This document shows, in pieces, positions 1 to 64,000 of a stretch of 64,000 nt of DNA. The position numbers were made by a program, and so were the translations under genes. The stretch's first letter is position 1; each line of letters opens with the position of its first letter. The notes under the pieces were generated by a model. The model ran no database searches and was not told where the DNA came from. It saw nothing but the letters and a program-made list of their open reading frames with translations. This DNA comes from Macrolepiota albuminosa (Eukaryota; Basidiomycota; Agaricomycetes; Agaricales; Agaricaceae): positions 1,538,769 through 1,602,768 of the forward strand of contig JAMWFC010000005.1 in NCBI GenBank assembly GCA_027475525.1, written 5' to 3'.

Positions 1-1175
1 TATGCTAGCCACTATTTTTGAACAAATAAACTTTGGCCTCTATTTCTGGTAGTATAAGTCAGTTGTGTTTAGTCCATGATACATGTAGTATGTTGATATT
101 ACTATTAGTAGGAAGAAGTCAGTTGGTAATTTACCATGCTTGAAGTCTTCCTAAGCAAATGCCTTGTTCTGTTTTTGCATGATATCAACCAATATGTCTA
201 GTTCTGCTATTGTTAGGAAACTAATATTGAGAGTGCTGAGAAATAGCACCTTGTGCTCTGTCATAAATTGCTCTGTTGGTTGATGAATCTGGATTGAGTT
301 CAGGAAAAGTTGTTAGTAGGTTGTGAATTATCTTTCTTTCAATGCAAAATTTCTCAAATACAGAGCTCATGATCAGTTTTTGTCTTAAGTGCTATGGGCT
401 TATACTTTTTCTTGACCTGAACCTCTTTGTGTTTAGAGGTACTATTGTCAGCAAATGGATTTATAAGTAGAATTGGAGTTTTTAGCAAAACTAAATATCA
501 AAAGTTCTTTGGAATCAGGAGTAGAAACAAAATAAATGTCTGTCAAAAGGTTTTAGTAATAATAGAAGCTATTAAATATAGGTAGGATAAAGCTTTGATA
601 GTAAGTGATGAAGAAGAATTCAAGATTTCATGGGCTAAAGAAGTATGTGATATAATGATTACTTGCCTAGTCCAATGATTATAGTTCAAGATAAGTGCTT
701 CATCTCCATGATCTTCATCACTCATCTCCTCAATGTCATTAGAAAACACTTGTAGAGGTTGTTGGTAATGTATGGTCATTGCCTCAGTCCAGGCTTCTGG
801 AATTTCTCTCAGGAAAATGTTAGTATTGTTCTGCTTACTCCTAAATTGGGGTCACTAATAGTTAGCATTGTTTTGTCCTTAGATGTCATCTTGACCATTG
901 ATCTTGCTAATACATCAAATGGCCTTCCTAATAGTAAATTGTATGCAAGTAATCAGAGAATGTGGACCCTGTAGATAAAACATAAGATTGCTGATAGTGC
1001 AGGGTATATTGCAAGCCAAATCCAGAGAGCAACCAATAGTGCTATTAGTACTTTGCATATTAAGAATAATTGCTGGGTTGTAAATAATGCTAAGCTTATT
1101 TGCAATGTTAGCAGCCATGGAAATAATCTGTGATCCACTATCTACAATTGATTCCACCTTGCTTCTTCTATCCAC
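1..1175 (-). pseudogene. Ty3/gypsy pol relic, protease to RT-linker region
   Basis: Decayed retrotransposon coding sequence read on the minus strand. The piece at 915-1175 contains the aspartic protease core IVDSGSQIISMAA followed by an ILNMQS segment. The piece at 543-779 carries a VFS..IEE...DHGD segment, and 410-470 reads VQVKKKYKP. The same three blocks occur in the same order in the younger Ty3 element of this window (near 38650, 39060 and 39425), so this is an old relative of it. Frames are broken many times and base composition is AT-rich. No LTR of the parent is visible here because the window edge cuts it. Confidence 0.75.
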
Positions 1176-1688
1176 TGTAAAAGCAACCTCTGGAGGCTAT
1201 GGTTCAGTCACACAGCTGACAAAGAAAGATCCAAAGTGTATTAAAGTATATACTAACAAGATTATAATAACTACTCACTTTGCAGAGGGAGATTCAAAGA
1301 GAATAAGTCTAGAGATTCTCTATGCCAGGTTGGATACTTCTGGGACCTCTGAAGCATGGGAAATTGTATAGGACAACAGAACCTTAAAAACTCAAAAATT
1401 GCCTAAACAAAGTGCACAAACAAGGCAGGAAAACTCTGGACTTTGGAGGTCAGAAAGGCAAAGTCTGGCTTGTGTAAACAGTCTGTATGCAGTGCTAAAG
1501 GGCCCACACTTGTCTGAATGATAGCTAAAGAATCAGAGCACCTCAAGGGCTGAGAATAGTACTAATAGATAGTATTAAAAAAATAGAAACAGTAAAGTAA
1601 AAGAATAACAGCAGAAATAAGGAAATGAATAAAGGGGGAATGAAGGAATAAAGAGTGAAAGAAGGAAGAAATGAGGAGTCTTCTGACA
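1176..1688 (-). repeat. Solo LTR, family A, inserted in the pol relic
   Basis: A 513-bp copy of the LTR of the chromodomain Ty3 element at 5690-12258. It begins TGTAAAAGCAACC and ends TCTGACA, with the same orientation as that element. It splits the pol relic: the coding match runs up to EIV on one side and resumes at VDRRSKVESIVDSGS on the other. Flanking pentamers are tccac and gtcac, so a target duplication is no longer perfect. No internal sequence remains, which fits LTR-LTR recombination. Confidence 0.85.
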
Positions 1689-3361
1689 GTCACTATTTCA
1701 AAAAGATCTAGATGCTCTTGGATTGTCTGCAGCAACTGCATGTTGTTTAATTCTCTGTCAGGGGGTTCAGGCAATGGTGTAGCCATCTGACCAGCTGGCT
1801 GTTGTCTGTGACAAGTCAGAGTCTGCACTATAATAATGGTATTGGAGATACTTAGGTGAGTTGTCTCAGATTGCTTCAATTCTTGCTCTTCTCAGTGCAT
1901 TCCTGTTATGGATGAGCTCCTCCACAATTCCTGCACTGATAGGTCCAGTAGCAGATAGAGGCATCAAATGGGCATTCTTTGGGGCCATTTCATTGTCTGC
2001 ATAGAACTCTTTTGCTAATGGTACCTGAGCCTGATCAACTTGGTATTGGCCTTGCAGGTTTGTAGCTGCTATAGTTAATTTCATCAACATTGAGTGTGGA
2101 GTCATGGAAATTAACAAACTTGGATTGGTCTATGAGTAACAGTCTAGTTCCCTCTTCAACACAGGTTCTAACCACTTTGTCATAGGCAATGATTTTTTCA
2201 TGAGCACTTTCTTGTTTAGTAGAAAAGATGTTGAGAATTTGATAGATGTAGGACTGGAATTCCTGATCTCTGTCTGGAAATGCAAACCTGAGCACTTTTG
2301 CATAGATATTTGCAGCAACCAACCACTAGCTGCTTGTCTGGACCTTTCAAATCAGAGAGCTGACTCCAAAGGCAATCTCATGCTGTCTGAGATGTCCTCT
2401 ATTCTCTTAAGGAGCTCCCAGATGTCTGATGGAGCTATAAATTGAGTCAAAGCAGACTGCTTCTTTTTGGAGCATCTTATCCCATTTAGATAGAGGGAAG
2501 TCTAATGAGGCTGTTTATGAGGTAAGAATGCATTCTTTGATCTCACTGAAGATGAGCATGTATTGTTTGAGCAGCTTGCAGTTTTGGCTGCATTGGAGGT
2601 CTCTATAATCACAGGTGAGTTTCTTCCACTCAAACCAAAATATCTTGGTTTCATCAAATTTTTGGTATTTAATAAGTTCAACATTCTTGCTAGAAGACCT
2701 GGTGTCAGACTTGCTTCTCTCATAGTCATGATCAACAGTTCTGATAGATAGGTTTTCAACTAAGTTGTTGCTCTACTAATTTGACATACTCATTAGTAAG
2801 TTGGTCAATGGACTAAGACAACAAGAATTTGTCTCTAGAGTGTTTCAGTAAGGCAATCCTGTCTTCAATGTTCTGTCCTCTGATTTTGGTAGGATTTTTG
2901 CCTGTTTACTTGAGATTTTCCTATTTTTCTGCCTCAATTCCTCCTGGTGCTTGGTGTGAACTTTAAAACCTTCACAGCATCAAGCTTGTCTCTAATACAT
3001 ATACTCTTGCTTTCTTTTTGTTGTCATTAACAAGGGCAAAATAGTTGTTGATTGTGTCTTGATGCAATTCAGGTGAGACTGCAGACTTGTTTGCCATGTT
3101 AATAATAGAGATGAGAATGACAGGTCTTGATTGACAGTCCTTGCAAAATGATTCAATATGTTCTTTGAGGCATTCAATATTGGCTTGCTCTGAGCTTCTC
3201 TCAAAGGACTCAATCCTTGTGGTTGATTGACTGAACTTTTGGCTGTCCATAGTGGTCCCAGACAATTCAGCAACTTGTGAGTCATTTGTATTTATTAGAT
3301 AGTTGAAGATACCAATGGGCATAGACCATAATATAAATACAAATTGTACTTTCCTGACCAA
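1689..3361 (-). pseudogene. Unclassified retroelement relic (upstream part of the decayed element)
   Basis: About 1700 bp of AT-rich sequence with broken minus-strand frames. The first about 60 bp (TIQEHLDLFEIV) continue the Ty3 pol relic upstream of its protease. Further up, 2035-2322 reads FPDRDQEFQSYIYQ and AYDKVVRTCVEEGTRLLL, which resembles a segment I associate with repeated gag-like proteins of mushrooms. The rest (2500-3361) has no motif I recognise. Whether all of this is one element is uncertain. Confidence 0.4.
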
Positions 3362-3980
3362 CCTGTTTTCAGGCCATCAGAGATGACACTTCTGTCAAAT
3401 GCTGCAACTCACCTAGAAAGTGGACATCGAGCTGAGACTCTATAGAAGAAGTTGACTAGAGTAGCCATCAGTAGCAGAAAATTAGGTTGCTGGACAATCT
3501 CTAATCAATTCTAAGTAGGGATGACCATTGAATGCAGTTATCTGTTAAGAGATACTGTTAGGAGACCAGTTTTCAGACCATTGATGATGCCAACTGTGGT
3601 TGGATGCACTGGACATTACACAATACAATGCCATCTCCAGCATCTGGCATGCATAGTATGTGAGGAGTTCTGACAGAGTCCTAGTATGCTCAAGCAAATA
3701 TGATAGAGCAATGCACTAAATAATAGTACCTTGAATGCTACCTAGCAAACCATAAGCACTGTAGCTTAGATGAAGATATAGTAATAAAAAAAATATCATA
3801 ATAAAATGTGCCTATAGATAGCACCGCAAATGACAAAGACAATATAGATGAGGCTAGCACCCAACATAGTGACAAAGTTAGCTCAAGCCAGTGCAATTTG
3901 AATGCTGAGAGTAACTGGGTGCTCAATAGGTTACAATGCATTGTTATTACATATGAAGTAGCTATCTTTTATACTATACA

Positions 3981-5251
3981 TGTCACAACCCCCCTTCTAC
4001 CCAGAACCACTCCAGAACATCTCTGGAACCCCCTCACTGATTCTACAACACAACTCCTGCCAGTACCTGCCATTATAGCTGCTGATACTGCTATTACACA
4101 TGCCTTCTGACAGCCCCCACACTAAGGACCCCAGATCATCTACCATCACGGCCATTGCCCCACAATCAATGCCCAGATCATGTCAATCATTCCAGCTATT
4201 ACACATCACACATCACAGTGTCTCCTGCATGCAATTGATTGCACATTCCATATGCACAATCCCCAGAATATAATCTCCCCTCTGCTTGCCGCCACCCATT
4301 AAATTCCAGAAACTATCTTAGACATCTCAAAATTTCCTCAGATCCCCTGAAGTAAGCTCCATAGTACTTATAGTCATAGCCACTCTCCTGTATTACCTTA
4401 GTCTTGATATTACAATTGCTGTTTGCATGCCCTTTGATTCAACTGGTATGTACTGACTGTCAGGGGACTCCTCATTTCTTCCTTCCTTCACTCCTTATTT
4501 CTTCTGTTCTCCTTTCATTCATTTTCTTATTTCTTCTGACATTATTTCATTTTACTATTTCTATTCTTTCAACACTATTTGTTAGTACTATTCTCAGCTC
4601 TTGAGGTGCTCTGGTGCTTTAGCTACTATTCAGACAAGTGCGAGCCTTTCAGCACCACTTCCAGACTGCTTACATAAGCCAGAGTTTGCCATAGTTTGCC
4701 CCTTATTTGTGCAATTGTTTGTGTAGGCAATTTTTGAGTTTTTAAGGTTTTATTATACTGTACAGTTGTTTCCCATGCTTTAAAAGCCCCAGAAGTGTCC
4801 AACCTGGCATAAAAAATTCCTAGACTTGTTCTTTTTGGATCTCCCTCTGCCAGGTGAGTAGTTATTATGATATTGTCAGTACATACTCTAATACACTTTG
4901 GATCTCCCTCTGCCAGCTGTGTGACTGAGCCACAGCCTCTAGAGGTCACCCTTACACTGACTGGCACACTTGATTGGCACATGTACTCTGAGATTGGTAT
5001 GCACTTTGCAACTTTAAGTTTGTTAAACCCGGTCTTGTCTAGAACTCCCAGTTCTTGACTCAACTCTAACTCCAACTCACCTTCAACTTCTTCAATCCTT
5101 GACCAAGTCTCTGAACCTGGGTATTCCATTTTTCACATTTTGAACTCTGAAGCATGGTCCAGAGTTTCAGATACCCAAGTACACGTAGATCAAGTCCACC
5201 TTATAAGGGTGTTGCTTTCTCAAAAGGCCCACAAATCAGCAGTATCTGACA
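3981..5251 (-). repeat. Solo LTR, family B, split by solo LTR A
   Basis: Starts TGTCACAACCCCC and ends ATCTGACA. Without the nested LTR A and its duplicated pentamer it is about 767 bp. It is the inverted counterpart of the 774-bp solo LTR at 60839-61612. The flanking pentamers ataca (3976-3980) and atgca (5252-5256) agree in four of five bases, consistent with an aged target duplication. The strand given is relative to the copy at 60839 being called plus. Confidence 0.75.
4458..4956 (+). repeat. Solo LTR, family A, with perfect 5-bp target duplication
   Basis: A 499-bp LTR that starts TGTCAGGGGACTCC and ends CCCTTACA. It is the inverse of the LTRs at 5690-6208 and 11740-12258. The pentamer ctgac sits directly on both sides (4453-4457 and 4957-4961), proving insertion by an integrase and fixing both ends. 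It lies inside solo LTR B, so family A was active after family B inserted here. Confidence 0.92.
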
Positions 5252-5689
5252 ATGCACTATTATATTTTGAAAATAAGTTCATATGCAATGCTACTAATTA
5301 GCACCTCTCCTCAAAGTTATAGCTAACAGTGACCTGTCAATGGCAACTAGCAGCATATGGATAATAGCAACTAACGGCATTATAGCCTATTGGCCACAGC
5401 AACTATAAAACTACTTAGAATTATATGAGTCTGCTCACTTTATAAGATAATTTCAATTGGTCAGGCCACTCCAGAGTATGGTCAGAAAATCTTCAACATA
5501 TGCCACAAGTGCTAATGCTGGTGCTAAACATTGTATCATTTTCTGATAGGTTAAAATATCAGGCTTGAGTATATCCTGTCTTGTCATTATTGATTCTTTA
5601 TACTTCTGATTGAGGTGCCTTGACAAATGGCAGCACCTAATGCTAATCCTCTTCTGGAATTGATCAGAGTTTGGTCAGAGTCACCTCCC

Positions 5690-6208
5690 TGTAAGGGCGA
5701 CCTCTAGAGGCTGTGGCTCAGTCACACAGCTGGCAGAGGGAGATCCAAAGTGTATTAGAATATGTACTGACAATATCATAATAACTACTCACCTGGCAGA
5801 GGGAGATCTAAAGAGAACAAGTCTAGGGATTCCCTATGCCAGGTTGGATGCATCTGGGGCTTCTGAAGCATGGAAAACAACGGTACAGTACAACAAAATC
5901 TTAAAAACTCAAAAATTGACTAACCAAACAACTGTGCAAACAAGGCAGGAAAACTCCGGACTTTAGAAGTCAGAAAGGCAAACTCTGGCTTATATAAGCA
6001 GTCTAGAAGCAGTGCTGAAGGGCCCACACTTGTCTGAATGGTAGCTAAAGAACCAGAGCATCTCAAGGGCTGAGAGTAGTACTAACAGATAATGTTGAAA
6101 GAATAGAAACAGTAAAATGAAATAATGTCAGAAGAAATGAGAGAATGAATGAAGGGAGAGTGAAGAGATAAGGAGTGAGAAAAGGAAGAAATGAGGAGTC
6201 CTCTGACA
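5690..6208 (-). repeat. 3' LTR of the chromovirus
   Basis: 519 bp, on the plus strand TGTAAGGGCGACC to CTCTGACA. It matches 11740-12258 over its whole length with roughly 3% divergence. Confidence 0.93.
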
Positions 6209-6219
6209 TCACTCCCTCT

Positions 6220-9200
6220 CTAGAGCGCCGCGTCTCGACATGCTAGATAGAAGTAGTTCTGGATGGCCTGGTCTACTTTGGAAAGAGAATAGAGGCCTCT
6301 GATTGCCCGAGAAGCATTAGAATGCTGTTGATAGAATTCCTGGACCAAGGCAGGAGCATGGACATTCTCTTGTGGCTTTTAGGAGATGTTCTCGATTCCA
6401 TAGCCCTTCCTCTTGACCTTGAACTGAAGCTTGTTTCTAAAGAGTCAGCTGTCTAGAATTTGTTTCACTTCGTACTCTTTTTGGTTGTCTACCAGAACTG
6501 GAGGTGGAGATGGCTGTAGACGTCAACCTGGGATTGGATCCTCTGGAGCTGGAGAGAGCTTCACCACATTGAAGACTAGATGGAGTCGACTCATTCCACT
6601 AGGCAGCTTGAGTCGATAGGCTAATGGGCCTATCTGCCTTACTATAGAAAAGGGTCCTAGACGATGGTGAGAGAGCTTCTAAGAAGGTCGGGTGGTAGCA
6701 ATGTCAGAGGCATTCAGGTAGACTTGATCTCCAGGCTTGTACTTGGGGCTGGAGTTTGTCTATGATTATAGTAGCGGGCCATGTCATCCTTTGCCTTAGC
6801 TAAAGCAGCCTTGGCTCCCTCCTAGGCTGCCTTCATCCGATCTATAAACTCATTGACAGCTTCATTCTCTGAAGGTTGTCCACAAGGCTCAAATCCCATC
6901 TGAGGGTGTCGACCAGTATCTAGAAGGAAAGGAGACATCTGGGTGGCAGCGTGTACATGGTTGTTGTATTGAAACTCTGCCTCTGGTAATAGGTCATCCC
7001 AGTCATCCTGTCGTTCATTGCAGAAGAGCCAGAGATACTGTTCTAGCTCCTGGTTGACACGCTCAGTCTGGCCATCAGATTGGGGGTGGTAGGCTGTGGA
7101 AGTGTGGAGTTTGACATGGAGGAGGCAATACAGTTCTCTAGTAAACTCTGCTACAAACTGAGGTCCATGGTCAGAGACATAAGCATCTGACAACCCATGG
7201 AGTTTCCAGACATGCTTCTGGTATAGATTGGCGGCACCCATAGCTGAGCAGGTAGTGTGTGTTGGAATAAAATAAGCACGCTTGCCACAGAGATCCACTA
7301 CCACCATGATCACATTATATCCATGAGAGTCTGGTAACTCAACAATGAAGTCTACTAAGGCCACACTCCAACGCTTAGCTGAGATAGACAATGGATGAAG
7401 CTATCTCATAGGAGGCTAACAATGAGGCTTAGTCCAAAGGCAAAGGTCACAGGTGGAGGTGTAAGAGCCAATATACCGTGACATTTGAGGCCACCAGTAA
7501 TTCCATGAGACCAGCTCCAGTATCTTCCATCTACCAGGATGTCTTGCAACTCAAGAGTCATAATGCTGCTCCACAATCCGCCTCTGGAGGTCTGCCAGGT
7601 TGGAAACATAAATGCGTCTCCGAAAAGTGAGAAGACCATTCTCCAAAGACCACTCATTGGTGTGGACAGACTTCACTCCAGTTTTCTCTCAAGCATGCAA
7701 GGCCATGGCAGCCTTAGCTATCAGATCTTCTTGAGCGCCCTTTCAGTTACCTCATCGGATGTCTTGAAGGATGCTCACTTCTTCTCCCTGGCCAACCACA
7801 CCTTCTAGAGCATGAATAGCAAATAGTTCTGGCTTCAGGAGTACAATATTGTTATTGTCACTAGCTCCTGAACCATGATCTGCTCGTCTGGAAAGTGCAT
7901 CTGGCTTGCCCATGCTCCATCTGAGTTTGTGATGCAGAGAAAAGTCGAAGTTGGCCAGATACAAGGACCATCAAGCCTGTTGGCGGTTAAGTTTCTTGGC
8001 TATCCAAAAGTACTCTAAGTTTTTATGATCAGTTCACACCTCAAATTTATGCCTGGCACCTTCAAGGAAATGTCGCCACTCCTCAAATAACTGAATGATA
8101 GCCAGCATCTCCTTGTCATAGATCTCATAATTTTGCTCCACAGCATTGAGACTCTTGGAGTAGAAGGTCACAGGATGCCACTTACCATCTTCCCTTGACT
8201 GCTGAGAGAGAATGGCTCCAGTAGCAAAATCTGAGCTATCAGCTTCGACATGGAAGGGAGAGTCGTCATCTGAGAATAGGAGGACAGGCTTTGAAGTGAC
8301 TGCCTGTTTGAGGGCATCAAAGGCTGTCTGCTGTGCTGCATCCCAGTGCCAAGGAGTGTCCTTAGTGGTGAGATCAAAGAGGGGCCAGGCATGGTGTGAG
8401 AAATCCTGAATAAACCTCTGGTAGAAGTTGGTGAAACCCAGAAAGGCCTGAACCTCCTTCTTGTTCTTAGGCTCTGGCCACTCTGCCACACCAGCCACCT
8501 TGACTGGGTCCATTTCAGCCATTCCATGAGAGATGATCAGTCCAAGATATTCAACCTTAGTCTGCTCAAACTCGCATTTCTCTGGCTCAAAATAGAGCTG
8601 GTGTTGGCGAAGACATTCTAGTACAATGCACATAATCCGACAATGCTCCTCTAGAGTCTTGGTATAGATGAGAATATCGTCAAAGTATATGCACACAACA
8701 CCTTCCACTATGAGGTCTTAGAAAATGTTGTTCATCATGGTCTGGAAGGTGGCAGGGCTATTAGTGAGGCCAAAGAACATTACCAGAGGTTCAAAGAGTC
8801 CACGATTTGTTCAGAATGCTGCCTTCCACTCATCACCTTCTTTGATGCGCACATTGTTGTAGCCCCAGCGGACATCCAACTTGGTAAAGTAGCACGCACC
8901 TCGGAGGTTGTTGACAAGCTCTGAAATGAGTGGTAAAGGGTAGCAATTTTTCACAGTCATCACATTCAAGACTTGGTAGTCCTGAATCAGATGTAGAGAT
9001 CCATCCTTCTTCTTAATGAAGAAGACTGGAGAGGCCATTGGAGACTTTGAGGGATGGATGCGACCAGAGTCTAAATTCTCCTGCAAAAAGGCATCAAGCT
9101 CATCCTGTTCTCTGGGAGAGAGAGGATAGACCTTGCAGCTAGAGGGCTCAGCATTGGGCATAAGCTCAATCGCATGGTCCCACTGCTTACGCTCAGGGAG

Positions 9201-10274
9201 GGAGTCAAATGATGCCTTAGAGAAAACATTCTCAAAGTCTTGCAGGTGATGAGGAACTGCATCTCAGAATGGCTTAGGAGCAGAGTTGGCAGCAAATGCC
9301 TGAGCTAGCTGCTGGGAAGTAGTTTGGCTAGCTCTAATCTCTGCTACTGTTGGTGGAGGTCGTAAGGTAGCTGCATAAATCCTATCATCTGTCTTGATAG
9401 CCTCGTCTGGAGACTCTGGGTCAGGAGCATACCTAAATTCACCCTCACATCCATCTTCCATTTGGGCTTCACTCACTACACCTCAAATGTCCTCATAGAG
9501 GGCCTCTCTATAAGGGAACGCCAAGGGGGGAGGATCCAGTAGGTCGAGGTCTGCAAAGGGGAGGTGTCTGGCTTGGCAAGCCCGAATAGCAGCACGCTCA
9601 TGGACTGACTCTCTATGCTCCTCTCTAACTTCCTTGGCACATGTGGAACACCGTCAAGGGCAGTGGCTCATGCTCACCTTACTCTTGGCTCAGTCAATCT
9701 CAGGATTGTGATTATGCAGCCAAGAGAATCCAAGTATCATGTCCTGCTTTCCTAGGCTGGTGACCACAAAGACAGCACACTCAGAATGAGTCTGATAACA
9801 AAGGACTAAATCCACCACTGAGCAGATGGATCCAGCTTCATTGAGCATACCGTCAATATTATAGACTGGAATAGGGTGAGAGAGGGGCCAGGTAGTGAGC
9901 TGGTGTTGTTCTACATAATTGGTGTCCAGAAAGAGTCCAGTAGCACCACTGTCCAAGAGAGCTATGACGCTTCGAGTTTGCTGAGTGTCAGTTGTCTCAA
10001 TCTCCACATTCAGATGCAGAGAGTTGGAAGAGGGAGTGGAGGCAACAACATAGCAGCAAGGAAGGCATTGTTTCCAAGCTAGGATACGTGGTTGTCGGAC
10101 AGGAGAAGGAGGAGAGGTCTTAGCTGAGGCTTGGACCAAAGGGGTATTTTGTACGTCGGAGGGGGTGCTTACAGTTTTAGTCAGAGAATCAGGAACAGGG
10201 AGCAATACATTAGAAGATTTTACTAATAGACATGTAAACTGATTAGCACCAGGCGGCAGAGGCATACGACTCAT
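6220..10274 (-). pseudogene. Chromovirus pol: protease, RT, RNase H, integrase, chromodomain (broken)
   Basis: Read on the minus strand. The protease core LLDSGATGLFLD is in 9690-10274. RT blocks (LIQDYQVLN, FTKLDVRWGYNNVRI at 8811-9161 and the catalytic YFDDILIYT near 8690) are followed by RNase H (FHVEADSSDFATGAIL, YDKEMLAII). The integrase core at 6822-7391 shows VDFIVELPDSHG, VSDHGPQF and TERVNQELEQ. The tail (about 6235-6600) reads KVK.KGYGIENIS, the start of a chromodomain, and stops at 6220-6222. In-frame stops and shifts break the frame repeatedly, for example a TAA between NNIF and DLIVEGVV near 8717. Not functional. Confidence 0.9.
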
Positions 10275-11625
10275 CCATCGCTCTATTGAAAACCCTCCCC
10301 TGCAAAATCAAAGGACCCATCTAATGGTTCTGCTACAGCTTCCACAGGACCCAAGGACTCCTCCAAAGGTTCTGTTTCAGTCTGTACATTTGGGGAGGGG
10401 TTTTTTCAAATGTCTTGGGCAGCAAGGAGCTGGAGAAGAAGCTCTTCCTGCTCTAAAGCTGAAAGATAGCACACCTCCAACCCCTGGGGACAATATTGAG
10501 CGAAGTGACCAGGCTTCCCACAGCAACAGCAGAGGAGAGGAAGGCAGGAACATTGATGAGAGGCATCAACATCCATAGGTACCCCAAGAGGAAGGGGACA
10601 TGCCACAGGTACCTGAGCCAGCAATGGAGCATGAAATGGAAGGGAGGGCTGGATGGAATGACAAGCAGAAAAAGATGCCTGTGAGGTGGAGTGAGGGGCA
10701 GTTCCATGGTGGAGCTCAAGTCATAACTCCATGACCTGCCACTGATTCTGTGCTACCTGATACCAGGTCTCAATACTCATGTTATCAGGTTGTCCCTCAG
10801 CCATGCTGTCGATCTGGTCTATGAGAGAGGGAAGGAGGCCATCTCAAAAGGTGAGACAGAGCTGAAGACTGTCTGGATAGCAGGCCTGTTCAGCAAGAGC
10901 TCTGAAGGAGTCGATATACTCATCTAGGGTCTGCTTCCCCTGCCCATATCAATGAGGATCTTGGAGAGTGAGGGCTGCCACCTTAGCAGGGTCCAAGGGG
11001 AAGAACTCTGTCTGAAACTCCTTCTCAAACTGATCCCAACTTCCAAAACTCTCCACTCCTTCAGAGGGTTCAAGGGGAAGAACTCCATCCGAAACTCCTT
11101 CTCAAACTGATCCCAACTTCCAAAACTCTCCACTCCTCCAGGACATCGAAAAACTCATAGCATGTATGTTGAAGCTCGCCCAGACTTCATGTAAGAAAGA
11201 ACCCAAGTGATCTTGAGAGCATCAGAGGGGAAAGCCTCACTACTGAGCTGAATATAGGTGATGCAGGACTGCAGGAAATGCTCGCCTATCACTTGGTCAC
11301 CATTGAATGTGTCTGGAAGTGCTGGGCAAGGAATATTGGCATGAACTGGGGGAGAGGCCCCAAAGTGAGGGACTGGGGGTGTGTCAGCCCTAACTGGAGG
11401 TGCCTGGAGAGGGGTAGGAGTGAGAGGGAGGTGCTCTAAGAGGGCCTGAAGGGAATGGGAGATGGTGTCTGTGGCCTGACATAATCCAGCAAGTTCAGTG
11501 GTGTGGAGGGTGAGGGAAGCTTGAGTAGTCTGCACCTGAGTCTCCAGAGCAAGCAAGTGACCCCAGGCATCATCCTGAGGGGCAGAAGCATCCAGGGGAG
11601 TGTCTGAGGGGGCTGGTTGGGTCAT
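10275..11625 (-). pseudogene. Chromovirus gag (broken)
   Basis: Starts at ATG 11625 (MTQPAPSDTPLDASAP). The N-terminal 157 residues end in KITWVLSYMKSGRAS, a segment typical of gag in mushroom Ty3 elements. After a frame break the capsid continues with FGSWDQFEKEFRMEFFPLNP (near 11133). A zinc knuckle CCGKPGHFAQYC lies at about 10530. One of the breaks coincides with a 77-bp-period duplication (10988-11141) that looks like an assembly effect; other stops are real decay. Confidence 0.85.
10988..11141. repeat. 77-bp-period tandem duplication in gag
   Basis: 10988-11064 and 11065-11141 align at an offset of exactly 77 bp with about five mismatches, all transitions. It shifts the gag frame; omitting one copy rejoins the capsid segment to the conserved part downstream. 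Confidence 0.8.
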
Positions 11626-11739
11626 AGAAGCAACAGAGGGGCAGGGAGTAATCCAGTGGAGGAGGGACCTAAAGGGGCAAGAGAGGGCTCAAGCAGGCTG
11701 AAGGGGGCTCCCAGACTGAAATGTAGAGACTTGTTCTGC

Positions 11740-12258
11740 TGTAAGGGCAACCTCTAGAGGCTGTGGCTCAGTCACACAGCTGGCAGAGGGAGATCCAAAG
11801 TGTATTAGAGTATGTACTGACAATATCATAATAACTACTTACCTGGCAGAGGGAGATCCAAAGAGAACAAGTCTAGGGATTCCCTATGCCAGTTTGGACG
11901 CTTCTGGGGCTTCTGAAGCATGGGAAACAACTGTACAGTACAACAAAATCTTAAAAACTCAAAAATTGACTAACCAAACAACTGTGCAAACAAGGCAGGA
12001 AAACTCCGGACTTTAGAAGTCAGAAAGGCAAACTCTGGCTTATATAAGCAGTCTGGAAGCAGTGCTGAAGGGCCCACACTTGTCTGAATGGTAGCTAAAG
12101 AACCAGAGCATCTCAAGGGCTGAGAGTAGTACTAACAGATAGTGCTGAAAGAATAGAAACAGTAAAATGAAATAATGTCAGAAGAAATAAGAGAATGAAT
12201 GAAGGGAGAGTGAAAAGATAAGGAGTGAGAAAAGAAAGAAATGAGGAGTCCCCTGACA
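11740..12258 (-). repeat. 5' LTR of the chromovirus
   Basis: 519 bp, on the plus strand TGTAAGGGCAACC to CCCTGACA. It is the leader side of the minus-strand element; gag starts 115 bp inside it. Confidence 0.93.
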
Positions 12259-12882
12259 GTGCCTGCTACTTTCAACAGGACAATGACCCCAAACACAACT
12301 CCAAGAAGGCTGACAAGTGGTTTGAGGATAACAACTTTGATGTCCTTTGGTGGCCAGCCCAATCCCCTGATCTCAACCCTATTGAACATCTCTGAGAGTA
12401 CCTCAAGGAGCAGCTTAGGCAGTATGAAACACCTCCTTATGGTGTGCATGAAATATGGGAGAGGGTTGCAAAGGAGTGGGATGAAATACCACCAGAGGTA
12501 TGCCAAAGACTAATAAAAAGCATGCCTAGAAGGATTCAAGCAGTTATCAAGGCAAATGGAAAATACCACCAGAGGTATGCCAAAGACTAATAAAAAGCAT
12601 GCCTAGAAGGATTCAAGCAGTTATCAAGGCAAATGGAAGATATACAAAGTACTAAATACTAAAATTAGAGATGCTCAAAAAACTGTCCCAATGAGTGAAT
12701 ATTTTAAAATGGCTATTGCTCCATCAGTTTTGATCTTGATTACATAAACCTAGATTCATTTTATAGCTACGATGCCATAGTATTTTACATGATTTAATTA
12801 GGATTTTATATACTTCTCATCCTTCATGCCAATGTCATCTTTCAAAAAGTATGAAACATTGGGACAGTTTTTTGAGCCACTG
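12259..12882 (+). pseudogene. Tc1-type transposon relic: transposase C-terminus and right terminal repeat
   Basis: Reads FQQDNDPKHNSKKADKWF, then FWWPAQSPDLNPIEHL-like residues (here VLWWPAQSPDLNPIEHL), the last two catalytic positions of a DD34E transposase: exactly 34 residues lie between the D of QDN and the E of PIEH. The conserved W after PIEHL is TGA, a G-to-A nonsense change. A 77-bp duplication breaks the frame at 12561. The right end near 12882 carries a terminal sequence whose reverse complement reads CAGTGGCTCAAAAAACTG, followed by TA. A second inverted copy lies inside at about 12674-12694. The N-terminal half is missing where the chromovirus LTR starts. Confidence 0.85.
12484..12637. 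repeat. 77-bp exact tandem duplication in the Tc1 relic
   Basis: 12484-12560 is repeated without change at 12561-12637. Same period as the twelve other duplications in this window. Confidence 0.95.
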
Positions 12883-12944
12883 TATAAATTCTCCTACCTC
12901 TAGCAACAAGAAATTCCTTGTATATTTTCTAGAGAAAAACCACA

Positions 12945-13020
12945 TGAAAGTAGCATGACAGCTTTTCTTGTTCCCTTTTCCAGAGGAAACAAGTTCTGCT
13001 GCCAGCAGTGCAATGTTGCA
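12945..13020. repeat. Dispersed repeat D, copy 1
   Basis: A stretch of about 75 bp (agcatgacagc ... gaaacaagttctgctgccag) that resembles 20725-20800 in the same orientation. It replaces the expected continuation of the PEBP-like exon 3, so it probably marks the insertion that truncated that gene. Confidence 0.5.
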
Positions 13021-13387
13021 CACAGTGCTGAAGATTAGTGGACCTGCAGTAACTAAAGACACTTTTGTGAGGCCATGATCATGTTCCTGGAATTACCTAC
13101 CATTCATGGGGAGCTGAATGCCTGGTTGGAGAGAGATTTGCTCTCCTGTGGGCCCAGGAAAGGTGACATCTAGAAGTGCCTTTGGTTTAAAGTTGATAGA
13201 CAATGCTGACGGTATCTTGTCTGTATTAATCCAAGGTGGCATGTCATGATCGATCAACGCTTACAGAGGCAGCTTCAAAGGCTTTTTTGACAAGTCCCAG
13301 ACCAAGGCGGTTACCCTGATTACCGTGACTGGCAGCCAGCGTAGTGAAAGGCAGAAGAATGAGACTAAAGAGATTTGAGTGGACCAT
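13021..13387 (-). pseudogene. PEBP-like secreted protein gene, N-terminal part, truncated
   Basis: ATG at 13387. Exon 1 (13387-13265) encodes MVHSNLFSLILLPFTTLAAS, a clear secretion signal, then LGLGLVKKAFEAAS. Exon 2 (13215-13101) reads IPSALSINFKPKALLDVTF and ISLQPGIQLPMN. Exon 3 starts at 13052 with VTAGPLIF. Introns of 49 and 48 bp have GT...AG borders. The order KKAFEAA, IPSxLSINFxPxALLxVTFP, LPxNVTAGP is what I know from fungal extracellular phosphatidylethanolamine-binding-like proteins. The sequence leaves the family right after VTAGPLIFS and runs into repetitive DNA, so the ligand-binding core is lost. A TATA-like ttatatag lies upstream at about 13440. Confidence 0.7.
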
Positions 13388-16327
13388 GGTAAAAGTTTGA
13401 TCTCAGACTAAGGACGTAGACCGAGTAAGCCTTCCGCATCTTATATAGTCTACTCGAGAACTGGGGCGTGTGCCTGACTGCTGAGCGGTTGTTGCAGATA
13501 TTCTGAGCAGCATGGTGAGAAATCATGCGTTTGAGATTATTATTGCGTTCTGGAAGGAAAAAAAGTACATCACACGATTGGTTCGTGTAGCAGATAGATA
13601 AGTGCCAAAATACTTAGAACATGAGCAATCCAATAAGACGGTAGGTTGATGACTCCAGACGCTAGAACCTCGGACACGCTAATACCAAACCTTCGATTTT
13701 AATTTGTGCCCAGAGAGTACTCCGGCACTTCAAAGTCAGTGTCACATACATATGGTTTGTGAAGATTGGAAGACTATGTGATGTGAGGACAGGTCCTATC
13801 CTGTCGAGAGTTTATCTGATGGATCCCATGGAAATGTAATCCTGGAAGCCCAGGGTGGTTTCTAGAATTTTCAAGCGGCACGGATAACTGATTTTTCCAC
13901 TGCATCAACGAAGAGTACACGCAAAAGATGCGCCGGATGAGAATAGTATGTTCAATGACCTTGATAGTTCGTCAGCTTAAAGTTATTGGCTCCTGTACAA
14001 ATCATTGAGAACCGTTAACAATCCTATTGCGACAAAACCCTAATTTTCTGGAAGGTGAATCTAGTAATTGACATAGGAACTTACCATCACCCAATTTAAG
14101 AAAGATCGAACCTACTTAATGGGTGGCCACCATAAGATGAAGTCGGGGCGGATCTGTTACATCTGTTGATGGATATACTTGATGAACTAATGATATGACT
14201 TTCCAGGAGGAACAGCAGTGCCGCGTAGCTCCATGACGCAGAAGGGGGGGTACAGTTACTGATGACGCTACCCGGTTCAACTCAGAGGATACTATGTCAA
14301 CGTTCCAAGACGGTGGTGTGCACCCCCACGGGGGAGGAAGCAAAAGCGCGCGCTCTTCGGGCGACAAATCACAGATCAAGTGACTTTCGGATACTGCTCT
14401 GAACATGTACCTCGTATAGATAGCCACTTTCCAGTTTTAGTTCCGAGTCATCATATGATGGGACGTGTTTAGAACATTGCGCTGCTATTCGCAAGTAACA
14501 TGATCCCAACGTTGAGAACATTAATCATAATAGCATTCAACGACAAACCTGTTGGGAAATGCCATAGCCCATCAAAGACGCCACAATTACTTGACACATT
14601 CTGACTTGCTGTTTGATGGATGGTGGAGGCGAATATCCACAGCGCCGGACAAACAGGAGATAAGGTGGCTGGGCAAGTAGCCCCAAATGGCGAAAGGCGC
14701 ATTGCTCAGCAGGCTCCGTCGTCTACTCGGGTGTTATGGCAATCAGAATTCCGGAGATGCCAAAGCATATAGCGCTCAAGCGACCAGCGCTAGGCGCGGT
14801 ATGTTATTATAATGAAGTATCCAGAACCAAATCATGTTGAGCTCGATGGGGGTGCCACCGATTAATTTTCCACATGTAAAAAAAACCAGTCATCGCCATT
14901 TTCAGCATCGAACCATGTCGAGAATCACGAGGCTTGGTTCTCGTATTTGCCTTATGGTGCATAACTCGTGACGCTTCTTCCTGAACATCAAGTCGGAAGA
15001 TAATGGGCAACGTAATGGTCAGCCTTGACTGATGAGAGCTCGTCAATGATGGATGAAGACTTTGTTAGCACCCTGGAATGTGTGTAACAGATGACATGAG
15101 TCTCGTTGAACATCGATGTACAATGCCCAAATCAGAAAAACAGATGCATTGCACTAGCATCTGCACATAACTCGACTGGAAACTGATTTCTTTGCGGAGG
15201 GGAGACAAAGAGCACTGTAGCATTATACAAGACACTCTTAGCATAAAGAAGCCGAGGCAGGTGATCGAGAAACTGTACAGAATAGGATAGAAGAGAATTA
15301 CCGACGTGGTCTTGAATTTCTGCCGGAACCAATGCCGTATTTCTAGAATGGAGCCCCGATGAGACGACTGGACTTACATAAACATCTAACAGGGACAGAC
15401 GATAGTTGAAAGGAAAGATACATTAATTGACCGGATTTGTATTCCATTCTCAGTGCGCTGAGACAGAGGGGTTAATTGATGCTGTGAATTAGCTGGGAAG
15501 GCGAAGAAGAGAGCGAGCAGTTATAAATAGAATCAACGAATAGAAAATATTGGTATTCCAAAGTAACAGGACCAATCACTTTGCATGCAGTGCGTGAGGA
15601 TAATAATCTGTACGAGGGATCACAAGGTCATGAACATCGGCTGCCTACGTGGACGAAGCCTGAGAAAAGCACATTGCCAAAGCGCCGAAAAAAACATTAC
15701 TTGCCTGCAAAAGGACTACCAATATGGCATATACGAGAAAAAGGTCGTTGCTGTCCCACAGGATGCAACTTCTAGAGTCTTCCCTAAGCCATGGATGGCA
15801 ATTTCTCCGAATCAGCATCTGAAAGTCCCCATGATGAGCTGAAACGTGTTTAATGACGCCGAAGATTGGACCATGTGCTAAAAACATTCAGCGTCTCAAA
15901 TTCGCAAAAGCATTGATATGGAAAGTTTTTGAAGAGGAGACAGCCATTCAAGAGGAAAAGCTGGGTAGGAAGATCTGGATCATGGCGGGCTATGTTGCCT
16001 TCTAACATGTTTGACTCGGCGAATGTGGCCGGGTGGGCGCATTGTTTCAACAGCTTTCACTGCAGAAGAGCGGCATCATGTGTCATCAGGATCTGTGATA
16101 GATGGAGAACCTGAGCATAAGGGAATGGGTTGTTGTTTGTTGGTGTAGACATGATTGATATGGTGATGGAGAGTGATGGGTACATACTTGGATTTTCTCT
16201 CATCTGTCTTTTCTTTGTTGGTCGTATTCTTGCGGCTTTCCTCTGCAACCTGCTGTGTGCAGTTGATCACGCTCCTTTCAGCTGGCAGTCGGCCGTCTAG
16301 CCTGCTCCCGCCTGCGCAAATCCCGCC
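13388..16327. other. 2.9 kb without a gene I can recognise
   Basis: Base composition is host-like, not AT-rich as in the transposon debris. Several minus-strand reading frames of 60-100 residues occur (14116-14427, 15132-15332, 15645-15887, 15850-16050), but none shows a domain I know and I could not link them into a convincing spliced gene. It may contain an unrecognised short gene or gene remnants. The last about 200 bp should hold the promoter of the mucin-like gene at 16328. Confidence 0.4.
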
Positions 16328-19300
16328 ATGCGTCCTTGTATTTATGTTGCCACGCTTGCGCTCGCCTTGAGCAGCGCCCATGCCCAGCAAATCGCTCCCC
16401 ATCCCCGCCGTGCCCTCTCAAACAAGCTCCAGAGGCGCCAGATCCTCACCAACATTGCAGAGTCTGCTTTAGGTCTGCTCTCTTCCATCTCATCCTTTCA
16501 TCGCATCTCACCCACCCTCAGATGATGTTGATTTATTGGACAATGTCTTGGGGCTGCACCGTGCTACCTCCTCTCCTACTCAATCTTCGTCCTTCAACAT
16601 TCTGCCTGTCTCACCCAGTCCGTCTGACACCGTCACTCGCCGGTCCACGTCGACGTCTTCTTCCATCACGTCAGCACAGACGGCAGCCTCGGACTCGCCT
16701 ACTTCTTCTCATCTAAGCTTTACGAAATCTTCGAGACCATCCACGACTACCTTTTCCTCTTCCTCATCAGAATCTGCCGCTACAAATACAAGGGGCCATG
16801 GTACCATCGTCAGTACCGGCGACGGGGAGAGCACCAGCGAAGGTTTGGGCCAACACCGCACAAGCATAACATCTGTTTTGCCTGCCACCTCAGTTGTCTC
16901 TGACAGTCGTGGGCCAACGAGTGCTCCGACGCCTTTACCTCAAAAGCCAACATCCGGCTCGACTTCAAATTCGGAATCGTCAAACATTAAGTCCTCGCTG
17001 TCTCGCACTTTGGCAAGTTTGACTACGTCCGCGGAGTCGTCCACCGAGACAAACTCGGACAATGTCCAAACTACGTCTCATAATCACTCACCCACGTCCA
17101 AGGCGAGCTCGGAGGCTGTTGCAACCACGTCGGATCTTTCAACTACTAATAGTCAGACTAGTATTCACGGCCCGTCTTCCTCTCCCACGACAAGTTCTGA
17201 ATCTGTTCCAACCACGTCTGATGCCACTAGCCACGCTCCCAGTTTTACCCCCAAGATAACCTCGGATTCTTCGGCTACTACTAGTCAGACTGTTACTGAC
17301 GGCCTGCCTTCCGCGACAAGCTCTGAACCTGTTCCAACGTCGGATACTACTATCCAGGTAGTCAGACTGTTACTGACGGCCTGCCTTCCGCGACAAGCTC
17401 TGAACCTGTTCCAACGTCGGATACTACTATCCAGGCTCCTCATCATACCGATAATCCGATTTTTGACCATCATCATCATCATCACCCTCCCTCTTCGGTA
17501 TCTGGTACAACTTCATCGGATTCTTTGACTAGTAGTCAGATTTTCACTGATACCCATGGCCCGCATCATTCCTCCGGTGCCAACTCGGCCACTGTTTCAA
17601 CCACGTCAAGTTCTTCGAGGACTATTGTCCAAACTCCCACCAGGACCCAAGGCCCTATTCTTTCCATCATCTCGGAAGTCACGAGCGCTATCCTTCCTCA
17701 CCCTCACACTCGTCCCACCGAGACAGCCTCTGTATCTGGTCCAACTTCATCGGATGCTGTGACTAGTAGTCAAATTTCCAGTCAAGGCCCTATTATTTCC
17801 ATCATCTCGGAAGTCACGAGCGCTCTTCACCCTCACCCTCACACTCGTCCCACTGAGACAGCCTCTGTATCTGGTCCAACTTCATCGGATGCTGTGACTA
17901 GTAGTCAAATTTCCAGTCAAGGCCCTATTATTTCCATCATCTCGGAAGTCACGAGCGCTCTTCACCCTCACCCTCACACTCGTCCCACTGAGACAGCCTC
18001 TGTATCTGGTCCAACTTCATCGGATGCTGTGACTAGTAGTCAAATTTCCAGTCAAGGCCCTATTATTTCCATCATCTCGGAAGTCACGAGCGCTATCCTT
18101 CCTCACCCTCACACTCGTCCCACCGAGACAGCCTCTGTATCTGGTCCAACTTCATCGAATGCTGTGACTAGTAGTCAAATTTCCAGTCAAGGCCCTATTA
18201 TTTCCATCATCTCGAAAGTCACGAGCGCTCTCCACCCTCACACTCGCCCCACCGAGACAGCCTCTGCATCTGGTCCAACTTCATCGGATGCTGTGACTAG
18301 TAGTCAAATTTCCAGTCAAGCTCCTGGCAGTCAAGGAGGCCCTATTTCTTCCATCATCTCACAAATCGAGAGCATTCTTTCCCCCCACAGTAGCTCCACG
18401 AAGACAGCCTCGGTATCTGTTTCAACCACATCAGAGTCTTTGACTAGTACTAGCCAGACTGCTACTGGTAGTCAGGACACGTTGTCTTCCACTCGCTCTC
18501 GGACTCGTTCCGATTCTCATCCCTCGAGTACTACCGAGGTTCCTTCCTCGATTACGACGTCGTTTTCACATGGGTCTACAGTGGTTCCTCCTAGTTCTTA
18601 CTCTTCAGTCACTCCTTCATCTCTGCCAGTATCAGGTAATTCTTCATCTGTTAGCGCAAGCATCCACACCGTCTCCCCGTCGGTTTCGAGTTCTCAGTCA
18701 CCTTTGCCATCCAGCAGCAGCCGCAACAGCAGTATCGTAATCACCTTCCCCAGTCCCATTCCTTCCAGCTCAGGCGTAAATCCTGGTACAGGTAGCGGGT
18801 TCACGACATCTCACCTTCGCACAACTACTGCGGTCTCGGTAACGTCGGATCTCTCTTTCGTGCTGTCAGTGTCCTCACTGGTGGTGGCACCTTTGGCCAC
18901 TACAACGTCGTCGCCGACTATTACGAATCCTGATATGGCCATGACTACCCTTGAACCGATATCCGAGTCAGGTCCCCAGATCACAAGTCTGCCTGTTCAG
19001 CCACTGCCCACGGGACTTCCAGTAAGGATCTATCCACCAACTCTGTTAGATTCCAGCCAGGTTCCGAGCCAATACGTAGCGATCAGTATTCTTTTTAACG
19101 AGGCGTTAAACTGGCCCTTCGTCGTGAAGCATCAAGTTTCTTCTAGTCAGATATTTGCTTTGCTTCCTGTAATCATCCAAACCGCATTAAATATCACAGG
19201 TAAGATTCATGCTCCATTTCTAATCATCTCAATTAAACCTCATTACTTCCAGCTGCTCAGGTGGAAACATTCGCGCTGCAAGTATTTGTTCCCGCCACAT

Positions 19301-19929
19301 ACACCGGCCCCAAGGACGAGAACCAGCTTGGCACAACCTATATTGGATACATCTCCGGCGACCTAGTGGGGCCGCTCGAAGCCATGATCAAGAACAAGAA
19401 ATCGAAGTTCTATACTGGAGTTTCTAATCCCGTCGCTCAAGATCTCGCGAGTCACGTCGACTCCGGCTTCAGCCTCAATGCTATCCCGAGCCCTGAAGGC
19501 GCAGGCTCAGTGGGTGCACCGAATCCAAGTTCAGGCGCTACTTCAGAAAGCGGTAAATCAAGACAGGATGCCATCATCGGTGTCGTCAGTGCTCTTGGCG
19601 GCATTGCCCTCCTGGTTCTTGCGTTCCTCCTCTATCGTTCGTGGAAACGCCGCCGTGAACTCGCCCATCGCCGTATTTCCGACCCGCCCAACGATGAGTC
19701 CGTCGGCGTTCGTCCCGAGGGACGAGATTTCGATCAGGATAGCGTGGGAGGACAACGCCGTCGCAGCTTCTACTATGCAGAGGACTCGTTGCGTGGGTTC
19801 CAACAGCAGAGCACCGCTGCTGACAGCAACCCCAGCGTGTCGCCACAACAGAGCATGGTTCAGAGGCGAAATCTCACCACCAACATGATATCAACACCGG
19901 TCCTTCGCGAGAGCAGCTTGCAATGGTAG
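16328..19929 (+). CDS. Transmembrane mucin-like surface protein (signalling-mucin type)
   Basis: Three exons: 16328-16472, 16522-19199 and 19253-19929, with GT...AG introns of 49 and 53 bp. The start MRPCIYVATLALALSSAHAQ is a signal peptide. A long Ser/Thr-rich region follows, with five tandem 45-residue units (17651-18319). Then comes a conserved-looking extracellular block (YPPTLLDSSQVPSQYVAI to SHVDSGFSLN). One membrane segment (IIGVVSALGGIALLVLAFLL) is followed by a basic stop-transfer KRRRE and a cytoplasmic tail of about 100 residues. This architecture fits fungal signalling mucins of the Msb2 type at the plasma membrane; the Msb2 link is inference. A 77-bp duplication at 17359 breaks exon 2. 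Leaving it out gives one frame of 1140 residues, so the break is probably not real. Confidence 0.8.
17282..17435. repeat. 77-bp exact tandem duplication in the mucin gene
   Basis: 17282-17358 is repeated exactly at 17359-17435. It shifts the frame by two and ends the reading frame at 17528. Skipping one copy joins the frame precisely to the one that continues to 19199. Confidence 0.95.
17651..18319 (+). repeat. Coding minisatellite, 4 x 135 bp + 129 bp
   Basis: Units start at 17651, 17786, 17921, 18056 and 18191, each beginning with codons for GPI(I/L)SIIS. Each unit is 45 residues and ends SSDAVTSSQISSQ; the fifth lacks two residues (HP). Units differ by few bases, so recent homogenisation is likely. 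The period is a multiple of three, unlike the 77-bp duplications, so this one is a true protein repeat. Confidence 0.93.
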
Positions 19930-20540
19930 ACCACTTCCCCCTGGTACACTATATGACCTCTTTTTCTTCTTCTTTTCTTTTGTTTTGCTTTGGATGGAGC
20001 GCTTCTTTTGATTTGATTTTTCAGCACCGCTGCGAATGTTAAGAAAATTATGCCAACATATACCTGTTCTTTATTCCGTTCGCCCGGTACAATTTTATGC
20101 TCTTTGTACGTTTCTTGCCGGGACGACCCATGGGTATGGTTATTTATATATTGGAGGTATCAGCCTCTAGTTCCTATCAGAACTCTTGCGTTATACATAT
20201 CCACAGTACAATTTCTGCCATCGATATCGACTTTTTCGGGTTACACTACGTAGTTGCATGCTGGCCAGGCCCCTGTGGTGTAACCAGTCGTGCGCCTCAA
20301 TTGTTTCACTAATTTGTAGAAGCTGTTTTTCCTGATGTGTCGTTTTTCCATTGAATGCTAATGGTTTTTGTTCTATTGTGATGTTTTCTTGGTTAATTTC
20401 TGCAAGTGCTGTGCCGACTACGACATCGGATCGATCACGCACAGTAAATGATGGAAGATAAAGGGAATGAGGATACAGCGGTGATTAAATATGCAATGTT
20501 TGGGAATGCACCAAATAATCAATCGACAGACAGACCCATC

Positions 20541-20717
20541 ATACATTAACATATTTCTCAAGGAAAAAGGCTTAAGACAATGAGAAATGCCTTTTTCCAA
20601 GGTTCCAAGGTAAAAAGTGGACAAAGAAGTAGTATGACACATTTCTTTGGCAACTTTTTGCCTTAAAAAAGGCATTTTTCCATTGTCTCAAACCTTTGTC
20701 CCTTGGAAATATGTATG
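20541..20717. mobile_element. Fold-back (MITE-like) element
   Basis: Two inverted arms of about 50 bp: 20541-20598 (catatttctcaaggaaaaag...) and 20665-20717, whose reverse complement reads catatttccaagggacaaag. They enclose a loop of about 65 bp. No coding capacity. It could be a non-autonomous DNA transposon. The ends atacat/atgtat are themselves inverted, but a target duplication is not clear. Confidence 0.6.
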
Positions 20718-20724
20718 TTGGAAA

Positions 20725-20800
20725 TGGCATGACACATTTCTTCATCACTTTTTCTGATGGAAACAGGTTCTGGTGCCAGCAGTGTGTTTTTACCTAGTGT
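20725..20800. repeat. Dispersed repeat D, copy 2
   Basis: Similar to 12945-13020: atgacacatttcttc and gaaacaggttctggtgccag align with atgacagcttttctt and gaaacaagttctgctgccag. Confidence 0.5.
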
Positions 20801-21633
20801 TTCTTCAAAATTCTCTGCAATTTCCTGAAGTTATTTCCTCTGATGTACTATAGAAATGGAAGAATCCCATTCTGGAACATACATAGAGCTGACTGCTATG
20901 GAAGATCTACAATATCATTCCCTATCTTGTCTTTCAATGCCAAAACAAACTCCCACTCAGCACCAAGTTCCTTCAGATCTGCAAAAATTGAAAAAGTGGA
21001 AAGGGTTCCCTAAAAGAATGCTCCATCAAACAGAAAATGTTGTCCTGCCATAAGATATGGTAAGTACAAGTCTCAAGTCATCCCACTAATCATATAGAGG
21101 TCCTATTAAAGCAGATCTTGACAAAGATGGGCATTGTGACAAGAAGAGACCGAAAAAATGGTCTGAAGACAAGGACTAGAACAGCCATGTTGTCATTTCG
21201 AATTCAATACATCAATTGCTCCTAATTACCACATGGTAGTGATGCATGATTTTTCTTTGAGCCCAGGCACACCTTAAGGCCGGTGTCTGAGACATGCCAT
21301 AAATTCACTCATCTTCACAGTACCAGTTGGCAGGGAACTTCTGTGCAATGCTTAATGCTGAAAAGTGCAAGATTAAGGGTATCTGGTCTTCGAACAAAGG
21401 TGTTATTCTTTTAAATCATTACGATTTCCAGGGGGCTAAGCGAAAAATGAAGCCTCGCACCCCCTATTTCTTCCTCATATTGGCATAGAATTGATTTGAA
21501 TAGTATTTATGCTAGACCTACCTATTGGCATCAGTCAAATAATTTTGCATTTTATTTTATCCAGTGACGAAGAATAGATTAAATCTGAACGCGCTTATCG
21601 TGACTTTTCTGGTTTGTTGATATGTCAGCTGGT

Positions 21634-24240
21634 TTAGTACATATAACGAAAAGCAGCCGACGTCGGCCCCCGGCCTAAGTCCTTAGTGTCAACATCCGCA
21701 GCGGTGATATTGACGCCTTGCTCCTTGTTACGACGTCGATTTTCTAGCCTCATGTATACTCCAACGCTTTGGGAAACCAGTCAGCATAAGAAATCAGGTT
21801 CGCATCTACTAATACGCACAATGCAACCAAGACGAAGCAAAGCCCACCAAATGCAGCTACAGTGCATTTCGTCAGATAGTTGAGAACATTTTAACTGGTG
21901 TAGCATGTACCAGATGTAGCCAGGGCTTTGAGAAGAAGACTATGCGTGAGACGCCAACTTGATAATGTTATGACAGAAAAATTCACCTGGAATATATTTC
22001 GGTTCATCTTGTGCTCTGAAGACGTTGGTTGAAATTAGTCCAGAAGAGTTAGCAAGTGCAACTATGTAGATTTCAGGTCATTCGGTAGGAGTCGCATTCA
22101 AAATGGATCATGATCATACTCATAACGGCGGCTACAACAACCCGTCTTGATTCGCTTGGGGTATTATTTGAGTACCTGGTCCTTGTATTAACCCACCGAG
22201 CGATGACCACAACGCGAAATTTATTTGCCATGCGCTCACTAGGACGGACGGCGCAAACGCCTATCCAGGAGAAGAGTATCAATTAACCTTGGTCGAGTTA
22301 TGATTGAAGGTACCCACTCCCATAGTCAACAGAAAGCAAGCAAAGTACGCGACACGCTTGTATTTAACCACATCAATTGAGCCCAGTATAATGAAGCCCA
22401 CTACAGCTGTGACAAGGGGAATGCAGCTGTCAAAGTATTCAGTAAGAGACCAAAACGATAGGAGAGGCTGACATGTGTATTGAACGTTCACGGAAGTGAT
22501 CAGAAGAAAAAGTCAGTATTAGAAGTGCAACTGTACCAACGACATTTGGGGCGATAGTGAAAAGGTTTGTTTTGACTGTTGAATATCCCAGGCTAGCAAC
22601 AATCTGGGGTAAAAAGTTGTTGACGCTAGCAAGAGGAACACCAAACGATAGACTGATCATAGCCCACAACCTGTGTAATTCACAATGAGAGCCGCCTTAG
22701 TTTAGTCAAGACGAGACCTTCTCACCAATACATAGGGTCAAGAAAAGGCCGAAAAGCGTCTCGAATATGCAAGTGTTCATCAGCCTCAACGGAAGAATCC
22801 GAAAGGACACGGGATCTGGCAATTGCTTTTTCCCGGGTGCTCAGGATCCACCAGGTAGAAGGAGATCGAGGGAGCCAGAAGAAACAAAACACTGCAAGAC
22901 AGACAGTAGCGCCACCTAGTTTTGTAGGATATTATTGATAGACTGTATGTACACCACATGAAGTTGTACCTTCAGTCCAAAACAGAAATTGCCAAGACTT
23001 GTAGTTGGCAACCTCAATATGAAACACTCCAAAGGCGATAAGACCTGTATCATCAGAATTCATTTGATTGTTCGAGTTCAGGATTGAAGGGCTGGGGTAC
23101 CTGAAAAGGCACCAGCAATTGATGCAGCGGCTGAATATGACCTAAGCAAATCATAATTGGGAAGTGGAACACGATACACCATAGAAGAGACCAATCCGAG
23201 AGGCTAGCTCTCCGCGCGTATAAAATGTGGAAAGATAGAACACCTATTCATCCTACTGAGGACTCATTTCTGATTGAGTTGTAGGCAAGCATTACTACAC
23301 CAGGCAGCATAGCAGATTCAAAGATTCCGAGAAAGAACCGGATGACGAAGATTTCTGCACTCGAAATGTACCATGTCAAGTATCAAGTGTAATGAGAGCA
23401 GGTACGCACGTGTGAAGTTTTTTGCAATTCCGGCAAAGATTGACCTTTCAACAACGTTATTGTGATTATTGACGGAAAATGTGGAGACAAACATGGAACC
23501 CTACAATAGAATGTCAGAATAGAGCGGTAGATGAGAAACAATGTGATCTTACAAAACCAATCATCATCAGTGGTAATACTCGTGCTGCTGAGAATTGCTT
23601 GACGAGAAGAGAGATCGGGGTACCGAATCTATCATTACGGATAGATCGTCGACGGGAACAATATTTCAGCATACTGCGCTTACAGACAGAAGGGTACCTA
23701 ATATAATGAAATTTGTCGAAGGCGTCTGAATCAACAAATTTGAAAGACAAGATGACACTCACGTAAAATATCATCACGAGTATATAATACTAAGCTCGGG
23801 ATAGGTATGGTAAGCCTGGTGATTTTTAGACGATATGCCTCTCCTCCCACCTGGTCCCCAGTAAGACCGATATCCTGAAAAGTGTTACATGATAATGTAA
23901 AAACGATCAGTTTTATCAGGCGACAAAAATATACCTTATCCCATCGATCTGTTTTCGCGTTGCCTACGTTTCCTTTATCTAATGCGTTACAAAGATACCT
24001 GATGGTCTGTTGAGGATACGTAACAATTGTTTATGTAAATGTAAATGCTAACCTTTGGTTTTGCTTGATATGTGGACGTCCGAAATAACGACGTACTCAC
24101 ATGATTGTCAAGGGAGGTAGAATAAAGAAGTCAAACTTCCGTTTCAGATGAGTTTCCTCGGCAGAAGTCGTTATGTCATGTCCTGGAGCTGCCTTTTCAG
24201 ATACGACGTGAAGAGGGGTGTCGGGCTGGAGGTCCGGCAT
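21634..24240 (-). CDS. MFS transporter, anion:cation symporter (allantoate permease-like) family
   Basis: Minus-strand gene with many short introns, start ATG 24240 (MPDLQPDTPLHVVSEKAAPG) and stop 21636-21634. After a cytosolic N-terminus ending AEETHLKRKFDFFILPPLTIMY come LDKGNVGNAKTDRWDK, DIGLTGDQ, VKQFSAARVLPLMMIGF, the middle-loop side SFGVPLASVNNFLPQIVASLGYSTVKTNLFTIAPN, and the late block SNNTPSESRRVVVAAVM. This order is characteristic of fungal permeases of the Dal5/Tna1 type, with 12 membrane helices. The C-tail ends RLENRRRNKEQGVN then GRGPTSAAFRYMY. Substrate cannot be told; relatives carry allantoate, nicotinate or other small anions. One intron (donor at 22229) seems to use GC...AG. 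No frame break is evident. An upstream non-ATG extension exists but is not needed. Confidence 0.85.
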
Positions 24241-24769
24241 CAGACTTGGATGAAAATATGAGGGCAAGTAAGGAAAGTAAGACTGTGCTTCATAGTGGGA
24301 ACTTATAGACCCCAAGTAGGAGAATCCATGGAGTTAATTCTGATGGATTAACTGTATTTGTGAATGAATAGGTTCGCATCATCAACGTTTCTTCTGAAAG
24401 AAAGAAGACTACCATCTCTGTGGCTCGAAATATCTCCCTTCAGGACAAACTATGGATCGTGGCACCAAGACGAAGCATGACTAATACTTCAAACTTGATG
24501 GAGGGTAAAGCCACGTTTGGCAAAATGTAAACCTCCATGAAGGCCAAATCGAGTGACAATCACAGTGACGTCCGTCGAAAGTAAGTAGCTACCAGCTACA
24601 TGGACTGATCATGACCAGTCATGGGGCTCGCTCGTTAAACTATCGCTACCACTTGACCTCGGATAGCGGCCCGGTGGTTCCACCAGGGATAGAAGTATCG
24701 CTCACGACTTTCCCCTCACACTTTAGCGATCTCCATATTTCATACTACTTGATTCATACTACTTGTACT
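24241..24769. promoter_or_regulatory. Shared upstream region of the MFS and RidA-like genes
   Basis: 529 bp between two divergent start codons. No further gene seen. No specific binding site can be named from sequence alone. Confidence 0.4.
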
Positions 24770-29968
<5,199 letters not shown>

Positions 29969-30193
29969 TTAAGAGTCTGGAGTTGACAGACAAAGCTTGA
30001 GTCCTTGATTCAAAAACGCGAAAACGGATGAGCAACGTCGCTGCCTCACACTGGATGTGATTGTGGCCGTGACCTAACGCGTACGTGACAATTGTGTCCG
30101 GATTCCGACGGTTATTCCACTGACCACTCTTCGTAATTCTACTTTTCTACTGAGATAACGTTTGGCTTGACCAAAATTCCCAGGAACTGAAAC
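29969..30193. promoter_or_regulatory. Bidirectional promoter region of smc3 and coq4
   Basis: 225 bp between the divergent start codons. No TATA box is obvious. Compact head-to-head spacing suggests one shared nucleosome-depleted region. Confidence 0.6.
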
Positions 30194-31135
30194 ATGAGTG
30201 GGTCTACTTCGCGAAATTTAGCCCGTCTTGCTCGGCACATACATAATGCTTCCGTCAACCAGACCCGATCCAGCAGCACAGCACCAGCTTATGAAGGCCA
30301 CATTCCATTACAGTGGTTTGAGAAAGCAGTGTTAGCTGTGGGCTCTGCGTTCATGTCGATAACTGATCCTCGAAGAGGTGGTAAGTTCCCACAACTCAAT
30401 GTCAAATTGCCCTCGGCTGAATATGAATCGCAAGACATGATAGCTGCTCTTGGCGAAACCACCGCAGGATCCAGCTTACCTCGCTTACGGGATGCTATGC
30501 TATGTAGTTCGGAAGGTCGGAGAATTCTCAAGGACAGGCCAAGGGTAAACAGTACCACCGTTAACATGGATCAATTGGCACAATACTCTGAAGGAACCTT
30601 TGGAAGAGCGTATATTACATGGCTGGAGCGATGTGGGGTCACTCCAGACACGCGTGAACCTGTGAGTACATAACTTGTATAAGCAAACACCAGTCTAATT
30701 TTACGGTTTCAGGTGCATTATATCGACGATCCTGAGCTTGCTTACGTCATGCAAAGGTATCGCGAATGCCACGACTTTTACCACTGCATTTGCAATCTTC
30801 CCGTCAATGTCGAATCCGAATTAGCTCTCAAGTTTTTTGAGTTTGTTAATTTGGGTCTCCCAGTTGCAGCAATATCTGCTGCGTTTGGACCACTGCGGCT
30901 CAACTCCCAGAAACGGGCAAGGCTCTACTCAGAATATGTTCCTTGGGCCTTCAGATGTGGTGGCCATGCAAGAAATCTCATCACTGTCTATTGGGAAGAA
31001 CGATGGGAACAGGATGTAGAGGAGATGAAGAAGGAATTTGGACTCTGGGACCCACCAGAAGCACGATGGACCCGACCATTGAGCGAAGCGAAGGCCGCGG
31101 CAGCGAAACGCCAATTGGCCACTGATGCGACTTAA
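30194..31135 (+). CDS. coq4: Ubiquinone biosynthesis protein COQ4
   Basis: Two exons, 30194-30661 and 30713-31135, with one 51-bp GT...AG intron in phase 0; 296 residues. The N-terminus MSGSTSRNLARLARHIHNAS is Arg/Ser-rich without acids, as expected for mitochondrial import. The family signature HDFYH followed by 11 residues and E (in CHDFYHCICNLPVNVESE) is the zinc-binding motif HDxxH-x11-E. Other family blocks are QYSEGTFGRAYITWLE and YVPWAFRCGGHARNLITVYWEERWEQD. COQ4 organises the coenzyme Q biosynthetic complex on the matrix side of the inner mitochondrial membrane. Frame and splice sites are intact. Confidence 0.96.
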
Positions 31136-31770
31136 AGCGTAAAACGTGGAGCAGGTAGATTTCACTCAAAGCCATTCCCTAGCTAAAATGTTTCCATTAT
31201 GCTGCTCATGCCCTCGACACGGCCAGGGAATGATGGATTCCTATCTGCTGTTCTTGCATCTACATGATGTCTCTAGAATTGCTCGCTACAGCTCTCCGAC
31301 GCCTCATGATCATGTTCTGCCATGCGCCTTTGGTGAATGTGCAGAGTGCAAATAGCTTTGTACTTAGCCCGAGTTACCTACATTTACTAACCAGCTTACC
31401 TGATCATGAAGGCGGTAAAATTATGTATCAGCTTATGCATCCTAGAGCCCGGTTTCTATCAATTCGAATTCCTAAATTCTGTCGGACTGAATGTCAAGGA
31501 CGTTCGTGCATTCAACAACATATAATAACATGGCTTTTGACTACTAGCGGAGCGGCAGTAAGCTCACCCGTGAGGCAAAACCAAATATCAATTCTGACAC
31601 ATGAGCGGGAGCAACAATGTTTTAGAAGATCACCGAAGTTTTGACCGATACCGCAAGCAGCCGCCATGGATCACAAGGAAAAGGCCCGCGAACATGTGAT
31701 TTCTCTTCTAAAGAATGTATGCAATTTTAATTTCCTGTTACATACAAAGCCTACAGAAGGCACTTGAGCT
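31136..31770. other. Intergenic region between coq4 and the kinase-like gene
   Basis: 635 bp between two converging genes. A plus-strand open frame at 31264-31644 lacks any recognisable feature and I treat it as chance. Nothing else seen. Confidence 0.5.
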
Positions 31771-33185
31771 CTAAGTCGATAATGGTGGTAGAAAGAATTG
31801 GGGCATGCTCCGTTTTGGTATCGACAATGTTGCATTACTGGGAAACTCTGCTGGAGAGAATGTCTTAGCGTCAAGTGTGGACGCCTCGAAAGATCTACAG
31901 AGAGCCTCGAATAACTTCCTCGATTCTTCTGCTCCAAATCCACCAACCGTCATTGCTTTCACTAGAGACTTCATTTTAGATTCAATACGAGGAACCTGCA
32001 CCGAGGACTTGATAAGTAAATCATGATACGTTTGTTGAGGAAACTAACGCATGGTAACATCTTCTCGATCATGACGCCACATTCCTGTATGTCACGAGCG
32101 AATGCAGAAGCCGACCCTTCTGACAATGGTGTATCGTATTTTTTGGCATGATGAAGGTTGGTGAAGTAGTATCTGACGGGATATTCCATTCTGTCGAAAT
32201 CAATCGGTGCGCTACAGGTGCTTGGCGCACTGCTGAGGTCGACCATGAAACACGTCGGGTCATGGAATGATAGACCTGCGATCCGAAGCTCATGTAAAAA
32301 CGTAAGACCCTATAAACATGATTGGTCGGTTAATTCATTCCATTAAAGCGTTTTCTTACCTCGAGTACTTGTCTAAAGAAATCGATGTAATTTGACACGG
32401 CCTTGAACGGCGGTTGATCAAATGGGTTGAGACGCTCCATGCACAAGTAAACATTGTCGCCTCTCTCCACAGCACACCTCAAATGAGGTATAGGATTCCA
32501 AGGATCTGAGCGTAGTTCTTTATGATTTAGCTCCAAAGTGAGATATAGTTCCGTTGAGGCTCGACAAAGGCACTTGATCATAAGAGAGTCTCGAAGTTGG
32601 GGAGATGAGGGTTCTACTAGTACCTGTATAGGCGTCTTAGACCTCGTGCCTCAATAATCCTTGATACACTAACCATATCGAAAAGGTTTGTGTTAAATTT
32701 GGGATTCTCTTGGAGAATATCATCAATCAGCTTTTCATAATTGCTAATTTCCAAATTAATTTGAGCGATTTACACCCAGACCTCAAACGCTCCACGTACA
32801 TGTCATAAGCAATTGATGAGGATGAAGACCAGCTTGAGCACGATACGAGACTTGAGGTAGACCCTCGAGACAGAGTCCCTTCGAACAGTCCTTCACCATT
32901 TGTAGTCCCAGTGCGTTGCATTCGCTGCAAGGGATAACCAAATTGTGCATAGATTTCAGTGTCTTCAAGTGTGGCTTGACTGCTTTCCGACTCGGGATCG
33001 GAATCCTCGCAAGAGTCAAACAATTCTGGGTAATCAGTATTCACGCAGGATGAAAATTTTTCTATGTCATCATTGACCAGATCATGTGGAGGAAAAGTAA
33101 GCGGGGGTGTAGCGGGCATGATGGTAGCAAGTGTAGCAAGTGGCGCGTTTGAAAAGGTGGAAGCAATCTCGGATGACAAGTACAT
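31771..33185 (-). CDS. Protein-kinase-like protein, probably catalytically dead (mushroom-expanded family)
   Basis: Five exons: 33185-32782, 32743-32674, 32623-32360, 32309-32049 and 32007-31771, all in phase, 411 residues. The first exon encodes a Ser/Glu-rich N-terminus (ESESSQATLEDTE, SSLVSCSSWSSSSS). The later part has kinase-fold features: PHLRCAVERGDNVYLCMERL as the hinge side of the N-lobe, YIDFFRQVLEGLTFLHEL as helix E, then GLSFHDPTCFMVDLSS where the catalytic loop HRDxxxxN should be. VKYYF.NF.HAKK-like YYFTNLHHAKKY follows, a block I associate with kinase-like proteins expanded in Agaricomycetes. The catalytic aspartate/asparagine pattern and DFG are not visible, so activity is doubtful. 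A retrotransposon sits only about 130 bp upstream of its start codon. Confidence 0.7.
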
Positions 33186-33312
33186 CCTTTATATGCGTGG
33201 ATTTTGGCGCTCATGTCTAAGATGAGAGACCGCTTGGAAAGCTTTCTAAAAGTAGATCATTCCAGGATCTAGATTTCGGATGATCTGGCGCAGGAGGTCC
33301 GGAGTAGGTGTG

Positions 33313-33338
33313 ACGTGACGGCTGTGACATCTGGGTAA
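33313..33338 (+). repeat. 26-bp direct repeat, left flank of the YR element
   Basis: Identical to 51756-51781 (starts acgtgacggctgtgac, ends tgggtaa). The two copies bracket the tyrosine-recombinase element. Confidence 0.9.
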
Positions 33339-33472
33339 TGGAACGATACAGAAAGGAGGCACGGGATGATGTAGCGTATATTTTGTAACGTGACTAAAGC
33401 GTGACGTGGTACGGTTGCATTGGAACCGCCACTTCACGCGTACTACGCTAATCGCGTTCTCATTCAAGCACC
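33337..33472 (+). repeat. Split direct repeat A1
   Basis: 136 bp identical to A2 at 51501-51636 (aatggaacgatacag ... cattcaagcacc). Confidence 0.95.
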
Positions 33473-34389
33473 GTGCACTTTGTGGTTCATACTGTATGGC
33501 GGCAAGAAAAACTTGTAGCAAGTTAGGGGTCGCAGCGCCTTCGGAGAATGTGAACATGTTTACCTTACAACCCTCTTCGGTGATCCGTATGGGCCGTGAA
33601 GCGTCGGTGATAGAAGGGATGGGTGAGATTCGTGGTAATCGAGAACGCAGCCTAGGGGATACGGCAACACGCAATTCCGAGCTACCTGCGACCTTGCCGG
33701 AGCTGCCATCGACCTTGTCAAATCCAGTGGTGACGACCTTGTCGAATCCAGTGGTGACCGTGAGTGATGGCGCGATTGAGCAGACCGCCGTGAGAACGCA
33801 ATCCGTTAACGAGTCGATTCCCACTGGGGGGGAGCGTAACTCTGTGAAAAATCGTCCTGCACCCTCGCCTAGACACCTTCGAGCTTCTAAAAGAGTACGT
33901 CAATCGGCGTGAGGCCAGGACGAGTGTGAGTTACCCTTGAGTCCTTCGGCTATCGACGCATTTATGCGTGACGCAGTTCTGGTTTCCCAAACCGTGCCTG
34001 TTCCTATGGCGCATATACCGGCTACTCCTCTTCAACGGGGGCATATTTCTCCAATCACACCGCGGTCAGGTGGGACACTCGAGTACGCGACTCCGCCTGC
34101 CCGACAGGGAGACCCGGGCGCTGGAGGATGCTCTCGCCAGAGGACGCCGACCCCTTCTGTTGAGGGCACGCCTTTGGACCTGCGCCCCAACGATTGGGAA
34201 AAACAGGAAGGCTGCGAAGGCCAAGTTGTGATGCTGACAGAGGCCTAATTGCAAAGCTTCTTGAGAACGTATGGCCAGAATGTATCCCGACAAGGTGAGG
34301 CGGCGTGTCCTGTTGCCTTTGAATGTCGTTACTCTTTGTTGCCTTCTACGTGACGTTTGCTCCTTGGATTGTCGTCTGCTTTCTAGACT

Positions 34390-34682
34390 GGCTTATTATG
34401 CCTATTACCTTTGGGTGCTTCTAGTTTGGCTTATTATGCCTTTGACGTACTATTATGCCCTTCAATCTCTAACGCTTTATATGCGTCATCGATTTATTTC
34501 GCTTATGCGCAACGCTTTATATGCGTGATTGTTTCTGACGCTTGATATGCGTGATTGATTATGTGGCTGACGCGCCTCAACATTTCCGGCTTATTATGCC
34601 GACTCTCCAGCGTCTTATGCCGGCGTGTGAGGCTTATTGGGCCTGTTAGGCCTTGCTGTGCCATTTGGGGCTTGTTATGCCC
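34390..34682 (+). repeat. Clusters of short palindromic motifs inside the ORF1 intron
   Basis: Two interspersed motif families with arm-spacer-arm form. GGCTTATTATGCC occurs at 34390-34402, 34428-34440 and 34588-34600, with a variant at 34668-34682. ACGCTTTATATGCGT occurs at 34472-34486 and 34512-34526, with a variant (one base changed) at 34538-34552. Each is a short inverted repeat (GGC-N7-GCC, ACGC-N7-GCGT) with an AT-rich centre. They lie within the 657-nt intron, outside any coding frame. Confidence 0.85.
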
Positions 34683-35062
34683 GTAATCAATTTATTATGC
34701 CGTTGTTTCGATTCGCGTTTCGCAGCGGTTTTTTGGGTAATCTTTCATTGACTTGCCTTATTGGCCTCGTTTGTCGCACTTACGGTGCTTGATACGCGTG
34801 CGTATGCTTGGTGATTTTTCTTTCCTGACGCGTGTGTACGCTTGGTAATTTTCTTTCCTGTTTCACTTTTCGCTCGTATTCTGCTACGTTGATAGTCTAC
34901 CTGTTTCTTGGCTCTTTAATTCGCCTTCGGATGAGCTGATCTGCCGTTGCAGCTTTGCAGACACATCTGCACGCTATTCGAGACAATGGGTTCGACGCTG
35001 CACCCCCGATTCAGTCTTTCCGCGATACCTCTGTCCCTCTGACGGCGTGGGGCAGCCGACGT

Positions 35063-36003
35063 TGATAGGACCCCATACAGGATCAGCGCATCAACGGCAG
35101 GCTACGGCAACGCGGCACCAACTCAAAATACCTTAGCGCGCGCTAATTATCTAATTTTGGCGATATTTGACGGCCACGCACGGCAAGAAGCAGATCCGAT
35201 CAGTGATAGCGCCGACGGCAGACAGAATGACAACTGACAGATGGCATCAGTCACTGACGACAGCGCTTAGCGAGAAGTCTGATGATCTATCAAAAACTGA
35301 CGGACAGCTTGGCGTTTGACCTTGGCATCTGACACCGCTTAGCGTCTCGATTCGGCGCCTGACATCGCTAAGCACTTTGGACAGACAGAAGGGTGATGAA
35401 TTGATGGTTTAGCACCGCGATCTGCCGCCTGGTGGCGCCAAGGGTCTTGAAAAGATGGTAGGGATCTGAAACCGTTGGAGCTACCCCTATGAAATTTTCC
35501 AGTTTACCGCACTTTGGCGATGGTTGGTCACTGGCGACGGTGAACTCCTTGTAGTATATATATTACTTACCGACTTGTACATACACAAGGGACGAATAGA
35601 CCAGAGTTCACTACTCCCCTTTCCTCAGTCTCCCTTACGCTCAAGAGCTCATTTACGCTATGATCGGCAACGTCAAACTCATCGGCAGTTGCAGACGTTC
35701 GCTAATACTCGACATACTCGCACCTTGCAACTATGGCAGGCATTATCGACGCTTAGACTTCGCTAAGCTTATCGTGCTCTTGCCGCTTACCTTTGCCGTG
35801 TTCGCTTACCGCTCTTTCCTAGGCGCTTTACCTTAGCGCTTTACATTTGCCAACTCCGTTACCGATTTTTACCCTTTTTCACAGACGTGTTCTCTGGGAC
35901 CTGCCCGGGACTCCTCACCACACTTTTAGCGCGCCCAACGCACACTCTTGGTACGGTAACACAATTGCTACATTTGTTGCTGACCAAACTTTGGGCGTCA
36001 TCA
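35063..36003 (+). repeat. 5' LTR of the nested Ty3 element
   Basis: 941 bp from TGATAGGACCCC to GGGCGTCATCA. A TATA-like block gtatatatatta lies at about 35556. It matches the 3' LTR once the two 77-bp duplications of the latter are left out. Confidence 0.95.
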
Positions 36004-36006
36004 AAT

Positions 36007-36024
36007 TGGAGCCCACCACGAGGG
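36007..36024 (+). promoter_or_regulatory. Putative primer-binding site
   Basis: tggagcccaccacgaggg starts 4 bases after the 5' LTR and begins TGG, as a tRNA 3'-CCA complement should. The tRNA species is not assigned. Confidence 0.6.
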
Positions 36025-36158
36025 ATCTCTAGGGCAGAATTCCGCCAGAAACCCGTCTCCAGCGTAGGCGCCGCCTGCTAGACCAGTTGGCAGAAGGCAT
36101 AGCTCCTTCCCACCCATCAACCCCACAACCACCTGGTGCCTTACCGGGTCTCTCTCTT

Positions 36159-36312
36159 GCCCAGGAACTACAGAACGCCACTGTAGACGCATTTCCTGAT
36201 CTCTTCCCGCATTCCCTCGATTATAGCGCCGACGAGCCCAGGAACTACAGAACGCCACTGTAGACGCATTTCCTGATCTCTTCCTGCATTCCCTCGATTA
36301 TAGCGCCGACGA
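36159..36312. repeat. 77-bp tandem duplication in the Ty3 leader/gag
   Basis: 36159-36235 repeated at 36236-36312 with one mismatch. Confidence 0.93.
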
Positions 36313-36460
36313 CCCCTTAGCGTCGCCATTTACCGTACCGCAACCAATCACCCCAATTACTCCGCTAACACCTCTTTCTCAACTCATTTCGCTTACCCCG
36401 TCGCCAATCTCTAGAACTCCTTCCCCACTACCGCTAACAGAACTCGCCAACACAGTCGCT

Positions 36461-39400
36461 ATGGAACAACAAGTCCAGCGCATGCCGCCACGTAACCACT
36501 TCTCGGCACCGAAATGGGACGAGTCCAAGCCACGGGAGCTTTCCCAATATTTCAAGGAATTAGAGTATCTATTCAGGGATTGTAACATTACCGACCACAC
36601 ACAGATGAAGGAGTACGCGGCAAGATACGTATCGTATGACACGGCAGAGACGTGGACAGGTCTTACCGAGTTTGCCGCCTTTGTTCCTGCCGCCCCGCCA
36701 GCTCCAGCTCAAGGCGCTTCGTATGAGGACTGGAAGACGGCAGTAATCCAGCTGTACCCTGGCGCAGAGGAGGCTACCCGATACACGGTAAACGAGCTCC
36801 AGAAACTAGTACAGGAATCGTTCGACAGTGGCACATCGTCTCTTGGCGCATTCTCCACGTATTACCGCGAGTTCCAGAAGATCGCTAGGTGGTTAGTACA
36901 AAACGGCAAGCTCTATATCAACGAGGAACGTCCACGTATTACCGCGAGTTCCAGAAGATCGCTAGGTGGTTAGTACAAAACGGCAAGCTCTATATCAACG
37001 AGGAACGTTGCCTATTTCAGCAAGGCATCCCGACGTCACTGTGGACTCGTATTGCTCGTCGCCTAGAGATAGTTCATCAGGCCCATCACCCTGACGAGCC
37101 CTATAACGTTGCCGACGTCTTTGAAGCCGGTAAATGGGTTCTCAAGGGAACAGACACTGGCGTTGGACTGCAGCGCGCTAGGACGAGCCCACCACCTGAG
37201 CGAACTAACGGTATAATTCCCATCCCGCCTCCTGTTGCCGACTTCGTTAAGAAAGAGGAGCTCAATGCTGCTATTACCGCCGCTGTCGCTTCCGCTATGA
37301 CGCGTATTGAAACCATGATCACCACCAACCTCACTGCTAACCGACCCGCTAACGTACCCGCACCTGGCCCTTGCCACTTCTGTGGGGAAATTGGCCATAC
37401 TATGACTAGAGGACGCTGCGTCCCGCTAACGTACCCGCACCTGGCCCTTGCCACTTCTGTGGGGAAATTGGCCATACTATGACTAGAGGACGCTGCGTAA
37501 CTTTAGAAAACTATATTTGGCAAGGAAGGATTCGACGGGCCATCGACGGCAAGATAGTTCTCACCACTGGCGCCATCATTCCCAACTACCCAGACAAGAA
37601 GTCCTTCCAGGAGCGAGTTGATGAGTGGCATAGGCGCAACCCAGGACAAATCGTTACCGGCACGCTATCTGGCAACGCCAACCCCGACCCTGAACAGGCG
37701 ACCCAACAGCAAATGATCCAGGACAAATCGTTACCGGCACGCTATCTGGCAACGCCAACCCCGACCCTGAACAGGCGACCCAACAGCAAATGATTCATGA
37801 GGTCTTACACTTCGACAGCGTTGGCGACCATCCTACTTTCTCGCAGGAAGAACATATTGCCAAGCTCCAACAGGAGTTGGATTTGCTTAAGAATCAGGTC
37901 TTTGATGGGGTTGAAGTTAAGCAGCCTAAACAACCTCTTAAAGGATACAAGCCAATGCCTCCCGCTAGCAAGTTACCGACTCCTGCTCCTGCCGCACCGC
38001 CTGCCACTACCCCTGCTACTACCTCAGAACCATCGTCGTCCGCTACCGCTCCTGAACCGCCCTTGCCGCCTCTCCATCCCTACTCAGGGATTCCCGACCG
38101 TTATCACGCACCAGCACAACAAAACTTTGCCGCTCCCGAGAAACGTCCTGAGGGTGGTTACCGACCTACCGCGCCAATTTTCGATATAGAGAAATCAAAT
38201 CACGTCTTTAGCCGCATCATGAAAACTGCCGTCACCTTATCAGTAGAAGAACTTTGTAGTATTGCTCCCGACGTCCGCAACCAAGTCAAGACGGCAGTCA
38301 CTCCTCGACGACCCTTGGCGACGACCGTTGCCGAGGTCGAGGATCTCGACGACGCGCTTCCTGGTTTCTCTGTTACCATTGACTCTCCCGACACCAATAA
38401 ACCTCTTGCCGACACCGTTGCTAACGCCACCTCTGTGGATCCGGTGGAGACCTACCTCAGGTCGGTAGACCATGGAGAAGACCCCGCAATCCTTACCGTC
38501 GCTCAAGAATCGCACGCTATTCGCTCAGTCGCGCTAGGTCGGTAGACCATGGAGAAGACCCCGCAATCCTTACCGTCGCTCAAGAATCGCACGCTATTCG
38601 CTCAGTCGCGCTAACCGTAGACAATAAGCACGAGGTAGAAGCAATTGTGGATAGCGGGTCTCAAATCATTTCTATGGCAGCTGAAGTCGCTAACGATCTG
38701 GGCCTTATTTACGACCCTACCATTATACTAAACATGCAGAGTGCTAACGGCACGGTAGACAGATCCCTAGGACTCGCCAAGAATGTGCCGTGCACCCTTG
38801 GCGACATCACGTTTTATCTTCAAATACACATCTTACGTTCACCAGCATACGACTTACTACTCGGCAGACCCTTCGACGTCTTGGCGCGATCAGTCGTCAA
38901 GACAGTTACCGACGAGGAAACGACCCTCACAATTAGCGACCCAAATTCCGGAATCCGACGAACGGTGCCAACGTTCCCTAGGGGACAACGAAAAGGCGCC
39001 CGCGCTAAGCCCCCGGAGTTTACCGACCAACACGCCAACGAGCCTCCCCACCGGTGTTTTCACAGACCATCGAGGAGGTGATTGGCGATGATCACGGAGA
39101 TGTGGCGCTAACGCTGGAATTTGACCATTCAACTGGTCTTGTAACTGTTTTGTCTACTGCTTTTCTTGACGAAGATGTTTTAACTACTTTACCCACTACC
39201 GACGCAGAGCCTTCCCAGAAAAATCAAAACATTACCGACTCCTCTCTTGCCTACTTGTACCTTACTGCTTCTGAATCTTTTCAGAATATTGCGTCTACCG
39301 ACACGTATCTCACTACGCTTCCCGGAGCCTCGTCTCCTGCCGTTCTTGGACTTGCCGCTCCTCAGGCTACAGTTCCCCTTTCCACCTCTGTTTATAACCA

Positions 39401-42400
39401 GGCTAACGCTCCCAAAAGGAAAGGGGTTCAAGTTAAAAAGAAATATAAGCCAGTTGCGCTTAAAACAAAACCCGTCGCTACGCACTCTCCCGAGACGTTT
39501 AGGATTGAGCGCCAGATTATTGGCGACCCTCTTGCCGACATGCCGACTTTATCACCGAATCCGCCACCCTTTCAGCCCACAGGACGTTTTACCGCAGAAC
39601 GCCAGCAGCAGTTCGCCAAGGAGCACGACACAGGATTTTTGACCCCAGATGAGTTGAAAGTCCTTACCGACCTCGTCGCTAAGCAAGATAAAGCCTTTGC
39701 TTGGGAGGACTCAGAACGCGGTAGTCTACGTACAGATTTCTTCCCACCTGTTGTTATCCCGACCATTCCTCACGTGCCGTGGACTGAGCACAACCGACCG
39801 CTACCACCTGGGATCGAAGCCGAGGTCTGCCAAATCATTAGGACCAAGATTAAGTCTGGCGTCTACGAACCCTCCAATAGCTCTTACCGCTCCCGTTGGT
39901 TTTGTGTCCTCAAAAAGAACGGCAACCTACGTATAGTTCACAGTCTTGAGCCGCTGAATAGAGTCACCATACGATACTCTGGCATACCACCTTTCCCTGA
40001 TCACGTTGCCGAGTCCTTTGCCGGGCGCATTTGTGGCGCCACCCTTGACCTCTACGTTGGCTACGACGAACGCCTGATACACCCTTCTTCCCGGGATCTC
40101 ACTACCTTTCAAACTCCGTTTGGCGCCTTGCGCCTAGTCACCTTACCGATGGGCTGGACAAACTCAGTCCCTATATTTCATGACGACATCACTTTCATCC
40201 TCCAACCCAAGATACCGCATAATGTCCTTAGCTTCATTGATGACGTTGGCGTTAAAGGCCCCAAAGACTGGCGACTCGTAAACGGCTTACCGGCGACCCA
40301 TCCCGACAACTCCAACATTCGCTTAGCACTATGGGAGTTCTTCCAGCTGCTCAATCGAGTTCTCCAACATATGAAGTATAGCGGTGGTACGTTTAGCAGT
40401 CACAAACTCCTCCTTTGTGCGCCAAGGTTCAAGATACTTGGTCACATCTGCACTCCCAACGGTCGCATTCCCGACGAGTCTTGCTTAGCACTCCTAGAGC
40501 GATGGGGTCCTTGCCGCGACTTATCTGAAGTCCGCGCCTTTCTTGTCAAAAACTTTGCCCATCGCGCACACACCCTTAACCGACTCACCCGCACTAATGA
40601 GCCCTTCGAATTTGGGCCAGACCAGGTCACTGCCCAACGCGACTTAGTAAAAGCCTTACAAGACGCCAAGCCCCTAGTCCCCATTGATTATACCTCTGCT
40701 GACCCAGTTATCTTGGCGGTGGATACCTCGTACATTGCCGTTGGCTACTTCTTGTGCCAATGCCTTAGCGACAATCAGAAACAGCAACGCTACAACCGTT
40801 TTGGGTCTATCACGCTAAACGACCGGGAATCTCGCTACAGCCAGCCTAAGCTAGAGCTCTATGGACTCTTCAAAACCTTCCGGTCGCTAAAGATGTACTT
40901 GATTGGCGTACGGAATCTGATTGTTGAAGTCGACGCTAGGTACATCAAGGGCATGCTGCAGAATCCCGATATCCAGCCATCCGCTAGCATGAACCGGTGG
41001 GTAGTCGCCATCCTCATGTTTCACTTTGAGTTGGTACACGTCAAGAGCTCTTTCCACGGCCCAGATGGACTCTCTAGGCGACCATGGCAGCCTGGCAACC
41101 TGGCAGTGGACTCACAGGCTGATAGCGATTTCGAGGACTGGATCAACCGCTTACATGGTTTCGTGCACCTCATACAACAGCCAATCCCCCTATTACGACG
41201 GCAACAGCCTAGGACTGGATCGACCGCTTACATGGTTTCGTGCACCTCATACAACAGCCAATCCCCCTATTACGACGGCAACAGCCTACCAGCATCTTTT
41301 TACATCCCATCGTCCCTTACCGCCCTGAGATCTTTAGCGCACCCCTCACATTCTACACGGCAAGCATCCTTGGACAAGACTTGCCTCCAGTAAAAGTCGT
41401 ACAGGAACCCCAGTCGCTAAGAGAAGACAGCAGAAACCTGACCTACGATGCCGTTCCCCGATCCGCCAAAGCAAAGGCAGAAGACAGCCGCTTGTTAATC
41501 GTTGAACAATGGCTACAAGACCTTAAGCGACCCGCAGGCCTTACCGACGAACAATACGCGACCTTTATCCGCTATGCTACCCGCTTCTTCTTTACCGACA
41601 ACCGCCTCTGGCGACGAAATCGAGATGGCGCTCACAAGCTGATCATCAAGCCAGAAAGTCGCTTACGAGTCTTGCGCGCCATGCATGACGAGCTAGGACA
41701 TAGAGGTCTGTACGCTACCCGAGCTTCTCTGTTAGAACGATTCTGGTGGCCACACGCTAGTGCCGACATCGCCTGGTACATCAGGACTTGCCACCTCTGT
41801 CAAATTCAACAAACGCGCCAAGTGCTCATCCCGCCAACCGTTGCAACGCCAGCTCCCCTCTTCAGCAAAATCTACGTCGATACCATGCATATGCCCAAGT
41901 CTGGTCGCCGCCAACCGTTGCAACGCCAGCTCCCCTCTTCAGCAAAATCTACGTCGATACCATGCATATGCCCAAGTCTGGTCACTACAAGTACATCATT
42001 CAAGGTCGTTGCTCGCTAATCCACTGGCCTGAATTTCGAATGCTTCAGAGAGAAAATACCGACGCGGTCGCCAAGTGGCTATTTGAGGACGTCATTTGCC
42101 GTTGGGGAGCGCTAAGAGAAATCGTCACGGATAATGGGACGTGGTCGCCAAGTGGCTATTTGAGGACGTCATTTGCCGTTGGGGAGCGCTAAGAGAAATC
42201 GTCACGGATAATGGTGCACCAATTATCAAAGCGCTAACATATCTCGCCAAGAAGTACAACATCCACCACATTCGAGTATCTGGCTACAACAAGCGCGCCA
42301 ATGGCCTGGTAGAGAGACCACACTTTGATGTTCGGCAAGTGCTCTTTAAGGCAGTCGATGGCGACGAGTCTCGTTGGAGTGAAGCGACTTATTCAGTATT

Positions 42401-43007
42401 TTGGTCGGAAAGAGTTACCATTCGTAAGCGCATGGGTTGTTCTCCCTATTACGTGGCTACTGGCACCCATCTGTTACTCCCTGCCGACATTATAGAAGCG
42501 ACCTATCTTCAGCCAGCACCCAACAGCATCTTAGCGACTACCGACCTTATCGCCAGACGAGCTATTGATCTCCAGCGAAGGAAAGAAGATTTAGAGCGAC
42601 TCCACGAGGTAGTCTTTAGCGCCCGTCGCCAGGCAGCCCTACGATTTGAAACCGAGCATAGCGCCACTATCAAAGATTACAACTTCCCGAGAGGGGCGCT
42701 AGTGCTTATGCGCAACTCCAAAATCGAGACCTCATACAATAAGAAAATGCACCCACGCTATCTTGGACCTTTGGTAGTTATCTCCCGTAACCGTGGAGGC
42801 GCCTACGTGCTCTGTGAATTAGATGGTTCAGTACTACATCGACCTGTTGCCGCCTTTCGCCTATTGCCGTATCTCGCCAGGGAACAACTCGACTTGCCGC
42901 TTGAAGCGCTAGATATCGACACCGCCAAGTTACGAGAACTTGAAGAAACCGAATTATTGGACGATGATGACTTACCGACTCTAGTTGAAGAAGAAGAAAA
43001 TGATTAG
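36461..43007 (+). CDS. Ty3 Gag-Pol polyprotein (frame broken only by 77-bp duplications and one C-run indel)
   Basis: First ATG 36461 (MEQQVQRMPPRNHFSAPKWD), although the frame is open from 36033. Domains in order: capsid (YFKELEYLFRDCNI, LVQNGKLYINEE); zinc knuckle CHFCGEIGHTMTRGRC (near 37470); protease EAIVDSGSQIISMAAE (38640); RT (FCVLKKNGNLRIVHSLEPLN, catalytic FIDDVG at 40215-40235); RNase H (ILAVDTSYIAVGYF, KLELYGLFK); integrase with HHCC finger (HDELGH, CHLCQ) and core (YVDTMHM, VTDNG, NGLVERPH); a C-terminal LGPLVVISRNRGGAY module. Seven 77-bp duplications each shift the frame by two; leaving them out joins all pieces. One more shift at about 39040 is explained by four instead of five C in cctccccacc. 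The corrected product is about 2000 residues in a single frame. Confidence 0.93.
36854..37007. repeat. 77-bp exact tandem duplication in gag
   Basis: 36854-36930 equals 36931-37007. It creates a stop soon after 36931 in the gag frame. Confidence 0.95.
37345..37498. repeat. 77-bp exact tandem duplication across the zinc knuckle
   Basis: 37345-37421 equals 37422-37498; it duplicates the CHFCGEIGH knuckle. Confidence 0.95.
37641..37794. repeat. 77-bp exact tandem duplication in gag
   Basis: 37641-37717 equals 37718-37794. Confidence 0.95.
38459..38612. repeat. 77-bp exact tandem duplication before the protease
   Basis: 38459-38535 equals 38536-38612. Confidence 0.95.
41134..41287. repeat. 77-bp tandem duplication after RNase H
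   Basis: 41134-41210 repeated at 41211-41287 with one A/G difference. Confidence 0.94.
41830..41983. repeat. 77-bp tandem duplication in integrase
   Basis: 41830-41906 repeated at 41907-41983 with one difference at the first base; it doubles the KIYVDTMHMPKSG segment. Confidence 0.93.
42061..42214. repeat. 77-bp tandem duplication in integrase
   Basis: 42061-42137 repeated at 42138-42214 with one C/T difference; it doubles the segment before VTDNG. Confidence 0.93.
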
Positions 43008-43436
43008 AAAAGACAGTACTGATAAGCTCTTATTTTTCTATTACTTACCTTACTTATCTTTCTTGCCGTGACTTACTATACTATATTCAACAGACATTTC
43101 TTTACATAGTCAAGTCGCAGCGCTAGCGTGTCGCCAACGCTTAGCGCCTTGCGCAACTCTCGCCAAGGGTTTTTTGCTATGATGATCTACTGAGCGTTTC
43201 TCTTTTCCTCAAAATTTGTCTAAGTCCCTCACATACTATTGCTCTTGCTAAAAACCTACCTTAGAATACTTGCCGCTTGCCTTCTCCTTGCTCTACTTTC
43301 TCTGCTTTCTGCAACTGCGCTAACTCAGGTTCTGGGACTTATCCGTTCACTTCCAACGAAACGGCAAAAAGGTGTATAACAGGCAGTAACAAAAATAAAA
43401 TATTTACACAAGCGGCCTGTCTACGCTAAGGTCCGC

Positions 43437-45865
43437 TCAATCGCTATCGTCGTCCAACGGCAGGGAACTATCCGATACCGGCAAAGAAGAGTCACGCAGA
43501 GGTAGGAGGTCGCCCAGCAAGATATTATTGGAGGTCTGCCAATCCATGGCGGCTTGGCAGTCGTCCTGGTAGTCGCGGAGAACGCGAAGGCTGCGACCAA
43601 GGTTGGAGTAGCGCAGCCTTAGCGCCATTAGCTGCCCTCGGACTCGTTCCCGCTCCCGACTCATTGTGGCCTCCATCGTTGCCGCTCGCCTCGAATATCG
43701 CTCCAGCATCTCGCGAGGATTTAGCGCTACGACTGGGTAAACGAGATCCTGCCCCAGCTACTGGAAAGCGTTGCCAGTGACCGTCGGCTCCGGCTGAGGG
43801 GTCCAGGCAGGATTAACCCTGGCGATGACGGGGCGTCTTGGCTCCAGCCCGGCAACATCCTCTGGGTCCGACACTTCCCATGGGGCGACATTACCGTAGG
43901 AAGGTAGCCAGCGCCACTGAGGCTCCTCCTGGGCAACTTCTGCCGCTGCCTCCCCTGCTCCTGCTACCACCTCCTTTGCTCCTGCCTCCTCGTCGCCTTG
44001 GCGCTGCGTCGCCAAGGTTTCTTCCTCCTCCTCTTCAGCATCCTCATCCCCTCCTGTTGCAGCCCCCTCTGCCTTCTCCTCCTCCCCCATCTCGACATCG
44101 ATGGGAGCCTCTTCCCGTTCCTCTCGAGGTGCCGTGTCGCCAACCGCTTCCCGCTCTCCCTCCTCCTGCTCCTCGCCAAGGGACCTCGCCGCCAAATGAA
44201 TAGGCGACAAGAGGCCACTTGGGCCTGCCTCAGAATCGCGAGGAGGCAGGCGACTCGCCGCCAACGCCTTCTCGAGGTCCTCCATCTCGGTATCCTTTGG
44301 CGCTGGCGAGGGGGAAGGCGACGACGAGACCACGCGAGGACGTTTTGCTTTGCCCTTCCCCTTGCTTGGGGAAGGGGCTTGTCGTTTTTCTGGGACCGAA
44401 GTCCCTTGGCGCTCTCCAGCGCCTCGATTGCCGACTGTCTCTGACCCATCTCCTTGGCGCGTCGGCAACGCCAAGGAGGCACGTCCAATGGCTGCCATTC
44501 CACCGGCAGCGACCTTTTGCTTCTGACCCTCCACAAACTCCCTTGCCCTCCTCATCAAAACAGCGCGCGAGAACGTTTTCTCGACGAGAGCGTCTGGCAC
44601 GCCGCCACGCTCGCGACTCTTCGCCCCGTCGATAGTACAAGCGCGTTTGAGGGCGCCACAACGATAGCACGGCTGGGCCCCAGTCGGGAACCAACAGCCT
44701 TCTGGGTCGTTATCCGCCCAGCACTTATCACACTAGCGCTATAAGTCAGCAAGAGCTCAAAAAGACAGAAGAGTTACTTGCCGCTCCACGCGCCTCCTTA
44801 AATGCTTGCCGGGTCGCCAGGGAAACGGTCTTCTTTCCCTTCATCTCCTCCATTACGACCCCGGCCTCCTGTCCTTTGTCAAGGACAGCTTCCTCCCGAC
44901 GCGGCAAAAGCAAACCTCGCAGTTCCTTGTCATCAAAGGAACGTTGTGTTGGCGCCTACAGAAACTTAGTAATTCACGTCCAAAGAAAAAAGTACCACTC
45001 ACCGCGTATTGAGGAGCCGCCTTGCGACTCTGTGAATGTCGTTAGCGACCGTCGGCAACGGCAAGCAAAATCAGCACTTACCTTGCGTTTGGAAGCACCT
45101 GCCGGCTTCCTCGGCGAGCCCGACTTGCTAGCCGGCAGCACTGGGCTCGAAGTGCTACCGGCGCGACCTACCTTGCCGGATCCCTCTGCTACCGCCTGCC
45201 TCTCAACGGCAGGCGCCTTCCCCGCGGCAACTTCCTCCATCTCTGCCGCCAACGCTGCCACCCTCTCTCGCTCCTCTATCCCCCTCATAATCTCGCGGGC
45301 GTCCTAGGAAACCTCCTCTTGCCTTGCCGCGATCTCTTCTTCTACCTGCATACGCGCCAAGGGCGCCAACAACTCTTGCTTGCTATGGGGAGACAGATCA
45401 GACCACAGCTAAGTTAGAAATCAAAAATCAGAGATACTTACTCAGGCGCGGGAGCGCTTACTGTCATTGGCAAGGCACCAGACAAAATATCCTCCAACTC
45501 GTCCTCGATTGTAGGGACGGGAGGAGGCGCCTGGCAATTCGATCAGCTAGCGATACGACAGGCAACAAAAGCAACTTACGAAACGGGAGAAGGGCGCTAA
45601 CCACTCGGCGCCAAGATTGTCAACGTACCGCGCACGGCACCACTCCCGCACTTCAATCTCTCTGTCCCAGCCCATGCCAAGGACACGAACCTCGTACCAT
45701 CGCTCAAGAAGTTTCATCACGCCAACGACTAATTTTTGGGGCGCCTCGGCGCCAACGCCCTCAATATGACGGATGAAATTGTTGGCCTTCGCTATGTAGG
45801 CGTACGCCGCCTCTTGGGCAGCCTGAGAGGGAACAGGGGGGCGGAGTTGGAATGCGGAAAGACAT
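43437..45865 (-). pseudogene. Antisense multi-exon gene of the Ty3 element with a Zn2Cys6-like cluster
   Basis: Runs opposite to gag-pol. Start ATG 45865 (MSFRIPTPPP), stop 43439-43437. Six exons in consistent phase: 45865-45580, 45530-45442, 45382-45082, 45020-45003 (18-nt microexon), 44955-44782 and 44732-43437. The intron before the last exon is GC...AG (gcaagt donor); the others are GT...AG. About 720 residues: an N-terminal helical block (AAYAYIAKANNFIRHIEGVG, WYEVRVLGMGWDREIEVREW), a C-x2-C-x8-C-x8-C-x2-C-x6-C cluster (CDKCWADNDPEGCWF...), a basic KGKGKAKRPRVV stretch like a nuclear localisation signal, long acidic runs, and a C-terminal coiled-coil-like block. Breaks: one extra C in a C6 run near the start, TAG at about 45304-45306, TAG at about 43758. 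The TAGs look like C-to-T changes, so decay is recent. Function unknown; a DNA-binding regulator is my inference. Confidence 0.75.
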
Positions 45866-46024
45866 TTTATTTAAAAATGAGCGCCAGGTAAATCAGGGGG
45901 GGGAGAAGTGAAGTCCAAACTTATGCGCTAGGACTATAAACAAAATCTCAAGAACGCACGGACCACATGTCACAAAAGCGGTAACGGTAACCATATTTGG
46001 TGACTGAGGACAGTCAATTTTTCA

Positions 46025-46036
46025 GTTGGGGGGAGA
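46025..46036 (+). promoter_or_regulatory. Polypurine tract of the nested Ty3 element
   Basis: gttggggggagatga-type purine run ending directly at the 3' LTR start; expected primer for plus-strand DNA synthesis. Confidence 0.75.
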
Positions 46037-46318
46037 TGATAGGACCCCATACAGGATCAGCGCATCAACGGCAGGCTACGGCAACGTGGCACCAACTCAA
46101 AATACCTTAGCGCGCGCTAATTATCTAATTTTGGCGATATTTGACGGCCGCGCACGGCAAGAAGCAGATCCGATCAGTGATAGCGCCGATGGCAGACAGA
46201 ATGACAACTGACAGATGGCATCAGTCACTGACGACAGCGCTTAGCGAGAAGTCTGATGATCTATCAAAAACTGACGGACAGCTTGGCGTTTGACCTTGGC
46301 GTCTGACACCGCTTAGCG

Positions 46319-46472
46319 CCTCGATTCGGCGCCTGACATTGCTAAGCACTTTGGACAGACAGAAGGGTGATGAATTGATGGTTTAGCACCGCGATCCTCG
46401 ATTCGGCGCCTGACATTGCTAAGCACTTTGGACAGACAGAAGGGTGATGAATTGATGGTTTAGCACCGCGAT
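46319..46472. repeat. 77-bp exact tandem duplication in the 3' LTR
   Basis: 46319-46395 equals 46396-46472. The 5' LTR has a single copy. Confidence 0.95.
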
Positions 46473-46675
46473 CTGCCGCCTGGTGGTGCCAAGGGTCTTG
46501 AAAAGACGGTAGGGATCTGAAACCGTTGGAGCTACCCCTATGAAATTTTCCAGTTTACTGCACTTTGGCGATGGTTGGTCACTGGCGACGGTGAACTCCT
46601 TGTAGTATATATATTACTTACCGACTTGTACATACACAAGGGACGAATAGACCAGAGTTCACTACTCCCCTTTTC

Positions 46676-46829
46676 TCAGTCTCCCTTACGCTCAAGAGCT
46701 CATTTACGCTACGATCGGCAACGTCAAACTCATCGGCAGTTGCAGACGTTCGTCAGTCTCCCTTACGCTCAAGAGCTCATTTACGCTACGATCGGCAACG
46801 TCAAACTCATCGGCAGTTGCAGACGTTCG
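46676..46829. repeat. 77-bp exact tandem duplication in the 3' LTR
   Basis: 46676-46752 equals 46753-46829. The 5' LTR has a single copy. Confidence 0.95.
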
Positions 46830-47767
46830 CTAATACTCGACATACTCGCACCTTGCAACTATGGCAGGCATTATCGACGCTTAGACTTCGCTAAGCTTAT
46901 CGTGCTCTTGCCGCTTACCTTTGCCGTGTTCGCTTACCGCTCTTTCCTAGGCGCTTTACCTTAGTGCTTTACATTTGCCAACTCCGTTACCGATTTTTAC
47001 CCTTTTTCACAGACGTGTTCTCTGGGACCTGCCCGGGACTCCTCACCACACTTTTAGCGCGCCCAACGCACACTCTTGGTACGGTAACACAATTGCTACA
47101 TTTGTTGCTGACCAAACTTTGGGCGTCATCAACGTCCTCTAGGCGCAGGGGACCCTGTTTTACCCCCTGCTGCCTTTCCTCGTCAGGAAGACGCCGGCCG
47201 TCGTGCCCCGGGCATCTTCTTGGGTGAGGAGGCAGACGATCGACAGGCCCGCATCAGTCGTTCGATGCATGGTCGGCCTCCCATGGTGGGACATCAATTG
47301 TCTTCAGCGGACAAGGTGTTCCCACACAAGGTCAAGCGGGCGTTAGAGGCCGGTATGCTGGAGTATATACCCTTGGACTTGGTGACGGACGACGCCTGTC
47401 GCCACGCGGCAAGGAAACCTCCTGGCCCTGAGTCGGCATTCATTATCTCGAATGGGAAACTTCGTTTACCTAACGCCACTTTCGATGTAACAAAGGAGAG
47501 TAAGCTTTCCTTTGACAACTGGGTCAGCACCAGTATGAATCTCGTGGCTGCTATGCGGAAACATCTCAGAGCTCAGGGGGATCACGGTGCCGGAGGACCC
47601 ATTGCCTTGGAGATTGCAGCTTCGTTCGAAGGTCATTTCAACTACCTTAAGAATTTGCCGGACGCCAGGGTCCAATTCGAGGTGGTGTTTGACTACGACC
47701 GTCGTCTCCGTTCTCTTTTTGTCCTCGAGTCTCATACCTTTCGCATGGATGATTTCCACGCTCATGT

Positions 47768-49800
47768 ATGGCAAGAATGTCTCAACTTGCAACACGCATC
47801 GAGAGTCGCATATCTGGACAACAGAATTTCTCAGATGGAGTCCTTAGCAGAAGAGCAAGCCTCGCGACTCCACAAACTCCTTTCCGTCTTCCCAGCCTGT
47901 CAGACGGTCACGCTGCATTGCCTGTGGTTCCGTCGAGCATAAACTCCCGACGTGTCGTAAGGACGCCAAGTACCTCCACAAGGACGGAAGAATCTGGAAA
48001 ACTCCGAAAGGAGAGTCCGTCTGTTATGCTTTCAACAGCTTCTCCACATGTAATAGGGGAACCACATGCACTCATATGCATGTGTGCTCGCTCTGTGGGT
48101 CGTCTGCTCACGGAGCGCAGACGTGTGCGGCTTGAGGAGATATTTCCTCTGTCCACCCCCTTGTTGGCTGATAGGTGGGAAACCGCCTTACGCGAAGCGG
48201 GGGTACTGAACAGATTCGCTGGGGTGCCGGAAGGCCTCAGCAATGGCTTTAGCATTGGATTGGAATCTTACTGTTTGCACAAATCATTTTCCCCTCTTAA
48301 TCATTACAATTCTCGAGACGCTCATCAGTTTGTTATTACAAAATATTCTACAGAAATTGCACTTGGACGAGTTTCTCCCGGTTTTTTTCCTGAAGAGGCC
48401 GAAATGTTATTTGGCCCTTTTCGAACCACTCCTTTGAACGTGATATCGAGCGCCGGAGGAAAACAACGTGTTACCTTGGATCTGTCTTATCCTTGTGGTG
48501 ATCCGAGTATGGCGTCGATTAACTCCATGATTGATTCTTCGATTTTTCAGTGCGATTGGGGGACTTTCGCAGATTGCTGGTTACTGGTGGCTGACGCACC
48601 TATCGGCACGCAGGCGGCGGTTTTTGATGTCGAATCAGCTTTTAGAATTATTCCAACTCGACCGTGGGATTGGCCTCTCTTGGCGGTTTCTATCAACGGT
48701 CTAATACACTACGACTTTCGACTTAATTTTGGGGCTTCTTGCTCGCCCGGCATCTTCGGTTCTGTTGCAGACGCTATTGTTCAAATATTTCTCTATCGAG
48801 GCGTCGACGCCATACTCAAATGGGTCGACGACTTCGTCTTCTTCCAATATCCAATTTTGAGCTCGGACACAGATAGCCATCAACATTCATATTCTTACGA
48901 CAAGTCACTCATCTGGGCCATGGCCAGACACTTAGGGTGGCCATGGGCCCCCGACAAACATACTCCGTTTGCTGATTCCTTCAGGTATATCAGTTTCGAT
49001 TGGTCTATATGTAATAGAATGGTTTCTTTACCGCCGAATAAAAAGGAAAAATACTTGGCAAAGTTGGAAGAATGGTCAGTACTCGCTTCGATGACCCTTA
49101 AGTCCACCGAGTCCTTGATTGGTACCTTAAATCACGTTTGTTTAGTGGTTCCTACTGGGCGTTCTCACCTCCCATCTTTGTACGCCTTTCGAGCGGGCTT
49201 CTCACCACTCAGCATTTGGTTTGTCAGACACCGCGTAACTGGTTTGGTCTTGTCAGACATTGAATGGTGGAAGAAAACTTTGCGGAAAGATTGGTGTGGG
49301 ATTGATATTATTCGACCTCCTGATCCACTGCACGTGCAGTTACATGTCGACGTGTCTACATCATGGGGGATCGGACTTGTGCTTGATGGTAGATGGCTTG
49401 CCTGGAGACTTAAAGAGGATTGGAAGTGTGATGGAAGGGACATTGGTTGGACCGAGATGGTCGCCGTGGATCTGGCCGTGCGCACGCTGACAACCGCAAG
49501 TTTCTGCAACTGTCATGTCGTGCTTCAATCGGACAACGCAGGTGTTGTCGGTGCCCTCGCCGCCGGTTACTCCAGAAGCGTCCAGCAAATTTGATTCTTT
49601 GTCACGTTGTGGACTGTTTTCAAGCTCGAGGCATATGGATTACGATGAAATGGATACCTTCTGGTTCAAATTTAGCAGACGGACCTTCCCGGGGTCTCTT
49701 CCCCCCTAGAAACAGATTGCTCCCGTGCCCACCAAAGATACCAAGATATCTGGTTGACTATGTTTATCACAGCGTTCGACACAACGATCTACCTGTCTGA
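47768..49800 (+). pseudogene. YR element reverse transcriptase-RNase H (one frameshift near the end)
   Basis: Open frame 47768-49594 overlaps ORF1. RT blocks: GGKQRVTLDLSYPCGDPS, AVFDVESAFRIIPTRPWDWP, NFGASCSPGIFGSVADA and the catalytic KWVDDFVFF. RNase H follows: HVDVSTSWGIG, WTEMVAVDLAVR and LQSDNAGVVGAL. The frame stops at 49594 in caaatttga; one base shift continues the domain as NLILCHVVDCFQARG and KWIPSGSNLADGPSRG to 49800. The VDD rather than YxDD motif and the RNase H arrangement are usual for DIRS-order elements. Apart from that shift the protein looks complete. Confidence 0.88.
47911..48136 (+). pseudogene. Zinc-finger end of YR ORF1, in a shifted frame
   Basis: In the third plus frame the sequence reads CIACGSVEHKLPTC (C-x2-C-x4-H-x4-C), then cysteine/histidine pairs in CYAFNSFSTCNRGTTC and VCSLCGSSAHGAQTC, before a stop. 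This is the kind of nucleic-acid-binding end expected for gag of this group. It follows ORF1 (which ends at 47942 in its own frame) after a one-base shift near 47905, so either a single-base indel or a recoding site lies there. It overlaps the start of the RT frame. Confidence 0.65.
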
Positions 49801-50025
49801 ACAGCGCTCGTGTGTTACATCAGACGGCCTTTAATCCCCTGCATTATAAAATAGTCTTATTTCCCTACCTTATGTTGCATTCTTATTCACAGTTCCTTCT
49901 TATTCGCTCTGCCTTAGGACTTTGTATGCACTGCAGACGGTTGATTGCCTCTCATTGTACATTAGTAGAAATAAAAGGTCAAGGGGCTGACAAAACTCCT
50001 TTTTGATCAGACATTAGGGGTATAC

Positions 50026-51270
50026 ATGAGCGCTCGATCAGCTTCTACCCTTGTGCTTTCACACCCACTGATGCCAAAGTCAGAAGGGTTTATCTTTGCC
50101 AGGTGCAAAATCTCGCGATCTTCGAATGGGGCGAAAACGTCGTGTCCTTCTAATGATGCGAGTCATAGCGCTATGACTCATCCCGGTCGATTTCACCCTT
50201 ATGGTTCTTCTTACGATAGAGAAAGACTCTCTAGGTCTTCTGTGTCGCGGGTCCAGGCGTTGACCACACCTTCCCAAGAGCCCAATGTGAAAATAAAAGC
50301 CGACAAAACGCACATTAATTTTGTGATCAACCACGCGTGGTCAACCTCTACCCTGAGTAGATACAACACTTACATCAAAGAGTTTTTCTCGTTCTGTCAC
50401 ACTTGTGACATTACTCCTTCGACCACACGTCCAGCATCTGAAGACGTGCTCTGCGCGTTTGCTGCTTCTATGGCAGGGTCTAGGGCGGGAGGAACTGCGT
50501 CTGCGAAGATTTCAGCTGTTAAAGCGTGGCATATACAGAACGACTTGCCTTGGTTGGGATCCTTCAGATTAAAGTACACCTTGAAAGGTACCGAGAACCT
50601 GCGGCCGCCTGAGTCCATTAAACAACCTCGGCCTCCTGTGTCATCCGATATGCTAGAGATGGTTCGGAGAGAATTGAATCTTGCAGACCCGGAAGACGCG
50701 TGTATCTGGGCGATAGCCACCACTTCCTTCTGGGCGCAAATCCGCATGGAGGAGATATGTCCGAAGACCGAACGCAACTTTGACACGGCACACACCCCTA
50801 CATGGAACCACTTTGGTCCTCCTAGCCCTACGAGTACTCGCACTCTTCATTTGCCAAAGACTAAGCGAGGAGGCACCAAAGGGGAGACTGTCTTAGTATC
50901 ACAGCAAAATCAGCTTGATCCCATCTTTGCATTGGAGAACCATGCACGTGTCAACATCTGTGCTACGACGGACACGGTCGGCACTTTTAGGTCGGCGTCC
51001 GGACAAATGATTGGTCTGACTTTGCGCCGGTTGTTAAGAAGGATTAACTCCATTGTTGAGCGGAATAACGGACCTCGAATTACAGGTCACTGTTTTCGGA
51101 TTGGTGGCACTACTATGTTGTTGCTTCAAGGGATTCCTCCGGACGTTGTGAAATCGTTAGGGAGATGGTCGTCAAACGCCTTTTTGAGATACTGGAGGTC
51201 TCTGGAACTTATAGCTCCTATGTATGTCGAACTTTTGAAACCGGTCATGTCCTACTTGGATCGCAGTTAG
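50026..51270 (+). CDS. Tyrosine recombinase of the YR element
   Basis: An uninterrupted frame of 414 residues. The catalytic set is visible: R240 in FWAQIRMEEICP, H355 and R358 in GHCFRIGGTT, W381 in LGRWSS and the nucleophile Y389 in FLRYWRS. The N-terminal half (HAWSTSTLSRYNTYIKEFFSF) is the SAM-like core-binding domain. In this group the enzyme inserts a circular DNA copy into the genome by strand exchange, in place of an integrase. It is the best-preserved gene of the element and lies just upstream of B1. Confidence 0.93.
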   Translation: MSARSASTLVLSHPLMPKSEGFIFARCKISRSSNGAKTSCPSNDASHSAMTHPGRFHPYGSSYDRERLSRSSVSRVQALTTPSQEPNVKIKADKTHINFVINHAWSTSTLSRYNTYIKEFFSFCHTCDITPSTTRPASEDVLCAFAASMAGSRAGGTASAKISAVKAWHIQNDLPWLGSFRLKYTLKGTENLRPPESIKQPRPPVSSDMLEMVRRELNLADPEDACIWAIATTSFWAQIRMEEICPKTERNFDTAHTPTWNHFGPPSPTSTRTLHLPKTKRGGTKGETVLVSQQNQLDPIFALENHARVNICATTDTVGTFRSASGQMIGLTLRRLLRRINSIVERNNGPRITGHCFRIGGTTMLLLQGIPPDVVKSLGRWSSNAFLRYWRSLELIAPMYVELLKPVMSYLDRS

Positions 51271-51345
51271 CCTTTGGGGGGGGTTAGATCCTCATCGCTT
51301 TCTTCGTTTGGCCTGTGTCGTGTCGTCACCTCGGCTACTGCGAAT

Positions 51346-51390
51346 CGGGGGATTAGCACACTAGCGCAAAGAGGATCTCAGACGCCCCTA
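51346..51390 (+). repeat. Split direct repeat B1
   Basis: 45 bp, matches B2 (51712-51756) with one A/G difference. Confidence 0.92.
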
Positions 51391-51500
51391 TTTAGTGGTA
51401 GGGCGGCTACCCCCAACAAAGGACATCGTATGTAGACCAACAGAGATGATAATTCAAAGCGATTATATATAATACATTGGGTTACGCGGAATAGTTACGA

Positions 51501-51636
51501 AATGGAACGATACAGAAAGGAGGCACGGGATGATGTAGCGTATATTTTGTAACGTGACTAAAGCGTGACGTGGTACGGTTGCATTGGAACCGCCACTTCA
51601 CGCGTACTACGCTAATCGCGTTCTCATTCAAGCACC
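51501..51636 (+). repeat. Split direct repeat A2
   Basis: 136 bp identical to A1 (33337-33472). Confidence 0.95.
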
Positions 51637-51711
51637 CACCCACCCTCTCCTGACATTGTTACTTACATTTTTTCGTTTTTGCTTTACCTACATATTCTGT
51701 CCTCCTCTTCG

Positions 51712-51756
51712 CGGGGGATTAGCACACTAGCGCGAAGAGGATCTCAGACGCCCCTA
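51712..51756 (+). repeat. Split direct repeat B2, right end of the YR element
   Basis: 45 bp from cgggggattagcacac to gacgccccta; the 26-bp flanking repeat starts at its last base. Confidence 0.92.
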
Positions 51757-51781
51757 CGTGACGGCTGTGACATCTGGGTAA
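51756..51781 (+). repeat. 26-bp direct repeat, right flank of the YR element
   Basis: Identical to 33313-33338. Confidence 0.9.
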
Positions 51782-52329
51782 GCAGCTATTCATCACATGT
51801 CCCTGTTCTTTCTGTTCCCCTTGATGTACAATTATTCTCTGACCCTGCTCCTTTGTCTCCTTTGGCCTCAGATCTTCTTTTGTCCAACCAGCCATAATGG
51901 CTCAATAGATACATTCTCATTCTTGACGTATACTTTATTGCCTCTATCACATTAATTGGCTTCAGTCATGGTTGACCCTATTTTACCTTTCCTTGATCTT
52001 AGTCTGGCTATGTATGATAGGTGCTCGTGCAATCAGTGCCTTTATTCAGGTTGCTCCTCAGCTCCTATGCACAATACGCTTTGAGATACTCTTTTTTAAG
52101 GGAATTTTAGGTTTCTTTTGAGTGTATACATGCATGGATGCCTAAAAAGCCCTTTTGATCCATCAGAAATCTATTCTAGGGCACGGGAGTATTCTAAGGT
52201 ATGTCAAGCAGGTTGTCGACAGTGAGAATAGATCGTACATGAATAAAACACATTCTGGAGAAGGGAAACCATTTTAGGTGGAAAATAGCAAATATAACAG
52301 GGGCAAGACATACAGAAGTAAACACAGTA
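51782..52329. other. Gene-free stretch after the YR element
   Basis: About 550 bp of host-like sequence, originally next to the upstream region of the kinase-like gene before the insertion. It includes the 3' side of the MFS gene that ends at 52330. A short open frame ending at 51897 has no recognisable content. Confidence 0.5.
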
Positions 52330-54598
52330 TCAACACTTGCGCACGTATTGCCCTTCTCTTTTTTCTGCCTCTTCACGCCAGGGTTGACCACGATATGCAA
52401 CCAAAAGAACAAGCATTCCACTCAATAGCATAAGTCCTGCCCAGATAGTATACGTCCAGCCTGGAGAACGATGTGTCAGAATCCATAATTAAATCCATGA
52501 TTACAAGGAAAGTTTCACTGACCATCGCCCAAGCCGTCCTTAATTAGATTATTGGCGTGAATTAGACCGAGTGAAGCCTTTGAGAACTTACCTGGAGTGG
52601 GACAGCAAGCTCTATCGCTACGAAAGCCGAAACTCCACGAAACGCGCTGTTAGCTGCTACTGCAGACGAGGAACGGCCGGTATTGGAGTCTACAATGTAT
52701 GCAAGAGTACTGGCATATGTCCAGCTGCAAATAGAGTCTTAAACAAAGTGATGTATACCATTTGAAGCGCGGCATACATGGAGAAAAGACCGCAAAAAAA
52801 TAGGAAGACACAGATAGCAGCGACATGAACATGTTGATCACAGACCCACCCGAGAGCGAGTATAAACGGCGGCAGTAAGTATGTGCTGTGGATTGTACTT
52901 TTCAGACGCATCTGAGTAATAAGGGTTGGACAGAGGTAGCTTGAGCGAGATGGAAAATGAGATTTACCTCTGGATAGCTAACATTCCCATTCGCTGCTTT
53001 TAATCGTGCTAGCTCATAATCGGAGAAACGTCCGCCTAGTAAGCTGCCGGTCATAGAGCCTGAGAGACGCCATCAGATTATATACAAAAAACGAATGTAT
53101 AACGCAACACACCAATTCCAAAGGCTACGATGACAAGTCCGGTTGTGAGCGCGTTGTAATTATAGTGCATGCTAAGGGTACGAGCGGATGTGTAAGCGAG
53201 AAGGAATCCGAAGGCGAATTGAAGACCTGAATCATTGGTCATTATCCTTCGCCTATGTAACTTTTTGACTACCGACCAGAAGCGAACAAAATTATAACAT
53301 TATTTATGCGTCGTAAAACCAGAACGAGTGCTCCAACCAAATTGATGTCTTTGAGAGAAAGGTTGACCACAATCTGCGGAGGTGAGTTCTTCTCAAGGTC
53401 AGTATCATTGGGTGAATTTCCATTCGCAGCCTCTTCCAGCCGTTGCTTAAGGAGTTTCTGGTAGTTTAAGCTGCGTTCTTTTCGAAATGTATCCTGAAAG
53501 AAGGCAGCGAAGAAAAGGCAAATAGAGCCGCCGATTATACTGAGGAACCAGAAAATGGCTCGCCAGCCGAGGCCTGCGGTGATGCCGCCGCCAAGAATAG
53601 GTCCTAAAGACTATTATCCGGGAAATGTTACTAGGATATCATTGATGAAGATAAATGTCAGCTCACAGGACCAAGCAAAGGCGCTAGATAATACACTCCC
53701 ATCTACCAAATTTGAGGATTAGCTGACGGAATGTTTTGGAGATCAACTATGCGGACTTTGGTGCCTCTTTCAGCCGGTTCATACATGTCAGCCAATGTAG
53801 CGGCACCAATAGAAATAACAGCACTGGAACTGTAGAAAATGATTAGGGCAATGCAACCCGATGAAAAACTCGTACCCCGCGGCTTGAAGACATCGAAACC
53901 CAATGACCCTATGAACAAGTGATCTGTCATCCCATGGACCTATGGATATGGACACGACACTCACAACTCTACCCTACGGCTGACGGCGACCACGATAGAG
54001 CCCACCGTGAACAGCGCTAATGAGACAATATATACTATCTGGGAAAATCGATCCAAAATCAGACAAAGAGGGAGGCATGTTGTTTCGATACACAAATTAC
54101 ATACTTTTCGACCTTTTACTTCGCTTATTGCGCTCCAGACTAGAGGTATGAGGCCCTGAACAAGAATAAATGCTGAAACGATCCAACTAAATTGAGAACT
54201 TGTAGCTGGAAGGCTTTTCTCTATCTCTTGCACCGCAGCTAAAGTTATTTGAAAAGTTAGGACAGGTATTTATTATTGGCTTAGGTGCCCTGCTCACGGT
54301 TCTGTATACTGCCGGCAAGTCCAGCTATCATAGAAGCACATGAAATCATCCCCAAACTAAGGTTCTAAGAACATGCCACCATTTATGAGGGAAAAAATCA
54401 ACACAAGCTTTTGAAACAGGAGACCTTTCGTAGCGGGGACCACGCTCGGGGATCATTCGGAACCGGGATATGTTCGATGTCTAGTCGCGCAGACACAGGG
54501 ACCACACTCAGTTCAGATGACAAGGCCGATGGGGATGGGGCCGGGTTCATCGGAGCATGGTTGTGAAGCGTCAATGAAGAACGTGACGATTGGGACAT
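52330..54598 (-). CDS. MFS transporter, DHA1 (drug:H+ antiporter) type
   Basis: Start ATG 54598 (MSQSSRSSLTLHNHAPMNPA), stop 52332-52330, with many short introns. A Ser/Pro-rich cytosolic N-terminus is followed by membrane helices: SSQFSWIVSAFILVQGLIPL, then VWSAISEVKGRK, the loop 2-3 motif of the family, then IVYIVSLALFTVGSIVVAVS. Further on are SSAVISIGAATLADMYEPAERGTK, GPILGGGITAGLGWRAIFWF (the motif C region of antiporters), a central loop with KERSLNYQKLLKQRLEEAANG, and late helices ending GMLVLLVAYRGQPW. Motif C and the 12-helix layout point to drug or toxin export at the plasma membrane. The substrate cannot be inferred. No break seen. Confidence 0.87.
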
Positions 54599-54937
54599 GA
54601 TAAGGGAGGAGAGTTTTGAGTAATGCGAAAGGATGCAAAAGGGAGCACAATCAGTAGTAATTGTCACGACTCCCTTGAAAACGTTATTATATACCAAGAG
54701 GCGCATGCTGCATTCGGATAGTAGTAGCGTTGCGGAAACCGATAGGCCGAACGGACAAGGCTGAGTGCATGCTTTATAACGTATGTAAGTCGTATGTACA
54801 CTGAAAATTCCAACACACATCGCGGTAGCAATACCACGGCACGGTTGCACCTGATGGTTGCGCTTAGGAATATTCCCCAAACGTCCGAATGTTTCTTTCC
54901 AAGGAGTGCATACAACTAAGCCGACGGAACGCGGACT

Positions 54938-57900
54938 CTACTGCTTGAAAGTACGAGACTGGTTCCCACATTTGAGTTCGCTGTATGCCCTAGGTGGAGC
55001 AGGGAAGTCTCCATAGAAAGGACCACCTAAAATTGATATAAGCCAGAATTAACCAAGCACGAAGATAAAGATCTTTACCGCTCTTTTGTTTCTTTTGCCT
55101 CTTCTGTTTGGTGTCCTCGACATCTGGGTTGTCGTCCAAAATGTTTGATACAGTCGTGAAATCAAACGGCTCATGGTTGTTCGCGTTGTCTCTGGTTCCT
55201 GTCTCATCTGTTTGGAGTTTATTTTTGGGACTGGATCCCTCAGTCAACATTGGTGTTAGTTCATCAATCGGCGGCTTCGCTCGTTTACGTTTCTTTTGCC
55301 TTACTTGACCAACGACGACAATAGAGTCATCTTCGACGATCTGGACAATCCTGCGCTGCGAGACGGGCACGAAAGGTACCTCGACCTGCATCCCTGATAT
55401 CTCTGATAGCAAAGCTTGTGCATCTTCGGGACCGTTTCCTGAAGCATGCTCAATGTTCGGTTCCGTAGCCTGTGGAAGATGACACATAGGAAGGAAACCA
55501 AGAGAAGAGTTAGCACACATACCCTTGGTAATTTGGGTGCAATTGCGAGCGTGCTGTTAATACGAGCAACCACGTCGTGGAAATGAGGCCTCAGATGAGA
55601 ATGTTCATTTTCCTGATACCGAAAAGCCACGTTAAGAGTGTGATTAATGAGAAGTGAGGGACGCACGAGCTTAGAGGGAGATATGCTAGAGGGCGTATTT
55701 CCAAACAATGAGCTTTTTGTTGTCGAGTACACGATTGGTGTTCGAGGTGTATTGCGGACCGAAGTCAATGTCGGGCCAAAGAGCGATGATATCGAGGCAA
55801 CTGCGTTAGCTTTTAATGCTGTTTCTAGATGCCACCAAAACGTGGAGTTTCAGATCAGCAACTCGTAGGAAAAAGAGTATCGACTGACTGCGGAACCACA
55901 GATTGGGTAGTGAGGTTTCGATCGGTTTCACTTCTGGCGCGGTGGGACATTCAGTATATTGAAAAGTTGATGCCTGCGGCTTGATTGTGAAAGTTGAAGA
56001 AGTCGTAATACTCGATACATGTCGTTTGACGCAATCTCTGATAAGCTCTAAAAGCTCTTTCGCGTACTTGCGTATGACAGGTGGAACTGAGTGAAATACG
56101 CCAAGCAACGCTGTCATGTCTTCTGGGGGTTGTTCTGCCAACTGGAACAAGAAATGATTCGGCAAAACATATCTTGGAAGTATAAGGCACAGATAAATCC
56201 AACACCAGGACCCCAAATCATACCTTATGCTTTCGTCATCCATACGTGCAGTCATGTCTCTCCATTGGTGCACCGCCTGGTAAACTGTGCGCTGGAGAGC
56301 ACTCACACCAGCATTCAACCCTCCAGCGAGTAGCCCACCTTTATTCCATTTACGAGCTAGTGTGTCCCACCCATTGCTTCCAGTACCACCTTCAACATCA
56401 TACACCTCCTTTTCATATATACGCAGGGATGTTTCCTCAGATTTCGCCAAAACTTGCTTGATCAGTGCGTGTGCTGCATCGCCTGTCATCAAAACGTGTA
56501 ATGGCGGCGATGCAGACGGAGGACGAGATTGGGCACGTGATTGAGCCCGCGACTGGGCGCGATCTAATAGCGCATTTCGAAGATGGTCATATATGTACAG
56601 TAAAAAGTGAGTGTCAGACCGTGCATATTCCAACATTTCCTTTGGTAAAGGGCTGCTTGCAAGTGCATGAGAGAACCTAGCAAGGTTTGAGAGAGATATC
56701 TACAAACCGCAGACGCCAATCAGCGAGTTGGTATCGTTTGTCGGGAACAAAGTCGCAGTACATCTCGAGGAGATTAGACAGACCGTGTCGCGGAAACTCT
56801 ATATCAATCATGAGAAGACCCACGAAAATATGAGAGCGATAGGAACCTAGGGCTTTTGATGCATGGAAGGTATCAAATAGATTAACAACATATATGTTGA
56901 AGTCTTGCTGAAGCCAAACAATGTCGCTTTCTGCACCATGAAATACCTGACAGGTTGTCAGTAAAAACAGACTTTAGAAATGAATCACCATCAAACCTTT
57001 ACAATGTTCGAATCGGTAAAGATTTCGTTAAGTTCAACTAACTCTTCTCTGAGGGCAAGTGTGTCAATAATATAATCCTCATCCCGTGTGCTTATTTGCA
57101 TCAGGCACACGAAACCTGCATATGATCGATAGTCGTGATGTTCAAGGTCAACAGCAACTTCCAGCGCCTGTCGTAGTCTTGCAAGCATTACTTGAAGACC
57201 AGCTGACGTGGAGATCCAGGTAAAAGGTGTGTCTGCAAAGTCTTTCGGTGGAGATGATACTACAGGTTTGAAGATTCGCTCTGGATAACGAATATGTGTG
57301 ATTTCGTAATAATATGGGTGCATCGCGCTGCGAGACAGGTCAGATACGAATCAGCAGACGATCTAGAATTACCTACATAGGAAGGGCAGGGTCTACATTA
57401 GAATCATGAAACTCGTAGCCAAGTGGGACTTGCGCGTTAGGTTTATGGGATAATGAAGGAAACCAAGGTAAGTCGTTGTTTTCCACCTTCCGTTTGAATA
57501 ACAATTGGGGTTTCGGTATATGGGGCGCGTGTTGAATAACTGGATGTAAGTGACCGCGAGAAGTGGACTGTGAGGAATTAGACTCGACTCGCAAGACGAG
57601 TTCCTGGTTGCCTCACCCTTTTTGTTATTTGCGTCACCTGCGGAGCAGGGTCGACAGGAATGGCAGGAATTCTGATGCAACCAAGATATTCGTCGAGACA
57701 TATATCCTGATGTAAAATGAGCGCATCTGAGTGAAATGGATTCGGCATTATTCACCGTTCTTTCCAACAGCTGATCCATAGAGTCTACCACGAGTGAATG
57801 AAAGTTGTCCAAAAGATCATCTTGGTTCTCCAGTTTGGTCTTTCCTTTCGCTCGTGAGGAAGAAGGGTCGGCTGCCGCTACTAGAGTAATGACTTTGTTT

Positions 57901-58094
57901 GCAAGGGAAAGGACTCGTGATGAGAAATTGTCGAGATCATCTTCAAAGTCTGGGTCCATCGACCGGTGGAACGCGATATCATTTGGCAACGCGAGGCAAT
58001 GCCTAGTCGCCTTTAGCGCATGAACTTGTATTCGTGAATGAAAATCATCAAATGCTGCAGAGATAGGAGTGCTGCTAGAGGCTCCACTTGTCAT
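54938..58094 (-). CDS. rrp6: Exosome 3'-5' exoribonuclease RRP6
   Basis: Start ATG 58094 ([20 protein letters not shown]), stop 54940-54938; about ten introns. The N-terminal part ([20 protein letters not shown]) is the Rrp47-binding PMC2NT region. The DEDD-Y nuclease shows Exo I in [20 protein letters not shown], Exo II in [20 protein letters not shown] and Exo III in [20 protein letters not shown]. The HRDC domain follows, with [20 protein letters not shown] and [19 protein letters not shown]. The C-terminal tail is rich in Lys/Arg (KRQKKQKSG) and ends [24 protein letters not shown] small Arg-Ala-Gln-Ser repeat ([13 protein letters not shown]) sits between the exonuclease and HRDC parts. 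Acts in nuclear RNA processing and decay with the exosome core. No frame break seen. Confidence 0.95.
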
Positions 58095-59639
58095 CACTGC
58101 CGCCACGGTCGTACTGGATATACTGGACCTTGCGCCAAAGAAAATAATTATAGACGAGTATTTTGTAACGGTTTCGTGACTATGTGACCTTTAGTGACAC
58201 TTTTTCCTGATGTTATTCTCTTAATTAAATTAATCAACTACTGCTTAGTATCCTGTACGCGGTGAATTTCATAGCCCGTCGGAGGCTTCCCCTCTAAACC
58301 TCCTCCAACACAGCCTCCACCATACCCTCACTTCAGTTGGTTCAGGTTCCAAGTATGTATAGAGAAATCAGTGCTTAATTCCAGCCTCAACTTCACTTTG
58401 TTTATTCAAGGCCTTAGTTTTCACACCTCAGTGCTGAATCCAACTCTTTTATTCAGCTTCATTGTGTTTGATTGATCTTTGTCTTTTTCTTTTTTTTTTT
58501 GGTGGTATTATGGCAGTCTGCCAACCATTCACATAAGTCAACCTTTTACAGACTAGGATATATGTGATTTCTCACTCACTATATTTCTTGTGTACTCTCT
58601 CAGCTATGGACCACCCATAGAAACACTTTTACACAGAGTCTGAGGCTCATCATCCAATATCCACTAAAACTACAATTAACTTTTTCTATAGCCTGAGAGG
58701 TTCTAAGTCATCTGATACAAGGTTAAACCAGGTTTTTCTAATTAGCATGGGCTTCAATGTCTTTTTACTTTTTCTATTTTTTGCTTTTGTTCTTGATTTT
58801 TATAGGATTTTCTTATCTGTGAAGGTAATTTCTGAGTCTGATTCCCTTGATATTTTCCATTTACACCCTTGCTTTCATATTGTATATATTGCTTCTGATG
58901 TTATTATTTTTCAAACCTTATGCCTCCCTATATCTCCTTCCCTTACTTGGTGAGTGCATAATCCAGCTGGTCTCTGAGAGAGGGTTTACTGAAACTTATC
59001 CCTCTTCTTTTGCATAGTTTTTGTATAAAATTCCATACTATTTTCTGCCATCTTGCATTGTAAGCATATTGCTTTTTCTTCACAACCCTTAATGTTTTTC
59101 CAGTACTGCTCTATCTTGTATGCATTGTGCATTGTGCATCATAGGAAATTTTTGCTCTGTCTTGTCAAGTCCTTGTCTCTCAGAGACATCTATATTATGT
59201 GCATGGCCATGCCTTTTTGTTGTGCAGCTAGTGCCCTCTCCAGTATGCATCTATATGCTATTATCTGTGTTATCTTTGCTAACTTTGTACCTAGGAGGTG
59301 GGAGGTCATATTCTAGCATTATCTCCATGTTTATATGTTAAAAAACAGACCTAAGAAGTGTAAGTTATTCTATAGTCCAGTTAGTAAATGTGTGATTTCT
59401 TTAGTATGTAATGTGATGTACCCTTCAGTTCAATGTAAGTGACTGAGGGTTTCTAGCTACAGCAGTCCAATATAAGTATTGATGGTGGACAATGGGGCCA
59501 TTGTCCACTAGACAACAGTGAGTTATGATATTAAGGCATAATGTGAGTGTGATAGCCTTGTAAAATAGGTGGTGAGTGTCTGTGTGATATGTCAAGAGTC
59601 TAACACTTCTGCTCACCAGACACTTCTCCTTGCATGGAT
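58095..59639. other. Promoter of rrp6, then AT-rich non-coding DNA
   Basis: The first about 150 bp should hold the rrp6 promoter. From about 58250 composition shifts to AT-rich debris like that at the left end. Short open frames (58747-58953, 59053-59341) show no motif. The last about 200 bp before 59640 may belong to the 3' part of the copia relic. Confidence 0.45.
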
Positions 59640-60411
59640 CATGGTATTTATCAGAGGCCAAGACATGGGCACAAGTGAAGGAAGGCAGGAGTTGGGAGAG
59701 CCTTCATAAAGATGTTAGCTATATTTTCTTTTGAGCATACTTGTAACAGACTGATTTCACTAGATTGAACTTGTTCACATAGAAAGTGGTATTTAATGTC
59801 TCCATGTTTTACTTACACATACAGGAGCAGATCTTCTGATAGTGCAATTGTAGAATTATTGTTGCAAAATATATGAGTCAGTGTGCTAGTAAGGTCATGT
59901 CTGATGTCCTTCAACAGCACTTGGAGCTATATACATTCCTGGATGCTCTTGAAGGCTGCCATGTACTCTGCCTCACATGATGAGGCAGCTACCATCCTCT
60001 GCTTCTAGGCTGTCTACAATATACTTCTGGACCCAAGGCTCTAGGTATAGCCATCAATGCTCTGTTGAGTATTGGGACAGCTCGCCCAATCAGAATTAGT
60101 GAACTCAGTCAATCCTATATCATTCTTTTCTCCTAGTTGAAGCTGTAGGTTGTGTGTACCCTTCAAGTAATGAACTAGGCATATTGCCACATTCCACTCA
60201 GGAGTTGTGTAGGAGTTGAAGAATTGAGTAAGCTGTTGAACTGCAAATGCAATATCAGAGCATGTGGATATTGTAAGGTACAGGAAGCAGCTGACAAGTT
60301 GGTGGTATGGAGTTCTGTCTAGCATGCATTGCTTTTTTAAGAGAAGAGTGGTCCAATCTATGCACTGCAGTTTTTATTTGGATCTATGAGTAAGGAGAGG
60401 GGTGTTGCATT
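59640..60411 (-). pseudogene. Ty1/copia pol relic (RT end and RNase H)
   Basis: Minus-strand reading gives TPYHQLVSCFLYLTISTCSD, IAFAVQQLTQFFNSYTTPEW, AICLVHYLKGTHNLQLQLG and LTEFTNSDWASCPNTQQSID, the standard end of Ty1/copia reverse transcriptase and the start of RNase H (YRSLVGSLLYL, TRPDIAFAV, GFTDSDWA in intact relatives). Downstream (59700-60000) shadows of the CEAEY region are visible but broken. Upstream coding ends where repeat unit C begins at about 60412. Confidence 0.85.
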
Positions 60412-61990
60412 CATGATGCCAACTGTGGTTGGAAATGCTGGGCACTATAGAGTAAAACATTGTTTCTAGCATCTGGCATGTGTAAAGTGTGAAGAGTTCT
60501 AATAGAGTCCTGGTGTGCTTGTGACAATAAGATGTGGCTAGGCATTAGTAATTAGCACTCCTGATGCTACTTAGCAAACTGTAAGCACTGTGATTCTAAT
60601 GAAGGCGCTGCAAAAAGATAAGATAGCATAACACAAATGTGCCTGTTGTTGGCATTGTAGATGATAAAAATAAATAATATAAATGATGCTAGCACCTAAC
60701 TCTCTGGCAAGGCTAAGTCAAGCTAGTGTGATTTGAATGATAGAGATAACTGGGTTTCAATTCTTCTTCTTTACATGTCCAGTAGCTATCTTTTGAAAAT
60801 AACTCTATCTATAGTGCTACAAGTTAGTTGTCAGGTTCCACTGAGTCAGGGGCTTTCTGGGAAAGCAACACCCTTATGAGGCAGACTTGATCTATGTGTA
60901 CTCAGGTGGTCTGGAACTCCGGACTGTGCTCCAGAGTTCAAGATGTGAACAGGGGATTCCTGAGGTAGAGGACTTAGTCTGGGAATTGGGGAAAGTCAAA
61001 AAGATGAAGGGGTTAGGGTCAAGTCAAGAGCCAGGGGTTCTAAGATAAGACCAGGGTTAATAAACTTTAGGTCGCAAAGTGCATATCAATCTTAAGAGCA
61101 TACAAATAAGTTGAGCATGCCAGTCGAAGCGTGCAAGTCAAGCATGCCAGTCAGTGCATACCAGTCAATCAAAGGGCATGCAAACAATCAATGTAATATC
61201 AAGACTAGTCTACTACAAGTTGTTAGCTACTCTTTAAGTACCAGCAGGGGTTACTCCAGATTTCTGAGGGGTTCCGGTATGTCTGGGGCAGTTTTGGGAG
61301 TTAATGGGTGGCAGTGGAAGAAGGGAAAATTGTATATCAGGGATTGTGCATGCAGAGCACGCAATCAATTGGCACAGAGAAATGGCCGTGATGTGTGATG
61401 TGTGATAGCTAGGGTGGTTTACATGATCCAATTGTTGATTGTTATGTCAGCAGGTGGTCCCAGGGTCCATAATGCAGGGCTGTCAGGAGACATGCATGAT
61501 GGCAGTGGAGGTGGTCATGATGGCAGGAGTTGTGTCATGGGGTTGGCAGAGGAGTCCCAGATGGGGTTTCAGAGGTGTCTTGAGGTGGTTCTGGGTGGGA
61601 GGGGTCATGACATTAGTGCTTCTCCTCATGGCTATAGCTAACTGTGACCTGTCAATGGCAACCGACAGCACATAGATGACAGTGACCAATAGTAGAACAG
61701 CCTATTGGCCACAGCAACTCTAAACTATATACTTAGAATTATATGAACCTGCTCACTTTTTAACCCAAGTCTGATTTGCCAGGATATTTGGTGTCTGGTC
61801 AGACAAACCTCAACAGATGCTATAATCTAGAAGCACTATCTCTAGCACTAAATATTATTCCTATTTCCAATAAGCCAAGGTACCAAGCTTTAATATATCC
61901 AGATCTGTTGACATCAATTTTTATACTTCTGATGACAGTGCCTTAATAGATGGCAGCACCTAATACTATCCCACATCACTTACATATACT
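60412..61990. repeat. Dispersed repeat unit C, copy 2 (interrupted by solo LTR B)
   Basis: The left arm 60412-60838 and right arm 61613-61990 match 3581-3980 and 5252-5650. The unit directly joins the copia relic, so it probably inserted into it. Divergence between the two copies is considerable, with many small indels. Confidence 0.65.
60839..61612 (+). repeat. Solo LTR, family B, with perfect 5-bp target duplication
   Basis: 774 bp, TGTCAGGTTCCACTG to GGGGTCATGACA. The pentamer ttagt lies at 60834-60838 and 61613-61617. It has the opposite orientation to the copy at 3981-5251. Confidence 0.92.
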
Positions 61991-63329
61991 ACACATACAT
62001 ACATACTGATCACAGTTGTACTTAGATAACATACTAAATGTATTGTCTATCTAGGTACTTCAACATAGTCCTGTTTATATGTTAACTGAGATAACATACT
62101 AAACATATTGTCTATCTAGGTGTAATAAGGCACCTATCAAGCAGCCAGAATTTAAGTTCCAACAAATTGTAATGAGGATACAAGCTGAGGGTTTGAAGTA
62201 AGTCCTTTACAAGCATGGTTGGAGTCTTGGATGGGTTGTCAAATATGCATTCCTGTATAATGAGCTGGCAGCTCTTTGGGATCTGGGCTGGTGAGAATGC
62301 TATTTTGTAGTCCCAGATCTAGATAGATAGATACAAACAAAGAGAAAACTGTATGACAATGTAATAATAAATATATGCATTTGCCAGCAAGTGAGTATGG
62401 ACTTACAGCCTCAGTGTTGTGTCAATAATGGAGGAGAGAACTGAGGCTGTAAAGAAAGAAACCACAAATAAAGTGGCAAATAATTACATACCAAAAAGGA
62501 AATAGTCCAACACATTTCATTGTCTGAACCCATATCATACTCCAGAGTAGATGGATACACACTAGTCCTTGGAGTCTTAGAGGTGAAATCAGAAATTATA
62601 AATCTGACTGCAGCAGTAGGAGTAGAAGGTGAGGAGAAGTCTACAGTATCAATTTCTATAGGCATTGGGGAGGTATTCAAAGGTAATGACAAAGGTGTGG
62701 GAAAACATTGGGCAGAAGAAGGCATTGAAGTTAAAGTTAGAGTTTAAAGTTTAAGTTTAAGTTTCTAAGTTTTAGTTTTATTGGATGAATGATAAGAAAA
62801 GAAGTTTGACAAAGTAAAATTAAATAGAAGGCATAGAAAGGTATACTGGCAATACAAAAAGCAAATTAAGAGATTTCAAAATTTTTGTAGATAAATGAGA
62901 AGTGTTAGAGTAATTTTCAGCAAGTATCAGAGGCTGGAATGGGGTGGGGTGGTGGTGGTCATTGTTTTTTGCATAAACAATAGTGATGGAAATGCATGTG
63001 CAGAAGTAGACATCTTTTATTTGAAAGACAACCTCTTGAATAGAAGCATCAGAGTTTTTTCAGACATGGTACAGTCAAACCAGTTAGGCAAGCTACTAGT
63101 CCTAAAATAAGCATTGGAGCAAAGTCCATCTAACACCAACCTGAACATTGAATTGGACTCAAAATATGCAATAAATATGATCACATGGGACCTGCAATGA
63201 AATGAAGACTTGAATTATCTCACCACAGCAAATGCCATCTTTTCACATCCTCACAGTAGTAAGGATGAGGAAGAGAAGAATGAAAGACTAAAATGGCTAA
63301 AGAGTAACTCAGAACAAATAAAGAATGAA
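61991..63329. other. AT-rich stretch without a recognisable gene
   Basis: Includes a small tandem duplication (agataacatactaaa at 62024 and again at 62089, period 65, imperfect) and a minus-strand open frame at 62411-62725 (MPSSAQCFPTPLSLPLNTSP) with no motif I know. Likely transposon debris. Confidence 0.4.
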
Positions 63330-63960
63330 TAAATGAATAAGCTGGCAGGTGAAGCTACCAAAAAAACTCAGGTAGAGCTGAATCTGAGAATATATCTATC
63401 CCTATCAGCATTGGGTGCCAAACTGATGGCAACCACACAGACCCTAGCCTATAGTATGATGAAGTCAAGGAAAATGAAAGAGAGAATGACATCAAGAGCT
63501 AGGACAACAAAGAACTGAGACCACACAACAGAATACATGGAGGAAATGTTTGGCAAATGACCCACTCACAAAATCATCTGGAAAAAACAGCAGTGCTGCA
63601 ACCTCTTAAGGGAAGCCTGCTACTTTCTGTGAATGACTATGCACAATGCATACATAGTTGGCAACCACTGGCAAAGACCATCAATGAGCTTGAGTCTTTA
63701 GGAGAGGGTGGTATGTGCTCACTGTGGCACTCTAAAATTTATAGCCCACATCCTGACAGAATGTAAAACTGTGGGACAGAGAAAAGTCTGAGATGCAGCA
63801 AAGGCTCTTTGAAAAAGGAAAAGTAGGGATACCTGATGCAAACCTGTATTAGATACAATTCTAAGTGCACCACTAGCCAAATTTTTTGACAATAAAGAGA
63901 AAAGACTCTCTGATTATCCAAGGCTATATATAATAATTATAGAATTGGCACATCTCATAT
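63330..63960 (+). pseudogene. Non-LTR retrotransposon relic, C-terminal end (RNase H tail and zinc finger)
   Basis: Plus-strand reading gives NKLAGEATKKTQVELNLRIY, then LGAKLMATTQTLAYSMMKSR at 63345-63470, matching the end of the RNase H region of Tad-like elements in mushrooms. At 63718-63780 it reads CAHCGTLKFIAHILTECKTV, the usual C-x2-C...H-x4-C finger that ends such ORF2 proteins (ESMEHILTEC in intact ones). Two expected tryptophans after it (VWDAAKALW) are TGA. Several frame shifts. The window ends before the element does. Confidence 0.8.
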
Positions 63961-64000
63961 GAAAGCTGAAGTGTGAAGGAGTCATTCATATTGAGCAGAG

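What the first reader, a model, noticed from the sequence alone, without database searches (positions are those of the whole stretch)
10988..46829. Thirteen tandem duplications with one identical period of 77 bp: probable assembly artefact
Offsets measured directly are all 77 bp: first copies start at 10988, 12484, 17282, 36159, 36854, 37345, 37641, 38459, 41134, 41830, 42061, 46319 and 46676. Twelve pairs are exact or have one mismatch; the one at 10988 has about five. They occur in unrelated sequences (two Ty3 elements, a Tc1 relic, a host gene). Leaving out one copy restores the mucin frame, joins seven gag-pol pieces and makes the Ty3 LTRs 941 bp each. No biological duplication mechanism gives one fixed length. 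A de Bruijn assembler run with k=77 leaves neighbouring contigs that overlap by exactly 77 bases; failing to merge them would produce this.
Basis: partly seen in the sequence, partly recalled or inferred. Interest (0 to 1): 0.9.

Follow-up and report, generated by a model that had tools for sequence, protein, structure and literature searches.

The report
77-base duplications are assembly seams
The 77-base tandem duplications in this mushroom genome are almost certainly not biology: they look like seams where assembler pieces overlapping by exactly 77 bases were laid end to end without being merged, which breaks genes and distorts transposons.

Summary
All 13 pairs are at offset exactly 77. 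The signal reaches beyond the window: in 248,537 sampled bases, period 77 has 46 near-identical tandem pairs and every other period from 40 to 200 at most 1. Exact runs are 77 bases plus chance extension (58 runs); untrimmed 77-base joins in a synthetic genome give similar lengths. Related copies elsewhere often have one copy or a pair at another position. The doubled 77-mer adjoins a base at which paralogs differ in 7 of 10 testable junctions, against 801 of 5,522 control positions; per junction-copy pair, 22 of 28 against 1,028 of 7,913. That is what a de Bruijn graph with k = 77 predicts. The scaffold shows the same failure on a larger scale: 281,288 bp, including window 1-51161, occurs twice around exactly 100 N, identical wherever compared, 77-bp pairs included, so the small seams probably predate scaffolding. 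SPAdes is the likeliest source (inference). Reads and assembly records were not available.

The parts
10988..11141 (.). 77-bp tandem pair with 5 mismatches, in a multicopy element
   Evidence: 28 of 40 scored related places show the two query halves overlapping by 76-77 bases, i.e. one copy
12484..12637 (.). 77-bp tandem pair, exact (run 78), in a multicopy element
   Evidence: the 77-mer occurs singly at 9 other places, each followed by G where the window has A
17282..17435 (.). 77-bp tandem pair, exact, in a Ser/Thr-rich (mucin-like) ORF
   Evidence: the 77-mer is found nowhere else except in the scaffold-level duplicate
36159..36312 (.).
   Evidence: first copy found singly in L032 and L035 (L036 is identical to L035), with no different base within 8 on either side
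36854..37007 (.). 77-bp tandem pair, exact (run 78), same element
   Evidence: single at 6 other places (some near-identical to each other); T in the window against C in 6 of 6 right after the 77-mer shifted by one
37345..37498 (.). 77-bp tandem pair, exact, same element
   Evidence: single at 4 other places, 2 of 4 with a different next base
37641..37794 (.). 77-bp tandem pair, exact, same element
   Evidence: not searched genome-wide
38459..38612 (.). 77-bp tandem pair, exact (run 78), same element
   Evidence: single at 2 other places, both with a different base just before the 77-mer
41134..41287 (.). 77-bp tandem pair, 1 mismatch, same element
   Evidence: not searched genome-wide
41830..41983 (.). 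77-bp tandem pair, 1 mismatch (first base), same element
   Evidence: not searched genome-wide
42061..42214 (.). 77-bp tandem pair, 1 mismatch, same element
   Evidence: not searched genome-wide
46319..46472 (.). 77-bp tandem pair, exact (run 78), in the 3' LTR
   Evidence: the 5' LTR has one copy here; this 77-mer is not found elsewhere except in the scaffold-level duplicate (the one-base shift was not searched)
46676..46829 (.). 77-bp tandem pair, exact, in the 3' LTR
   Evidence: single at 2 other places, 1 of 2 with a different base just before the 77-mer
1..51161 (.). part of a 281,288-bp block present twice in contig C126, separated by 100 N, identical wherever compared; the block ends at window 51161

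Best explanation
Each 77-bp pair is a seam between two neighbouring pieces of a de Bruijn graph assembly built with k = 77. In such a graph, pieces end at k-mers with more than one predecessor or successor (branch points, typical of repeats), and neighbouring pieces share that k-mer. Some step joined pieces that follow each other but did not remove the shared 77 bases from one of them, so the branch k-mer was written twice. Later polishing, or joins of two different repeat copies, would account for the few mismatches (inferred). The seams were probably already inside the pieces that were later scaffolded, because a 281-kb apparent contig overlap around a 100-N gap carries the same seams in both copies (the duplication is shown by sampling; the order is inferred). 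SPAdes, whose usual k series includes 77 (recalled), is the likeliest assembler (inferred). The joining program is unknown.
For: One sharp spike at period 77: 46 pairs against at most 1 at any other period 40-200 in 248,537 bases. Exact runs of 77, 78, 79, 80, 81, 82 number 32, 19, 4, 2, 0, 1, against 32.6, 16.3, 6.1, 2.0, 0.6, 0.2 expected for an overlap of exactly 77 with chance extension. A synthetic graph with untrimmed k = 77 joins gives 38, 19, 2, 2 (77-80) for 61 joins, and no run of 40 or more at offsets 20-299 before joining. Branch test, corrected for N runs and repeated loci: 7 of 10 junctions with an exact single copy elsewhere in the fetched loci diverge at the adjoining base (control 801 of 5,522); with two or more other copies, 6 of 6 (control 387 of 1,775). 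Per junction-copy pair, 22 of 28 against 1,028 of 7,913; all known copies diverge in 4 of 6 against 114 of 1,775. Ten of ten other full-length matches to one LTR-element stretch have their own 77 pair at positions differing from the window's. One copy at related places: 21 of 40 scored for 12484, 28 of 40 for 10988. The 3' LTR has both extra copies, the 5' LTR neither. 281-kb duplication around a 100-N run. [quoted passage not shown] CheckV reports many terminal repeats of 55, 77 and 99 bp and says they likely correspond to assembler k-mer lengths (PMC8116208).
Against: Of the seven window 77-mers searched genome-wide, two (17282, 46319) have no other copy in the assembly except their scaffold-level duplicate, so no branch is visible there. 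Three of ten junctions show no branch against the one other copy held. The branch control is not low where many copies are known: positions with 3 or with 4 or more other copies branch by chance in 139 of 359 and 73 of 118 cases, so the 6 of 6 alone is weaker than it looks; the 12484, 36854 and 37345 junctions fall in the class of 4 or more. Eight of the 46 pairs have 1, 2 or 5 mismatches, which a bare overlap does not give. Reads, depth and assembly metadata could not be examined.
Confidence: 0.96

Rival explanations
1. Real tandem duplications made in the cell (replication slippage, repair, or a transposon-related process) with a fixed unit of 77 bp.
For: Most pairs are exact and head to tail, as recent tandem duplications are.
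Against: 46 of the 49 near-identical pairs of period 40-200 in the sample have period 77. The units tend to end at bases where paralogs differ, which no known cellular process would sense. Related elements carry pairs at other positions or none. The two LTRs of one element differ by exactly 154 bp.
Confidence: 0.01
2. A different assembly artefact: read-length or gap-filling seams (for example 77-base reads or fills) rather than a k-mer overlap.
For: The program is unknown; runs of exactly 100 N suggest scaffolding; one pair begins right after a run of N (L013), though that run may be a withheld stretch.
Against: Read ends or gap edges have no reason to fall at bases where paralogs differ.
Confidence: 0.03

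Closest known systems
k-mer-length terminal repeats on circular contigs (CheckV, PMC8116208; passage in an Extended Data legend)
   Same: A repeated sequence exactly as long as the assembler's odd k (55, 77, 99), left by the graph
   Different: There the copies lie at the two ends of one contig; here they lie side by side where pieces were joined
Overlapping contig ends of SPAdes graphs (Unicycler, PMC5481147; passages)
   Same: The same kind of end overlap; Unicycler removes it, here it seems to have been left in
   Different: Unicycler describes the correct handling, not the error
False duplications in genome assemblies (PMC9516828; passages)
   Same: Assembly error that can pass for a biological gain; the 281-kb block resembles their false duplications on the same scaffold
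   Different: The causes named in the passages are heterozygosity, sequencing errors, incorrect gap filling and other assembly errors; those passages do not describe one fixed unit length

Membership tests
k-mer overlap seam of a de Bruijn assembly | Duplicated length is constant, odd, and equals the overlap of graph pieces | tested here: met
   46 of 49 near-identical tandem pairs with period 40-200 in the sample have period 77; run lengths fit 77 plus chance extension. That 77 was the k used is inferred
k-mer overlap seam of a de Bruijn assembly | Occurs across unrelated contigs and sequences | tested here: met
   11 of 17 contig starts and 3 of 20 interior 1-kb stretches from 11 contigs
k-mer overlap seam of a de Bruijn assembly | The 77-mer is a branch vertex: paralogs sharing it differ at the adjoining base | tested here: met
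   7 of 10 junctions against 801 of 5,522 controls; 22 of 28 junction-copy pairs against 1,028 of 7,913; not visible for 17282 and 46319, nor for 3 of the 10
k-mer overlap seam of a de Bruijn assembly | Other copies of the same element lack the pair at that position | tested here: met
   5' against 3' LTR; 16 further places, 5 and 38 align over most of the length and were not inspected
k-mer overlap seam of a de Bruijn assembly | No read spans both copies | not testable with these tools
   no reads held
SPAdes as the assembler | Assembly record or log names SPAdes with k = 77 | not testable with these tools

The most novel reading that the evidence does not exclude
A cellular process in this fungus makes exact 77-bp tandem duplications throughout the genome, preferentially in repeated DNA and at positions where repeat copies begin to differ.
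Probability: 0.005. Interest if true: 0.95.

Novelty: not a real feature. Interest (0 to 1): 0.2.

Why it matters
The sample has roughly one seam per 5 kb (46 in 248,537 bases; 3 in 20,000 interior bases). Carried over to 100 Mb, that would be on the order of 15,000-20,000 false duplications; the sample is not random, and the interior count alone allows about 3,000-44,000 (Poisson limits, recalled). Since 77 is not a multiple of 3, a seam inside a coding exon shifts the frame, so gene models, pseudogene counts, transposon intactness and LTR lengths from this assembly need care. At least one block of 281 kb also appears doubled.

Tried and rejected
Tried without result: Rfam scan of the window (no match). 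Literature searches for side-by-side k-length duplications or for this genome: in their listings I saw no paper on this exact error or this assembly, only the precedents above. Passages of PMC10853769, PMC6745192 and PMC9215042 were read and did not bear on it. The organism was not identified beyond a likely agaric: named relatives of a recombinase ORF are led by Hypsizygus, Lyophyllum and Tricholomella; an SMC3-like ORF has Arthromyces and Trametopsis among its named relatives. The Termitomyces cryptogamus paper (passages) describes a 70-Mb CANU assembly in 64 contigs, which does not fit.

Considered and rejected: real tandem duplication and non-k-mer seams (see rivals).

A control of mine was faulty and was replaced. 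One search dropped N, dropped loci identical to, contained in or near-identical to others (L049, L050, L051, L052 beside those left out before), and the 150-bp and later C126 stretches; its rates are higher (801 of 5,522; 387 of 1,775), and adds the per-copy count. The Fisher values rest on the faulty controls. Those are only a guide, since neighbouring positions and related copies are not independent. I lowered confidence from 0.97 to 0.96 for this.
Full report
What was checked. The window is bases 1,538,769-1,602,768 of contig C126 in a 100.1-Mb, 129-contig assembly. Named relatives of two of its ORFs are mushroom-forming fungi. All 13 pairs are at offset exactly 77; eight are exact, four have one mismatch and one has five. 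Tandem Repeats Finder reports the same 13.

It is not local. Seventeen 10-kb contig starts hold 33 runs of 40 or more matching bases at offset 77, in 11 of the 17; other offsets appear only as arrays in L010 and L011 and one run at 76 in L012. Twenty interior 1-kb stretches from 11 contigs hold three more and no other run of 40 or more (one of 32 at offset 50 in L083). Counting pairs of at least 90% identity in window, contig starts and interior stretches together (248,537 non-N bases), period 77 has 46, and 135, 76 and 50 have one each among periods 40-200. Of the 46, 38 are exact, 6 have one mismatch, 1 has two and 1 has five. The sample is not random: a chosen window and contig starts dominate it, and 13 of the 46 come from the window and 13 from one other stretch (L012).

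The length behaves as an overlap length. Of 58 exact runs pooled from window, contig starts, interior stretches and 11 loci of one LTR element, 32 are 77 long, 19 are 78, 4 are 79, 2 are 80 and 1 is 82; an overlap of exactly 77 with chance extension predicts 32.6, 16.3, 6.1, 2.0, 0.6 (81) and 0.2 (82). Fifteen of the 73 pooled runs of 40 or more are shorter than 77, i.e. interrupted by a mismatch or by the end of a stretch. A synthetic genome of random letters with a diverged repeat family, cut at a random 15% of the branch vertices of its k = 77 graph and laid end to end untrimmed, turned 61 joins into 61 runs at offset 77 (38, 19, 2, 2) and had none before.

Relatives in the same genome. For 36774-37088, ten other full-length matches (of 40 places scored among 453 candidates; L027 and L028 are identical) each have their own 77 pair, at locus positions 1498-1651, none at the window's 1581. 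They are full-length because they hold a pair in that stretch, so they say nothing about frequency. For 12404-12717, 21 of 40 scored places (of 723 candidates) show the two query halves overlapping by 77 bases, i.e. one copy; one more shows one half only, and 16 others align over most of the length and were not inspected. For 10908-11221, 28 of 40 (of 269 candidates) show both halves, overlapping by 76-77 bases; there the left half is 96-99% and the right half 87-94% identical, so this odd pair with five mismatches may join two different copies; five other places align over most of the length. For 46239-46553, the 38 other scored places (of 1,298 candidates) align over most of the length at 80-93% and were not inspected. 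Within the window's own element, the 5' LTR spans 942 aligned bases and the 3' LTR 1,096; the difference is 154, and the rows show the 3' LTR doubling 77 bases twice.

The branch test. If a pair is a de Bruijn seam, the doubled 77-mer should be a vertex with more than one neighbour: other copies of the 77-mer should differ at the base just after or just before it. Seven of the 13 window 77-mers were searched genome-wide. Five occur singly elsewhere, and all five branch: 12484 (9 of 9 places), 36854 with the one-base shift its 78-base run allows (6 of 6, some of these near-identical to each other), 38459 (2 of 2), 37345 (2 of 4), 46676 (1 of 2). Two, 17282 and 46319, occur nowhere else except in their scaffold-level duplicate. 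Over all fetched loci, 7 of 10 testable junctions (of 58 exact ones) branch, against 801 of 5,522 control positions; with two or more other copies, 6 of 6 against 387 of 1,775. By number of other copies the controls branch in 414 of 3,747 (1), 175 of 1,298 (2), 139 of 359 (3) and 73 of 118 (4 or more). Counting each other copy by itself, 22 of 28 at junctions against 1,028 of 7,913; positions where all known copies differ are 4 of 6 junctions against 114 of 1,775 controls. The three failures each have one other copy to compare with. Earlier control figures were too low and are withdrawn.

The larger seam. Window 7200-37199 is present with 100% identity 281,388 bases upstream in the same contig, 77-bp pairs included. 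Sampled stretches of 100-150 bases are identical at eight distances from 3 kb to 230 kb upstream of the window start, and the shared block ends at window 51161, inside a recombinase-like ORF; four stretches further right in the window differ. There copy 1 stops, a run of exactly 100 N follows, and copy 2 begins; copy 1 has further sequence upstream and copy 2 continues downstream. I read the N run as a scaffold gap (withheld stretches also read N here): two pieces whose ends overlap by 281,288 bp laid one after the other. It is the same kind of failure as the 77-bp seams, one level up, and since both copies carry the same seams, the small ones were probably made first. A real recent tandem duplication of 281 kb is not excluded by sequence alone.

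Effect on genes. 77 is 2 mod 3. The mucin-like ORF 16536-17528 is followed by ORF 17525-19366 in the frame that a 77-base step would explain. In the second LTR element several ORF ends or starts lie in or within about 110 bases of a pair (ends 37482, 38545, 41393, 42019; starts 36889, 37790, 42141).

Known precedents. [quoted passage not shown] CheckV's authors saw many terminal repeats of 55, 77 and 99 bp and tied them to assembler k-mer lengths (PMC8116208, passage). That the SPAdes k series includes 77, and that its pieces share k rather than k-1 bases, is recalled. The joining program is not known.

Noticed in passing
C126:1027254-1308541 and 1308642-1589929 (the second covers window 1-51161): A 281,288-bp block is present twice in one contig around a run of exactly 100 N, identical wherever compared: apparently an unmerged overlap of two contigs.
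   Followed up: yes
C90:1489638 and 1253315 (L027, L028); C110:2742769 and 2698721 (L035, L036): Same-strand pairs of loci within one contig, 236 kb and 44 kb apart, identical over the 3.2-3.3 kb held; they may be further doubled blocks. A similar pair in C107 (3106179 and 2689666) is not identical over the 317 bases held (L049, L050).
   Followed up: partly
window 10988-11141: The pair with five mismatches: its left half is 96-99% and its right half 87-94% identical to the 28 places that show both halves, so the join may link two different family members.
   Followed up: partly
L013 (C40:1-5463): The contig begins with 5,463 N and a 77-bp pair starts at the first base after them; the N run may be a withheld stretch.
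   Followed up: no
L109 (C126:1026116-1026215): A second run of exactly 100 N, about 1 kb before the first copy of the 281-kb block.
   Followed up: no
window 47220-51270: ORFs of an apparent tyrosine-recombinase element: the 414-aa ORF at 50026-51270 has basidiomycete relatives, several named 'DNA breaking-rejoining enzyme'; neither it nor the 608-aa ORF before it has a Pfam match at E 0.001.
   Followed up: no
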